Notes under the pieces: generated by a model
The model's input: the letters and a program-made list of their open reading frames with translations, nothing else
Databases searched by the model: none
What the model was told of the DNA's origin: nothing
Source of the DNA: Perkinsus olseni
Lineage: Eukaryota; Perkinsozoa; Perkinsida; Perkinsidae
Assembly: GCA_013115135.1 (NCBI GenBank)
Contig: JABANP010000060.1
Coordinates: 124,001-188,000, forward strand
DNA: 64,000 nt
Reading direction: 5' to 3'
Position numbers and translations under genes: made by a program
In this document: piece after piece, positions 1 to 64,000 of the stretch
Layout of the letters: every line of letters starts with the position of its first letter
Position numbering within the stretch: the stretch's first letter is position 1

Positions 1-934
1 ACGACAAGATACGCCGAGACGACCACTCTTGCCTGTTCGGTATGCACTCTCTCGAGGGACCTCTTGAGAGATGAATCAATCATGTCCAGCGTGTGCACCC
101 AGCAGGCATCAACAAGATCTTCTGCCCGTTTCTAATGAGTGGGCAGTGAAGTAAGGCCAACCAGTCGGTAGAGCTTACCAACTTCGACACGATGGTGGAC
201 CGCTCGTTTCCAACAACCGATTCACAGGCAGTATGCGGATGAGTGGCTGAGCGTATTCCACGGTGTATCTGATCGACCGCCGTTTTGCCGTATTTTCAAA
301 TTGAAAATACCGAAAAAATAGAAAACCAACAAGCGTCGCTGTACAATGCGAACTAGTTGCGCGACACAAACCGTGGGTGAGCTTGAAGGTAATAGCAGTA
401 GCGTGGGAAGAGCGAACCTCGAGCCAAAAAGGTTCGAACGGCGAACTCTCAGAGAACTCAAAAAAAGTCTACGAATTCCGGAGTAAATCCAAGCTTAGTG
501 CTCGCAAGTACATAGCTTGAGCGGAGAGAACCGTCGCAACAATTGTTGTGCCGGTCACTGGGCAACGCAACTAGTAGCAGGGCTTCGGTGGATAGCGTAG
601 TCGAACTTCACAACAAGGGCAGACCTTCGCAGAAGGGCAGCCGAGTGGGAAGAATCAATCTTAACGAGTAATTCACCGCTATGCAATTACACTTAAGCGT
701 AGCGCGATCGACGATCGACTACAGGGCGTAATAATCGAAGGGCGAACTACATAATAATATGGCGCACTAGCAGTGGTCAGACGATGATCATAACAAGGGC
801 GAGCGCGAAGGGCACGAACCCTACACAATACAAAGGCGAGCGAAGGAGGAGGAAGATCCTTTCAGTAAAAGGATCTTCCTCCGCCTTGTGACTGGCTCTC
901 ACACAAGGTCTATATCAAGTTGTAACTATAAGGA
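1..934. other. stretch with no recognisable gene
   Basis: No open frame here looks like a known family and none is supported by a paralogue elsewhere in the window. The only structure noted is a short hairpin near 848-882. Confidence 0.5.
848..882. repeat. hairpin, 15-bp perfect arms
   Basis: The left arm at 848-862 (GGAGGAAGATCCTTT) is the exact reverse complement of the right arm at 868-882, with a 5-nt loop. It is one of many such hairpins in the window. Confidence 0.85.
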
Positions 935-1330
935 CTAACAATCTGCAGGACCAACGAGATGCCGGACTTGCCGATTACGGCGAGTGGAATAGCCTCGAGG
1001 TTTATTCCGCGTCAGGCTGAGTAACTCAGCTGCGAAAAGCATGATGTCCCTCCCGGTCACCAGTCGCTTCAGGGGGCGCAGCATCTCTTCCGCGACTCTC
1101 TCAGCGAGCTGATTCCTCTCCCAGACAAGTTTACGGCGCCTCATATCGTAGAACCTGAACGCGAAGATCTCAGGCTGGGATTCCCAGCCTCTCTTCGAAC
1201 GGGAGCACTCATCGCTTTCATTCTTACATAGTAGCGTGTTCGGCTTGAGCCCTCGAGCTGACCTTGAACTCCTCCGACAACAAAGATCGATTAAGCACTC
1301 GCAGTCCTGACACGCGGCGCTATCCTAGGC
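935..1330 (-). CDS. open frame of about 130 codons, possible 3' end of the LRR gene
   Basis: The minus frame stays open from about 1330 to the stop at 935. It encodes a charged sequence with runs such as FAFRFYDMRRRKLVWERN and LAERVAEEMLRPLKRL, helical in character. The Met at 1144 is probably internal because the frame continues upstream of it in plausible coding sequence. It lies just downstream, on the same strand, of the LRR coding blocks at 1501-2440, so it may be the last exon of that gene. No family was recognised. The link to the LRR blocks rests on strand and proximity only. Confidence 0.35.
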
Positions 1331-1500
1331 CTTTTCCTGTCTAAAGTCGGCTCACTAGAGAACTCAGCCACCACGGCCACTGCGAAATTTGCCCTATTTG
1401 CTACCGGGCACGGAGGGCCCCAGTCCGGATCTGCGAGGTCCAAGGCTGTGAGCGACGGTAGTCTTGAAACCAGACGGAGAATCTGAGCTCAAAAGATGTC

Positions 1501-2440
1501 CTAGAGTACAAGCTTCACGCTGAGCCGTACTGTTCCTATTTCTCGCACTTCTTCATTGGCCGCTATGTTAAGCTCTGTCAAGCACTGGAGGCAACCTTTG
1601 GATTGTCCCGATGGCGGCGCCAACGAGGAAGTCAGCTCCTTCAGGGACTTATCACTAATGCGGTTTCGAGCGAGGTTCGCTCTCACGAGTGCTGGACATT
1701 GCTCTTCCAGTGCTGGAACGCCAGGAGACCATCGTGAATGCGCTGCGAGGGCACCTTACTTGTTAGAGTCGCTATAACGTTCCCTGCGGCGGAGAGCTCC
1801 TCGAGAGATATCATCTCGCCACCGAAGTCTAAGGACTCGACATTGTTGTTGTTAGCGTGGAGTTTCTTCAGCTTCGAGCCGCACAGTCTAGAAACATAGG
1901 CGGTTCCAGCGGAGGCATGCAACCGGAGTTGGAAGATTTCCTCAATTCCAACATGGTGCAGGAATTTGAGCCGAAGAAGTACAATAATCTCACCGAGCCA
2001 TTCCGTTGAGAGACACGGCGCCATTATGGTTCAAGTGCAGCTCTTCCAAGTGATGCATTTGTGCTTCGCAGTCTAGCAAAGCATTTAACGGCGTGTGTAT
2101 CTGCGATGGCTCATCGACGATGAGCTCACGAATATGCTGCATAGTAGCCTCATTATTGGATGCGGCACAGTTACCTCATTTATAGATGTTGCTTCACAGA
2201 CAGCTGTGAAGTCGAACGATACCGAAGCTATACAACCGATCATTGACTGATTTCCCGACCCCAATCAATATCCCACCTCACCAGCCACAGTTTCTGTAGT
2301 CTTGGGAAGTGGTTCACGAAAACCATCATTGAGAGCGGTGCCTCGAACATAAGCTCTAAGCTGCACACACTACTCAACGTCCCTTCACTGCTTCTTCCGT
2401 CGGATCTAACAGAAAAAGAAGAACACGGTTCAAGTCTCAC
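1501..2440 (-). CDS. leucine-rich-repeat protein gene, multi-exon or decayed
   Basis: Several minus-strand blocks in different frames encode LRR-like sequence. Near 2440-2290: FPRLQKLWL. Near 2070-2010: HLEELHLNHNGAVSLNGM. At 2024-1760: SKLKKLHANNNNVESLDF and ISLEELSAAGNVIATL. At 1686-1520: ANLARNRISDKSLKEL and CLTELNIAANEEVREIG. They follow the LxxLxLxxN pattern and the last resembles the ribonuclease-inhibitor type. The frame changes fit short introns or indels; I could not fix the splice sites. LRR proteins generally serve as protein-binding scaffolds; nothing here points to a specific partner. Similar LRR blocks occur on the plus strand at 32.7-34.55 kb and near 19.37-19.43 kb, so this may be a dispersed family. 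Confidence 0.45.
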
Positions 2441-2464
2441 CTCGTGAGAATACGAACGTCGTTG

Positions 2465-4290
2465 CTACTGTAGAGGCAGATAATGGGACGACAGAAGAGT
2501 AGACCGATGTGTACGGACTTTAATCATTGGTTTGTACGCAGAGAGCTGAGGCTCAACTCCCGCTCGGGACTCTTGTCCGAATTGGTGCTTGTAGCGCAAT
2601 AGTATTGAACACTTCAATAGATCAGAGCAACCCGAACACAGTGGAAGTAAGCACGCCAAGGTGATGGCAAGCTTGTCGAAAGCCTACGAGGGCTTGAATG
2701 AAGGGAGTGTCGAGTCTCAGACCTTCGCCGACCTTCAGAAAAGCATAGTGGGGAATATCTTCAGGCTTGAGGTAAGCCTGAGGCGCCTAGTGGGCCGAGT
2801 CCGACTCTTCACCTCTGAGAGATGATTTCTTTGACTGCAATATGAGTGATCGGTTCTCTTTCTTTTGGAGTGGGAGAAGAGCTCCAGCTCGCGGCACTCA
2901 AGAAACGCGAAGAGGTCGGTCACAGACACTGCGTGAGGGTAAGGTGAGTGAGTGACCGGCTGTGACCGCTCAAGTGAAGCTACATGGAGAAAATCTTTTC
3001 TAATGCGCGGAGTCTCCGCGGCGGAGAGCTCGATATAGTTCTGTGGTTGATTTGAGAGTGACTCGGTGGCCCTTTCGAAGAATACTTGCAAAGACACTAC
3101 AGAGAAGTACACCACAGACTTCGTCTTATGTGTACTACAGGTCTGTCGAACGGAAGACGAAGTCTGTAGTACACATTCTTCAAGGCTATCACGTGTGTGG
3201 CATCACTCCTCGCGGACGCCGACTGCGCTGTGCGTATCGAATTGACAGGCATTGCATGCTGCGCGAGGCCGATTGTTTCAAGTGCTGGTTGAGCTCGGGA
3301 CCCGAGCCTCGGGTCAATACTATTGCGCTACAGTTATTGGCGGTCCATACGACAGTCTACCCCTGTGCGCGTAGCACAAATCAATGATCGCCACACAGTG
3401 TGATAGAAATCTCCAATGGAACGAAACCGCTTTATCAGGAACCAGAGAACACAGGCAATGGCGTGCAATGCAGGAAGCATTGACCTCACCCATTAGATGC
3501 TAGTATGTCCTTCAGTGACCTTTTTTCAATATCTTCATTGCAGCCACGCTCGACCGTCATTCAGCGAGCGAAGAGCAACAAAAACTCCCGAGCACCATGG
3601 AGAACGGTTCTAATCTATACGAGCCGTGCGAATCTTGCAGATCCGAGCCTAACACGCAAGTGCTGCTGATCTAGGTGCTAATCTGTGAGCCTACAGCGTA
3701 GGCCCTACGCGGGCAATACCTGCAACAACGAAGAAAAAGGCAAGATATTACGTCACTAGCGAAGCGCCATCAGCCGGGGACTCGGGGGTAGTGTACCGAA
3801 GCTCTAGCGTGAATCACAGCGCACGCTGCGCTGCATTGGCTCAAGTCTGAGCCAAACTGCGATTGACTCAAACTTATGAGTATCAGCTGCTCGAGCAGTT
3901 CGGGAACAGCAGTCACTCGAGTGAGATACTCAGCCTTGGAACCATGAGGGAGTTAGCATCGAGCATTGACGTTTGAGACAACGACCGCAAAGCGACTGGA
4001 CCGAACGCAACACATACCTTTCACTGTAGTCTGGCTTTTCCAGAGCGACGGTGAGTTGAAAACCGCTGAGTTCTAACAATGAAATAAGAGACGAAAAACC
4101 TGTGGGGTGCGTACTCGAGAGAAGGATGAGGAGAGTAGGACAGCTACACTCTGCTTGAAAGCTTGCTTCAATCGGTGCATTACAGGGCATGTTCGTTTAG
4201 GCCTTTGAAGAACGGCTAGTACAAAATACCATAACGCTTTCACAGATACCCCAAAGCTCATAGCAGATGAATGAAGAGTTAAAGATGTCA
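2465..4290. other. gene-poor stretch with an interlocked inverted repeat
   Basis: Open frames here (for example minus 2735-3115 and plus 3043-3387) have no recognisable domain and no paralogue in the window. A complex inverted repeat lies at 3111-3176. The part just above 4190 is the conserved 3' flank of copy A, also seen after copies B (15.45-15.78 kb) and G (35.88-36.2 kb). Confidence 0.45.
3111..3176. repeat. interlocked inverted repeats
   Basis: CAGACTTCGTCTT is followed by ATGTGTACTACAG, and after a short spacer come AAGACGAAGTCTG and CTGTAGTACACAT. Both arms are therefore copied in inverted orientation within about 65 bases and share sequence at the junction. This layout is hard to get from a simple inverted duplication and suits more than one template switch. 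Confidence 0.75.
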
Positions 4291-4313
4291 TGGGGTTACC
4301 GACGAAGGCGACT

Positions 4314-6060
4314 TCATGCTATCCACTCGAAAGCCGTAAGTAGGGTTGGACGCCCACCAGAGCGGCTTTCACTTGTAGTGTAGACGAAAACACGATTGTC
4401 TGGATCCTCGCGGATTGCCAATCCTGATTGTCTGCCGATATTGAACCTAACAGATAAGCAGCTTATCATAAGCTTTCCATTGCGACATAAGTTGATGCGC
4501 ACCACAGCCATCGGCAACGAGAAATATGGCGTTAAAATCAACGGTTGAAGTCTCGCCAGCTGACTACAGCTCACGCACCCGTCGCTTTCAGCTGCTTCAA
4601 GTATGATTTGTGGTACCACTCTGCCGCCTCGACGCATAGCCAGAGTGAGGTCTCTTGATGGGACAAAGCCGATCCTCATCGTGCTTTCCGGCCTGAATCG
4701 AAAGGCAAGTGGGTCATTGGTGCGGCGAAGAAACCGAGCGACTCACCCTCTGAAGAGTATCATGACATCTCCATTACTCAACCCCGCCATGTCGACAGGG
4801 GAGAAGCCGCCATCAGACTGAATGAGAACAGAAAGCTCGAGCGGATAATTCCCGCGGCCGCGAGAAGCGTAAGTAGTCCATCGGGCATCCACTACGGGAA
4901 GCCTAATGCTGCGTCGTCGATATACGAGACGGGAAATCAGGCTACCTCCACCGAGAAACGAGTGGGAACACCCTCATCATATGCAAAGGCGGGGTAGACA
5001 TTGGGATCGCTGTTCGTAGGATCATTGCAGATCATGAGGAGGTATTCAGGGAGGAGTCGATTTGGACCTATAGTGAGACACTCAGGCCAGGCCGCCTGAA
5101 TCAGGCGGTATTCACTTGCCCACTTACGCATTTTGGTTAAAGCTTGCGGCCCGTTCACGCATTCGTCAAGCAGCTCAGATATGTCGATATCAACACTCGT
5201 ACGTGAACGGACTCCGACAGGGTACCTGAAAATCATCTGCAAGCTCGCCGTGAACACACTCATTTTTGCCTTTCGGCCTATGAGCAATGACCGCCTCATA
5301 CTTGAGCAACCTCCTTCCCCTTGCGAAACTAACAAACAGCTCTCCCCTTCCTTCACCCGGATAAGCGCCGTCGATGGTTAAACCTCGGGGATTACCTGAA
5401 GCATACTCCAGTCGAGTAGCGGTTGCTATCTGGGATCAGACTAAGCATTGAACAGTTCGGGTGACAAGCTGTTCGAAAAATCATAAACTGTATATCGATC
5501 ATCAGAGAAATGACGACTGCTAGTAGCACTGTGTCATCACTCACCATCCAAATCGGTATCGGAGTCTCCTAAAAACGGTATGTTCTCTCCATCAGGATCA
5601 CGCATCGGGTATATCACTGCTTCGGACACATCAAACTCATCACCGAGAGTCTTTTTCCAGGCGCATGGTGAAGAATAATCTGACAATGAATGAAACACAA
5701 ACGTTTGCGTCCACCATAACAAGCCACCGTCCGATCAGTAGAAGACTCACGCATCATCGTTGATGGCGAGAAGTTCAGAGCCGTCCGATTTCACAATTAT
5801 CGAGCTGATCTCATCGAATTGTGAACGGGGCCCCACGGCATTTCGGATTTCGACCGTCTGAATATGCTTCAGCGTGCCTGAGAGTCGAAGTTATTGCTAT
5901 CAGTATGGTCCCCAGTGGCGGCCCTACCTGAAGGAGAGATGAAGACATCGCGTGGGTTCCCATTCTGGAAAGGTAACCTCCTCTGTTGGATACTCACAAT
6001 GTCTCTCTGGCTGGCAGCTACGCTCAGAATACTCGCGAAGAAGGCCAAACGGGTGAACAT
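4314..6060 (-). pseudogene. copy A of nine-exon secreted propeller-like family, one frameshift
   Basis: Nine exons on the minus strand follow the family model: 6060-5928, 5877-5751, 5679-5545, 5395-5302, 5225-5128, 5067-4946, 4817-4747, 4692-4579 and 4446-4314. All introns can be given GT/AG ends. The start MFTRLAFFASILSVAASQ is a signal peptide; the protein would end in AFEWIA. Exon 3 is 135 bases against 134 in copy B, with an extra A in an A-run near 5660 that brings an early stop. Every other exon is in frame, so the total minus one base is exactly 342 codons. The lesion may be a recent mutation or a sequencing error in a homopolymer. Subfamily I (with B and G). For likely function see copy B. 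Confidence 0.7.
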
Positions 6061-6526
6061 GAATAAGTTGGCAATAAACCTGAAGAGGATACTCTCCTGT
6101 ATCTTATGTACACAGTAAAACGAATAAGTTGAACTCAGATGATTACAGCTTCTAGAACGCCCATGAAAACACAGGACCATTCTGAATGACATGCACGCTC
6201 AGTATGATCTCATGATCATAATAGGGAGAACACTGTCGAAGGCACGGCAAGCCTAATCTGCATCTTATGGGAATCATAATATAGGTGATCACGTGCTAGG
6301 CAATCGGATCCCACATTTCAACTTTTCGGAGCAACAATCAGCCGCGAGGAATACTCTCCGGCGATGGATTGTCAGACCTGAACCAGTAAGTTCAGATCAA
6401 CAGTATGCCCAGGACCTGGCCTTGGACCCAGGCCCTGGGTGTCAATCACTTCAGGAGCAAACTCATTCATACGGGAAGGCATCGTGGAGTTACAATAGCC
6501 AATTGCTTGATGCGGCTTGCACCCCG

Positions 6527-6557
6527 ACTAGGAACTTCCTACTAGGAAGTTCCTAGT
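6527..6557. repeat. hairpin, 14-bp perfect arms
   Basis: ACTAGGAACTTCCT at 527-540 of the sixth kilobase is followed by ACT and then by its exact reverse complement up to 6557. It lies in the 5' flank of copy A. Confidence 0.8.
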
Positions 6558-6594
6558 GGGAAGTAGGGCGCAACAAGTTGTCAGTATCAACCAT

Positions 6595-6645
6595 TAGGCG
6601 GGTGCTGGGCAGCATAACAATACTATACCATTAGGGAGGTCATCA
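6595..6645 (-). repeat. 37-bp minisatellite, single degenerate unit upstream of copy A
   Basis: In minus orientation this reads as one unit of the repeat found upstream of every family copy (CACCTCCCTAATGGTATA plus TATTGTTATGCTGCCCAGC). It lies about 0.5 kb before the copy A start. Confidence 0.75.
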
Positions 6646-6649
6646 ACCA

Positions 6650-7950
6650 TCACTCATGACGATAAGCCGCACCAACCAGCATAATCTCGTTACGATGAAC
6701 AAATGCAGTAGTTCAAATGAACACCCGGCACGCACACGCATCGTTACTAACAGGAACCGGCGAGAGGTAGACAACTGTTGTCTAAGACGAGGTAGGCTTC
6801 GCAATCACCTCAGCCAAAGTTAATGGACCACTAGGGATCGTTATCATGGCAAGCTTAATCTCGATTTGCCTAGCTGATCTAAGGGAGGGCCGCCCGACGC
6901 GTCGACTTTTCGCCTCTATTCTTCGGACCGTCGATAAATCAGGAAATTCAGTCGTACGACGCGCGTGCACACGCGGATTCGATGTCACCCAGCCGACGAA
7001 GCCCTCCAAACCACCGAAGAGTCCATTCGGCTAATGAGGTCGCTACTTCCGGCATCGAGTACATCACTGTGAGGCTCTTGGATATCATAAGTGAATGTGA
7101 TCTCATCACATCCGTAAGTCAGGACACCATTGAGGCACTTGCATCGTGCTGGAGACACCGAATTGGCGAGTAAGACTCAGGTCAGCCGCGTGCATGCTTT
7201 CCAGGCCCTAGAATTTGGGAATCAATTACGCGTATGAGGAGCTCCATAATTGTGGAAAACAATGTCGCTGATGGAAGCCAGCGGTGAGGGCCTTAGGGAG
7301 AACCTTTATGCTGCGTCTTCCAACCTGCGAGAGCTCTGCGGCAATGTATTGCGACGTCAAAGGGCATCACGCACGTGCAACTGGAAACCTGTTCGTCGAG
7401 GAGCACGCAAGTCATGATCTGGGCTGTTAGCAAAGGGGTCGTTAGATAAACGAATTCCTGAACTCGAATTCGTTCACGTTTTAGATCCATTCCAGAATTG
7501 ACCTTGAGCTGCAGAATCAGTTTACTGAGTACACTCTGCTTCAAGGCTTGATGAAGTGTAGTGAACCTCATCAGAGGACGCTCCTCTCTAATTGTGGTTT
7601 TATTCGGATACATCGCTGTTTTCGATCTGTCTCGATGGCGTGTGCAGGTCAATGATATCTTAGCGCCCTTTATGTATTGCTCAAGCGTGAAGCTAGTAGT
7701 TACTAGTGAGACTGGTGATCAGTCACTGGTCTCAAGATATGAATAACTAGGAAGTATCGAGGGCCTGACTTCCTCTCCTGTGTCACAGTTTCCGTCGAGT
7801 TCTAAAGGTGACGAGCTTCCTGCTTACTTTAGTGAACGGCCTGGTCAAGCCGGGAACACTACAAAGGAATGAAGTGAGGACGTACGACTGCATACGCGCT
7901 GCGTTCGCTCGGTATCATCGGGTGAACAGGCTGCAAAAACCAGTCCCCAT
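6650..7950 (-). repeat. upstream cassette of copy A
   Basis: In minus orientation this matches the cassettes at 39.30-40.29, 43.37-44.40, 52.06-52.99 and 62.02-63.00 kb. It runs from the GTTCACCCGATGATACCGAG block near 7.9 kb to the block with GTTAACTTTGG, AGACAACAGTTGTCT and CTACCTCTCGCCGG near 6.77-6.83 kb. Short open frames inside are conserved only in part between copies (see the D cassette), so it may hold a small gene or merely regulatory sequence. Confidence 0.6.
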
Positions 7951-7959
7951 CTTCCGTTC

Positions 7960-8867
7960 AAGGTAGACGGGCTGTTCAGTAAACTTCTGATAAAACTATT
8001 CCAGAACTACAGTATTTCGATCAGTAAGATCAAATCTGTAGTTCTCAGAATCAATTATCAGAATGCATTCCCGTATTTCAGAACGAGTTCTAGGATCAGT
8101 TCCGAGATGTGTTCAAAGAACTCAATTCTGAGAATCGATTCTCAGAATAGATTCCGGCTACCAACTTGGCGATATTCAGAGCTGCGATCCGTTTTTTTCG
8201 ATGCGCACGCCGCCCGCTAGGCTATAACAAAACTCCGGCAAGCTTCATTCGAGTAGTCTAGTGCGCTAATCGGTTGCATCGTCACTCGTACCACCCAGGT
8301 TCGATTCTTGCCAGCGATTGCCTTGGTACTACTAGTGATCTACCAGCGGTAGATCGACGCCAGCGAAATTCACCGAGCAGAGGTTCAATCCCTGGTGAAT
8401 GGATCGGGCGCGTGTACCAATAGGTGATGCAAATAAGTGGTGCGAGCTAGGGGCAGAGCCCCGGAAGACGATTTGCTCTTGAGGCACGAAGTCGAGCGGC
8501 TCAACCCAACCACTCCCTGGATGCGGAGGTAGGCCACAGAAATCCAGCCATTCACAGATTGTAGATGTTGATGGGCTAGCTTTCAGTGACCTACTGGATA
8601 ACCGCAACAACTGCATGTTGTTGTCGGGCATCCACCTCCCCCAACCTCTGCATCATGGGAATTTCGTTTGGATGGGCATCCCGAAATTGGCCGTCCTCAG
8701 CTGTGATGTCACGCGCCGCGAAACTCTAAGCAAAGGTTTTACCTATTCCGAAATAACTCATTCTGGAGTGCGTTTCAGAACCGATTCGAATTTCACTGAA
8801 CATGTTGGGAACCGATTCTGGAACCCATTCCAGAATCTGTTCTGGATGCAGTTTGCTGAAAACGATT
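7960..8867. other. AT-rich repeat-like stretch, no gene
   Basis: Many short inverted motifs built on TTCTGAGAATC, CCAGAATCTGTTCTGG and related words occur at 8.0-8.16 and 8.74-8.86 kb, and the latter resumes at 9.86-9.92 kb on the far side of the hAT element. This looks like an older repeat into which that element inserted. No coding sequence is supported. Confidence 0.5.
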
Positions 8868-9851
8868 CAGGGTGCTCCGCCGTTGGAAAGAATGGTTGGG
8901 TGGATGGAAAAATGGGAAAATACAGAAAAATACGGCAACAATGGAAAAATATGGAAAAATTTTTCGCGTTAATCTTGAATCCATCGGGTTTGCGAGTGTG
9001 CGAAGGAAAGCTGAACTTGCGAGACGTGCCCACAAATCTAATTCACCCTATGAGTCTCACAGTAATCGCTGAGCGCCGCTCAGTGAGCGGTTCTCGTGGA
9101 ATGCATTCATGTCCCCGGAGAGCCACCTCGTACATGATTTGACCTGGAAGTCTGCCGTTCTAATCTTGCGCTCTTGTGAAACGCCACAGTCCAAGTATTG
9201 GAAACTTCGCTAGATCTTGCAAGAACGCAAGATCGAAATGTTGTTTCTTGGTGGGCGGTGCCCACTGGGCACTGCCCAGGGCACCTCCTCCTCCTCCTCA
9301 TCCTCCTCCCTCCAGGGTCCTCTGGTGACTCTTTTGAACGTGTTGCTGTTGTCGGCGGATGTTACCCCTTGTGCGTAGCCACGAAGTCGACAACGGTAGC
9401 CGTTACGGTCGATATGTCCAATTCGTTCTTACGCGCGCCAATCACGTCTATTCCATTCCTGTGGGCGACCATCCATTGTGGGAATATGCGAATGAAAGAG
9501 AGGAAAGGTCAACTCAGAACTCATTGCCCAGCACGTCGGATCTCTGGGGGAAGAGCAGCCGTTGGAGTTGAGAATGCGTATTTTGTATGAGCGCCCAGTG
9601 TCGGCGCGTTGCGTTGCAAATCGCAGTCTGTCCCCCGATTTGCGACACCAGTGGCGAAGATTCTACTGCCAAGCCTCCGGTTCCCACGCTTTGGCTTACG
9701 GGTGGGCCGAAAAACGGTTCTTTGGGTGGATTTCCTGTGGTTTCACGTTATTTTGCTATTTTTCCATATTTTTCCACCATTTTGTTGCGGCAGGAAATTT
9801 TCCGCAGGAAAGATTGGGAAAATAGAATTGCTGCCATTTTGGAGCACCCTG
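8868..9851. mobile_element. hAT-type non-autonomous element (984 bp) with TIRs and 8-bp TSD
   Basis: Both ends carry the 11-bp inverted repeat CAGGGTGCTCC, at 8868-8878 and (reverse complement) at 9841-9851. The element is flanked by the perfect 8-bp direct repeat AAACGATT at 8860-8867 and 9852-9859. TIRs starting CAGGG and an 8-bp target duplication are typical of hAT transposons. Below the TIRs both ends have inverted A-rich motifs (GGAAAAATATGGAAAAA type). No transposase is visible, so it would need one supplied in trans. The open frames inside it (for example plus 9198-9590) are not supported as genes. Confidence 0.85.
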
Positions 9852-9859
9852 AAACGATT

Positions 9860-10130
9860 TCGCCGAAACTAATTCTGGAATGTATTCTCAATTTTAGAAT
9901 AGGTTTACTGAACAGTGAACACCCCGAGAAACTCCCCACGGGTTGACTCTCGCCTCCTATTTCGCGATGAATATCATTCAGTGAGCTCTACTCACACTTG
10001 TACTTCTTCAGCCTCAGGAGACAGAGTGAGCAAGGGACCCCGCGAACACCAGCTCGTGAACGCAAGAGTCACGTTAACGTGCACCCCAGTCATGCAGTAT
10101 GATCATAATAGCGGTATATATCATCTACAA
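9860..10130. other. stretch without gene
   Basis: The first 70 bases continue the old repeat interrupted by the hAT element. I see nothing further that can be supported. Confidence 0.4.
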
Positions 10131-10252
10131 CTATAGGGCTTACTCACGATTCGTAATGGACGCATTGCGTGAGCGCTACCAGAACAGGAGAATCCGAAAC
10201 GGCTGGGCGTCGGCGAGGCGTCAGCAGTACTCTCACTTATCAATGGAAGCTT
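10131..10252 (+). repeat. orphan copy of the H-gene 5' leader
   Basis: The block from CTCACGATTCGTAATGG to GCGTCGGCGAGGCGTCAGCA closely matches the leader just upstream of the cysteine-rich genes H1 (minus, 38.70-38.84 kb) and H2 (minus, 61.47-61.58 kb). No H coding sequence follows. Confidence 0.7.
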
Positions 10253-10440
10253 TCCTTATACATCGTGCTGTACATGGTATAATCGCCACGTCTCTCAGGA
10301 CAAAGGACGCCGGCTGTCACGCCAATTTTACACTATAATGGTCTTCAATATCTCTTCCGTCGCCAGCTGCTGCGGTCTTCTCCAGCAGCTGTCTTCCTTC
10401 CTCCGAGTTGCCGCCGCCGTGAGAGAACAACGGCATCTTC
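10240..10440. repeat. dispersed repeat shared with 36.85-37.04 kb
   Basis: GAAGCTTTCCT, CGCCACGTCTCTCAG, CGCCGGCTGTCAC and CTTCCGTCGCCAGCTGCT-type blocks occur in the same order in both places. Function unknown. Confidence 0.6.
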
Positions 10441-10519
10441 TTAATTACAGACTGCCACCACACCTAAAGTGTGGCTAATCCGGTGGGACGTCTTGCTGTG
10501 CAGCAGCAGTGACGTCCAG

Positions 10520-10816
10520 GGGCCTATTTCACAAGAAATCCTAACCGGTTAGGATTTAGGACGTCTTTAAAAATAGGATCCTAACCTTAGGACGTCCTTA
10601 AAAGAGTCAAGCGGCTTCACATGAAAATCCTTAAAGGACAGTAGGATCCTAATTCTAAAGACGTCCTTATCTCAGGATAAATCCTCAATGTTAAGATCCT
10701 AATGTCCTACCCTTATGACCTAAGCTTAGGAATCGGTCCATGTGAAAGCCATAAGGCCTAAAAAGGCGTCCTAACCTCTTAGGATCCTAAGGAAAATCGT
10801 CCTATGAAATAGGCCC
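10520..10816. mobile_element. MITE with GGGCCTATTTCA inverted ends
   Basis: The left end GGGCCTATTTCA is matched by TGAAATAGGCCC at 10805-10816, and CAG flanks both ends (10517-10519 and 10817-10819), which would be a 3-bp target duplication. The whole interior is made of AGGATCCTAA-like words in both orientations, so the element can fold on itself. A 3-bp duplication would fit the PIF/Harbinger superfamily, but the class is inference. It has no coding capacity. Confidence 0.75.
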
Positions 10817-10829
10817 CAGATGATCCATG

Positions 10830-12200
10830 ATAGCCTCCATAAGACGGTTAAAGGCCTTTCAGCGCTTCAGGTCCGTCACGACCTTGTAGAGATGGGTGGG
10901 TATTCCCCCGGCCACCCCCTTCCGCGCAGGTGTCAATGACACCGTGTCAAGAACAGACACGACTGCGGATAGCGGCGGAAATCCCTAATCGGGGAACCGC
11001 AGCCACACTCCGGGGAGATAGCTAGGTCGCAGCGGAAACGAGTCCATGCGCAGGGGTCATAGCCCGACCGAACACCACAGCACTGGCCGCCGGAGTAACT
11101 TCCCTGCGGATCCAGAACGATGCCGGGGAGACACAAAAGAAGATCTCCTTAATGGCGGTTCCCGACTTGGCTCGCTCATCAGACCACTAGAAACGGGTGG
11201 CGATGCGCATCTGCTCCTTCAAGTATCGAGTGAGGGTTCGACCACTGACGCATCCCTCAGCATTCACCTCCGAGAGGCTTCCGCCTTGGGCCGCCAGCTG
11301 GTCGGGACCCATTGACTTCGACTTCGGAGTGCCCTGGGACCCAGTGCGACCGTACTATCTCGGTGAGTCCTCGAAGTAGGATGGCAATCTGCCTTGTCTT
11401 CTCCCATTTCTGGGTTCCGGATCGACTTGCCAACTTGTCCTCAAAACTGCTTGAAGAAGAAGATGAAGAAAACTCCGTGAAGATCTCCGTGATGAGGTCC
11501 TCATCATTAGGAGGTATTTCTCCTTCTATCTTGCCACTTGCTCACTAATTACGAGTACGATGCGGCCGAGGAACTTCTCCATGCAAGGAGTTCCGTGACA
11601 GAGGATGCTGTTCACGTAGTTACCCTACTGAGATAGCACTCGGAGCACAATCAGTGTAAGTGGGTCGTTGAAGGTTACGCCGCAGGATTTAGTTACCTAA
11701 TAAACACCATCCGATGACACAGTATTGAAAACATTCTCTCCAACGTTCGTTATAATTGGTTGACACGTATGTTCCAGGAACGCGGCAACTGCCGAGGCTT
11801 CGACGTGGGCGGTCTCATGAAATGCCGGTCGGCCCCCTCGGACGCTTTGACTCTCTACTAACAGCGGCGGATTCAGGTAATCCCCAAGCCTGAGGCCAAC
11901 AAGGGACTCTTGTAGTCGCTTTTCGTGTGAGGCCCAAATCATGTTCATCAATCGTCGACTGGCCTGTTAGTGCTCCTACAAGTACTGTGCAAGTCCCTCA
12001 CGCGGGCATTCCCAACCTCAATTTGAGGTCCTTGGGCCTCACTCAGTTTTGAGGTCCTCAAAACTGAGTGAGGCCCGCAATCTCCTCGCGTATGCGTGCT
12101 GCACGCAGCGTGCAGCCTACTGATGAGGACATAGTCGCCTGCTGCAAGGCAGCAAATCGTGACATATTGTAACTAATGGTGCACGCACAGAAATTCACAG
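10830..12200. other. stretch with no recognisable gene
   Basis: Frames such as plus 11046-11315 and minus 11697-11951 (84 codons) are open but match nothing I know and have no paralogue here. A long palindrome sits at 12034-12076. Confidence 0.4.
12034..12076. repeat. perfect palindrome, 21-bp arms
   Basis: The 21-base arm at 12034-12054 is the exact reverse complement of 12056-12076, with a single central T. It is followed by further short inverted words (TGCTGCACGCAGCGTGCAGC). Confidence 0.9.
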
Positions 12201-12210
12201 TCTCCCGCGA

Positions 12211-12420
12211 TTGATGGTGACTACCCGAGCCAAGCTAGTACGATCCATACAATTACAATCAGCTCAACCACTAGGGCAATCACTAGCTCAATCACTCTCC
12301 ACTAGCGAGCAGACTCTCGTGTCACCGGCTCGTCGTCAACACATTAACGATGCCAGCTGTTCATTGGCATTGGTCAACGACCCTGATACATGCGAGCGTC
12401 CCCTGGGGCGGTATGAGTGA
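12211..12420 (+). CDS. small open frame of unknown nature
   Basis: 69 codons starting MMVTTRAKLVRSIQLQSAQ. The opening resembles the start of some retrotransposon Gag proteins, but nothing downstream to 12.85 kb confirms a Gag or Pol. Codons after the stop continue in other frames without a recognisable motif. Support is weak. Confidence 0.15.
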   Translation: MMVTTRAKLVRSIQLQSAQPLGQSLAQSLSTSEQTLVSPARRQHINDASCSLALVNDPDTCERPLGRYE

Positions 12421-12959
12421 TTGAAGAGAACTTTTTCTCTTGCCCCAATGGGGAGCATGTGGACGTGTTGTCCTCTCGCTACGATAGTCGATAGTGGGAA
12501 ACCCGTAAAACAGCTGTCTGTCTCTCAGCCTTCTGAAGAATGCGGCATTCTGAATGCCCACATAATATGTATCGGTCAACACCCACGTTGAAAATCGGAG
12601 GATTTCGTTCACCTATCCACGTGTGTGGTGCGTGTTAACTTCTCCGACGGAGAATCTCCGTACAGATTCTACGGCGAGCATGAAGTTCTTTGTTAGCAAC
12701 AATCCTTTAAAAGGCGAGCGGTCTCCGATAAGCTAGCTTCGCTGCGTACTCGCGTATCACGATTAGCTGTAGAAGGACTAGCGAATGATTCATTTTGAAT
12801 CGCCGAGTTTTTGTCGGACGATGGAAGAAACTTCTAGGCTTCTGAGTTTGCTTCTGAAAGCACGGATTGACTATCAGATGTCAGCTTTATGAATGGCGAT
12901 TCGACGTCAATTGTTGCAGAACACTCGCTTCGACCCTGGTCGGTGAGCGTTGGTATACC

Positions 12960-13155
12960 GCTGCCAATGGTCACCTCCCTAATGGTATACAATTGTTAGG
13001 CGTAGCACGTCCCCAATGGTATACTATGGTCATGCTGGCCCGCCCCTCCCTAATGGTATACTATTGTTACGCTTCCCGGCACCCCCCTAATGGTACACTT
13101 TGTTATGCAGCAACATCTGGTGCTGCCCAGCAGCACCTCCCTAATTGTTGTTACG
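12960..13155 (+). repeat. degenerate 37-bp minisatellite upstream of copy B
   Basis: About five imperfect units (CCTCCCTAATGGTATACAATTG, CCCCAATGGTATACTATGG, CCTCCCTAATGGTATACTAT, CCCCCCTAATGGTACACTTT, CACCTCCCTAATTGTTG) of the array that precedes every copy with a 5' end. It ends about 480 bases before the copy B start codon. Confidence 0.75.
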
Positions 13156-13630
13156 TCCTGCTTCCTCGTTGAGATGCAGTAGTCTTTTATCATTACCACG
13201 AAGTTTCTTTGAATGAGATCTAAAGTTACTGTTCAGATCTGACAATTCATGGCTGCCAGCCATTGGCTGTAGAACGCTTCTTACGGTTGAGTGTTGCCTC
13301 GAAACTTTTGGGACGAAAGGCTGGAATGTGGGAGCTGAGAGCCTATTTCACAATCACTGATGAGGTGGCGCCGCCATCATGGCGGTGGAGCTGATGCCCA
13401 GGGCGAGGATGCGAGTCAGATCAGGCTTGCCGTGCCTTCCACAGTCCATTCCCTGTTATGAAAAGAAGCTCATGCTGAGCGTGCCTACCATTCAGAATGG
13501 TCCAATGTTTTCATGGACTAAGTCCATTGGGCTTTCTGGAAGCTGTAATAATCTGAGTTCAACTGATTCGTTTGACTGCGTACATGAGATACAGGAGAGT
13601 ATCCTTTTTTGGTTTATTACCACCCCATTG

Positions 13631-15449
13631 ATGTCCACCCGTTCGGCCTTCTTCGCGGCTATCTTGAGCGTAGCTGCCGGCCAGAGAGACATTTTGAGTA
13701 TCCAGCAGCAGAGGTTACCTTTCCAGAATGGAACCTTGCGCGATGTCTTCATCTCTCCTTCAGGTAGGGCCGCCATTGAGAACCATACTGATATCTATAG
13801 CTTTGAGTCAAAGTCTTTGACCCTCAGGCACGTTAAAGCATATTCAAACGATCCGAATCCAGGACGCGGTGGGGCCCCGCTCACAATTCGATGAGATCAG
13901 GTCGATAATTGTGAAATCGGACGGCTCTCAACTTCTCGCCATCAACGATGATGCGTGAGTTTTCTACTGATGGGACGGTGGATTTCGATAGTGGACGCCA
14001 ACGTTTGGGTTTGACTCATTCTCAGATTATTCTTCACCGTGCGCCTGGAGAAGACTCTCGGTGATGAGTTCGATGTGTCCGAAGCAGTGATATACCCGAT
14101 GCGTGATCCTGATGGAGAGAGCATACCGTTTTTAGGAGACTCCGATACCGATTTGGATGGTGAGTGATGACACAGTGCTACTAGCAGTCGCCATTTCTCT
14201 GATGATCGATATACAGTTTATGATTTTTCGAACAGCTTGTCACCCGAACTGTTCAATGCTTAGTCTGATCCCAGATAGCAACCGCTACTCGACTGGAGTA
14301 TGCTTCAGGTAATCCCCGAGGTTTAACCATCGAAGGCGCTTATCCGGGTGAAGGAAGAGGAGAGCTGATTGTTAGCTTCGAGACGAGAAGGACCTTGCTC
14401 AAGTATGAGGCGGTCATTCGCTCATAGGCCGAAACTTTCGGCCCGAAAGGCAAAAATGAGTGTGTTCACGGCGAGCTTGCTGATGATTTTCAGGTACCCT
14501 GTCGGAGTCCGTTCACGTACGAGTGTTGATATCGACATATCTGAGCTGTTCGACGAATGCGACGTCGGGCCGCAAGCTTTAACCAAAATGCGTAAGTGAG
14601 CAAAGTGAATACCGCCTGGACTGAATGCGCAACCGTAGGTCCAAATCGACTCCTCCCTGGATACCTCCTCATGATCTGCGACGAGCCTACGAACAGCGAT
14701 CCCAATGTCTACCCCGCCTTTGCATATGATGAGGGTGTTCCCACCCGTTTCTCGGTGGAGGTAGCCTGATTTCCCGTCTCGTATATCGACGACGCAGTAT
14801 TGGGCTTCCCTTAGTGGATGCCCGATGGACTACTTGCGCTTCTCGCAACCGCGGGGATTAATCGCTCGAGCTTTCTGTTCTCATTCAGTCTGATGGCGAC
14901 TTCTTTCCTGTCGACATGGCGGGGTTGAGTAATGGAGATGTCATGATACTCTTCAGAGGGTGAGTCGCTCGGTTTCTTCGCCGCACCAATGACCCGCTTG
15001 CCTTTCGATCAGGCCGGACGACACTGAGATGAGGATCGGCTTCGTCCCATCGAGAGACCTCACCCTGGCTATGCGTCGAGGCGACACAGTGGTACCACAA
15101 ATCATACTTGAAGCGGCCGAAAGCGACGGGTGCGTGAGCTGTAGTCAGCTGGCGAGACCTCTAGTAGACGAAGTCGCCAAGTAGCTGATGACTCATCAGC
15201 TACTTTGCGACTTCGTCTACGTCTACTCATCAGTGATGAGACTGTAGTTCGCCATACCTCTCGTTGCCGCTGTGGTTCATATCTTGGATTGTCGCAATGG
15301 AAAGCTGTTCTGTTAGGTTCAATATCGGCAGACAATCAGGATTGGCAATCCGCGAGGATCCAGACAATCGGGTTTTCGTCTATACCACGAGTGAAAGCCG
15401 CTCTGGTGGGCGTCCAACCCTACTTACGGCTTTCGAGTGGATAGCATGA
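13631..15449 (+). CDS. copy B, intact nine-exon secreted protein, propeller-like (342 aa)
   Basis: Exons 13631-13763, 13828-13954, 14026-14159, 14309-14402, 14494-14591, 14639-14760, 14889-14959, 15013-15129 and 15317-15449 sum to exactly 343 codons with no internal stop, and all introns are GT...AG. I chose the ATG at 13631 because it opens a signal peptide (MSTRSAFFAAILSVAAGQ) and matches the other copies. After the signal come strand-like segments: SSIIV-type with SDGSQLLAINDD, then YLLMICDEP, FPVDMAGLSNGDVMILFR, and SGLAIREDPDNRVFVYTT ending in LLTAFEWIA. This order resembles the esterase-like phytase family (a beta-propeller), where a DGRLLxLxR block is followed by an EGLAV...D...LLxF block. 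The match is from memory and needs a profile search. Substrate unknown; probably secreted. Confidence 0.75.
15164..15220. repeat. long hairpin in intron 8 of copy B, 27-bp arms
   Basis: The arm at 15164-15190 matches the reverse complement of 15194-15220 with one mismatch and a 3-nt loop. Intron 8 of copy A (4447-4578, minus) lacks it, so it arose in B or was lost in A. Confidence 0.85.
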
Positions 15450-16410
15450 AGTCGCCTTTGTCGGTAACCTCATGAGCCTCTCAACTCTTCATTCATCTGC
15501 TTTGTGGCATGCATGATAGCGTTACGGTATTTTGTACTAGCCGTTCTTCGAAGGCTTATAGGAACATGCCCTGTAATGCACTGATGGAATCGAGCTTTCA
15601 AGCAGTGTGTAGCTGTTCGACTCTCCTCATCCTTTTGTCGCGTACATACCCCTCAGGCTTTTTTCGACTCTTACTTCATTGCTAACGCTCTGCGTCCTTA
15701 ACTTACCATCGCTCTGGAAAAGCCAGATTGCAGGAAGGAATATAAGTTGAGTTCGGGCCAGTCGCTTTGCGGTCGACGTGTCAATCGTCAATGGTCGACG
15801 GCAATACTTTGCACAGACAGTGGGCAATGGGGAGGAAGGCGTGGCGGGTAAACTCCGCTGACACCGCGTAGAGCCTCGAAGTAATCAACTCAATATGGAT
15901 GAGTCGTGATGTTTCTATCATTTTTTGGCCCAACGATGAGGTACCTAGGGCCTCTCTTAGGAGAATGACGGCGTCATTATGACGCCATCCGGTGCCGAAC
16001 CTCCGCCGACTCGGCGGCGCCGAGTGACGCCTGATTCTGAGTGCTAACTGCTCGAGCATTGCACTAAGAGGGATCTATCACGGGTTCCGTCTCAAAGGCC
16101 GCCAATTGCCGCTATGTCGCAAGGAGCGCTGGAAGCCTTATAAATCTGGATTTCTTCACTCCTTCGCAGCTTCATTTACATGCCAAACTGGACAATCAAG
16201 CGCCAAAGCCCTTGCCGTTCGCCTCTTGGCATTCGACCTGTAATGTTTATCTCGCTGATCCTATCTTGCTCCGACAAGAAGCTACGCTGAAGTTACCCTC
16301 TAAGTGTCAATATTACAGTACTCTAACGGAGTTCAATGCTACGATGATCTATAGTCATAGATGATATACACCGCTATTATGATCATGTTGCATGACTAGG
16401 GTGCACGTCG
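15450..16410 (+). repeat. conserved 3' flank of subfamily I (copy B)
   Basis: It matches the flank of copy A (minus, below 4.3 kb) and fragment G (35.88-36.41 kb), with shared words such as TTTTGTACTAGCCGTTCTTC, CTCTGGAAAAGCCAGA and CTTGCCGTTCGCC. The duplicated unit therefore extends about 0.8 kb or more past the stop codon. No supported coding sequence. Confidence 0.55.
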
Positions 16411-16419
16411 ACGTGGGTC

Positions 16420-17017
16420 CGTCCTGGTGTTCGTGTGGTTCCATCATGTGGAACTTCCACACAGTAGCTCTTGTGTTTCGGCCGCCTCGTGAACCCGGTT
16501 CTTCTCCAATGCAGCTCCTCGAGTTCTACACTTCCCCTGGCCTCTGTCGTCATCGGGAGACGATTTACCCAGCCTGAGGAGGTCATACGAGAAGCCGCAA
16601 TTGACGTAAGCACAACTCTGATTGAGCGGCTATGTGATGAGATTGTGTTAACGTCTACTTGTGTATTCTGTCTCCAGTATCTTAGCGCAAGCTAGTACTG
16701 GTCTGAGTTACTGTTCTTTCAATTGTACGGTTAAGTTAAGTCTTCAACAATTCTGTGTGAGTTGAGTTGTAGTGGTATCACCAACGTTCACTACAAATTG
16801 GTACTGGAACCGAGAGTCTCCTCTTAGTGCAGATATTGTAACTCCGTGAACGTTCCCTTTGAAGAATAATGTCGATTGCGCTTCCTGAGTTAGAAGGTGT
16901 GATTAATGGTGTTCGTGACATTTTATCAGCTCAACAGCAACTCGCTACTACTCGTTCCCAATCCGTTGGTGTTAACCTTACTGACAGTCTGCAGCTTCCC
17001 TCTAGTAGTGAGAGGGA
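16420..17017. other. stretch without supported gene; short frame at 16870
   Basis: An ATG frame at 16870 encodes MSIALPELEGVINGVRDILS and further plausible residues up to about 17032, where a hairpin (17018-17062) interrupts it. It may be the 5' part of a transposon gene, but no domain is recognisable. Confidence 0.3.
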
Positions 17018-17062
17018 TTGCTCACCCGACTAGTAGTAACTTATTACTAGTCGGGTGAGCAA
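17018..17062. repeat. hairpin, 18-bp perfect arms, ending a short frame
   Basis: Arms 17018-17035 and 17045-17062 are exact reverse complements (TTGCTCACCCGACTAGTA) with a 9-nt loop. The frame from 16870 ends inside it. Confidence 0.85.
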
Positions 17063-17242
17063 GGCCCGACTTAAGGCCTAGGCAAATTAGGGCCGCGAGG
17101 GTGCTCGTACAATTCGTTCGAGCGAGATTCTCGCGGCGGTGGCTGGCTCAGCTATACTAGCTGTGATAGCTCGCCTCTGGGTTTTTGCTTGGTTGCAATT
17201 TCGAGCCATTTGTCAGTTGGAGACTCCAACTTGGAGTTATAA

Positions 17243-18635
17243 ATGTTTCTACGCCAGCCACCCAAAGAAGCCTGCGGTGGTAAGGAGTGCGGAAGCACTC
17301 CTCTGGTGCTCAAAAGCGCAAGATCCGTAAGTTGCGAGAGGAGAGAGAGTTGGCCGAGTCGGCCAAACAAAGGAAGCTCACAAATGCTTTATTCTGCCGT
17401 GCTCGCCCTTCTGGGAACTCCGTTGGATCCTCCGTACATGAGGATGAGCACCGTGACGAAGATGTCGCAGACAGCCTTGGCACGCCGTGGCAGCCATCGG
17501 CTGCCGTCAGCGACAGCGGTGCGAGTGAGGCATCCGATGTTTGCCAAGCTCAACATGATAGTACAGACAAGCCACACGAATCTGCTGATGCACAGGAGCC
17601 CCGAGGTGAGTACGCTGCTATCACGATGGATAGCACGACCTGGCCGGACTTCATCAACAACCCTGTGGAGACATCCACTGTGTTAAAACTTCATGATATT
17701 TTTGCTGTGTAAGCTGTGCTAGACGCTCCTCGGATGTGAGAATAAGTCAAGTTATAACCATTGTTTGTCATTATCGATATCTACATTCTCTATAAGTGCT
17801 TTGGTTTATGAATTCGCAGAGTAAGGATGGAGCTGAGACGACGGGACGTGAAGTAAACCCCGACAAACCCCATCCGAGACGTTATTGTCACAAAAGTGGG
17901 CACGCCTGAGTTTGAAGTTTCGATGACGGGAGACTGGCCCGCCGTCAACGGCCGGAAGTTTTCGCCTAAGCTACTTTTGCCATCGGATGGTCACCGCAGA
18001 ATATGGATTGTACCCAACAGTACCACAAAATCGATCGTCTGTTTTCCGTGTGAGTTGTTTAGGCAGGGAAGCTTCGCATTGAGGCAATGTGGCTTGAGGG
18101 ATTGGAAGAATGCTCACGCTCTGCTCGTTGAACACGAAAGAGCTAGTGTGCATAAGCAAAGTATGGTTGATTGGCGCGTGGCCTTGAAGAACATAACGCA
18201 TGGGCCAGGGGTCTCTGAGACCCCTGGCCCATGCGTTATGTTCGTGAGACCCTGTCTCACGAGAAGGCAATTCTACGTGAGGTGGAGAGATGGAGAGATA
18301 TCCTCAGGCGTCTTTTCTACACCACACGATCCCTGTGCGCTCGAGGTCTAGCCCTGAGGGGCAATTCTCACAAGCTGGGTGATCCGGGAAATGGTAATTG
18401 GCTTGGGGTACTAGAAGTTGTAACTGAGTATGACGATCTGCTCCGGGAGCATCTCCGCCAAGGGAAGGCTTAGCAGCGCAGGATGAGGACAGGAAACTAG
18501 AGGTCTCATACTTCTCTCCATCAGTACAGACAGAATTCATCGCGGTCCTGGCGCCAACGGCTCGATCAGTCATCCGAGAGGAGAGGACCGCGGCGAAATT
18601 TTATTCGGTGATATGTCATAGTACGCCGGATGGGT
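17243..18635 (+). pseudogene. hAT transposase (TTF zinc finger plus DUF4371 type), broken
   Basis: Blocks in three frames align in order with hAT transposases of the ZMYM-like type. Near 17300: SGAQKRKIRKLREERELAES, the basic N-terminus. Near 17990-18180: a TTF-type zinc finger (IVCFPCELF, then LRDWKNAHALLVEHE and HKQSMVDW). From 18243: the DUF4371 region (EVERWRDILRRL, LALRGNS, GNGNWLGVLEVVTEYD, LLREHL). Near 18505-18630: VSYFSPSVQTEFIAVL and KFYSVICHSTPD. The last motif is normally DxTPD with a catalytic Asp; here it reads H. The frame is broken by a 55-bp palindrome at 18189-18243 and again near 18473. The catalytic core beyond 18635 is missing, cut off where the CGTACAC arrays begin. An intron may lie at about 17710-17818. 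Confidence 0.8.
18189..18243. repeat. 55-bp perfect palindrome inside the hAT transposase
   Basis: Symmetric about T18216: each base from 18189 to 18215 pairs with its partner in 18217-18243. It sits between the zinc finger and DUF4371 blocks and puts them in different frames (55 is not a multiple of 3). Confidence 0.95.
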
Positions 18636-18679
18636 CCTTACTACTAGTAAGGTCCGTCCTGTGTGTCCGGGTGTATTAC

Positions 18680-19262
18680 GATTCGTACACCGAAAACTAG
18701 TACACTATCACTTCGTACACGGCTCGTACACTGAATACTAGTTCACTCATTGGATTCATACATCGTCATTTCGTACACTTGAGACTCGTATACATATAAA
18801 ACTCGTACATGTAGTGAGTCGTACACGTGAATCTCATACACTGGCAACTCGCACACGAGCACGACTCGTACACTATGCTTGCTGAGTCGCATTTTTGGGC
18901 CGCGCGCCGGGTGCAATGACGGTCCGTCATTGACGGAGCGAAGGAAGTTATATTGTCTATAGGGAGCGAACTGTTCGCGCCACCCTGTGAGAAAAAGTTT
19001 ATTAGTGTGAGTGGTATGGTGGTTATGGTAGCGGATTCTCGATCGGAAGACCGCGAGTTTGATCCTATGTGGAGGGAGTCCCTTACTAGGAAGTAAATAG
19101 TGTAGTACCAAGGGGCGGGAGAGCGTCGGAGCAGCTCCGCGACTTGCCTAAAAAATTTTCGCGGAGTTTACGAAATGGCGGTGTACGACTTAAAACTGAG
19201 GGTGTGTACGAAATTAGAGTGTATGAAATGCCGGTATACGAGTTGAAAGTGTACCCCGATGG
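18680..19262. mobile_element. possible foldback element with inverted CGTACAC arrays
   Basis: About ten copies of CTCGTACAC or TTCGTACAC spaced roughly 10-25 bases occupy 18680-18875. Four or five copies of the reverse complement (GTGTACGA type) lie at 19180-19250. The 300 bases between are unlike either arm. Terminal arrays of short repeats in opposite orientation are the hallmark of foldback elements. I could not define exact ends or a target duplication. Confidence 0.45.
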
Positions 19263-19359
19263 TATGTTCCTCGATGATGCTCCCGTTAGCCCCTTCGACG
19301 TGAGCTTCCCGTCAGCTCCCTTCGAGCCACTCCCCTTCCGCGAGAGTCAGTTTCCATCA

Positions 19360-19452
19360 TCATATTCCGAGGAGAAACTCTCTTGTTTGGATGTTTCATA
19401 CAATAACCTTAAAACTTTTAACGCCGATCACCAGCGGCCCGAAAGTCCATGA
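19360..19452 (+). pseudogene. LRR fragment
   Basis: The frame encodes EEKLSCLDVSYNNLKTFNA, a single clear leucine-rich repeat, then stops at 19452. No second repeat is visible nearby, so it is likely a fragment related to the LRR genes at 1.5 and 32.7 kb. Confidence 0.4.
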
Positions 19453-19696
19453 GTAACGACGAATGCATGCAACTCCCCATCGCATACAATTTTTGTCACC
19501 TTCATTGCCCGGAGCGGCAAAAATTGTATGCATCAACACGTATGCACATACGTCACGTATGATACGTGCTTTCAGGTCCTGAATTCTAGGAATTTAGATG
19601 TACTGAGACATATGTTCACTTTACACAGCGCGTGTAAGCCCATGGCGTATATGAACATACAAACATTTGAACGTATAGAAAACCCACATCGCACCT

Positions 19697-20185
19697 TGTG
19701 ATTCTTCACAGAGGTGGTCAGTTTTTGGTCTATTTCGCCGCCTCGGCTTCCAAGTTCTTGGGAGTCCTGACGATGAATACTACTCGACGAGGCGAACTAA
19801 GTGTTGGTTTGTTAGAGTGAGAATGGTCACTCAGCGCTGCAAACGCCCGAAACTACCAACAAGCATCATTTTCCGTTGCCGCCGCGATCCGGCGGATCGG
19901 ATCCGCTTCAATGAAATGGACCATTGCCGGGACTGAATCAGTCCGACTGATAAACTGAGGAAGTGCGGGACGATCAGATGACACACCGGTGAAAGAAGTT
20001 ACCTTCAGCAAGTGTATTCAACGGGCAAGATAGCAGCTTCTGCTAGAGTACACATGGTAGCGCTATGTCTATGCGTTCTCTCGCTTGCGTGGCACGCAAT
20101 GCGTGCAGAATTATAGGTCGCGCTATAGAGCTTTCCTCATCCCTCTTTCTCCAATTGAGTCTCACATCCCTCCCTTGGTCCCTGA
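19697..20185 (+). repeat. dispersed repeat, copy 1
   Basis: About 450-490 bases starting GTGATTCTTCACAGAGGTGG match 31.49-31.94 kb in the same orientation. Copy 1 has at least three extra hairpin-forming insertions relative to copy 2 (near 19.88, 19.94 and 20.09 kb). It lies immediately upstream of the reverse transcriptase remnant and could be its terminal repeat, which is inference. Confidence 0.7.
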
Positions 20186-20468
20186 AGCCACCATCCCAAA
20201 GCAATCGGTGACTACCTGGACCGAACGGGCTAACGTACGACGCCCTTGGGAGTCCTTCATCGTATCCCCTCCCAGGGAGGGCCTTCCTCTCTCCAAGCGA
20301 CGATGGGTCCTTCCTGGCAGGAAGTGGGGATTAAAGCCTTAGCGGACGACGTCCGTCAGAAGTGGATTCAATATCCCTCTTCAGAAGGTTGGGCAACAAC
20401 AGAAGCTCTCGAGACTCGAGCGTCAGCAAAGTCTCCCCTATATCCTGTCCTCATGGAAACTCTCTTAC

Positions 20469-21150
20469 GTGTTACATCTCCACTACGTGTGTGGTCATCG
20501 CCATGGTGTGTCATCTTCGCTTCCTACGTGCAATACTCGAGACACAAGGTTACTCGACTATACAAGCAAGCTAGGGCGGATGCTCCTGGATCAGGAGTCC
20601 TCACCACCAGCGGGCGCCGTTAGTCGGTGTGCGCCAATCTGGAAAAATGAGCAACAGACAAAAGTCCGGCTGATCTCAGATTTTCGGCGCTCAGGCATCA
20701 ATTTCCGGATTTTGCTCGATCGAACTGTTTCGTACCCGGCCAAACGGGAGATTTTTAAACTAATCGCTGAGTCATTCTATGGCGATTTAGTAGTGCATTA
20801 TGATGTAAAGTATGCATATAGAATCTATATTATAGATTACTCAGTGTATCGTCAGAGGATGTTCCGTTCTTAACTTTGAATGATCCGGTAGGTCCAGGCT
20901 TCCTCATGGATGCCTGGCTACCGTTTGGGCTCTCAACCAGCCCTTCTCTCTGTGTCCGTACTGATGCAGTAATACATAAATTGCAAATGCGCTTTCTAGC
21001 AGCCATGACTGGTACACCGGCAGGTGCAATCTCCACAGGTGCCAGCTGTGCAGAGCCTGGTGGAATATCTACAACATCTCTCGTATCAGATTCCATTCTC
21101 GAAGGTCGCACGGACTTAAGGTTTTCGAATCGCAGTTCTTGATGTGATCG
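20469..21150 (+). pseudogene. reverse transcriptase remnant of a retroelement
   Basis: One frame encodes CAPIWKNEQQTKVRLISDFR, then SGINFRILLDRTVSYPAKRE and YGDLVVHYDVKYAY, the early reverse transcriptase motifs including the Asp of motif A. After a frame change at about 20870 come LMDAWLPFGLSTSPSLCVRT and DAVIHKLQMRF, the FGL block. The YxDD block is not visible. RT of this flavour followed by a tyrosine recombinase (22.33 kb) suggests the DIRS-like order. It is decayed. Confidence 0.6.
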
Positions 21151-21465
21151 TGGGTCTGTCGCTGACCGTCAGTGCTACAGCTGGTCGGGCACTCCAGGCT
21201 GGAGGACAGACCCCAGTTTGAGGGCTCGAATGAGACGAATGCTCTATAATGCCGTTGAGAATTCCGGTTGGACGCTGAGTGAGACGGACTGCGGACCTGT
21301 CTAGTGCTTCTTTATACCTTACTTTGACCAGGAACCACCGGGCGTCTAGGGCAGCTAGAGGTGTCAGAAATATCTGTTTCCCCAGCGGCGGGGCTGGAAA
21401 TGAGCGACCGACTGCGATGCCGCTCCTATTCGACCTTGGCAATGCCTCTAAGGACTTGAGGGCAA

Positions 21466-21778
21466 GTTTAACTAGTGGAAACAATATCTAAAGGACAGTA
21501 GAATACCGGAGGATGAGAGGAAAATTTTTGCCATTTTCAACTAGTGGAAGTTTAACTAGTGGAAACAATATCTGAAGGACAGTAGAATACCGGAGAGGAT
21601 GAGAGGAAAATTTCTGCCATTTTTAACTAGTGGAAACAATATCTGAAGGACGTAGAATACCGGAGAGGATGAGAGGAAAATTTTGCCATTTTTAACTAGT
21701 GGAAGTTTAACTAGTGGAAACAATATCTGAACGACAGTAGAAAACCGGAGAGGATGAGAGGAAAATTTTTGCCATTTT
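21466..21778 (+). repeat. tandem repeat, about 72-bp unit, four copies
   Basis: Each unit contains TTAACTAGTGGAAACAATAT, GGACAGTAGAATACCGGAG and GATGAGAGGAAAATTTTTGC. Units begin near 21466, 21551, 21623 and 21707, with a short partial unit before the second and the last. An AT-rich tail follows, ending in AAAAATCGCACACCCTG at 21861-21877, which reads CAGGGTGTGCG on the minus strand, like a hAT end; no partner end was found. Confidence 0.8.
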
Positions 21779-22079
21779 TGCGATGATTTCCCTATTTTGC
21801 CGAAATTTCCGCATCTTTCTTGCCAAAATTTCCTCAATCGGAAAAATAGACTTGGCTATGAAAAATCGCACACCCTGGTTATTGCAGTTTCCTTAGTAGA
21901 CATCCCCACTCAGTAGTAGCTAATAGCTTCCCCTCTACTTTGACGGAGCTAATCTGGTAACCATATCATTGTTGGACCATTTTTTTCCTTCATGTATTCG
22001 TGGACCGATTCACTCCATTTTCTATTTACCACAGCTTGAGAGTTTATTATCAAATTGGCACTATCCGATGGCACTATCT

Positions 22080-22110
22080 CATTTATTCGATAGTGACTAT
22101 CGAATAAATG
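22080..22110. repeat. hairpin, 15-bp perfect arms
   Basis: CATTTATTCGATAGT at 22080-22094 and its exact reverse complement at 22096-22110, separated by one base. Confidence 0.85.
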
Positions 22111-22324
22111 GGACTTCAAGCAAGGCTCTCGGGGCGTGTGCCATGAGGCACACGATCCCAAGGACTAGCTCCCTCTTGAAGAGGAAGAGGGCCTCTTCCC
22201 CCTTCAGGTCTATATCTCCTCCCAGGATAATATGACCTCCTTACCCAAACGCGGTTTCTGCATCTACTGAGTAGTTACTTGGAGCAGTTACTACTCTAAC
22301 TGTTAGAGTCCAACAGGAGCCACC

Positions 22325-23250
22325 AAGCGGTTCAGGGACTTGTCTATCAACGCGTCAACCCAAGCATCGTATTCCACACCGGTCCGTCGGTACCGTTTGG
22401 TGGCTACCTTCCCGGCGACAGGTCCGCAACTAGAGACTTATATTCGTCTCCTAACTTCCTCTGGGACTCTCAGAAGTTCCACTATACGATCCTACACCTC
22501 GGCCGTTCGGACCGCATGACGGCCAGGCTCCTCTCCTACCAGACTCTGGTGACCAGAGGAGGAGCCTCGGTTAGCACGGGCACTTTCTGCCGCGGATCAC
22601 ATGGTTCCCGATAAGAACCTCCCCAAGAGGGCTCCGCTGGTCCCTTTGGTGGTCTTAGATAATCTACGACGACTCACCACTACCCCTGGAACATCCCGTT
22701 ATTCAATCAAATGCATCTGCTTACTAGCTAACTCTCTAACTTTACGCTTAACTTAAGCGGCTTAAGTGAGGTGCTCCATTTATACGGTTCTCATATTTCC
22801 GTCGAAGAAGCTATCGGTCAATCTGTCCACGTCCGGCTCACCCTCGAAGAGTCCAAGACTCACCGTTTATCTTATAGGGAACTAGCGTGTGATGGCACGA
22901 CTTGCGGCATTTGGTGCGCAGCACATTGGTTGGCTCGCATTTAACCACATGTTCCGGATGGGATCTCCCTCTGCGCTGGCTGGAAGGCGCAACGCGTAAT
23001 GCTACAGCTCGTGGCGCTCGTTCACACGGAGTTTGCAACGTGTACTTCAGCGACAGTTCTCATATCATTGACAGGTCGTTCATTCCGCAGAACGGCGACC
23101 AATGTCGCTCATGAACTAGGCCTTTCTGTTGATGCTTTACGCACCGCGGGTGGAATCCACCCGGTGGATGGGCACCGACCAACTCAACCTGGCGAATTCA
23201 TGCGGAGTAGGAATTTATCAAGACTTTCAGAACATTTGCTACTCAATTAC
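22325..23250 (+). pseudogene. tyrosine recombinase of a DIRS-like retroelement, decayed
   Basis: Near 22326-22520 one frame encodes the N-terminal core-binding domain of a tyrosine recombinase: RFRDLSINASTQASYSTPVR, then LETYIRLL and GTLRSSTIRSYTSAVR. Further blocks follow in shifted frames: LPKRAPLVPLVVLDNLRRL at about 22620-22670, VRLTLEESKTHRLSYREL at about 22830-22890 (the beta-sheet and SKT region), and LSVDALRTAGGIHPVDGHR at about 23125-23180 (C-terminal part). Hairpins such as the one around 22.53-22.57 kb interrupt it. The catalytic R-H-R-Y set cannot be read in one frame. With the upstream RT remnant it forms one decayed element of about 20.2-23.3 kb. Confidence 0.55.
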
Positions 23251-23596
23251 TCCAACATCCACCTCGTTCTGGCTAAATACTCAACTTGTTTCGGCCTTCC
23301 TTTTGTTTTGTGCTGTGTTCAGTACAATCAATTACTACGACAACTTGTCGTCGACAAGACCGTACGTACCTTCATCTGGGGACCCTCGGATCTGATGGGG
23401 CATGGAACCTCCGGTCGGATCCGAGGGAGGCGAGGAGAAGAGAGGATTGGACGGGCGGCGTCAGTACGGGAGATCGCACTCGGGTGAAGGGCTCTCTCCC
23501 CAACCCTCTCTTCTAGTAAGGCAAGACACGAGCGAACGGTTGAAACTAATCTCGATCGGGCCACGGAGTGCAGCGTAAGGCACGCATGCGCATGGG

Positions 23597-23702
23597 TAAA
23601 ATCCCGGCTCTTCGTCCGCGACCTTGCGTAACATACAATGGGAAAAGAGCTCAAGTCGCGAATCGATCAGCCGGGGAGGAGACACTCCTACCAGGCGACC
23701 CC
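23597..23702 (+). repeat. split direct repeat block B, copy 1
   Basis: TAAAATCCCGGCTCTTCGTC to CCAGGCGACCCC, repeated at 23886-23991 without visible differences. A third, diverged version lies at about 24530-24615. Confidence 0.85.
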
Positions 23703-23724
23703 ACCATTGAGGGAGGGACGGGTG

Positions 23725-23886
23725 GGTCAAAAACATCGACAGGACACCCGGCACTACCGTGCCAGACGCTGACCTCTCACGATGAACGGCTCGGTGACGT
23801 ACACCGCCCCGCACGCATACACACGATTGTCTCCTGCGGCGGACTACCGTGGATTTTCCTTCGACACACGGAGTGTATCGATTACT
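23725..23886 (+). repeat. split direct repeat block A, copy 1
   Basis: GGTCAAAAACATCGACAGGA to TGTATCGATTACT; it matches 29172-29333 with a single C/G difference seen. Confidence 0.9.
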
Positions 23887-24088
23887 AAAATCCCGGCTCT
23901 TCGTCCGCGACCTTGCGTAACATACAATGGGAAAAGAGCTCAAGTCGCGAATCGATCAGCCGGGGAGGAGACACTCCTACCAGGCGACCCCCATCGTTGA
24001 GATCGATTCGAGACGACGAGGTCTCTTCCCATGCCCATCGTAGTAGGGGGGGCAGAAGAGGCTGCTGTGCAGTTGAGGTTAGATTGAG

Positions 24089-24915
24089 ATGAATGAGCCA
24101 CCGACGCTTGGCTGGTTACTGGCAGAATGGCAAGACTGGGGAGAAAAAAAGAAACACTGCGGGCTAAACCCACGGTGCCGCGGTGGAAAGGAGAGGAGCG
24201 ACAGAAATGTGGCACGGTTGAAGCAAGATGCGTGGGCGGTCGCAGCGCGCAGCATCCGCCCAGCCACGGCGAAGACGTATGCGGTGAGGATGCGGTCGTG
24301 GATCAGGTTCACGGTCGAGTTGACTAAAGCCGACAAGAGGATGCGGGCACCGATGCCAGCCAATCTACAGGAGATGCAGGACTGGATTACTAGCATAGGA
24401 AACGCTGGGACCGCTAAGACGTACTTGATGGGGGTGAAGAAGGCGCATGAGCTGCCGGGGTATGAGATCAACACGAGTAGCCCTATGCTAATAGCAACGG
24501 TGAAGGGACTCGAAGCCGCCGCGCCACCCATGGGAAGACAGCTCGTGTCGCGAATCGAACAGCCGGGGAGAAGGCACTTCTGCCGGGCGAACAACGTTAC
24601 GATCGAGTCGAGACCGAGCTCAGCTGCCCAATCGTGTGCATGAAAGCACATAGAACGGGGACGAACATGACGGGACGTGACCATATTGAAGACACTGTGG
24701 TACGCCCCGGAGCTCCGACTAAAAAAAACATAATGTGGTCTGGTTCAGCACTGCATGCGCAGAAAATGCTGCGAGTGATGGAAGTCCCGTCGTCGCGAGT
24801 TCCATACGGGGTGAAGCACACCTGCTGTAGGTCCTACAGGGTAGGGCCACTACGTTGCAGGACTCGTGCCGGTTTAACGGCCAAACTAACCGAATGGGGC
24901 AACCCCGCCGCCTGA
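24089..24915 (+). CDS. tyrosine recombinase of a YR retroelement, probably interrupted
   Basis: The frame at 24089-24643 encodes a recombinase core-binding domain: ARSIRPATAKTYAVRMRSWI, MPANLQEMQDWITSIG, AGTAKTYLMGVKKAHELPG and SPMLIATVKGLEAA. Such proteins cut and rejoin DNA through a tyrosine nucleophile and integrate circular retroelement DNA. The catalytic part is only hinted at in the next frame (24634-24915) by VPYGVKHT...RAGLTAKLTEWGNP, similar to the H-x-x-R block. A hairpin (CTGTAGGTCCTACAG near 24825) sits inside that block. A decayed copy of block B overlaps the frame change near 24.53-24.6 kb. It lies next to the B-A-B repeats. Confidence 0.5.
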
Positions 24916-27359
24916 GGCGGAGGTGAATCATAGCTGTGTCGAAGCTGCTGGATACACAGGAATGCGATGGATCAAGGTCGCCCCCAGACTGGAGGAGACA
25001 CTGACTGGGGGCTCCAGTCAGTCACTGGTGAGGTTGCGCGTTGATGCAAATGTCGCGCCGAGAAGCGGAAGTTCCGCTTCGGAACTGTAGCATAGTCGGG
25101 ACTCCCGAACCAGCCTCCCGACTCGGGAGGCCGTATGCGCGAGGTGCTAGTACAACCCCGACACCCACCGAGGAAGAATCTCCGGGAAGGCCTCGTGAAG
25201 GCCGTGCCTACTACCGAAGCAGCACGAGTCAGTGGCCGGAGAAGAGGGTAGGAGAAACTTCCCCGTGGGAAGCGACACCAACCGCCGGAAGGTTGTAGAG
25301 AGAAGGAAGCAGAACCCGGACACGTCTGAGGCTCGGACTCCGAGCAACACCTGATGCTCGATGAACTGCATGCCGGGTTGGTGCACCGGCAGCGCAGATC
25401 CTGCGCCGCAGAATGGTGGCTGCTCGGGTAGCGGCAGTGCAGTACCCACAAGCGGTAATCTGCCCGCCCTGTACCGTCGGGTGAGCAGTGCTCACTGAGC
25501 ACGAAACAGGTCTACGCGGGAAGCGTCACCAGAGTGGAGGACAAAAACCATGAGCGAAGTAGACGACTCAAAACGACGTGAACGGGCACGTAGCTCCACG
25601 AACTGTGTGACACAAGAGCTGGTGGCTGTGGACCACAGTCTGTGGTATGAGACAAAGGAGTTGTCACAAATCACGCGTATAAAGTGGACACACAAATGGT
25701 CGCGAGTCGCCACTGGAGATAACGACACCGAAGCTCATGACGCAACTAGCGTCACGTAACGAGAGAGAATGAGTCCGGCGGACTCAGTCCGCGCAGGCGC
25801 TACAAACGACAGAGTAGCCGCGGTGGCTGAACAGTGCAGCGGAGCCTGGAGTTACTCCAGGAGTTCACCTCCTCGACCGCCTTCGCGACTCGCGGGCGGG
25901 CGGGAACCAGCAGGAGCCTACCTCTGGCTCTGAGGCTGAGAGCGAATGAGTAAGCCGTTCCGCTAGTCTGCAAGAGCAGGACACTATCAGTGGAAGCTTC
26001 CATTGAGCAGGACGCCATCATGCACAGGATGAAGTCCGTCCACCCAGGTGCCATGGTGCAGAGCAGTGAGTCATCCTAAGCTGGGAGCCCTGACCCGTGC
26101 AAGGTGCAGTGGGGCCAACATGGCCGGGCCAATTGCGTCAGGCGATCCGAACCACTGCCGGGCAACGGACTGGGGTAGCGCGGAAAGGACCGAGTCGGTC
26201 CGACCGACGCGGTGTGCAGTGACTGCCGCAGGTACTCGGAGCGAGCGAACAGCCCATCGCGGAAACCTGCGCTGTCCACACTGCGGAACACACAGGGACC
26301 AACTCTGGGGTAGGCACAGCGTGGACTTGCAAAGCTGCAAACCCAAGGTCCATGCGAACTGCGCGAAGGACGAACCCAAGAGACTTGAGGAAACAGAGCC
26401 CGGTCAACCCTTGGTCCGCACGAAGATAGCGGGAAAGCAGACCGGGCAGTGCCGGATATGTGTCGGTGCAGCCAATGCGGCAGAAGGGTAGGGTAACCCT
26501 AGTAGGGTAATGTTTGCCAGGCGCGGAGGGTGTACAGTGCACGGGTCGTCGTGACGTGACTCGGAACCGTGAATCCGGAGATGTCCTAGTGTCGATCCCG
26601 GATCCACCCGGGTGTCGATCGGGCGGACCGCCCGAAGTAAGAGTACGCGACGAGGGCGAGGCGGCCTGTCACAGGAGCAAGACAAAAGGAGCCTCGAGAC
26701 CTCTAGGGGGCAGGTCCTCGAGAACCTCAGATCCACGTGAGGCCCGTGACGTGACCACTTGGGCGGTCCCAGAGCAGAAGAAATGCAAGACAGAGAGCCA
26801 GATTATGGCGTACGAGCTGGACGATGGTAGGTACTGATCCCCGCAGGGTAAGGAAGCAGACTCATCGCGACGCAGAAGCGGTAACGGCGAAGGGGAGCCG
26901 AGGAGCAGGCCAGCTAGTAGCCACGAATCGGATAGAGGGTGCCACCCACTCTGAAGGTGTACGTGAGTAGAGTAACAAGCGGAGCTAATGCGGCCGATGC
27001 CCCCTCGAAGGGGAACCCAAGACCGCAAGAGAGGAAGGATGTGCCACGAAAGGCGTAGAGGCGTGTACTAAGGTGGTACTATGAACCCCCGAGCCTGGGG
27101 GCCCCGGGAAGGAGCAGTCCCTCTAAGAGGGAACTTCCCTCAGGAAGCAACTAGGCCGAAGCAGACGTGTAGTAGTGGAGTAAGCAGGGAAGGAGAGAAC
27201 CACGGCTTGGCGGGATCCCCGCCGAGAAACCGAGCAGCCGATAAGGCGCTCAAGGCTAAGCGAGGGAACCCGGGAACCGCAAGTCCGGAAGGCGGGAAGC
27301 GTCCGCCGGGAACGTCGGGGCGAAGAGGGAGGCGGCGCCGCAGCCGACGGCAACCGCTG

Positions 27360-27535
27360 CTATGGCGGATGTGAACCGCGTAGTCTGCCAGATGTGAAAG
27401 ACTCCCACAGCCTGTGGGAGGCTCTCACAGCCTGTGGGCCACAGGGAGGATATCGCGGTGGACCACAACGGCACGTTGTCGCACGGGTAGAGTCGGGAAG
27501 CGAACCCGGCTGACAAACCCTCCCGAGGTGAGGGT
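27360..27535 (+). pseudogene. RNase H tail of a retroelement, copy 1
   Basis: ADVNRVVCQM near 27364 and REANPADKPSRG near 27496 match the end of retroelement RNase H (the NPADxxSRG motif). Stops and frame changes lie between. It matches copy 2 one kilobase downstream. Confidence 0.45.
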
Positions 27536-27884
27536 GTAGGCCGGCGATGGAAAAAAAAGGTTGTGTTCCATCTGCAGTCGTGCACCCGTGAGGCACTGAA
27601 CCGGCGGGCCTGTCGCTACAGGTGGTGGTCAGCTGGGAAGTTGCAGGAGAAGTTCTCCTGGACAACAGACTATAACACGGCGCCAAGAAAGTTCCCACAA
27701 CGCGCAGAGAGTGTTGGCACAACACTGGGAAAGTTGGGATCTGGCGAGTCACAGAGACCCGTAGCATGAGATACGGCGCCGCCGTGACGGCGGTCCAAGC
27801 CTCGAGGTAGTCGAGTCGAGTACAGACGGAGGCGCCAAGAAACAAGCAGCGAGGAGGAGAGCACGGATCGTGCACGAGGGGGAG

Positions 27885-28170
27885 GGAAGTCAGAGTGGCG
27901 CGTGAACGTGACAGCGGGCCACTGGCAAAGCACGAGGGAGCGGGGTAGTGTGCAAGGCACGACCCCTAGGCAAGGCGCAAGGAGCGGTCCCAGCCTCGAG
28001 TACGGGCGGAGGCGCCAGGGATCCTGGCCCAGGGGACACGCGCCGGGGAGAGGAGCAGGGAGCGCGCACGAGAACGAGGGGAGCCAGAGGGGCACGTGAG
28101 CGTGACAGCGTACCACTGGCAAGGCACGAGGGGGAGAGGAAGTGTGCAAGGCACGACCCCTGGGCAAGGC
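27885..28170 (+). repeat. direct repeat, two diverged units of about 190 bp
   Basis: CGTGACAGCG...CCACTGGCAA...GCACGAGGG...GTGTGCAAGGCACGACCCCT...GGCAAGGCGCAAGGAG occurs at about 27.90-27.99 and again at 28.10-28.18 kb. GC-rich and without supported coding. Confidence 0.65.
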
Positions 28171-28339
28171 GCAAGGAGTGACGGGGGCAGTGGAGCAAGG
28201 TGAGACTCAGCCGCAAAGGGAGTCGCAGGCCCAGCTCGGCGCGTTGTAGAAACCGTCTGGGACGCCCTTTCTACGAGAAAGGGAGCAGAAAGTCTACAGC
28301 GCACCCGACAACAGAGTGGCCGACACCAACTCGGCAGGT

Positions 28340-28505
28340 GAAGAAGGAGTCAGCCGCCTCGTCGGACGTGAACGGCGTAGTCGGGCGGTTGTGGGAATAC
28401 GTTGCCGTGAACCACATCGCGATGCATTTCTCCCGAGTAGCCTCAGAAGCAAACCCAGCGGACAAGCCGTCCCGAGGCAAAGCTGGGGAGACACACTGGG
28501 AATGA
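28340..28505 (+). pseudogene. RNase H tail of a retroelement, copy 2
   Basis: SSDVNGVVGRLWEYVAVNHI and FSRVASEANPADKPSRG in one frame ending at 28505. The NPAD...SRG ending is characteristic of RNase H domains of DIRS-like and related retroelements. The catalytic part upstream was not recognised. Confidence 0.5.
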
Positions 28506-28784
28506 GTGGCGTGTATACCCCCGCCGGGGGTCCCCCGGCGGTCGTACATCCGTGACGCCTAGAGAAGGAGAGAACCCGCGGGGGCCCTCCCGGGGGGGAA
28601 GAGGAGCGCAGTGCGCTCAGCGCACGTGGGCCCCAGAAAGTGGAGACAAGCACAGTTTCGTAACGCCTGTGTGTTGAGTCAAGTGGTAACCCGGGGGTAA
28701 AGTGCTGCACGGGTGCGTGCATGGGAGCCACAGTGGCTCAGCCACTGGCGGGAAGCGGGTAGCACGGCAGGAGGGAGGCAGAGT

Positions 28785-29095
28785 GTGCCAAAGGGGAGCG
28801 TGAGAGTCCCGAGAGTCGTGAGAGACTGCAGGTGAGGGAGGTAACACGCCAGAAGGGAGGCAGAGTGTGCCAAAGGGGAGCGTGAGAGTCCCGAGAGCCG
28901 TGAGAGACGGCAGGTGAGGGAGAGCCCAATAGGAGCGTGAGAGTCCCGAGAGCCGTGAGAGACGGCAGGTGAGGGAGAGCCCAATGGGAGCGTGAGAGTC
29001 CCGAGAGCCGTGAGAGACGGCAGGTGAGGGAGAGCCCAATAGGAGCGTGAGAGTCCCGAGAGCCGTGAGAGACGGCAGGTGAGGGGGAGCCCCAA
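28785..29095 (+). repeat. minisatellite, about 54-bp unit, five copies
   Basis: Units share GGAGCGTGAGAGTCCCGAGA, then CGTGAGAGACGGCAGGTGAG and GGAGAGCCCAAT. The first unit is longer, carrying an extra GTAACACGCCAGAAGGGAGG block. Open frames on the minus strand here (28617-29459) are a by-product of the repeat. Confidence 0.85.
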
Positions 29096-29171
29096 GGAGG
29101 AGAGGGCGGCGGAGCAAGGTGAACTCAACCTGGCGGGAGCTGCAAACCGAGCTCGTGTCCGGAGCGACGTA

Positions 29172-29333
29172 GGTCAAAAACATCGACAGGACACCCGGCA
29201 CTACCGTGCCAGACGCTGACCTCTCACGATGAACGGCTCGGTGACGTACACCGCCCCGCAGGCATACACACGATTGTCTCCTGCGGCGGACTACCGTGGA
29301 TTTTCCTTCGACACACGGAGTGTATCGATTACT
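29172..29333 (+). repeat. split direct repeat block A, copy 2
   Basis: It matches 23725-23886 over 162 bases with one difference seen, and marks the right end of the split-repeat element. Confidence 0.9.
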
Positions 29334-29339
29334 TAATTT

Positions 29340-30226
29340 GACATTGCTCACAGGGCTTTGAGCGGTGGGGTGGATAAAACTGCGAAGGGATACCCGACGG
29401 CGCGAGCCGTGTGCCTCTGCAGGGACACTGCCGTCTTGCCCGAACGTAAATGAGCCCAACCAACTTAAGCACTAGTGTGTAGGGACAGGGCCTAAGGCCC
29501 TGGGCCCATTGCTGAACCTGCGTGTAGAATTCCCCCTCACAGCCGGCTTCACCTACGGTATGTGACTCGGCCCGATCGCAGCTTTCCACCGGCCGCCGGT
29601 GTTTGCAATAACTGTAAGCCGGCACGGGGTTGTGAATTGGGCGTGACAAGAGCCTCAAGCGGCGGGGGTCGAAGTTCGAACTTCGAACGCTGCGGCTATA
29701 GCGCGCCTATGGCCGTGACGCTATGGCATAGCGACATAGCGCCGCCGTGACGCTATGGCACAGACGTACTATCGGACCGTCCGTAACGGACGTATTGAGT
29801 ATGACAGTTTAGGTTTCTCGAGGATGATACCTTGGAGTGGTCTCAGCGGCGCTGAGTCAGCGCATGCGACCCTACACCAAGGTTTTCCGACTACGGCCAC
29901 TCACAGCCGGGACTTCCTATCATACAGCACTTCTAGCCAGGAAATGCGAAACAACGGCTGGTGACGTACGTGGCGATTCGGCTAGCTCGAAGAAATTTTG
30001 CCCGTCCTAGAGCTACAAATTCGATCGATCATCCGCACCATACCTATTCTGAATAGGCTTAGCCTGTTAGGCTATTCATCGCTCGGCACCGTTGCTCATC
30101 ATTGCCTGCGCCCATCAGTGTCCTCTCCGGGAGATTGATCGAACAATACTTCATTAGAAGGTTCAACCTTCGCAATAGTCATTCCATCCTCTACTCCATT
30201 AGCTCCTTCAAGAACTCCTTTTCTAA
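29340..30226. other. stretch without supported gene
   Basis: Inverted words such as GAAGTTCGAACTTCGAACG (near 29672) and two copies of GCCGTGACGCTATGGCA (29712 and 29743) are present. The last 100 bases should include the promoter or leader of the gene at 30227; no clear TATA box is seen. Confidence 0.45.
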
Positions 30227-31063
30227 ATGATCAACTTCGCTCCTATTTGGCTGTTTGCCATTCTACCTCTGGTTGTCAACGCCGCTCCGGCCGTCGGCTA
30301 CTTTCGCCGCCAAACGGAGGAATATCATATGTACTTCTTCGTGACTGAGGATCAGACAGCTTGGAGGTTTGTCTTCAACGCTTACAGGCTGGATGTTAGT
30401 CCAGAAACTCCCGAGGTCTACTATAACCCCACTGGCTTTCTTGAAGAGCTTTCTTTGACTGAGGTAACGGACAATGTCTACTCGATCGGTTACCCCCCAG
30501 AAGTTCTTGACGAATGGTACTTCAATATCGCATGGATGCTGTATCGCGCCCGTCAAGTTGACTCCAGAGCGGGGTCCCCGCCTGGCGGTATTCAGCCTGG
30601 GGACTTGGTAACTCTCAATCAGACATCGGGTGACACTTATACCATGAACTTCCGGGGCGAGACGATTGAGTTTTTGAGGATAACAGTTGCCCTGGATGAC
30701 CTGGAACCAGGTTACTTCGAGTATAAAGGGCCCGTAGCCCCCCACCTCAAGCTGTCTGTATATGTACGTTATGATGGAGGCTCTCGTTCTCTAGGGTCTG
30801 TGGGTATACTGGTTGCGTGTGATGGGAGGCCTACTAGTCGCTTCCATTTCAGGCTTGTACCCGATGCCAGTGATGGGCCATATTTAAGATACAATGCCGA
30901 GGCGGCTGGCAGAGGTACCTTCGATCAGCTCTTGCAAATGGTGAAGCAGGTCTGCCCAACCAAACTTCTGAAGCCTGGCGACCTCACGAGCGTCGTCATT
31001 GCCTCCGATCGTACGATCTACGTGCCATTTGAAGGAGGCCGTATTGCGCTAACCAGAGTCTAG
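30227..31063 (+). CDS. secreted protein of unknown function (278 aa), intact single exon
   Basis: A single uninterrupted frame. The ATG at 30227 opens a clear signal peptide (MINFAPIWLFAILPLVVNAA, cleavage likely near AAP). The mature part is rich in aromatic and acidic residues, with segments such as YHMYFFVTEDQTAWRFVFNA, YTMNFRGETIEFLRITVALD and HLKLSVYVRYDGG. Only two Cys follow the signal (VACDG and QVCPT), which could pair. No catalytic motif or known domain was recognised. Its length, signal peptide and even codon use make it the best single-exon gene in the window. By memory it resembles lineage-specific secreted proteins of Perkinsus, but that is inference. No paralogue lies in this window. 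Confidence 0.85.
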   Translation: MINFAPIWLFAILPLVVNAAPAVGYFRRQTEEYHMYFFVTEDQTAWRFVFNAYRLDVSPETPEVYYNPTGFLEELSLTEVTDNVYSIGYPPEVLDEWYFNIAWMLYRARQVDSRAGSPPGGIQPGDLVTLNQTSGDTYTMNFRGETIEFLRITVALDDLEPGYFEYKGPVAPHLKLSVYVRYDGGSRSLGSVGILVACDGRPTSRFHFRLVPDASDGPYLRYNAEAAGRGTFDQLLQMVKQVCPTKLLKPGDLTSVVIASDRTIYVPFEGGRIALTRV

Positions 31064-31486
31064 TAGTTCATGTCGACCTGACGGTACCAACTCTCGCCGT
31101 CATCATTAAAGATTATTCGATCTTCTAGATCATTCTCATCGCTTCTATTCTACTTTGAAGCATCTCACCCACATGAAGTCGTGTGTATGATCTCTCCGCA
31201 ATGGAGACTCCGTTGGTCTCTCCAGGAGAGAAGCCCTTTCTCGCTCCCGTGCGTCCGTGAGAATCGTCATGTACTGTTCTTAGGTAGTCCTGTTAGGTAG
31301 TCTCATTGTGAATCACAATTTGTGATACTGTTATTACAGTATTACTGTACGATGCTCACGATCTTCATGAGGCTCCATGCCCAGCTGATCTCTTAGATGG
31401 TTCACTTTTTTTCAGTTCGTTGTCGTACCGAGGGCCATTCCTGATTCTCCCTTCTCACTGTCAAGTATTGCTGTTTTAGCAGACGC

Positions 31487-31940
31487 TTGTGATTCTTCAC
31501 AGAGGTGGTCAGTTTTTGGTCGTATTGCGTCGCCTCGGCTTCCAAGTGCTTGGGAGTCCGTGACGATGAATACTACTCGACGAGGCGAACTAAGTGTTGG
31601 GTTGTTAGAGTGAGAATGGTCACCCAGCACTGCAAACGCCCGAAACTACCAACAAGCATCATTTTCCGTTGCCACCGCTATCCGCTTCAAAGAAATGGAC
31701 CATTGCCGGGACTGACGAGCTGAGGGAGTGCGGGACGATCAGATGACACACCGGTGAATGAAGTTACCTTCAGCGAGTGTATTCAACGGGCAAGATGACA
31801 GCTTCTGGAGTACACATGGCAGCGCCATGTCTATGCGTTCTCCCCCCTTGCGCGCAGAATTATAGGTAACGCTATAGAGCTTTCCTCATCCTTCTTTCTC
31901 CAATTGAGTCTCACCTTCCTCCCTTTGTCCCTTAAGCATC
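31487..31940 (+). repeat. dispersed repeat, copy 2
   Basis: Matches 19.70-20.15 kb in the same orientation. It is the shorter version, lacking the three hairpin-forming insertions of copy 1, so it shows the likely ancestral sequence at those sites. Confidence 0.7.
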
Positions 31941-31944
31941 GTAC

Positions 31945-32700
31945 TTACCTCAGTTTGTGCTACTGGACGGAACTGACGTACTGAATGACTCCGACAGGGA
32001 CTCTTCGCCGACAAGAGTGAGACTCCGTAGTGCGTGTTGATGTCGAGACCGAGAGCTTCAGATTATCGCAGAAGAAGTGATAGCCATTTCGATGGCGACT
32101 ACGGGAGCTGCTTGTCCTGGACTAGGAGGTGCTCCATTGTCTCACGTGGGGTGAGCATCTCAGGGACCCCCCCGAACCTCATCCGACAGCACTTGGAATG
32201 AGCCGACTGTGTGATTCATTCAAAAATTGGGCGCTTGGCGCTAGAAAAGAACGCTTCGTTTTCCACGACGCTGCGCTCGGGCTGTGGATCATTGGATGGT
32301 AGGTGTGAGTCACGCCGTGTGACATACCTTCGGATGACGACGTGCAAGGCCAGGAAAAGGTCGCTGTTATCGTGGAATCCGAACCGGATTCGGTTTGAGC
32401 GCAGCTCATCATACGGCTAGGCCAGAAGCTAGCGGTACGGTGGAACTCCAAAACAGTGCTTGTCTGCACTGTCACAATTCACTCACGCCTACCAATCTAA
32501 CTTCACCATTGTCTACGACAATCGTGTTGTCGCCAACGCGGCTGAAAAGTCGGTCTAATCACCGATGGTATCAATGAAAGAAGCCACAGAATGCTAGCGT
32601 TGCAGGCGTTACTCTTATGCTGGGCTAATGTTGAGCCCTCCCTCAGCGAACTCCGTACGGGATCATTCGTGTACTCAAGCCGAGCTCTCAGTAGCCAGGA
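31945..32700. other. stretch without supported gene
   Basis: Short frames on both strands (plus 32211-32420, minus 32179-32475) show no domain. It may include the 5' part of the LRR gene that follows. Confidence 0.35.
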
Positions 32701-32739
32701 ACTATATCGTGCACCTCGACGATAGCACGACAGGGTGGT

Positions 32740-34533
32740 GAACTGTGGCCTCGGGTGGGCGCAGGTCTGCGCAAGCTGCTCTCCGCCTGCCCCTTTCGCC
32801 TCCTGGACGTGTCGCAGAATATCATTCAACACTTACAGATAAGAGATTTCTCTGAGGGGCCGTGTGGGAAGGGAAAGCTAGAGCGAAGTCGGGTTCCTCA
32901 CTTTGTGACGTTCTCTATAAGAGGTCCTGGACGTCAGCTCCAACCACCTGGATTCACTGGAGGTGATCTCAAAGATGAGCAGCCTACGGGCTCTGTGAGA
33001 AGAGAGGGAATGCTACTTTTGGATCTTCGAGGTCTTCGAAAAACCTGACAAAAATTACCGAGAGTTGTCGGAAAGGCAAAGGTCAGGAAACGTGAGGCAC
33101 GAAAATCGGCAATCCTGATGTCTGTATGTCGGGTAACACGGTAAACAGACAGGTAGTGGATAGTTTATCTGCAACTTGCTCATCATTGGAGTTTCACCCG
33201 TGATACGTGAGCTGGCGTTTTTCGCAAAGCGAAGATGGTGGTATGGTCTATGCTTCATCATAAAGCATAGACCATAAAGCCTCTATGGGAAATCACTTTA
33301 ACGTACCACAAAGCGGCAAGCAAATATCCTTCATGACGAGCGACCGCCGATAGGACAACACTCGGGAGTCTACCGGCAGCCAGTAACTGGCTTCCTCCAG
33401 TCGCCCGGTGACTGAAGGCACCCAGGGAGGGCTGTCACCGTAACTTCATCCCATAAGTTCATTGTCGCCGCGACAAGGTTGCGGAAATAAAAGAATAGAA
33501 TCTATTCAATAGATATACCTCGAGTAGATACTTATCGGGAAGACCATTTCACCGGTGATGCTCAGCAGGGCTCGAGCTCGGTTCTCTTGTATACTCACAG
33601 TGGAGATGTTAGAAGAACGGTAGGTCTGTGCGCCGATGGTCGTTGTTCATCGTGAGGACCTCCCAATGGGGAGAATGTGCTCAGTGCTCCGATTTGCTGC
33701 AGCTCTGAAGGTTTTTCTGGCATTTTCAGGCTGCTCGGTCGGCCTTCAGTCGGTTGGAACTTAGAACTTCTAAGTTGGAAGTCCTCAAACTGGAAGATTC
33801 ATCGCTTCGCAACCTCGGCCAGCAACCCCTCTCGGAACGCTTCTTCCCGAATCTCAAGTCCGACACCATCAGCATCAGCCCGTCAATAAACATTTCACGA
33901 TTTGCCCTCTTCAGAGAACTTCGTTTGAATAATAACCGTGTGCACCACCTTTGCGGGCTGGGCAACCTTCCGAGGCTCTGTGTGCTCACTCTGAACAACA
34001 ATCGATTGGACCTCGCATCCGATGGCTTCTCAGGTGAGAGATGACCGCAGATCATGGTCCTGGCTCCTGCTGAGAACAGATCGCAGGCCATCATGATGCA
34101 GCCACAGTCTACACGGGCCACATGGACGTTCAAAATAGATTTTTGTCCTTGCGACTGAGGTTGGGAATCCATCAGTCTGGCCCTTTCCGCCGGAAAGATA
34201 AGAGACTGACGGAAAGGGCCAGCCGGAAAGTTTCCGGAAAATGCAGTGGCTGTCTATTTTGATCTACTGCAGAATGTATCTGGGAGTCAGCTTCCAAATC
34301 CGCCGCCTCGAGCAGGGTCCCTCAGCAGCTACCTCTGAGTACCGATGAAGTGATTGTGTTATCTCAGGTCTTAGAGCTAGGCTTCAATAGGATCACTGAT
34401 CTCTCAACCCTGCGAGCCGTATTCCCCTGTGGAGATACTCTGAAGGTCCTTCATCTACAAGGCAACGAGCTAACGGAAATAGAACCGACTCGGTTCAACC
34501 GAGTGCGGCTACGAGAGAGCAGACCTGCCTGAC
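32740..34533 (+). CDS. leucine-rich-repeat protein gene, multi-exon or decayed
   Basis: LRR-coding blocks appear in order on the plus strand: FRLLDVSQNIIQHLQI near 32800, VLDVSSNHLDSLEVI near 32930, RTSKLEVLKLEDSSL near 33760, FALFRELRLNNNRVHHLCGL and LPRLCVLTLNNNRLDLASDG at 33900-34030 (followed by a good donor, GTGAGAG), and VLELGFNRITDLSTL plus TLKVLHLQGNELTEIE at 34370-34480, preceded by an acceptor (TATCTCAG). The spacing of about 22 residues per repeat fits SDS22-like LRRs, which bind partner proteins. Hairpins lie in the gaps at 33242-33276 and 34174-34220. Exact exons are unresolved, and the gap at 33.05-33.7 kb may hold an intron or an insertion. Confidence 0.5.
33242..33276. repeat. 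hairpin, 14-bp perfect arms
   Basis: TATGGTCTATGCTT at 33242-33255 and AAGCATAGACCATA at 33263-33276, within the LRR gene span. Confidence 0.85.
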
Positions 34534-34559
34534 CGTCTAGTGATTTTCTTCGGCGGATA

Positions 34560-35290
34560 AACGAGTAGTTTATCTAGGTTAAAACCGGCGCGGAAAGATG
34601 CCGCGTTATATTGTGCGCACAGCGGGACACCTAGTGTCCCGACTGTGCCTCCAACGCTAGCAAGCTAGTACCCCGACTACCGGCTTGAGTTATCAGGTGT
34701 TTGATAACGGCTCGGAAGTCGAGCGTCGTTCTCTTGACGCTCTCTTCTTCTTTTAAGGATTCCTTTTGTTTCCTTCATGAATGGGCTCATTGTGTGCGTG
34801 GATGGCCTTAGAGTATTGCTCTTGCGTCTGCCTGCAGAGGCCCATCCTTCTTGCGGTCGTGCGCGGCGCGCCTCGTGGGCGGCTGCCTGACTGCGTCAGT
34901 ATTCAGGGTTGCGCGTGGAACTACCCGTATGGGTGTGGTCCGCCGTGACTCTTATCGTGAGCAGGCAGTGGTTAGCGCCGATCATTTTCCGGTCTTCCAC
35001 GGGGCCATTCACCTGGCCCGGGGACACGCTGCTCACGCTTCACGCACGTGGCGTCTTCAGTAGCCTCGTTGCGTTGGCAACTCGAGGCCCTACTTGTCTT
35101 GTCGTACCCCCTCTCGTTGGAGGCTTTATAAGGCTGGTCCCTCACTCAGTCGAGGACTGGCTCGGCCACCCGCTTCTATCCGGGGGCCCGGCGGGTAGCG
35201 TCAGTCCGCACCCTTCATCAGCCTTGGGTTTTCTAGTCGTGTACCGTCGCCTCTCGGCTTGGGCTTCTGCCTCACCCTCGTAACCGTAGT
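34560..35290. other. GC-rich stretch, no recognisable gene
   Basis: A 124-codon frame at 34909-35283 (plus) is open but has no domain or paralogue. I see nothing else to support. Confidence 0.35.
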
Positions 35291-35303
35291 GAATATGATA
35301 TTC

Positions 35304-35340
35304 ATAGCCCATGGGATATTCAGAATATCCCATGGGCTAT
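35304..35340. repeat. hairpin, 17-bp perfect arms, at the edge of fragment G
   Basis: ATAGCCCATGGGATATT at 35304-35320, loop CAG, then the exact reverse complement at 35324-35340. Homology to copies A and B starts right at its right edge (CTATTTGCGCTTC). Confidence 0.9.
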
Positions 35341-36415
35341 TTGCGCTTCCCGCAGCCGCGCCGGTTATTCGTTCAAGTTGAACGGTTCAACTCTCCTGCT
35401 TGAAGCAAGCTGCTTCTCATTTCAGTCTGATGGTGACTTCTTCCCTGTCAACCTGGCGGGGTTGAGTAATGGAGATGTCATGATATACTTTAAACGGTGA
35501 GTCACTCGGCTTCCTCACTGCACCAGCGACCAGCTTGCCTTCCGATTAGCCCGGGGGACGAGGGTGAGGAGGCAATGAGGATCGGTGGCTCATAGCCTGG
35601 CTAATAGCCAGCGGCTTCAAGTATGATTTGTGGTACCACTGTTCCGCCTCGACGCATAGCCAGTGCCACTGGCCCAGTGGCTATGACGTGCGTAAGCTGA
35701 GAGCGACGGGTGCCTAAGCTGTAGTCCGCCGATGAGACTTCGACGCCATACTAAGTAAGAAATATTCCTCGTTGCGGCCGTGATCCGTGAGGATTCAGAC
35801 AATCGTGTTTTCGTCTACACTTCAAGTGAAAGTACCACCGGCGGGGGTCCAACCCTACTCACGGTTTTCGAGTGGATAGCGTAAAGACGCCTTCGACCTC
35901 ATGAACTTCTAATTTTTCACCCATCTGCATGAGCTTTGTGGTAAGTATGATACGTTATGGCATTCTGTACTAGCCGTTCTTCAAAGGCTTCGCTGAACAT
36001 GCTCCCCTCTGAGGAGAGTATGTTCTGAGGAGACTTTTCATCCTTCTCTCGAGCACACTCCTCATCTTTCTTCGTCTCTCATTTCATTGTTATCCACAAC
36101 TTGTCAACGCTCGGCGTTTTCAACTCACCATAGCCCTGGAAAAGCCAGACTACAGTAAAAGATATGTGTTGCGTTCAGTCCGGTCGTTTTTCGGTCGTCA
36201 GTAATCGTCAATGGTCGATGGAATTGTGTTCCGATTCGGAACTTCCGAAGCTCGGGAGGCCACTCATGCCAATTGTCGCTTACGTCTCACGGAGTGGCGG
36301 AAGTCCTATGAATCTAAATTTCTCCGTAGCTTCATTCGAACGCCTAACTGAGCGATCAAGTCTCAAAGCGCTTGCCGTTCGCCTTACACCATTCGACCTC
36401 ACTTGTTGACTCGTG
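35335..36415 (+). pseudogene. fragment G of the nine-exon family (exons 7-9 plus 3' flank), exon 8 inverted
   Basis: Exon 7 is recognisable at about 35425-35500 (SDGDFFPVNLAGLSNGDVMI) and exon 9 at about 35788-35884 (SGG/GGG-PTLLTVFEWIA region). Between them the middle of exon 8 is present but in reverse orientation: the plus strand at about 35612-35663 (GCTTCAAGTATGATTTGTGG ... GACGCATAGCCAG) equals the plus strand of the minus-oriented gene A. Short inverted repeats flank both junctions (CTGGCTAATAGCCAG on the left, GCCACTGGCCCAGTGGC on the right). The 3' flank follows to about 36.41 kb. Exons 1-6 are absent. It belongs with A and B. Confidence 0.75.
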
Positions 36416-36419
36416 ACTC

Positions 36420-37724
36420 TAGAGGCCACTTCGTCAGGTGCAGTCCCGGAATCCTGACCTCTAGAACTCAATGCCATAAGGGATTAGTAGGAATGAAAAC
36501 TAGTAGCCATAAACTTAGTAGTACAGAGCTCAACGGGACTATAGCGTGGGGGCGCTAGAGGGACAGCTCCATAGCACCAGCTTTCTGTGCTATGATACGG
36601 AATCTCCTGGACGGTGACAGCACTTCACAACTTATCGGGGTCGACGAGTCAGTGGGTCGCAGTCAGTCGCGGTCCAAAATTTTCCGTTCTCTGAGATTCG
36701 CTCTCATATTTTTCTGCAATACATCTGGCGGATATGCTAGCGATGTGGCACCGCCGAATCGGCGACGCCGCACGGTGTGCAAAAATGCAAAGTGTCCTAA
36801 GCAAAAAATCCATCGTAGGTTTGCATACTCCGATTCAGGGCATCGACATGAAGCTTTCCTCGACGAATTCAGAGCCCTGAATTCGTCTATCTGCCACGTC
36901 TCTCAGCACGAAAGGCGCCGGCTGTCACACCAATTTTGCATAATAGTGTTCTCCAAAACTCTTCCGTCGCCAGCTGCTACGGTCTTCCCCAGCTGCTGCA
37001 GACTGCAGCGGCCTGCGGTCTTCGGCAGTAAGCAAAATTGCAGGACCTCGTTCTTCAGCAGCCAGCCCCACCGCATCAGTCTACGCGGCTGGCCCCGCTG
37101 CTAGTCCGGTGAAATCCTTCGTTGATGCCGTTCCGGGAACGGCCAGAAGTGTCCGCGTCAAATTGACGCCGTCAATGTTCACACATCGACTGCTCGATAG
37201 TATCAAGTTGATACACATCGGTGTAACTATCATTGGTTACACATCCACCTCAGTGTACACAGCGGTGGCACTAGCGGCATCACATAGTAGTAGCCTCTGA
37301 GATTGCCTTCGGTATTTATTCGACTCACAACGCATCCGTCGGACGGTCGGGAGCAAACTTATCATGGGCTACCCATGATGGGTATTTCAACCACCCATGA
37401 TAAGTTTGCTCATCAACTACCGTAGTTGATGGAGCACGCTACTCAGGTTACCATAAAACTCGCGATAATCAACCAGTAGCAGCCTCCCCGACCACTCACC
37501 ACTTGCTATCTCTCAAAAAGATACTCCACCAGCTACCCTTGTCATGAGCGATATTGAGTTGTGCCAGGTTCATACTCACTGTGATCACTCAACACGTTGA
37601 CCGATTAGATCAACTAATAATAAAACACGCGTTTGAAAAAAGGGAATTAGATAATGCAATCTAGCTATGATTATGGCGATTTGGATGGGATATATGTGTA
37701 GGAAATGAAATGTGCAGATTATCA
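36420..37724. other. gene-poor stretch with a hairpin
   Basis: A 170-codon frame at 36592-37104 (plus) overlaps the dispersed repeat shared with 10.24-10.44 kb and is not supported as a gene. A hairpin with 18-bp perfect arms (GAGCAAACTTATCATGGG) spans 37351-37368 and 37394-37411. The last 150 bases are the 3' flank of H1. Confidence 0.4.
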
Positions 37725-38702
37725 CTACGGAGCAGAAGGGGAGTATTCGGTGCAAATAGAGGGACCACACAACTGATCACCGCTTTTGCAGACAGGGACG
37801 TGCAACCACCATTTACAGTAGGATTCACCGTCCGTCGGTGACGGGTTCTGGTCCTCACAGTAAGCATCACAATTGACGTCTGGTCCAGAGTGGCGGTCCT
37901 GGGGCACGACTGTACCCGGGGGCTCCCCAGTACTGCAATAGCTCGGGCCACACTGTTGATCACCTCCACGACAAACGGGTTCTGATTTCCACCATTTACA
38001 GTAAGAGCTGTCGTCATTCAAAGACTGGCAGTAGGAGTCGCAGGGCGCCGAGTGATGAGGATGACCACTGACTTCGTCTACTTGGGGAGGGGGAGTCTGT
38101 GGGGCCGGCCAGTCTTGCGATTTGCACTCGTCAACGCCGCCGCATGCCTGGTTGCCGTCCTTACACACTGGTACATCCAACCACCATTTACAGAAGGAGC
38201 CCTCGTCGTTGTTCATGCTCTGGCACATCAAATCGCACTCACCATAATAGAGGCCATCACCTTTGGGTCCATCTGGGCTGATGCTCTTGTTTGCCAATTC
38301 GCAGAGGCTTGGTGTCCCGCAAGGTTGGTCACCGCCAATGCACACAGCGTACTCGAGCCACCATTTACAATAAGAATCTTCATCATTGTTCATCACTTGG
38401 CAGTAGCGGTCACAGTCGCCCCTGATCTGGTTGATGTTGAGCCCTATTGATGGTGTTGATGTCGTTGTAGTCGTCGCTTCATGAGCAACGTATCCGGGAT
38501 TGGCGACGGGTGGTACGTCCCCCTTGCCACAAGACGGGCCGGCCGGAGTGCATTTCATCTCTCCGTCGAGTACAACCATACAGGTGCTTGTCGCGCCATT
38601 ATGGTACCGACAATAATCATCCCAATCCCTCCCTTGAGATCGCACGGCCGATAAGCATAAAATCGACCAAGCGACTGGACTGATGTGATGGACTGATCTC
38701 AT
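37725..38702 (-). CDS. H1: secreted cysteine-rich repeat protein (325 aa), intact
   Basis: Single exon. I start at the ATG at 38702 (MRSVHHISPVAWSILCLSAV) because it gives a signal peptide; an in-frame Met 60 codons upstream lies in the leader, which is also present without any coding at 10.13 kb. The mature protein has four full repeats at residues 97-134, 156-193, 221-256 and 278-317 with the pattern CDxYCQ-N-D-SYCKWW-PVC-GGDQ-CG-C (six Cys each), plus a diverged one at 31-58. A Thr-rich linker lies at 76-82 and Pro-rich linkers separate the repeats. Six regularly spaced Cys suggest disulfide-stabilised modules, possibly for binding at a surface or in the medium. I recognise no named domain. 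A broken copy is H2 at 60.5 kb. Confidence 0.85.
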   Translation of the reverse strand: MRSVHHISPVAWSILCLSAVRSQGRDWDDYCRYHNGATSTCMVVLDGEMKCTPAGPSCGKGDVPPVANPGYVAHEATTTTTSTPSIGLNINQIRGDCDRYCQVMNNDEDSYCKWWLEYAVCIGGDQPCGTPSLCELANKSISPDGPKGDGLYYGECDLMCQSMNNDEGSFCKWWLDVPVCKDGNQACGGVDECKSQDWPAPQTPPPQVDEVSGHPHHSAPCDSYCQSLNDDSSYCKWWKSEPVCRGGDQQCGPSYCSTGEPPGTVVPQDRHSGPDVNCDAYCEDQNPSPTDGESYCKWWLHVPVCKSGDQLCGPSICTEYSPSAP

Positions 38703-38761
38703 GGCGCTCGAGAGGTGAGAGTGCTGCTGATGCCTCGCCGACGCCCAGCCGTTTCGGATCC

Positions 38762-38824
38762 TTTTCTTCTCAGAAGAATCTTTTGGTAGCGCCCACGCGA
38801 AGCGCCCATTGCGAAATTCGCAAT
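38762..38824 (-). repeat. two hairpin insertions in the H1 leader
   Basis: TTCTTCTCAGAAGAA (about 38764-38778) and ATTGCGAAATTCGCAAT (38808-38824) are palindromes absent at the same points in the H2 leader, which is otherwise closely similar. Confidence 0.85.
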
Positions 38825-38829
38825 GCGAA

Positions 38830-39295
38830 TCGTGCGTAAGCCTGTTACGGGATTCTGCGCACGTCCATGTGCTTGCGTCCATAGCATAGGATCCCTAGCT
38901 AGTTGTTGCGGTTGTTGGTTGCCTTGCACGCGGTGCTCTTACTCTACTCTACAGTCACTCCCCTAAGTCTCCGTAGCTCAGCTACTTCTACAAGTTCACT
39001 AGTTATTGCGTTACCGAGTTCCAGTCGATACCACCACACCCTCTATCGTTACATTCACTCGAACCCGTTACAAGCCCCTCAGTGACAGGGTTAATACTCC
39101 GCGATTGAGACTGAATTGCATGACAACGTCGACATGGAGTCGTGCTGATGCTCGCGTTCTAAGCCCACCCTGTTCCCCAAGGCTTAAAGCGAGTGTGAGT
39201 AGAGTTCACTCAGTGCTGTCCATCCCGGGCTAGGAGCTGAGAGTCGTGATCAACTCGTGGGGAGTAGCCTACCTTGAATGGAAGGTGGGTTTTAG
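38830..39295. repeat. H-gene upstream flank, shared with 61.57-62.0 kb
   Basis: Closely similar sequence precedes H2, with shared words such as CACTCCCCTAAGTCTCCGTA and CCGAGTTCCAGTCGATACCA. It links the H gene to the following nine-exon cassette as one duplicated unit (H1-C and H2-F). No coding is supported. Confidence 0.6.
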
Positions 39296-40290
39296 TTGTT
39301 GCAGCCTGTTCACCCGATGATACCGAGCGAACACAGCGCGTATTCAGTCGTACATCCTCACGTGACGCTCAACTTGGGCCTCTCCATTCCTTCGTCAAGT
39401 TTCAAATCAGAAGGTGCTCAATGAACTGATCCTAAAACTCAGAGTCAAGTCTGGAATGGATCTTGGGACGTGAACCGATTCGAGTTCAAGAATTCGTTTA
39501 TTTAACGACCCCTTTGTTGACAGCCCAGACCATGAATTTCGTGCTTCTCAACGAAAAGGTTTCGAGTTGCACGTGCGTGATGTCCTTCGAAGTCGCAACA
39601 CATTCCCGCAGAACTCTCGCAGGTTGGAAGACGCAGCATGAAGGTTCTCCCTGAGGCTGGCGTCCAGCCGCTGGTCCCCATCAGCGACATTGTTTTCACA
39701 ATAATGGAGTTCCTCATACGCGTAATTGATTCCCAAATTCTAGGGCCTGGAAAGCATGCACGCGGCTGACCTGAGTCTTATTCGCCAATTCGGTGTCTCC
39801 AGCACGATCCAAGTGCATTAATGGTGTCCTGACTTACGGATGTGATAAGATCACATTCACTTATGATATCCAAGAGCCTCACAGTGATGTACTCGATGCC
39901 GGAAATAGCGACCTCATAGGCCGAATGGACTCTTCGGTGGTTTGGAGTGCTTCGTCGGCTAGGTGACATCGAATCCGCGTGTGCACGCGCGTCGTACCAT
40001 AAAATTCCCTGATTTATCGACAATCCGAGGAATAGAGGCGGAAAGCCGAAGTGCTGGGCGGCACGGCCTTGGATCAGGTGGGCAAGCCGATATCAACCTT
40101 GCCTTGATAACGATCCCTGGTGGTCCGTTAACTTTGCCGAGATGATTGCGAAGCCTACCTCGTTTCAGACAACAGTTGTCTACCTCTCGCCGGGTCCTGT
40201 TAGTAACGATGCGTGTGCGTGCCGGGTGTTCATTTGAACTACTGCATTTGTTCATCGTAACGAGATTGTGCTTGTTGGTGCGGCTTACCG
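39296..40290 (+). repeat. upstream cassette of copy C
   Basis: Begins GTTGTTGCAGCCTGTTCACC and ends past the block AGACAACAGTTGTCTACCTC (40.17 kb). Homologous to the cassettes upstream of A, D, E and F. Confidence 0.65.
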
Positions 40291-40302
40291 TCATGAGTAA
40301 TG

Positions 40303-40482
40303 GTTGATGACCTCCCTAATGGTATACTATTGTTATGCTGCCCAGCACCTCCCTAATGGTATACTATTGTTATGCTGTCCAGCACCTCCCTAATGGCATA
40401 GTATTGTTATGCTGTCCAGCACCTCCCTAATGGTATACTATTGTTATGCTGTCCAGCACCTCCCTAATGGTATACTATTGTT
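40303..40482 (+). repeat. 37-bp minisatellite upstream of copy C, five units
   Basis: Tandem units of CACCTCCCTAATGGTATACT followed by ATTGTTATGCTGTCCAG. One unit has GGCATAGT for GGTATACT. The array ends about 300 bases before the copy C start codon. Confidence 0.95.
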
Positions 40483-40784
40483 CCATCTAACCCCCTCAGT
40501 TGAGGTCTGATCGAGCATGACCGGCGAGACCTGCCAGCAGCTTGTAAGCTTAGTTGTGGACTACCGGCAACTCAATTGAATTGACGACAGGCAGGGACGA
40601 TGGGGTATCGTCTATCTCCCTAGTAGCATATGCTCGCCCAGTCGAGCAATGCTGGACAAGGAATCCCAAAGTTCTCTAAAACGCCAGAGTCGATGCCAAC
40701 ATCAACCGAGTTGAACTCTTTTGCTCGGTGGGCTAGGAAGGATGTGGAGAACGTCCTCTCAGTTTTTTGCCTCCTATTATAATC

Positions 40785-42382
40785 ATGTCTATCCGCTCAG
40801 TCTTCTTTGCAGCCGTTCTCGGATCAGTGGCATGCCAGGAAAATATCGTCAGGCTCCTCCAGAGGAGGGTACCTTTTCAGAACGGGAATCCTCGAAGTAT
40901 CTTCATTTCCCCTTCGGGTGAGTGGAAGAACGGGTATTTCCCTTCCGTCGATTCTCTCTCGGTATTAGGCACACTGAGGCTCATTCAGACGGTTGAACTC
41001 GAGGACGCGGTGTCCACAGAATATACCCAGTTCGGGGCATTCAGTTCGATACTCGTGACACCGAAGGGCGATGAAATACTCGGCACCGATGAAGATGGGT
41101 GAGACGCGTATGGACCAGACCCCGGCTCTAGGTAGCTGATCAATCGCTCGTTTTTAGATTTTTCATGCGCATGGAGCTCAAGGCGACCTACGATGATCAA
41201 TTTGATGTTCCTGAAGCTATCATATCCCCGATGCGTGATCCCCAAGGGGACCGTATAGTCCGTGGAAGTGGATATTACAGCTAAGCGAATCTATCAAGTC
41301 GCTCTTCCCATATCTTTCACTCGTGCATTCTTTAGATACTGGCCGTGGTTTGGCCATCGATGGTACTTATCGTGGCGGAGGTAGAGGACCGCTATTCGTT
41401 ACTTACATGGAGAGCAAGAGGATGCTGAAGTACGTGAAGATGATTCAACTCAATTTCAAAATCCACAAACTCTACCGTGTGTTAGATTCCCCACCGGGAC
41501 CAATTCGCCGACGAGTGCCGGAAGTGGACATCTCTCACGTCTTGGATGAGTGTGAATACGCCCCACAAGCAATTGACAAAATGCGTAGCTTCGGAAATGA
41601 ACTCGTATCTTTCTATATTTTCGCCTACTGCCAGGTCCTGATCCACTCCTCCCTGCTTACCTCCTCATGATCTGCGACGAGCCTACCAAAAGAGGTGGAA
41701 GTATCTATCCCGCTTTTGCATATGACGGGGAGGAGGTCCCTATTCGGTTCGAGGTCGAGGTGAGTCGATCGCCGGCTATGATAACACCTTGGTTCTCTTA
41801 TCTATCGCTTAGAAGGGCTGATTGATCATCACGATCTTCACAGTGATGTTTGCAGCTGTCGGCCTCTCCGTAACTCCTCGGTCAGCTCTTTTCATGAGAG
41901 TCTCGTGCACTGCGGGGTTGCCCAAGATATGACATGGGATAACACCATCTTCGCTCCTCTTGCCTCAGTCGGACGGCGGCTTTGTTCCCGTCGATATGGC
42001 GGGGCTCAGTGACGGCAGCCTCATGATACTTTTCAGAGGGTGAGTTCATCATTGACCAAATTATACGCTGACCACGCGCCTTTTTCTTGATAAGGCCTAA
42101 GCACACGTTGAGAATCGGCTTGGTCTCATCGAGAGATCTGTCCTCGGCTATGCGTCGTCGTGGAGTGGCAGTGACACCTCAGATCATCCTAGAAGCTGCG
42201 GAGAGTGACGGGTGAGTTTCGGGAAGTTTGAAGCTGTTCAAACCGCTGAGCATGATAGTAGGTTCAATGTCGGCTCAACATCTGGATTGGCTATTCGAGA
42301 GGATGATGGTAAAGTCTTCGTTTACATCGTCGATAGCGGATTCCCTAGTGTCTACCTCACGGCCTTCGAGTGGATATCGTGA
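40785..42382 (+). pseudogene. copy C of the nine-exon family, one frameshift in exon 5
   Basis: Exons 40785-40917, 40969-41098, 41158-41252, 41336-41429, 41486-41584, 41635-41759, 41969-42039, 42095-42211 and 42262-42382. Starts with signal peptide MSIRSVFFAAVLGSVACQ. Exon 5 has an extra C near 41518 (GTGCCGG against GTGCGG in D and E), the only departure from 328 codons, and it gives an early stop. The 5' end of intron 4 is placed at GTACGTG by comparison with B (GTATGA) and D (GTAGGTG). The exon 3 donor (GTATAG) is the weakest site in the model. Subfamily II (with D, E, F), ending AFEWIS. Whether the base is real or an assembly error cannot be told here. Confidence 0.7.
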
Positions 42383-43363
42383 AGCCTCGCCAGCTCGCCA
42401 TTTTCTCGTCTACGAACTCGAGCTACTGTATCATCGCCATTTCTCAAGAGGCTAACATGAACATCAGACATTTCACCGGGGGGTCTGAAATGTCGAGCGA
42501 TCACTCTCAAACTGAGTGCGTCTCAGACGGCAATATCCTCGCCCGGTGTCTTATATCTGCGAGAGATTTTCCCCATCTCTTCTCTTTTCATCATCATAAC
42601 CGTTTGGAACGGTTCATTTGCCGCCGCTCTGGATAAGCCAGTGCAAAAGCTTCAACAGATTCAATCCGTTGCGTTCAATCTAGTTACCAATAATTTACAT
42701 CGATCACGATGTCTGCACTCTACAGCCCTCCAGGGGAAGTACTGTAATTTATTGGTCGAAAATCCTCAAAGCGAGCGCTCAAACCAATTGTTTGAGCCAC
42801 CATTTCTCACGAGTTGGTGACTCGAATCTCGAGTCGCTTGTTCGGCGCCGTTATGATGGTAGCAATCATGGATAGGGGGAGCGCGAGTCACGCCGACGGC
42901 GTGGCACGCCGGGCGTGCCCTCATGCCGTCTTCGACACGCGGCGTGACGCCGCGTGAGCGAACACCACGCAGAAGCAATGCGCGAGAAGACGTACTGACA
43001 GTACGTCTTTTCGTCTTGATGTCAGTATGGTACTGTTGATATTGCAGTGCTTCAACGAAGTTCAATGCTGGGGCATGAAACTCTGATGGAATTGGAGCGA
43101 CGGAATGGCTGTGGATGAGACGGCACAAGACAGAGAGATGGGTCAGATCACGACATTAACTAATGCGCAATAGCTGAACTTCGTATTGAGCTTCTGGATT
43201 AGCCACCCGTGGAGGATGATTATGGTGCTTTTAAGCGTCGTAATTGGATTGGACAAGCACTACTTCTTGCTGCTCTTGCTCATTTGCCAATTCCTACAAT
43301 TTCTTGCTCTCGCAATTTCTTGCTCAAGTTCGTTTGCTGCTTCTCATTTTACAAGTCGGATTG
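42383..43363 (+). repeat. 3' flank of copy C
   Basis: Homologous to the 3' flanks of D (46.63-48.1 kb) and E (55.27-56.75 kb), but without the 574-bp insertion near 46.99 kb and without the LINE near 48.1 kb. It thus serves as the empty site for both. The GCCAATTCCTACAATTTC words at 43.28 kb mark the LINE target. Confidence 0.65.
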
Positions 43364-44400
43364 GTTGTTGCAGTCTGTTCACCCGATGATACCGAGCGAG
43401 CACAGCGCGTATTCAGTCGCGAATCTCACGCGACGCTCGGCGACGCCTTGAGGTTCTTCGTTGCTTCGTCAAGTGTTAAGTCAGAGGGTGCTCAATAAAC
43501 TGATTCTCAGAAACCCAGAATCAATTCTGGAGTGGATTATGAAACGTGAACCGATGCGAGTTTGAGCATTCGTTTATTGGGAAACTCCTTGGTTTACAAC
43601 CCAGATTATGGCTCTCGTGCGCCTCGACGAAAAGCCTTTTCGGAAAGGTTTCGAGCTGCGTGATGCCTCTGGACGTCGCAACACATTGTCGCACAGCTCT
43701 CGCAGGTTGGGAGTCGCAGCATGAATAGTCTCCGTGTGGCCGATCGGATCAGCCTGATCCCTATCAGCGCCATCGCTTTCCACAATAATGGGGCTCTTCA
43801 TACTCGTAGTTGATTGCTCAATCATTGAGCCTCAATGTCAGGGCTTGGAAAGCAAGAACGCAGCTGAGCTGACTCTTATTCGCCAACTCGGTGTCCCTAT
43901 CACGATGATCGTGACACGATCCCCGTGCCTTAATGATAGCCTCACTCGCGGATGTGATGAGATCCGATTCACTTATGATATCCGAGTATATCACAGTGAT
44001 ATACTCTGTGACGGAAATAGCGGCCTCAAAGGCCGAATGGACTCCTCGATGGTCTGGGGGGGCTCCTCGACTACGTGACACTGAGCCCGCTAGTGCACGC
44101 GCGTTATACGACAAGATTCCCTGATTTATCGACCGTCCGAGGAAGGGAGGCGAACAGCCGAGACGTTGAACGGCCCGCCCGCTGATCGGCCGGCCTGCCC
44201 GAGATCAAGCTTGCCTTGATAACGTCCCCTGGTAGCCCGTTAACTTTGGCCGGGTGATAGCGAAGCCTACCTCGTTTTAGACAACAGTTGTCTACCTCTC
44301 GCCGGTTCCTGTTAGTAACCGTGCGTATACGTGCCGCGTGTTCATTCAAGGTATTCCATTTGTTCATCGCAACGAGGTTATGCTGGTTGGTGCGTTCTGA
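43364..44400 (+). repeat. upstream cassette of copy D, with possible small gene
   Basis: Homologous to the other cassettes. Here and in E a frame of about 90 codons is open (43788-44078 in D, 52399-52668 in E) with shared protein sequence: LGVPITMIVT, SPCLN, TFTYDI or RFTYDI, VYHSDILCDG and MDSSMVW. In C and F the same stretch has frame changes, one caused by a hairpin in F. It may be a small gene or an old exon; function unknown. Confidence 0.5.
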
Positions 44401-44533
44401 GCGTGATTAGTCACTAACTACTGTTTTGGTTGGTCACTGATGACGGAAGTGAGCTTTTTTTGAGCATAGGAATCCCGTTTCGCAGCTTTCTGACTGTATT
44501 CCATTTCTGTGATGATCGTCCTCAGGACGACGT

Positions 44534-44792
44534 CCCAGCACCTCCCTAATGGTATACTATTGTTATGCGGCCCAGCACCTCCCTAATGGTATACTATTGT
44601 TATGCTGCCCAGCACCTCCCTAATGGTATACTATTGTTATGCTGCCCAGCACCTCCCTAATGGTATACTATTGTTATGCTGCCCAGCACCTCCCTAATGG
44701 TATACTATTGTTATGCTGCCCAGCACCTCCCTAATGGTATACTAATATTCTGCTGCCCAGCACCTCCCTAATGGTACACTAATATTCTATCT
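44534..44792 (+). repeat. 37-bp minisatellite upstream of copy D, seven units
   Basis: Units CACCTCCCTAATGGTATACT then ATTGTTATGCTGCCCAG; the last two end in AATATTCTGCTGCC or AATATTCTATC. The array ends about 220 bases before the copy D start. Confidence 0.95.
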
Positions 44793-45014
44793 AACGGTTA
44801 GATTCTAAGCTCCTCATTTGAGGTCTGATCGATCGTGATCGTTGAGAGTTGCCAGCAGTTTATAGGCTTCACTGTGGTCTGCAGGCAGATTTGGAAGAAC
44901 GTTTAGCTGCACTATCATCATCGCAGGCGCTAGCGACGTAACTCCATCGCTCCGTTCGGCTGAGAAGGATGTGCAGAGCGTCCTCTTTAGTTTTTTTTGC
45001 TTCGTATTATAATC

Positions 45015-46625
45015 ATGTCTATCCGCTCAGTCTTCTTCGCGGCCGTTCTCGGATCAGTGGTCTGCCAGGAAAATATCGTCAGGCTCCTCCAGAGGAGGGT
45101 ACCTTTTCAGAACGGGAATCCTCGAAGTATCTTCATTACCCCTTCGGGTGAGTGGAAGAACGGGTATTTCCCTTCCGTCGATTGTCTCTCGGTATTAGGC
45201 ACACTGAGGCTCATTCAGACCCTTGAACTCGAGGACGCTGTGTCCACAACATATACACAGTTCGGGGCATTCAGTTCGATACTCGTGACACCGAAGGGCG
45301 ATGAAATACTCGGCACCGATGAAGATGGGTGAGACGCGTATGGACCAGACCCCGGCTCGAGGTAGCTGATCAATCGCTTGTTTTCAGATTTTTCATGCGC
45401 ATGGAGCTCAAGGCGACCTACGATGATCAATTTGATGTTCCTGAAGCTATCATATCCCCGATGCGTGATCCCCAAGGGGACCGTATAGTCCGTGGAAGTG
45501 GATATTACAGCTAAGCGAATCTATCAAGTCGCTTTTCCCATATCTTTCACTCGTGCATTCTTTAGATACTGGCCGTGGTTTGGCCATCGATGGTACTTAT
45601 CGTGGCGGAGGTAGAGGACCGCTATTCGTTACTTACTCGGAGGGCAAGAGGATGCTGAAGTAGGTGAAGAAAATTAAACTCAATTCCAGAATCCACAAAC
45701 TCTACCGTGTGTTAGATTCCCCACCGGGACCAATTCGCCGACGAGTGCGGAAGTGGACATCTCTCACGTCTTGGATGAGTGTGAATACGCCCCACAAGCA
45801 ATTGACAAAATGCGTAGCCTCGGAAGTGAACTCGTATCTTTCTATATTTTCGCCTACTGCCAGGTCCTGATCCACTCCTCCCTGCTTACCTCATCATGGT
45901 CTGCGACGAGCCTACCACACAAGGTGGAAGTATCTACCCTGCATTTGGATATGACGGGGAGGAGACTCCCATTCGGTTCGAGGTCGAAGTGAGTCGATCG
46001 CCGGCTACGATAACACCTTGGTTCTCTGATCGGTCGCTTAGTAGGGCTGATGGGTCCTCATGATCTTCACATGAGTCCTGCAGTTGTCGGCTTCTCCGTA
46101 ACTCCTCGCTCAGCTCAGCTGAGTCAGCTCTCTTCACGAGAGTCTCGTGCACTGCGGGGTTATCTAAGATATGACATGGGATAACACCATCTTCGCTCCT
46201 CTTCTCTCAGTCGGACGGCGGCTTCGTTCCCGTCGATATGGCGGGGCCTCAGTGACGGCAGCCTCATGATACTTTTCAGAGGGTGAGTTCATCATTGACC
46301 AAATTATACGCTGATCACGCGCCTTTTTCTTGATAAGGCCTGACCACACGTTGAGAATCGGCTTGGTCACATCGAGAGATCTGTCCTCGGCTATGCGTGG
46401 TCGTGGAGGGGCAGTCACACCTCAGATCATCCTAGAAGCTGCGGAGAGTGACGGGTGAGTTACGTGCAGTTTGAAGCTGTTTAAATCGCTGAGCACAATA
46501 GTAGGTTCAATGTCGGGCGCACATCTGGATTGGCTGTTCGAGAGGATGATGGTAAAGTCTTCGTTTACATCGTCGATAGCGGATTCCCTAGTGTCTACCT
46601 CACGGCCTTCGAGTGGGTATCGTGA
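45015..46625 (+). pseudogene. copy D of the nine-exon family, one frameshift in exon 7
   Basis: Exons 45015-45147, 45199-45328, 45388-45482, 45566-45659, 45716-45813, 45864-45988, then exon 7 starting at 46211 (after CTCTCAG), exon 8 and exon 9 ending at 46625. Signal peptide MSIRSVFFAAVLGSVVCQ. Exon 7 reads ATGGCGGGGCCTCAG where C has ATGGCGGGGCTCAG, one extra C near 46246, giving an early stop. From about 45.9 kb onward D is nearly identical to E, while exons 1-5 differ clearly. Confidence 0.7.
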
Positions 46626-46990
46626 AGCCTCGCCAGCTCGCCATTTTCTCGTCTACGAACTCGAGCTACTGTATCATCGTCATTTCTCAAGAGGCTAACA
46701 TGAACATCAGACATTTCACCGGGGGATCCTGAAATGTCGAGCGATCACTCTCAAACTGAGTGCGTCTCAGACGGCTATATCCTCGCCCGGTGTCTTATAT
46801 CTGCGAGAGATTTTTCCCCTATCTCTTCTTATTTCATCATCATAACCGCTTGGAACGATTCGTTTGCTGCCGCTCTGGATAAGCCATTGCAAAAGCTTTT
46901 GCAGGTTCAATCCGTTGCGTTCGGTCTATTTGCCAATAATAATAAGTCAATAATTTTACATCGATCACGATGCCTGCACTCTACAGCCCT

Positions 46991-47564
46991 CTAAAACGCG
47001 CGGACCTTCGCCCGACTCGATCGGCAAAACCGTGGGAGAGTGATCGGAGGTCGGAGCGATACCACGCGACGCGAGTCACGAATTCGCTGCAGCTAAGCAC
47101 GCGGCCCGAGCAACACGCCCGGCGCCACGAGACAGCGCATCGTGACGCGATCGCCAGATCGCCTCAGTCTGGCCGCCGACTGCGCCACGGCTCCGGAGAA
47201 ACGGCCGTGGACGCACTTCGCTGTACACGACCTACGGCCGTGGGCAGCGCGCAAGGCGGCACACCTGGTGTGCCACACCACACAAGGGTATCGTGAGACC
47301 AACCCGGGTGGAGCGGGCTGGGTTTTTTTAAAAGAGAGAGTGCATAAAACTCAAAGAAACCTAACAACAAGCGCAACTCACGTTCCAAAGGAAGCAAGAC
47401 ACACCACCTAAAGGGGGAGTGCTGGAACGCCCCACTAGCGTCAACGCTATGGATCATCCGGGCGCGCGCTACCGCGCCCGACCCTCGGTGCCCACTGCGT
47501 CGGCTCAGTGCGCATTTTACCCTGCTGAACGCTCTTCTGCGAAGATCCTTCATCTCAAATAGAA
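46991..47564 (+). mobile_element. 574-bp insertion, possibly the 3' end of a Copia-like element
   Basis: Absent from the flank of C, where GCACTCTACAGCCCT joins directly to GGAAGTACTGTA. The insert is GC-rich. It contains AAAGGGGGAG directly followed by TGCTGGAACG at 47411-47430, which looks like a polypurine tract and LTR start of a Ty1/copia element; the following 140 bases would be the LTR. No recognisable pol domain precedes it and no target duplication was found. The same insert is at 55633-56206 in the second unit. Confidence 0.4.
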
Positions 47565-48049
47565 GAAGTACTGTATTGGTCGAAAACCCTCGAAGCGAGC
47601 GCTCAAACCAATTGTTTGAGCCATTATTTCTCACGAATTGGAGACTCGAATTTCGAGTCGCTTGTTCGGCGCCGTTATGATGGTAGCAATCCTGGATGGG
47701 GAGAGCATGAGTCATACCGGCGGCGTGACGCCGCGTCAGCGAACACCACGGAGAAGCAATGCGCGATAAGACGTACTGACAGTACGTCTTTTTCGTCTTG
47801 ACGTCAGTATGGTACTGTTAATATTGCAGAGCTTCAACGAAGTTCAATGCTGGGGCATGAAACTCTGATGGAATTGGACCGACGGAATTGCAGTGGATGA
47901 AACGGCACAAGACAGAGAGATGGATCAGATCACGACATAAACTCATGTGCAATAACCGAACTTCGCATTGAGCTTCTGATTAGTCACCCATGGAGGATTA
48001 TTATGGTGCTTTCAAGCGTCGCAATTGAATTGGACAAGCACTACTTCTT

Positions 48050-48080
48050 GCTGCTCTTGGCAAGAGCAAGAGCCTCTTGC
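48050..48080. repeat. hairpin insertion in D flank
   Basis: D and E read CTGCTCTTGGCAAGAGCAAGAG then CCTCTTGCTC where C (near 43.27 kb) has only CTGCTCTTGCTC. The 20 extra bases are made of CAAGAG and its reverse complement CTCTTG. Confidence 0.85.
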
Positions 48081-48203
48081 TCATTTGCCAATTCCTTCTT
48101 CTTCTTCTTCTTCTCGATACTTGGACGCGGCTCGGCCTAATGGCCACTAAGCCGCCTTCACGTCTACCAGTTTACCAGGGATCCGAGAGAGGTGACAGTA
48201 TGG

Positions 48204-48494
48204 TCACCATGCAGCCCCCAGCCGTTTCGTAAGATAGATGTACCGCTCCAGTGCCGCAGCGAGGGGTTTGTCCCTCAGCAGAACATCCCCAGAGGAGGGA
48301 GGCCATGCAATTTCGCGAAGTTGGATCATACGTTGGAGCTCATTGCGGTACTGCTGCCAGTGGGGACAGTCAAAGAGAAAGTGCAGAAAGTCCTCCTCCT
48401 CCCCGGAGTCACAGTAGGGGCATACACCCGATCCACCATCGACCTTCTTGCGGGAATAGCGTAGCACGTTCCTCCCACTCACCACCTTCCACAC
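48204..48494 (-). pseudogene. LINE C-terminal zinc-finger segment, unit 1
   Basis: Encodes VCPYCDSGEEEDFLHFLFDC, a C-x2-C-x12-H-x4-C pattern like the finger that ends many LINE polyproteins downstream of reverse transcriptase and RNase H. WKVVSGRNVLRYSRKK precedes it, which is also typical. Separated from the RNase H frame by a stop and frame change. Confidence 0.7.
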
Positions 48495-48697
48495 CCCCCT
48501 ATACGCATCAAGTTCACAGAGAACCCGGAGGGAGGAGGCCGTGGGAACGGATTACCGGAAGGAACGACCTAGAGACTGAACCTCAGAGTCAAAAGCCGCA
48601 TCACACCGACCGTGCAGCCAACCGTTGGCTGCCAACGGGACATGGCCATTTCCAGGGTGTCGCGAGTAAGAGGTACTCGCAGGTCTGACCTGCCAGG

Positions 48698-49360
48698 TCA
48701 GCATCGACGCCGTGAGCCGAGGCAGCCCGCCTGCAAGTTGCCGACGCTACCTTTGGAAGGAATATATACCAGCTCAAGGGTAGCCTTCAGGTTGCTCAGA
48801 CGCCTCGTTACGAGCTGGGTCAAGTCACAGACGGAGTGTCGATTTCCTGGACTTGTCGTTAGCCGATCAATCGCCCTCTTGCAGTCCGTGAGAACACGGA
48901 TGTGACGTTCGGGATTCTTCATCCGAGATCGAGTCGACTCAGCAGCCTGGAGGATGCCGACGAGCTCCGCTTGTACAGGAGTGGTGTGCGGTGGCGAACT
49001 GAGACCTAGTAATGACCAAGTACCTCGCCTATTCACCCATGCAACGGCACAGCCTGCACAGCGTCCTGGAGTCACGGTTACATCACAATATACCTCCACC
49101 GTACCGCAGTTCAGGGTAGGATGCTGTGCTCCCACACTCAGGAAGGACATCTTGGGGTGAGATGCCGAATCCAGTGGGCGTTCAACGGGGAACGAACCCA
49201 CAACATCCCTGGCGATGTGCCGAATTGGATGCTGCTCGAAGAATTCGGGCCACTGAACTCTTCGCTTCACACACAAAGATGGGCACAACTTGTGCCTATC
49301 TTTGTGTCGCACAACTTGTGCCGCACAAGTCGTCCCAGGGAGTGCACTGGGGACCGACAC
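48698..49360 (-). pseudogene. LINE RNase H domain, unit 1
   Basis: 220 codons. VEVYCDVTVTPGRCAGCAVA, then PVQAELVGILQAAESTRSRM and IRVLTDCKRAIDRL give the three acidic residues D, E and D of RNase H in the right order and spacing. The last region, LVYIPSKGSVGN, corresponds to the usual IPGHxGxxGN block but the His is Lys, and the frame ends soon after, so the domain is probably inactive. It would remove RNA from the RNA:DNA hybrid in an active element. The LINE clade cannot be set without the RT. Confidence 0.75.
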
Positions 49361-49400
49361 GACACGAGAAGGCAGTAGGAGTACGCCCGCTGATGCGCCG

Positions 49401-50505
49401 AGCGCGCTTTTAGAGCTTCAAGCTCTTAGAACTTCGAAGTAATTCGATTATGAAACGTTGGATAGTTAGTTAGAAAAACCGATAGTTCAACTATCACAAT
49501 TGCCACGACAAAGAGTACACATCAGCACTCTGAACTTCAGAGTCTGAATGACTTTGTGACGATACTATAACGATTCATTGAGTGACATTGTCAATTGCTG
49601 CGCATTGGCTCGATGCCATTACGGATCTGATCCGCCGGATCAGCACTCAGCGGGAAGCTCGAAACTAGACTAGGTCGTCCAGTTTGACTGGGGAATCCCC
49701 AGTGGGGATCAACAGTCACCTGCTTCCCTCGCCCAGTTTAGCTCCAAACCAACATTGCCCTAAATTAGGGCAATGCTGGTTTGGGCCCCTAATACATGCT
49801 ACCATCAGCCGTACGGTGACCGTACGGACCGTACAACGGTCTCAGCCAATGGCTGATGGCTGACAGCTATCAGTCGCACTCTCCTATCTGTATCACTGGT
49901 GATAGTAATACGTGTACCTGATGCACTGTATTAGTACAGAGCAACGCAGATCCTTCCCATCTCAGATAGCATCGTAGCAGATGGCAAGGTCTACAATTTT
50001 AGCTCCCGACCGGAAGCCTTCGACGTGAACGATGGGCGTAGACCGCTGGAGAACTTTGAGAGAGCACTTCAAGCGCCATTACAGGTCCGGTGCGACCATT
50101 TGTCACCTAAAAAATGCCCATTGCGCAATGAATGAAATTCATTGTAATCAGAAATAACACCTGCTGCTGAAAGAAGTTCCCTGCACCTCGCAAGCTGCAA
50201 AACTCAGTTTTGAAAACTGCGATCTCGGGGTGAAACCTCAGAAATAGTCACCACAAAGTCACTTAAACCAAGACCGGCCTCAACGCATCATGTACCTCAC
50301 AGCAGTGATCGCTCAAGTGCAGTGATCCCACGGGAAGCATATTGATTCAATATTATTATAGGGCGAAGAGCTGCGGACGAGCCGGTTCAAGAAGAAGCTC
50401 CGTAAGACTACTGCAGAACTTGAGGCACCAAGCACTTGCGAAAAGGATGGATGTGGTACTCGAGGAATTGTGCTAAGCCGTGACCGCCCAGGGCTTCCAA
50501 GTTGG
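49401..50505. other. stretch without supported gene
   Basis: Many short inverted words, for example ACCAACATTGCCCTAAATTAGGGCAATGCTGGT near 49.75 kb (arms shortened here to TTGCCCTAA and TTAGGGCAA) and CCGTACGGTGACCGTACGG near 49.81 kb. Repeated almost unchanged at 58.0-59.1 kb. No gene is supported. Confidence 0.45.
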
Positions 50506-50513
50506 CTTCCAAC

Positions 50514-51648
50514 CAGGGTTGTCCGAAAGCGGAAACCGCCCGCTTGGGCGGAAATTTCCAACGGAAATGGGCCAGATTTCCGGAAATTTCCGGAAATCTG
50601 GGAAAAGGAAAATTTTTTCTTAAACTTGCTCGATCTTGCGATCTCACAATGTTATCGATCACTCGGCCGCGCGCTAGGGCAAAGAAGAGCTCAAAAAGAA
50701 TGGTCAAATGCACTTTCCTAAGGACTCCTTAGTGAGGAGAAAGTAATTTTCCTGAGGAGGAAAAGGGTAATTCCCAAAATCTCCTTACGAAAACTGTGCT
50801 GCGACTGTGCAATGAGCACACTTTTCAATGATACGATTGAATTGTGAGAGCTTTGAGTTTTAGTGATCTCGATCATGATCGAGTGATCATGATCGAGTGA
50901 GGTTCATATTCTGGTACAGCGTCGAAGCATTGCGTTTGGATTTCGTAGGCTCAAAAGCCTCGGTGTAGTCGAGCCGTAGCCTACGTGGAGAGTCTCCACT
51001 GGAGACTGCTATGCTGAAGACTTAGTAACTAATAGTAAGGAGAGGGTGTCTGGGAGTTTGGGAGAGACTCTCAAACTCGAGACTGTCTCGGATCGATAAC
51101 TGACGAGATTCTATGCATTTCAGCAGTCTTCGATTCACTTCATCTTAGCATGGTCGGATATGCCTCCGATGTAATCAGCGCCATATTTGGGCGTCCTTGT
51201 GATGGAATCGAAGCCTTTCAGCCTATCAGCCTTGGAAGGATAGCCGAAATTAGCATTGAGCCGGTGCACGCACACTCAGTCAGTATTACTGATCATGTCG
51301 AGCTGCATTTTAGAAACGTCTCCTAACCGAGTCGTTGTCGCCTAACCGTTGCGTTGAGGCTCGACGATTATACGGTAGCGGAAGGAAATTCCTACTAGGA
51401 ATTCAGAGCTAGAATAATGTTCTGGTCTTCATATGATTCATATTTAGTCTGATAATCAGAGTCTGATTATCTTGTTATGATGCCAAATACTTCGGAAAAA
51501 TCGCGAAAAAAGTGCAATTTTCTTCGGATTTTTTTCAATTTCCGCAAATTTCCGTGAGCTACGGAAATTTGCTTTAGTGGAAATTTGGAAATTTCCTCGG
51601 AAATCTGGAAATGGAAATCTGGGGAAATCGCGGAAACCGCGAACCCTG
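50514..51648. mobile_element. hAT-type non-autonomous element (1135 bp) with 8-bp TSD, absent from the sister unit
   Basis: Starts CAGGGTTG and ends GAACCCTG, and is flanked by the perfect 8-bp direct repeat CTTCCAAC at 50506-50513 and 51649-51656. The second duplication unit has the empty site with a single CTTCCAAC at 59097-59104, continuing directly into CATGAATGCC. Both subterminal regions are full of GGAAATTT-type words in opposite orientation. No transposase. The open frames that span its edges (such as minus 51456-51710) are not genes. Confidence 0.92.
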
Positions 51649-52057
51649 CTTCCAACCATGAATGCCAATGCTGGCAATCCTGCCTCCGACCCCGAGCGTA
51701 TGGGCGGCAACTCAAGCGAATACTCATCGAGTTACCGAATCGAATAACGAGAGAGAGACGCACGGATTACCGATTCGGACACGACTCCTCCCACCGAACC
51801 TTAGTCGTAGCTGGCCCAGCTGAGCTGCGATCGAGGATCCATACTAGGAGTGTATCTTTTTTTCAAAACGAGCGACTCTCGATGGAGAGGAATCTTCGCT
51901 GTGCAGAGCATCTCGGTCTTATCAGAAGACCCAGTCTTCTCGGTCTTCAAGATTGGACCCTTCCCGAAACCCTGCTGCACGGCCCTCCTCGAGACGCCGG
52001 ATCGATAAGCCGCCCCCACTTAGTGAGTGGCACCTACCCGGGCTATTCGCGATAAAG

Positions 52058-52995
52058 ATAGAGGGTGCTCGATAAACTGATTCTCAGAAACACAGAATCA
52101 ATTCTGGAATGGATTATGAAACGTGAACCGATGCGAGTTTGAGCATATATTGATTGGACAACTCCTGCGCCTACATTGTAGACTCTATAACCAGATTATG
52201 GATCTCGTGCCGGAAAGCTTTCTCGGGAAAGGTTTCGAGTTGCATGTGCGTGATGCTCTTGGACGTCGCAATACATGGGGCCATGTCATGGTCGAACAGG
52301 TCTCGCAGGTGAGAGGTCGCAGCACGAATGATCTTCGTGTCGCTGATCATTATCAGCAACATTGTTCTCCACAATAATGTAGTTCCTCATACGCGAAGTT
52401 GATTTCTCAATATCAGGACCTGGAAAGCAGGCACGCGGCTGGCCTGACTCTTTCTCTCCAACTCGGTGTCCCTATCACGATGATCGTGACACCGTCCCCG
52501 TGCCTTAATGGTATCTTCACTCGCGGTTATGATGAGATCACATTCACTTACGATATCCCGGTATATCACAGTGATATACTCTGTGACGGAATAAGCGACC
52601 TTATAGGCCAAATGGACTCTTCGATGGTTTGGAGGGGATTCCTCGACTACGTGACAGACTGTCACTGACAGTGAGTCCGCTAGTGCACGCGCGTCGTACG
52701 ACAACATCCCTGATTTATCGACAGTCCGAGGAAGGGAGGCGAACAGCCGAGGCGTTGGGCGGCCCATTGATCGGCCGGCCGGCCCGAGATGAAGTTTGCT
52801 GCGATAACGTCCCTAGTAACCGTTAACTTTGGCCGAGATGATTGCGAAGCCTACCTCGTTTTAGACAACAGTTGTCTACCTCTCGCCGGTTCCTGTTAGT
52901 AACCGTGCGTATACGTGCCGGGTGTTCATTCAAGGTATTCCATTTGTTCATCGCAACGAGGTTATGCTGATTGGTGTGTTCTGAGCGTGATTAGT
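52058..52995 (+). repeat. upstream cassette of copy E
   Basis: Begins at the junction GATAAAGATAGAGGGTGCTC, lacking the first about 115 bases of the C and D cassettes. Contains the 89-codon frame 52399-52668 discussed under the D cassette. It differs from D at many positions, unlike the downstream part of the unit. Confidence 0.6.
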
Positions 52996-53120
52996 CACTA
53001 ACCACTGTTTTGGTTGGTCACTGATGACGGAAGTGAGCTTCTTTTGAGCATGGGAAGCCCGTTTCGCAGCTTTCTGACGGTATTCCATTCCTGTGATGAT
53101 CGTCCTCACGACGACGTCCC

Positions 53121-53372
53121 AGGACCTCCCTAATGGCATAGTATTGTTATGCTGTCCAGCACCTCCCTAATGGTATACTATTGTTATGCTGCCCAGCACC
53201 TCCCAAATGGCATACTATTGTTATGCTGTCCAGCACCTCCCTAATGGTATACTATTGTTATGCTGCCCCAGCACCTCCCAAATGGCATACTATTGTTATG
53301 CTGTCCAGCACCTCCCTTATGGTATACTATTGTTATGCTGCCCCCCACCTCCCTAATGGTATACTATTGTTC
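53121..53372 (+). repeat. 37-bp minisatellite upstream of copy E, seven units
   Basis: Same unit as the other arrays, with alternating CTAATGGTATACT and CAAATGGCATACT variants that suggest expansion as a two-unit block. Ends about 290 bases before the copy E start. Confidence 0.95.
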
Positions 53373-53657
53373 CATCTAATTCCCTCAGTTGAGGTCTGTT
53401 CGAGCATGACCGGCGAGACCTGCCAGAAACTTATAAGCTTAATTGTGGACTACAGGCAACTCTGACGACAGGCAGTGACGATGGGGTACTGTCTATCTCC
53501 CTAGTAGCATATGCTCGCCCAGCTGGATACGGAATCTTAAAGTTCTCTAAAACGCCATTGGTCGATGCCAACATCAACCGAGTCGAACTCTTTCGCTCGG
53601 TCGGCTAGGAAGGATGTGGAGAACGTCCTCTCAGTTTTTTTGTCTCCTATTATCATC

Positions 53658-55267
53658 ATGTCTATCCGCTCAGTCTCCTTCGCAGCCGTTATCGGAGCAG
53701 TGGCCTGCCAGGAAAATATCGTCAGACTGCTCCAGAGGAGGGTACCTTTTCAGAACGGGATTCCTCGAAGTATCTTCATTTCCCCTTCGGGTGAGTGAAA
53801 GAATGGGTATCATTCTTTGGTCGATTCTCTTTCGGTATTAGGCACACTGAGGCTCATTCAGACGGTTGAACTCGAGGACGCGGTGTCCATGGAATATTCC
53901 CAGTTCGGGGCCTTCAGTTCGATACTCGTGACACCGAAGGGCGATGAAATACTCGGCACCGATGAAGAGGGGTGAGACGCGTATGGACCAGACCCCGGCT
54001 CTAGGTAGCTGATTAATCGCTCGTTTTCAGATTATTCATGCGCATGGAGCTAAAGGCGACCTACGATGATCAATTTGATGTTCCTGAAGCTATCATATCC
54101 CCGATGCGTGATCCCCAAGGGGACCGTATAGTCCGCGGAAGTGGATCTTCCAGCTAAGCGAGTCTATCAATTAGTTTTTCCCATATCTTTCACTTGTGCA
54201 TCCTTCAGGTAGTGCCCGTGGTTTGGCAGTCGATGGTACTTATCGTGGCGGAGGTAGAGGAGCACTATGCGTTACGTACACGGAGGACAAGAGGATGTTG
54301 AAGTACGTGAAGATGATTCAACTCAATTCCAGAATCCACAAACTCTACCGTGTGTTAGGTTCCCCACCGGGACCAATTCGCCGACGAGTGCGGAAGTGGA
54401 CATCTCTCACGTCTTGGATGAGTGTGAATACGCCCCAAAAGCAATTGACAAAATGCGTAGCCTCGGAAGTGAGCTCGTATCGTTTTATATTTTCGCCTAC
54501 TGCCAGGTCCTGATCCACTCCTCCCGGCTTACCTCCTCATGATCTGCGACGAGCCTACCACACAAGGTGGAAGTATCTACCCTGCATTTGGATATGACGG
54601 GGAGGAGACTCCCATTCGGTTCGAGGTCGAAGTGAGTCGATCGCCGGCTACGATAACACCTTGGTTCTCTGATCGGTCGCTTAGTAGGGCTGATGGGTCC
54701 TCATGATCTTCACATGAGTCCTGCAGTTGTCGGCTTCTCCGTAACTCCTCGCTCAGCTCAGCTGAGTCAGCTCTCTTCACGAGAGTCTCGTGCACTGCGG
54801 GGTTATCTAATAGATAACACTGAGTAAGCCTATCTTCGCTCCTCTTCTCTCAGTCGGACGGCGGCTTCGTTCCCGTCGATATGGGGGGCCTCAGTGACGG
54901 CAGCCTCATGATACTTTTCAGAGGGTGAGTTAATAATTGATTGAATTATACGCTGATCACGCGCCTTTTTCTTGATAAGGCCTGACCACACGTTGAGAAT
55001 CGGCTTGGTCACATCGAGAGATCTGTCCTCGGCTATGCGTGGTCGTGGAGGGGCAGTCACACCTCAGATCATCCTAGAAGCTGCGGAGAGTGACGGGTGA
55101 GTTACGTGCAGTTTGAAGCTGTTTAAACCGCTGAGCACAATAGTAGGTTCAATGTCGGGCGCACATCTGGATTGGCTGTTCGAGAGGATGATGGTAAAGT
55201 CTTCGTTTACATCGTCGATAGCGGATTCCCTAGTGTCTACCTCACGGCCTTCGAGTGGGTATCGTGA
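53658..55267 (+). CDS. copy E, intact nine-exon secreted protein, propeller-like (327 aa)
   Basis: Exons 53658-53790, 53842-53971, 54031-54125, 54209-54302, 54359-54456, 54507-54631, 54854-54924, 54980-55096 and 55147-55267 sum to exactly 328 codons without a stop. Signal peptide MSIRSVSFAAVIGAVACQ. Key segments: FSSILVTPKGDEILGTDEEG, VDISHVLDECEYAP, LLMICDEPTTQGGSIYPAFG, FVPVDMGGLSDGSLMILFRG and RTSGLAVREDDGKVFVYIVD, ending YLTAFEWVS. Comparison with the esterase-like phytase family is as for copy B. The 5' half is distinct from D, the 3' half from about 54.54 kb is almost identical to D, so the gene is a mosaic. Exon 7 reads ATGGGGGGCCTC, in frame, unlike D. Confidence 0.75.
54802..54818. 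repeat. new 17-bp palindrome in intron 6 of copy E
   Basis: GTTATCTAATAGATAAC replaces part of the sequence GTTATCTAAGATATGACATG seen in D at 46.16 kb, although the flanks are otherwise nearly identical. It therefore postdates the duplication. Confidence 0.85.
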
Positions 55268-56740
55268 AGCCTCGCCAGCTCGCCATTTTCTCGTCTACGA
55301 ACTCGAGCTACTGTATCATCGCCATTTCTCAAGAGGCTAACATGAACATCAGACATTTCACCGGGGGATCCTGAAATGTCGAGCGATCACTCTCAAACTG
55401 AGTGCGTCTCAGACGGCTATATCCTCGCCCGGTGTCTTACATCTGCGAGAGATTTTTCCCCTATCTCTTCTTATTTCATCATCATAACCGCTTGGAACGA
55501 TTCGTTTGCTGCCGCTCTGGATAAGCCATTGCAAAAGCTTTTGCAGGTTCAATCCGTTGCGTTCGGTCTATTTGCCAATAATAATAAGTCAATAATTTTA
55601 CATCGATCACGATGCCTGCACTCTACAGCCCTCTAAAACGCGCGGACCTTCGCCCGACTCGATCGGCAAAACCGTGGGAGAGTGATCGGAGGTCGGAGCG
55701 ATACCACGCGACGCGAGTCACGAATTCGCTGCAGCTAAGCACGCGGCCCGAGCAACACGCCCGGCGCCACGAGACAGCGCATCGTGACGCGATCGCCAGA
55801 TCGCCTCAGTCTGGCCGCCGACTGCGCCACGGCTCCGGAGAAACGGCCGTGGACGCACTTCGCTGTACACGACCTACGGCCGTGGGCAGCGCGCAAGGCG
55901 GCACACCTGGTGTGCCACACCACACAAGGGTATCGTGAGACCAACCCGGGTGGAGCGGGCTGGGTTTTTTTAAAAGAGAGAGTGCATAAAACTCAAAGAA
56001 ACCTAACAACAAGCGCAACTCACGTTCCAAAGGAAGCAAGACACACCACCTAAAGGGGGAGTGCTGGAACGCCCCACTAGCGTCAACGCTATGGATCATC
56101 CGGGCGCGCGCTACCGCGCCCGACCCTCGGTGCCCACTGCGTCGGCTCAGTGCGCATTTTACCCTGCTGAACGCTCTTCTGCGAAGATCCTTCATCTCAA
56201 ATAGAAGAAGTACTGTATTGGTCGAAAACCCTCAAAGCGAGCGCTCAAACCAATTGTTTGAGCCATTATTTCTCACGAATTGGAGACTCGAATTTCGAGT
56301 CGCTTGTTCGGCGCCGTTATGATGGTAGCAATCCTGGATGGGGAGAGCATGAGTCATACCGGCGGCGTGACGCCGCGTCAGCGAACACCACGGAGAAGCA
56401 ATGCGCGATAAGACGTACTGACAGTACGTCTTTTCGTCTTGACGTCAGTATGGTACTGTTAATATTGCAGAGCTTCAACGAAGTTCAATGCTGGGGCATG
56501 AAACTCTGATGGAATTGGACCGACGGAATTGCAGTGGATGAAACGGCACAAGACAGAGAGATGGATCAGATCACGACATAAACTCATGTGCAATAACCGA
56601 ACTTCGCATTGAGCTTCTGATTAGTCACCCATGGAGGATTATTATGGTGCTTTCAAGCGTCGCAATTGAATTGGACAAGCACTACTTCTTGCTGCTCTTG
56701 GCAAGAGCAAGAGCCTCTTGCTCATTTGCCAATTCCTTCT
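55268..56740 (+). repeat. 3' flank of copy E with the 574-bp insertion
   Basis: Nearly identical to 46.63-48.10 kb, including the insertion (about 55633-56206) and the CAAGAG/CTCTTG hairpin. No independent gene is supported. Confidence 0.6.
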
Positions 56741-56844
56741 TCTTCTTCTTCTTCTCGATACTTGGACGCGGCTCGGCCTAATGGCCACTAAGCCGCCTTC
56801 ACGTCTACCAGTTTACCAGGGATCCGAGAGAGGTGACAGTATGG

Positions 56845-57096
56845 TCACCATGCAGCCCCCAGCCGTTTCGTAAGATAGATGTACCGCTCCAGTGCCGCAG
56901 CGAGGGGTTTGTCCCTCAGCAGTTGGATCATACGTTGGAGCTCATTGCGGTACTGCTGCCAGTGGGTACAGTCAAAGAGAAAGTGCAGAAAGTCCTCCTC
57001 CTCCCCGGAGTCACAGTAGGGGCATACACCCGATCCACCATCGACCTTCTTGCGGGAATAGCGTAGCACGTTCCTCCCACTCACCACCTTCCACAC
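56845..57096 (-). pseudogene. LINE C-terminal zinc-finger segment, unit 2
   Basis: As in unit 1 (VCPYCDSGEEEDFLHFLFDC) but 13 codons shorter after the finger. Confidence 0.65.
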
Positions 57097-57299
57097 CCCC
57101 CTATACGCATCAAGTTCACAGAGAACCCGGAGGGAGGAGGCCGTGGGAACGGATTACCGGAAGGAACGACCTAGAGACTGAACCTCAGAGTCAAAAGCCG
57201 CATCACACCGACCGTGCAGCCAACCGTTGGCTGCCAACGGGACATGGCCATTTCCAGGGTGTCGCGAGTAAGAGGTACTCGCAGGTCTGACCTGCCAGG

Positions 57300-57962
57300 T
57301 CAGCATCGACGCCGTGAGCCGAGGCAGCCCGCCTGCAAGTTGCCGACGCTACCTTTGGAAGGAATATATACCAGCTCAATGGTAGCCTTCAGGTTGCTCA
57401 GACGCCTCGTTACGAGCTGGGTCAAGTCACAGACGGAGTGTCGATTTCCTGGACTTGTCGTTAGCCGATCAATCGCCCTCTTGCAGTCCGTGAGAACACG
57501 GATGTGACGTTCGGGATTCTTCATCCGAGATCGAGTCGACTCAGCAGCCTGGAGGATGCCGACGAGCTCCGCTTGTACAGGAGTGGTGTGCGGTGGCGAA
57601 CTGAGACCTAGTAATGACCAAGTACCTCGCCTATTCACCCATGCAACGGCACAGCCTGCACAGCGTCCTGGAGTCACGGTTACATCACAATATACCTCCA
57701 CCGTACCGCAGTTCAGGGTAGGATGCTGTGCTCCCACACTCAGGAAGGACATCTTGGGGTGAGATGCCGAATCCAGTGGGCGTTCAACGGGGAACGAACC
57801 CACAACATCCCTGGCGATGTGCCGAATTGGATGCTGCTCGAAGAATTCGGGCCACTGAACTCTTCGCTTCACACACAAAGATGGGCACAACTTGTGCCTA
57901 TCTTTGTGTCGCACAACTTGTGCCGCACAAGTCGTCCCAGGGAGTGCACTGGGGACCGACAC
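57300..57962 (-). pseudogene. LINE RNase H domain, unit 2
   Basis: Identical to unit 1 apart from one residue (TIELVY for TLELVY). Same D-E-D residues and same loss of the late His. Confidence 0.75.
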
Positions 57963-58002
57963 GACACGAGAAGGCAGTAGGAGTACGCCCGCTGATGCGC
58001 CG

Positions 58003-59500
58003 AGCGCGCTTTTAGAGCTTCAAGCTCTTAGAACTTCGGAGTAATTCGATTATGAAACGTTGGATAGTTAGTTAGAAAAACCGATAGTTCAAGTATCACA
58101 ATTGCCACGACAAAGAGTACACATCAGCACTCTGAACTTCAGAGTCTGAATGACTTTGTGACGTTACTATAACGATTCATTGAGTGACATTGTCAATTGC
58201 TGCGCATTGGCTCGATGCCATTACGGATCTGATCCGCCGGATCAGCACTCAGCGGGAAGCTCGAAACTAGACTAGGTCGTCCAGTTTGACTGGGGAATCC
58301 CCAGTGGGGATCAACAGTCACCTGCTTCCCTCGCCCAGTTTGGGCTCCAAACCAACATTGCCCTAAATTAGGGCAATGCTGGTTTGGGCCCCTAATACAT
58401 GCTACCATCAGCCGTACGGTGACCGTACGGACCGTACAACGGTCTCAGCCAATGGCTGATGGCTGACAGCTATCAGTCGCACTCTCCTATCTGTATCACT
58501 GGTGATAGTAATACGTGTACCTGATGCACTGTATTAGTACAGAGCAACGCAGATCCTTCCCATCTCAGATAGCATCGTAGCAGATGGCAAGGTCTACAAT
58601 TTTAGCTCCCGACCGGAAGCCTTCGACGTGAACGATGGGCGTAGACCGCTGGAGAACTTTGAGAGAGCACTTCAAGCGCCATTACAGGTCCGGTGCGACC
58701 ATTTGTCACCTAAAAAATGCCCATTGCGCAATGAATGAAATTCATTGTAATCAGAAATAACACCTGCTGCTGAAAGAAGTTCCCTGCACCTCGCAAGCTG
58801 CAAAACTCAGTTTTGAAAACTGCGATCTCGGGGTGAAACCTCAGAAATAGTCACCACAAAGTCACTTAAACCAAGACCGGCCTCAACGCATCATGTACCT
58901 CACAGCAGTGATCGCTCAAGTGCAGTGATCCCACGGGAAGCATATTGATTCAATATTATTATAGGGCGAAGAGCTGCGGACGAGCCGGTTCAAGAAGAAG
59001 CTCCGTAAGACTACTGCAGAACTTGAGGCACCAAGCACTTGCGAAAAGGATGGATGTGGTACTCGAGGAATTGTGCTAAGCCGTGACCGCCCAGGGCTTC
59101 CAACCATGAATGCCAATGCTGGCAATCCTGCCTCCGACCCCGAGCGTATGGGCGGCAACTCAAGCGAATACTCATCGAGTTACCGAATCGAATAACGAGA
59201 GAGAGACGCACGGATTACCGATTCGGACACGACTCCTCCCACCGAACCTTAGTCGTAGCTGGCCCAGCTGAGCTGCGATCGAGGATCCATACTAGGAGTG
59301 TATCTTTTTTTCAAAACGAGCGACTCTCGATGGAGAGGAATCTTCGCTGTGCAGAGCATCTCGGTCTTATCAGAAGACCCAGTCTTCTCGGTCTTCAAGA
59401 TTGGACCCTTCCCGAAACCCTGCTGCACGGCCCTCCTCGAGACGCCGGATCGATAAGCCGCCCCCACTTAGTGAGTGGCACCGACCCGGGCTATTTGCGC
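58003..59500. other. second copy of the 49.4-52.05 kb stretch, with empty hAT site
   Basis: Nearly identical to unit 1 but lacks the 1135-bp hAT element (empty site at 59097-59104). No gene is supported. Confidence 0.6.
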
Positions 59501-60500
59501 TTCTCGCTTATCTTGGGATTGGCTGTGGTATCCACCATGGGGTTCAAAAACGGTGAGAGGCGCCTTCCACTGAAAGCGCAAGCATGAGAGCGAATGAAAG
59601 AGCCCCAGAGTCCAGCCTGGACTAACCACCTGAGGCCCAACTACCTAACCACCAGGCTTTGTTTGTAATGCGTTGGTCTGGACCCTTCTGCAAGCTCCAC
59701 GGACTGTCCGTGAAGTGTCCCGGAGACGGACACTGCGTCCGTGTCCGTGACGGACATCGCCTGTCACCGCAGTGACAGCTACTGCTTCGCAGTGGCAAAG
59801 CAGCTTTACCGCAGTAGATAACTTCAAAAACTGCTAGAGTCGTCACTAGGTAACCACGACGTAGCAGCGAGCCGGGCCTGTTGAAGATGCCCTGTTCTTC
59901 GCAGTTCCAAGTTGGCACCGTTTGGACTCAACTGCGATCCAGAATTTTTGTACTGAGGTTGAAACCCACTGCAAAGGGAGATGGTCACAGATCGACCTCA
60001 GTATACTAATTGCCAATGGGTCTTTGGTGTCATTAATGAACTCCTCATCGAACGTTACACATTCACGGTGAATGATTCGCCTCAGTATATTCATTGGTGT
60101 CAGCGTCAATGGGTACACATCCAATGCTTTCGGTATCCAAATTGGATAATCCAATCGGTTCATACTGACGGCTAAGCTAAAACCATCATAACGGTCGGAA
60201 GCGAGCTCATCGAGGATGATTGAGAGTGCGCGTTACCTAGGGTACCGTATAGGATATTCAGGAAGGGATCGTACCCGACCATCCCCCCCTGCCCCTCGTA
60301 TCTCACAGAGCGAGTATCTTTCAGTTTTCCTTAGCGCGAGTGATGAGAATTGTTCTCAGCTTGATGCTCACTGTGACCTCGCAACACGCTACTCGATCGG
60401 ACGAAGCACGTCTGAAAATGGGAATTGAAGAATGCAAACTGGTCATGATTAGAGCGATTTGGATGAAATATATGAGTAGAGAATAATATGTGCAGACTAC
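59500..60500. other. stretch without supported gene
   Basis: Unique sequence with short inverted words (GGACACTGCGTCCGTGTCC near 59.73 kb, GCAGTGACAGCTACTGC type near 59.77 kb). The last 100 bases correspond to the H1 3' flank. Confidence 0.4.
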
Positions 60501-60502
60501 AA

Positions 60503-61468
60503 CTACGGAGTAGAAGGGGAGTATTTAGTACAAATGGATGGACCACACAACTGATCACCGCCTTTGCAGACCGGTACGTGCAACCACCATTTACAATAGG
60601 ACTCACCATCCGTCGGTGAAGGATTCTGGTCTTTGCAGTAAGCATCACAGTTGACGTCAGGTCCGGAGTGACGGTCCTGGGGCGTGACTGTGCCCGGGGA
60701 CTCCCCAGTACTGCAGTAGCTCGGGCCGTACTGTTGATCACCTCCACGACAAACGGGTTCTGAATCAGAACTTCTGATCTCCACCATTTGCAATAAGAGC
60801 TGTCGTCATTCAATGACTGACAGTAGGAATCGCAGGGCGCCGAGTGATGAGGATGACCACTGACTTCGTCTACTGGGGGAGGGGGAGCCTGTGGGGCCGG
60901 CCAGTCTTGCGATTTGCACTCGTCAACGTCGCCGCATGCCTGGTTGCCGTCCTTACACACTGGTACATCCAACCACCACTTACAGAAGGAGCCCTCGTCG
61001 TTGTTCATGCTCTGGCACATCACATCGCACTCACCATAATAGAGGCCATCACCTTCGGGTCCATCTGGGCTGATGCTCTTGTTTGGCAATTCGCAGAGAC
61101 TCTGGGTCCCGCAAGGTTGATCCCCACCAATACACACAGCGTATTCTAGCCACCATTTACAATAAGAATCTTCATCATTGTTCATCACTTGGCAGTAGCG
61201 GTCACAGTCGCCCCTGATCTGGTTGATGTTGAGCCCTATTGATGGTGTTGATGTCGTTGTAGTCGTCGCTTCATGAGCAACATATCCGGGATTGGCGATG
61301 GGTGGTATGTCCCCTTTGCCACAGAGCGGGCCGGCCGGAGTGCATTTCATCTCTCCATCGAGTACAACCATACAGGTGCTTGTCGCACCATTGTGGTACC
61401 GACAATAATCATCCCAATTCCTCCCCTGAGATCGCACGGCCGACAAGCATAAGATGGACTGGTCTCAT
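60503..61468 (-). pseudogene. H2: broken copy of the cysteine-rich repeat gene
   Basis: Closely similar to H1 in repeats and linkers, but disrupted twice. First, 26 bases of the signal-peptide region are missing after ATGAGACCAGTCCAT, which puts the start out of frame. Second, a 14-base insertion at 60764-60777 makes an ATCAGAA...TTCTGAT hairpin and shifts the frame in the third repeat, just after YCKWWRSE. The fourth repeat continues in another frame to the stop at 60503. A downstream Met (MSAVRSQGRNWDDYC, 61446) could restart the protein without its signal. Probably non-functional. Confidence 0.85.
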
Positions 61469-61569
61469 GGCGCTCGAGAGTTGAGAGTACTGCTGACGCT
61501 TCGCCGACGCCCAGCCGTTTCGGATTCTCTTCTTTTGGTAGCGCCCGCGCGAAGCGCCCATTACGAATC

Positions 61570-61995
61570 GTGCGTAAGCCTGCTACGGGATTCTGCGCAC
61601 ATCCATGTGCTTGCGTCCATAGCATAGGATCCATAGATAATTGTTGTGGTTGTTGGTCGCCCTGCGCGCGCTGCCCTGACTCTACAGTCACTCCCCTAAG
61701 TCTCCGTAGGTCAGCTACTTCTACAAGTTCACTGGTTATTGCGTTACCGAGTTCCAGTCGATACCACCACACCCTCTATCGTTACATTCACTCGACAGCG
61801 CCTCAGTGACAGGGTTAACACTCCGCGATTGAGACTGGATTGCATGAAAACGTCGACATGGACTCGTGCTGATGTTCGCGTCCTAAGCCCACCCTGTTCC
61901 CCAAAGCTTAAAAAAAGCGGGTGCGAGTAGAGTTCACTCAGTGCTGTCCATCCCGGGCTAGGAGGCGAGAGTCGTGATAAACTCGTGGGGAGCTG
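61570..61995. repeat. H-gene upstream flank, copy 2
   Basis: Matches 38.83-39.29 kb with small gaps, one of which removes AACCCGTTACAAGC-type sequence. No coding is supported. Confidence 0.6.
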
Positions 61996-62019
61996 CCTAC
62001 CTTGGATGAGAGATCCTCG

Positions 62020-63000
62020 TTCACCCGAATCGGGTGACCCGATGATACCGAGCGAACACAGCGCGTATTCAGTCGTACATTCTCACGTGACGCTCAACTC
62101 GAGTTTCTTCATTCCTTCATCAAGTCTCTAATCAGAGGGTGCTCACTGAACTTATTCTAAAACTCAGAGTCAATTCTGGAATGGATCTTGAGATGTGACC
62201 CGATTCGAGTTAAATAATTCGTTTACTGAACAACCCCCTCGTTTACGACCCAGATCATGACTCTCGCGCTCCTCGACGAAAAGATTTCGAGCTGCACGCG
62301 CGTGATGCCCGTCCGCACGGGTGTATCATGTATGTATCGTGACGTCACAATACATCGTCGCAGAGCTCTCGCAGGTTGGATTGTCGCAGCATGAAGATTC
62401 TTCCTGTGGTTGGCCCCTATCAGCTACATTGTTTTCCACAATAATGGAGTTCCTCATACGCGTCATTGATTCCCCAAATCTAGAGCCTGGAAAGCAGGCA
62501 CGCGGCTGACCTGAGTCTTACTCGCCAATTCGGTGTCTCCAGCACGATCCAAGTGCCCTAATGGTATCCTGACTTACGGATGTGATAAGATCACATTAAA
62601 TGTAAATGTGACACATTTACTTATGATATCCAAGTGCCTCACAGTGATGTACTCGGTGGCGGAAGTAGCGACCTCATTGGCCGAATGGACTCCTCGATGG
62701 TTTGAAGGGGTTCCTCGCCTACGTGACATTGAATCGGCGTATGCACGCGCGTCGTACGACAAAATTCCCTGATTTATCGGCAATACGAGGAATAGAAGCG
62801 AGAAGCCGAAGCGCTGGGCGGCCCGCCCGCTGATCGGCCGGCCTGCCAGAGATGAAGTTTGCTGCGATAACGACCCCTGGAAGTCCGTTAACTTTGGCCG
62901 AGGTGATTAGGAAGCCTACCTCGTTTTAGACAGCACTTGTCTACCTCTCGCGGGTTCCTGTTAGTAACGCCGCGTATACGTGCGGCGTGTTCATTTATGC
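62020..63000 (+). repeat. upstream cassette of copy F
   Basis: Homologous to the C cassette. It has two extra hairpins: TTCACCCGAATCGGGTGA near 62021-62038, and AAATGTAAATGTGACACATTT near 62597-62617, which breaks the small frame that is open in D and E. Confidence 0.65.
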
Positions 63001-63042
63001 TGCCCAGCACCTCCCTAATGGTATCCTAATATTCTATCCAAC
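63001..63042 (+). repeat. 37-bp minisatellite upstream of copy F, single unit
   Basis: One unit (CACCTCCCTAATGGTATCCT) ending in AATATTCTATCC, about 205 bases before the copy F start. Confidence 0.85.
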
Positions 63043-63247
63043 CTCTTTATTTGAGGTCTGACCGATCGTGATCGTTGAGAGGTGTCAGCAGTTGATAGGC
63101 TTCACTGTGGTCTGCAGGCAGATTTGGAAAAACGTTTAGTTGAACTATCATCATCACAGGCGCAAGCGACGTAACCCCATCGCTCCGTTCGGCTGAGAAG
63201 GATGTAGAGAACGTCCTCTTTAGTTTTTTTTGCTTCGTATTATAATC

Positions 63248-64000
63248 ATGTCTATCCACTCAGTCTTCTTTGCAGCCGTTCTCGGGTCAGTGGCCTGCCA
63301 GGAAAATATCGTCAGGCTCCTCCAGAGGAGGGTACCTTTTCAGAACGGGAATCCTCGAAGTATCTTCATTTCCCCTTCGGGTGAGTGGAAGAACGGGTAT
63401 TTCCCTTCCGTCGATTGTCTCTCGGTATTAGGCACACTGAGGCTCATTCAGACCCTTGAACTCGAGGACGCGGTGTCCACAACATATACGCAGTTCGCAG
63501 AACTGAGTTCGATGCTCGTGACACCGAATGGCGATGAAATACTCGCCACCAACGACGATGGGTGAGGCACGGCTGCCGATCAGGCCCTGGCTGTAGGTAA
63601 CCGATTCGATTGTTCGTTGTCAGATTATTCGTGCGCATGGAGCTCAAGGCGACCTTCAATGATCAATTTGATGTCTCTGAAGCCATTATATCCCCGATGC
63701 GCGATCCCCAAGGGGACCGTATTACAGAGGAAGACGACTTAGGTGAACATTGCTCACCATTGCTAGATTTCCATGCATCTCCCGGAAGTGGATGATAGAC
63801 TGTCAATGTTCGCCATTTCATTCAACCTCTCCCTATCGGCAGCTCGTGCATTCTTTAGATACTGCCCGTGGTTTGGCCATCGATGGTACGTATGGTGGCG
63901 GAGGTAGGGGAGAGCTATTCGTTAGTTACTCGGAGGGCAAGAGGATGCTGAAGTAGGTGAAGATGATTCAACTCAATTCCACAAACTCTGCCATGTGTTA
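63248..64000 (+). CDS. copy F of the nine-exon family, 5' part only (window end)
   Basis: Exons 63248-63380, 63432-63561, 63624-63742 and 63859-63952 are in frame; the rest lies outside the window. Signal peptide MSIHSVFFAAVLGSVACQ. Exon 3 is 24 bases longer than in C, D and E (ITEEDDL before the donor GTGAAC), closer to subfamily I in length. The apparent stop TAG at 63953-63957 falls inside intron 4 (donor GTAGGTG), so it is not a lesion. Exon 2 ends LATNDDG in place of LGTDEDG. Confidence 0.7.

Follow-up and report, generated by a model that had tools for sequence, protein, structure and literature searches.

Palindromic 14-bp insertions in the Perkinsus olseni genome are probably excision scars of hAT transposons

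Here, we report that the palindromic insertions scattered through the genome of the shellfish parasite Perkinsus olseni are most probably excision scars (footprints) of hAT-superfamily DNA transposons; we put the probability of this reading at roughly 0.92. The breaks would have been healed mainly through pairing of the two target-site duplication copies. The window analyzed is a 64-kb stretch of a 188,728-bp contig. Most of the insertions follow one rule, i.e., an 8-bp site y1..y8 is turned into y1..y7, its full reverse complement (8 bases) and y2..y8, with a net gain of 14 bp. An exact scar is 22 bases long and is readable by a simple pattern search, no alignment being needed. The window holds 55 exact scars (Table 1), compared with 0 in two shuffles and 0 in a control in which the unit was reversed but not complemented. 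The signal sits at length 8 and offset 1 in a scan of unit lengths 6-12 and offsets 0-3, and 7- or 9-bp units with the 1-base offset gave 0 in the window. Twenty other 10-kb stretches of the genome contained 39 exact scars, again with 0 in both controls, which extrapolates to ~12,000 exact scars genome-wide; 50 kb of E. coli contained none. An assembly or library artefact is unlikely, because five exact scars are common to both copies of a 97% identical duplication and 68 more non-overlapping sites fit the rule with 1-2 mismatches.

Table 1. Scars, variant scars and hAT-like elements in the window (coordinates of the 64-kb stretch)
Feature	Positions	Strand	Target or sequence	Remark
Left target-site duplication, element 1	8860..8867	.	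AAACGATT	
Element 1, hAT-like non-autonomous, 984 bp	8868..9851	.	ends CAGGGTGCTCC / GGAGCACCCTG	
Right target-site duplication, element 1	9852..9859	.	AAACGATT	
Extra copy left of element 2	50494..50505	.	y1..y7 (CTTCCAA) + five bases complementary to y8..y4 (GTTGG)	hairpin-type join
Left target-site duplication, element 2	50506..50513	.	CTTCCAAC	
Element 2, hAT-like, 1135 bp	50514..51648	.	ends CAGGGTT / AACCCTG	missing from 97% identical paralogue
Right target-site duplication, element 2	51649..51656	.	CTTCCAAC	
Empty site of element 2 in paralogue	59097..59104	.	single CTTCCAAC	without element, without scar
Exact scar	3006..3027	.	CGCGGAGA	
Exact scar	3293..3314	.	GCTCGGGT	
Exact scar	4453..4474	.	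GATAAGCT	paralogue without scar
Exact scar	6535..6556	.	CTTCCTAG	
Exact scar	9069..9090	.	CTGAGCGG	within element 1
Exact scar	9258..9279	.	GTGCCCAG	within element 1
Exact scar	12093..12114	.	TGCGTGCA	
Exact scar	12537..12558	.	AGAATGCC	
Exact scar	12640..12661	.	TTCTCCGT	
Exact scar	14428..14449	.	GCCGAAAG	paralogue without scar
Exact scar	15964..15985	.	AATGACGC	
Exact scar	16003..16024	.	CCGCCGAG	
Exact scar	17216..17237	.	GTTGGAGT	
Exact scar	18916..18937	.	ATGACGGA	
Exact scar	19547..19568	.	CATACGTG	
Exact scar	19885..19906	.	CGATCCGC	paralogue without scar
Exact scar	19930..19951	.	GGACTGAT	paralogue without scar (alignment: two 7-bp gaps)
Exact scar	20085..20106	.	TTGCGTGC	paralogue without scar
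Exact scar	20816..20837	.	ATATAGAT	
Exact scar	22745..22766	.	CGCTTAAG	
Exact scar	23148..23169	.	GGGTGGAT	
Exact scar	23337..23358	.	ACGACAAG	
Exact scar	25481..25502	.	GTGAGCAC	
Exact scar	25771..25792	.	GAGTCCGC	
Exact scar	26187..26208	.	GGACCGAC	
Exact scar	28517..28538	.	ACCCCCGG	
Exact scar	28604..28625	.	GAGCGCAC	
Exact scar	28725..28746	.	GAGCCACT	
Exact scar	29842..29863	.	CTCAGCGC	
Exact scar	31305..31326	.	ATTGTGAT	
Exact scar	33493..33514	.	GAATAGAT	
Exact scar	34482..34503	.	GAACCGAG	
Exact scar	35370..35391	.	CGTTCAAC	
Exact scar	35659..35680	.	GCCAGTGG	
Exact scar	36228..36249	.	GTTCCGAA	
Exact scar	37155..37176	.	GCGTCAAT	
One-mismatch scar	38764..38785	.	TTCTTCTG	paralogue without scar
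Exact scar	38809..38830	.	TTGCGAAT	paralogue without scar
Exact scar	42897..42918	.	CGGCGTGC	inside 43-bp gap between paralogues
Exact scar	43816..43837	.	GCTCAATG	paralogue without scar
Exact scar	43900..43921	.	TCACGATC	paralogue without scar
One-mismatch scar	46109..46130	.	CTCAGCTG	paralogue at 41.88 kb without scar
Exact scar	47259..47280	.	GCACACCA	common with 55901
Exact scar	48616..48637	.	AGCCAACG	common with 57218
Exact scar	48679..48700	.	GCAGGTCA	common with 57281
Exact scar	49688..49709	.	CTGGGGAT	common with 58290
Exact scar	50198..50219	.	CAAAACTG	common with 58801
Exact scar	50985..51006	.	GTGGAGAC	within element 2
Exact scar	52651..52672	.	GTGACAGT	paralogue without scar
Exact scar	55901..55922	.	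GCACACCA	
Exact scar	57218..57239	.	AGCCAACG	
Exact scar	57281..57302	.	GCAGGTCA	
Exact scar	58290..58311	.	CTGGGGAT	
Exact scar	58801..58822	.	CAAAACTG	
Exact scar	60134..60155	.	TATCCAAT	
Exact scar	60757..60778	.	GTTCTGAT	in reading frame of second cysteine-rich gene copy; paralogue without scar
Exact scar	62022..62043	.	CACCCGAT	paralogue without scar
Direct-join variant scar	22171..22198	.	CCCTCTTC	two partial inverted copies
Direct-join variant scar	35290..35329	.	TGAATATC	inverted part extends 11 bases past target duplication
Direct-join variant scar	48053..48080	.	GCTCTTGC	paralogue at 43.27 kb without scar
Direct-join variant scar	56694..56721	.	GCTCTTGC	duplicate of 48053
Direct-join variant scar	62591..62618	.	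TCACATTT	paralogue without scar

Eleven paralogue alignments yielded 92 gaps, 26 of them 10-60 bp long. Exactly 14 bp is the length of 16 of the 92, and all 16 fit the scar rule with at most 2 mismatches (8 exactly, 6 with 1, 2 with 2); with up to 3 mismatches allowed, scars account for 19 of the 26 gaps of 10-60 bp (shuffled inserts: mean 0.25, maximum 2). A sequence-only reading of the window had held that paralogues are separated by hairpin-forming insertions copied in inverted form from adjacent sequence, which is confirmed, and the insertions are more regular than was stated. Among the same 26 gaps, inserts match the reverse complement of the flanking 50 bp over at least 6 bases in 19 (200 shuffles, mean 5.2, maximum 11) and over at least 7 bases in 14 (mean 1.27, maximum 4); at 8 bases or more only 2 do so (mean 0.35, maximum 2), no clear excess, just as matched arms of 7-8 bases would predict. 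It was also right that the inserted sequences differ each time and that their density is high, 55 exact in 64 kb. Nine of the 13 paired sites it named match the canonical scar, with no more than 1 mismatch over the 22 bases (60757, 38764, 38809, 62022, 46109, 14428, 19885, 19930, and 20085). Those at 62.60 and 48.06 kb share the scar structure as 20-bp variants outside the canonical 22-base form, and the one at 15.19 kb, a longer hairpin with a single-base centre, departs from the 22-base rule; the site at 54.80 kb is a local mutation cluster fitting neither the canonical scar nor the variant, and odd single sites such as this could be template switches. As for the suggested part in gene decay, such an insertion disrupts at least one gene copy, and the frameshift in one cysteine-rich gene copy shows a direct decay mechanism.

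Resident elements of the expected type are present. Three CAGGG...CCCTG elements with identical 8-bp flanks were found (starting at 8868, at 50514, and at 6990 of another stretch, L048); please note that these were picked by asking for identical flanks and CAGG ends, and that the one at 8868 was first found without the CAGG requirement. The identical-flank search gave 0 elements for 7, 9, and 10 bp and one for 6 bp. Two other copies of element 1 (C291 and C300) both carry perfect 8-bp duplications, and flanks had played no part in their choice. The 8-bp target-site duplication is that of hAT elements, and the ends CAGGGTGCTCC, CAGGGTT, and CAGGGTGGTTGA are short terminal inverted repeats with the CAG start typical of hAT. 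The hAT dimerisation domain PF05699 has 21 matches in the P. olseni genome, all above the cut-off, and one ORF (L015) carries DUF4371 together with Dimer_Tnp_hAT; both window elements are too short to encode such a transposase. The scar targets themselves show a hAT-type nTnnnnAn bias, with T at position 2 and A at position 7 in 78 of 178 positions against a background of 24.3% (p = 1e-8), a preference and not a requirement; nTnnnnAn over 8 bp is also the target given for the house-fly hAT element Hermes (PMC2803484). No site was found that holds an element in one paralogue and a scar in its counterpart; the sole pair is filled versus empty (element 2), and its filled side bears an additional hairpin-type junction. 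Elements of the recognised type are far rarer than exact scars (3 versus 94 in the 264 kb examined).

The structure of the scars suggests how they may have formed. A hAT element would insert and duplicate 8 bp (y1..y8). Upon excision, the transposase would nick one base into the flank, and the 3' end of the flank would attack the other strand, giving the hairpins y1..y7-y8'..y1' on the left and y8'..y2'-y1..y8 on the right (primes denote complements). If the hairpins were opened at some distance from the tip, the unfolded 3' strands would present rc(Y) on one and Y on the other, able to pair over exactly 8 bases; their annealing, followed by flap trimming and gap filling, would leave y1..y7 + rc(Y) + y2..y8. 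Direct end joining of both opened hairpins may explain the rare scars with two partial inverted copies. Kat1, a domesticated yeast hAT protein, likewise forms a flank hairpin, most of its cuts falling 1 nt away from the end repeat (PMC4763223). The Hermes and Kat1 biochemistry comes from other proteins, and the predicted P. olseni transposase ORF had 0 matches by sequence among solved structures at E 0.01.

The scars are palindromic around the complement of the base that adjoins the element, with an offset of 1 base. The published accounts of maize Ac/Ds describe join palindromes with the same centre and a partly kept target duplication (PMC5873905, PMC1978519), whereas the number of added bases varies there and nearly all recognisable scars here have the entire 8-bp target repeated once in inverted form. 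For Candida albicans these sources sort 128 revertants into 28 footprint types whose arms do not exceed 3; for S. cerevisiae they give arms up to 20, and for one Arabidopsis site one short footprint common to 11 of 17. TcBuster in human cells leaves inserted bases complementary to the flank that were ascribed to hairpins; the reported inserts span a few bases, deletions reach 50 bp, and the data come from a plasmid assay rather than from natural genome-wide scars (PMC3499496). In the 264 kb, 94 exact scars have 8 added bases and none has 5 or 7, whereas longer variants that fit exactly number seven, including one duplicate; a further fit fell in a simple repeat and was excluded. This uniformity is that of recognisable scars, as footprints of 0-4 added bases merge with the background. 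Since the hAT footprints described so far, be it in yeast, plants, Candida, or human cells, gain differing numbers of bases, the uniform product here would need a special repair step. What is new is the scar density and the near-uniform product, which we infer is best explained if the hairpins mostly open away from the tip and the target copies then anneal.

Work on excision footprints usually relies on reporter assays that yield them by the dozen, and hairpin-capped breaks also arise in V(D)J recombination. Since the scars look like hAT excision marks and nearly all recognisable ones healed identically, they record both past transposition and how the cell mended hairpin-capped breaks, perhaps across thousands of independent repair events in nature. 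This record could be used to date transposition, and it shows a repair product made by an alveolate. A bolder extension, which we offer only tentatively, is that a dominant annealing route leaves the same 14-bp palindromic insertion at nearly every hAT excision, so that hAT excision would be a main source of insertions of medium size in this genome. Thousands of earlier jumps would then be on record with few elements left, possibly via efficient removal, which at its most extreme could be the work of a transposase that is domesticated or under developmental control, as in other alveolates.

Replication template switching, in which the polymerase turns to the nascent or opposite strand, copies a short stretch of it backwards, and takes up normal synthesis again, had been the suggested cause, and it finds no support here. 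It can generate a direct-inverted-direct structure and is known in yeast (PMC8604942) and in apes, where the great-ape comparisons report 4,017 unique events that are inverted copies of nearby sequence (PMC7954356). The length of those events varies, as described there (median 12, MAD 4.5, maximum 128), and they follow no target-duplication rule; template switching sets no fixed length, offset, or target motif, whereas the scars have a dominant 8-base unit, a 1-base offset, and the nTnnnnAn bias. It also leaves the 8-bp duplications of the resident elements unexplained, and the gaps outside the scar rule, only seven, show no clear inverted-flank excess (7 bases in 1 of 7, mean 0.47; 6 bases in 3 of 7, mean 1.8). 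We consider it very improbable, and because of the fixed 8-base unit, the 1-base offset, the target bias, and the hAT-like elements in the same genome, excision scars rather than replication errors are the best reading; inverted-insertion signals elsewhere should be tested for a fixed 8-base unit before template switching is called. Failed processing of Okazaki flaps (FEN1/Rad27 type) gives rise to small inverted triplications with the same DUP/IN/DUP topology, but those reported are ~20 times larger, with medians of 148/160/148 bp, 30-bp spacers, and broad sizes (PMC13334657), against 7/8/7 and no spacer here, which makes this origin practically negligible. Several other cut-and-paste superfamilies (e.g., Transib/RAG-like) make hairpins or footprints; we give them very little credence as the source, given the 8-bp unit with its 1-base offset, the residents with CAGGG ends and 8-bp duplications, and the hAT domains in the genome (hAT domains being the only ones looked for).

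The remaining alternative keeps hAT excision and differs from our preferred reading in the repair step only: either the transposase or a dedicated nuclease would nick the hairpins exactly where the duplication ends on its outer side, and not at any point beyond. The uniformity of the product speaks for such nicking, but the direct-join variants show several opening distances, among them one of 19 bases counted from the tip, and outside scars there are 1-base-centre hairpins whose arms measure 10-30, so we regard it as rather unlikely. Among hairpins outside scars with arms of at least 10, 21 have a 1-base centre, versus 0-6 for each other loop size from 0 to 8. Several of these 21 are mutual copies, three lie in direct-join variants, and one is in a simple repeat.

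Direct alignment of the paralogous pairs named in the sequence-only reading (the gene A pairs, at 14.43 and 15.2 kb, were covered in separate self-alignments) shows that the palindromic insertions described there are present. When the sites were written out, most insertions were found to fit a single rule, in which an 8-bp site y1..y8 becomes y1..y7, followed by the reverse complement of y1..y8 and then by y2..y8, with a net gain of 14 bases (length 8, offset 1); a scar is called exact when all 22 bases obey. Two palindromes, centered on the complements y8' and y1', are both present in the scar and have the inverted copy in common. Among the 13 sites listed in that reading, the one at 54.80 kb is off the rule, and the one at 15.19 kb is a long hairpin with a 1-base center that lacks the canonical structure. 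Its view that this is not one mobile hairpin family holds, as 89 distinct exact scars are left once identical copies are removed.

The window was scanned with unit lengths of 6 to 12 and offsets of 0 to 3. Length 8 with offset 1 gave 55 exact matches, and every remaining combination gave 0 to 4; two block-shuffled sequences gave none at length 8 and offset 1, nor did the use of the reverse instead of the reverse complement. With up to two mismatches, the same setting found 128 sites versus one in the reverse control and zero in two shuffles, i.e., 123 scars after overlaps were removed, or 4.2% of the window; with three mismatches allowed, there were 171 versus 3 and 2 in shuffles. Some other combinations, for example length 10 with offset 3 (84 versus 0 in controls) and length 8 with offset 3 (128 versus 41 and 21.5), both at up to two mismatches, are also above controls in the window, and we reason that such combinations are probably partial views of the same scar sites.

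The rule was also evaluated on gaps between paralogues. In a first census of self-alignments passing filters, it fits 21 of 34 gaps of 8 to 60 bp with up to three mismatches and 17 of the 18 gaps that are 14 bp long, some of these gaps being inherited copies of one event. A second census used 11 alignments chosen from 46 self-matches of at least 150 bp, with tandem and redundant ones excluded (16,661 aligned bases, 1,056 substitutions, 92 gaps). Gap lengths there fall off from 40 of a single base and then peak with 16 at exactly 14, all of which fit the rule (eight exactly, six with one mismatch, and two with two), a rate of one 14-bp scar per 66 substitutions. Overall, 19 of 26 gaps of 10 to 60 bp fit with up to three mismatches (shuffled inserts: mean 0.25, maximum 2 of 26), and the seven that do not, one of them a 20-bp variant, contain inverted matches without clear excess. 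Across the 5,517 aligned bases of the 97% identical pair, which include 106 substitutions, no scar differs between the copies, and there is only an element insertion alongside; a 39-bp gap between its copies, at 48280-48318, is not a scar.

The scars are not confined to the window. Twenty stretches of 10 kb from 20 other contigs (C3 to C193, every tenth, a non-random draw in which every fetched stretch was counted) contain 39 exact scars and 86 with up to two mismatches, with at least one exact scar in 14 of the 20; the reverse control gave 0 exact and 2 with up to two mismatches, and shuffles gave 0 and 1. Simple scaling from these stretches to 61.5 Mb gives ~12,000 exact scars, with a rough range of 4,000 to 20,000 estimated by hand from the between-stretch spread. 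The window is ~4.4 times as dense as this sample. A 50-kb stretch of Escherichia coli gave no exact match and two with three mismatches.

hAT transposases duplicate an 8-bp target, nick the flank one base away from the element, and leave hairpin-capped flanks at excision, and the structure of the scar is what hAT excision predicts. In the 89 distinct exact targets, T at position 2 or A at position 7 occupies 78 of 178 positions (background 24.3%, p = 1e-8); the Hermes target consensus is nTnnnnAn (PMC2803484), and Kat1 nicks, in most cases, 1 nt away from the end repeat (PMC4763223). Three elements in the sequence examined have CAGGG...CCCTG ends between identical 8-bp flanks; with those ends, identical flanks of 7, 9, or 10 bp occur in no case and of 6 bp in one, and reversed ends give none. 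If only CAG ends are required, there are 10 elements with 8-bp flanks, hardly above control (6). Of the three elements with CAGGG ends, one strong case was recovered by a search based on long terminal inverted repeats plus 8-bp repeats, and all three by a CAGG-keyed search. Copies of element 1, a hAT-like element of the window, on two other contigs (C291 and C300) have perfect flanking duplications, CGTAGATC and ATGGCGTT. Of the five elements, three were found by requiring the 8-bp repeat. Genome-wide, hAT dimerization domains pass the Pfam cutoff in at least 21 places, and DUF4371 and Dimer_Tnp_hAT occur together in one open frame. In 264 kb, three elements of the recognized kind compare with 94 exact scars, a ratio from which elements with other ends would escape. 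Resident elements themselves contain scars, so the process is layered. Two of three paralogues contain a 573-bp insertion (46992-47564, 55634-56206) whose ends have no 8-bp duplication visible by eye.

Element 2, also hAT-like, can be compared with its empty site in the other copy of the duplication.

Filled and empty site of element 2, and the cysteine-rich gene copies
Feature	Positions	Remarks
97% identical duplication	44940-50500 / 53586-59103	Continues beyond far side of element 2
Element 2	50514-51648	1135 bp, CTTCCAAC on both flanks
Empty site in other copy	59097-59104	CTTCCAAC once
Extra CTTCCAA+GTTGG left of element 2	50494-50505	y1..y7, then five bases complementary to y8..y4
Second cysteine-rich gene copy	60331-61446 (first copy 37725-38882)	Out of frame at excision scar 60757; relatives in Perkinsus

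A hairpin-type junction (50494-50513) adjoins an element still in place. We infer that the extra bases are a hairpin-type join, left behind when one chromatid lost the element by cutting and regained it as a copy from the other. No site was found as a trio of empty, filled, and scarred forms in the sequence examined, which is of one genome.

We consider hAT excision the best explanation of the scars, with a probability of roughly 0.92, and propose an annealing step for the repair. After excision, the left cap would read y1..y7-y8'..y1' and the right cap y8'..y2'-y1..y8; two freed 3' strands would then carry the site and its reverse complement, and their annealing over exactly 8 bases would give a uniform product. 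If any lengths of hairpin-derived bases are allowed from both sides, inserts of 8 added bases account for 94 exact cases. Eight longer inserts also fit: four of 14 bases, one of them a duplicated copy, and one each of 9, 16, 17, and 26 bases, the 9-base fit being discounted because it lies in a simple repeat; fits of inserts of up to 4 and of 6 bases are not above the reverse control, and there are none of 5 or 7. The 26-base insert reaches 11 bases past the duplication. Among hairpins that lie outside scars and have arms of at least 10 bases, 21 have a 1-base center (including mutual copies, three longer-insert variants, and one simple repeat) and 5 have loop 0, with 0, 1, 6, 2, 0, 3, and 0 for loops 2 to 8. 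Because of the 26-base case and these 1-base-center hairpins, it seems that hairpins are opened at varied distances, often past the duplication. Four 1-base-center hairpins with arms of 15 to 30 bases (18216, 12055, 22095, and L046:8755 in another stretch) lie beyond the scar model. Loss of end joining as the reason for uniform scars is unsupported; Ku has one weak partial match (28.3 bits, cutoff 25) and a DRMBL (SNM1/Pso2-type) domain is present (64.2 bits), so there is no evident loss of end joining. The scar type is already known; what is unusual is its near-uniform form, seen here at high density. No report of hAT scars in Perkinsus was found among the open-licence papers listed, judged by titles and abstract openings.

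The sequence-only reading pointed to replication template switching as a known mechanism for such insertions. On length, offset, and target motif, we reject both this and small inverted triplications as the main cause. hAT excision, not template switching, is most likely the mechanism. A mutation cluster at 54800-54835 versus 46145-46190 nearly conserves length, in copies that are 97% identical elsewhere. It does not follow the scar rule and does not look by eye like a simple inversion; it is possibly a real template switch. An assembly or library artifact is unlikely: scars are common to the 97% copies, and the near-matches resemble scars that have since mutated. Introner elements were set aside, the scars being 14-bp additions.

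With stop-to-stop frames and scars of up to one mismatch, 3 of 162 scars fall in frames of at least 300 codons (11.9% coverage) and 31 of 162 in frames of at least 150 codons (29.3% coverage); this scarcity in long open frames suggests selection or insertion bias. The second cysteine-rich gene copy carries the exact scar at 60757 within its reading frame, and residues of that frame and of the annotated protein P0004 (FOZ60_013426) are read as scar-encoded, departing from the first copy. P0001, from another strain series, is without such residues and could match either gene copy. Pfam gave no family for four ORFs of the window. Tandem arrays of a 37-bp repeat (40310-40482, 44534-44781, 53118-53371, and 12972-13105) are in or adjoin duplicated cassettes, and 24001-30000 is GC-rich and purine-skewed and contains tandem repeats of 55 and 82 bp near 28.8-29.1 kb.
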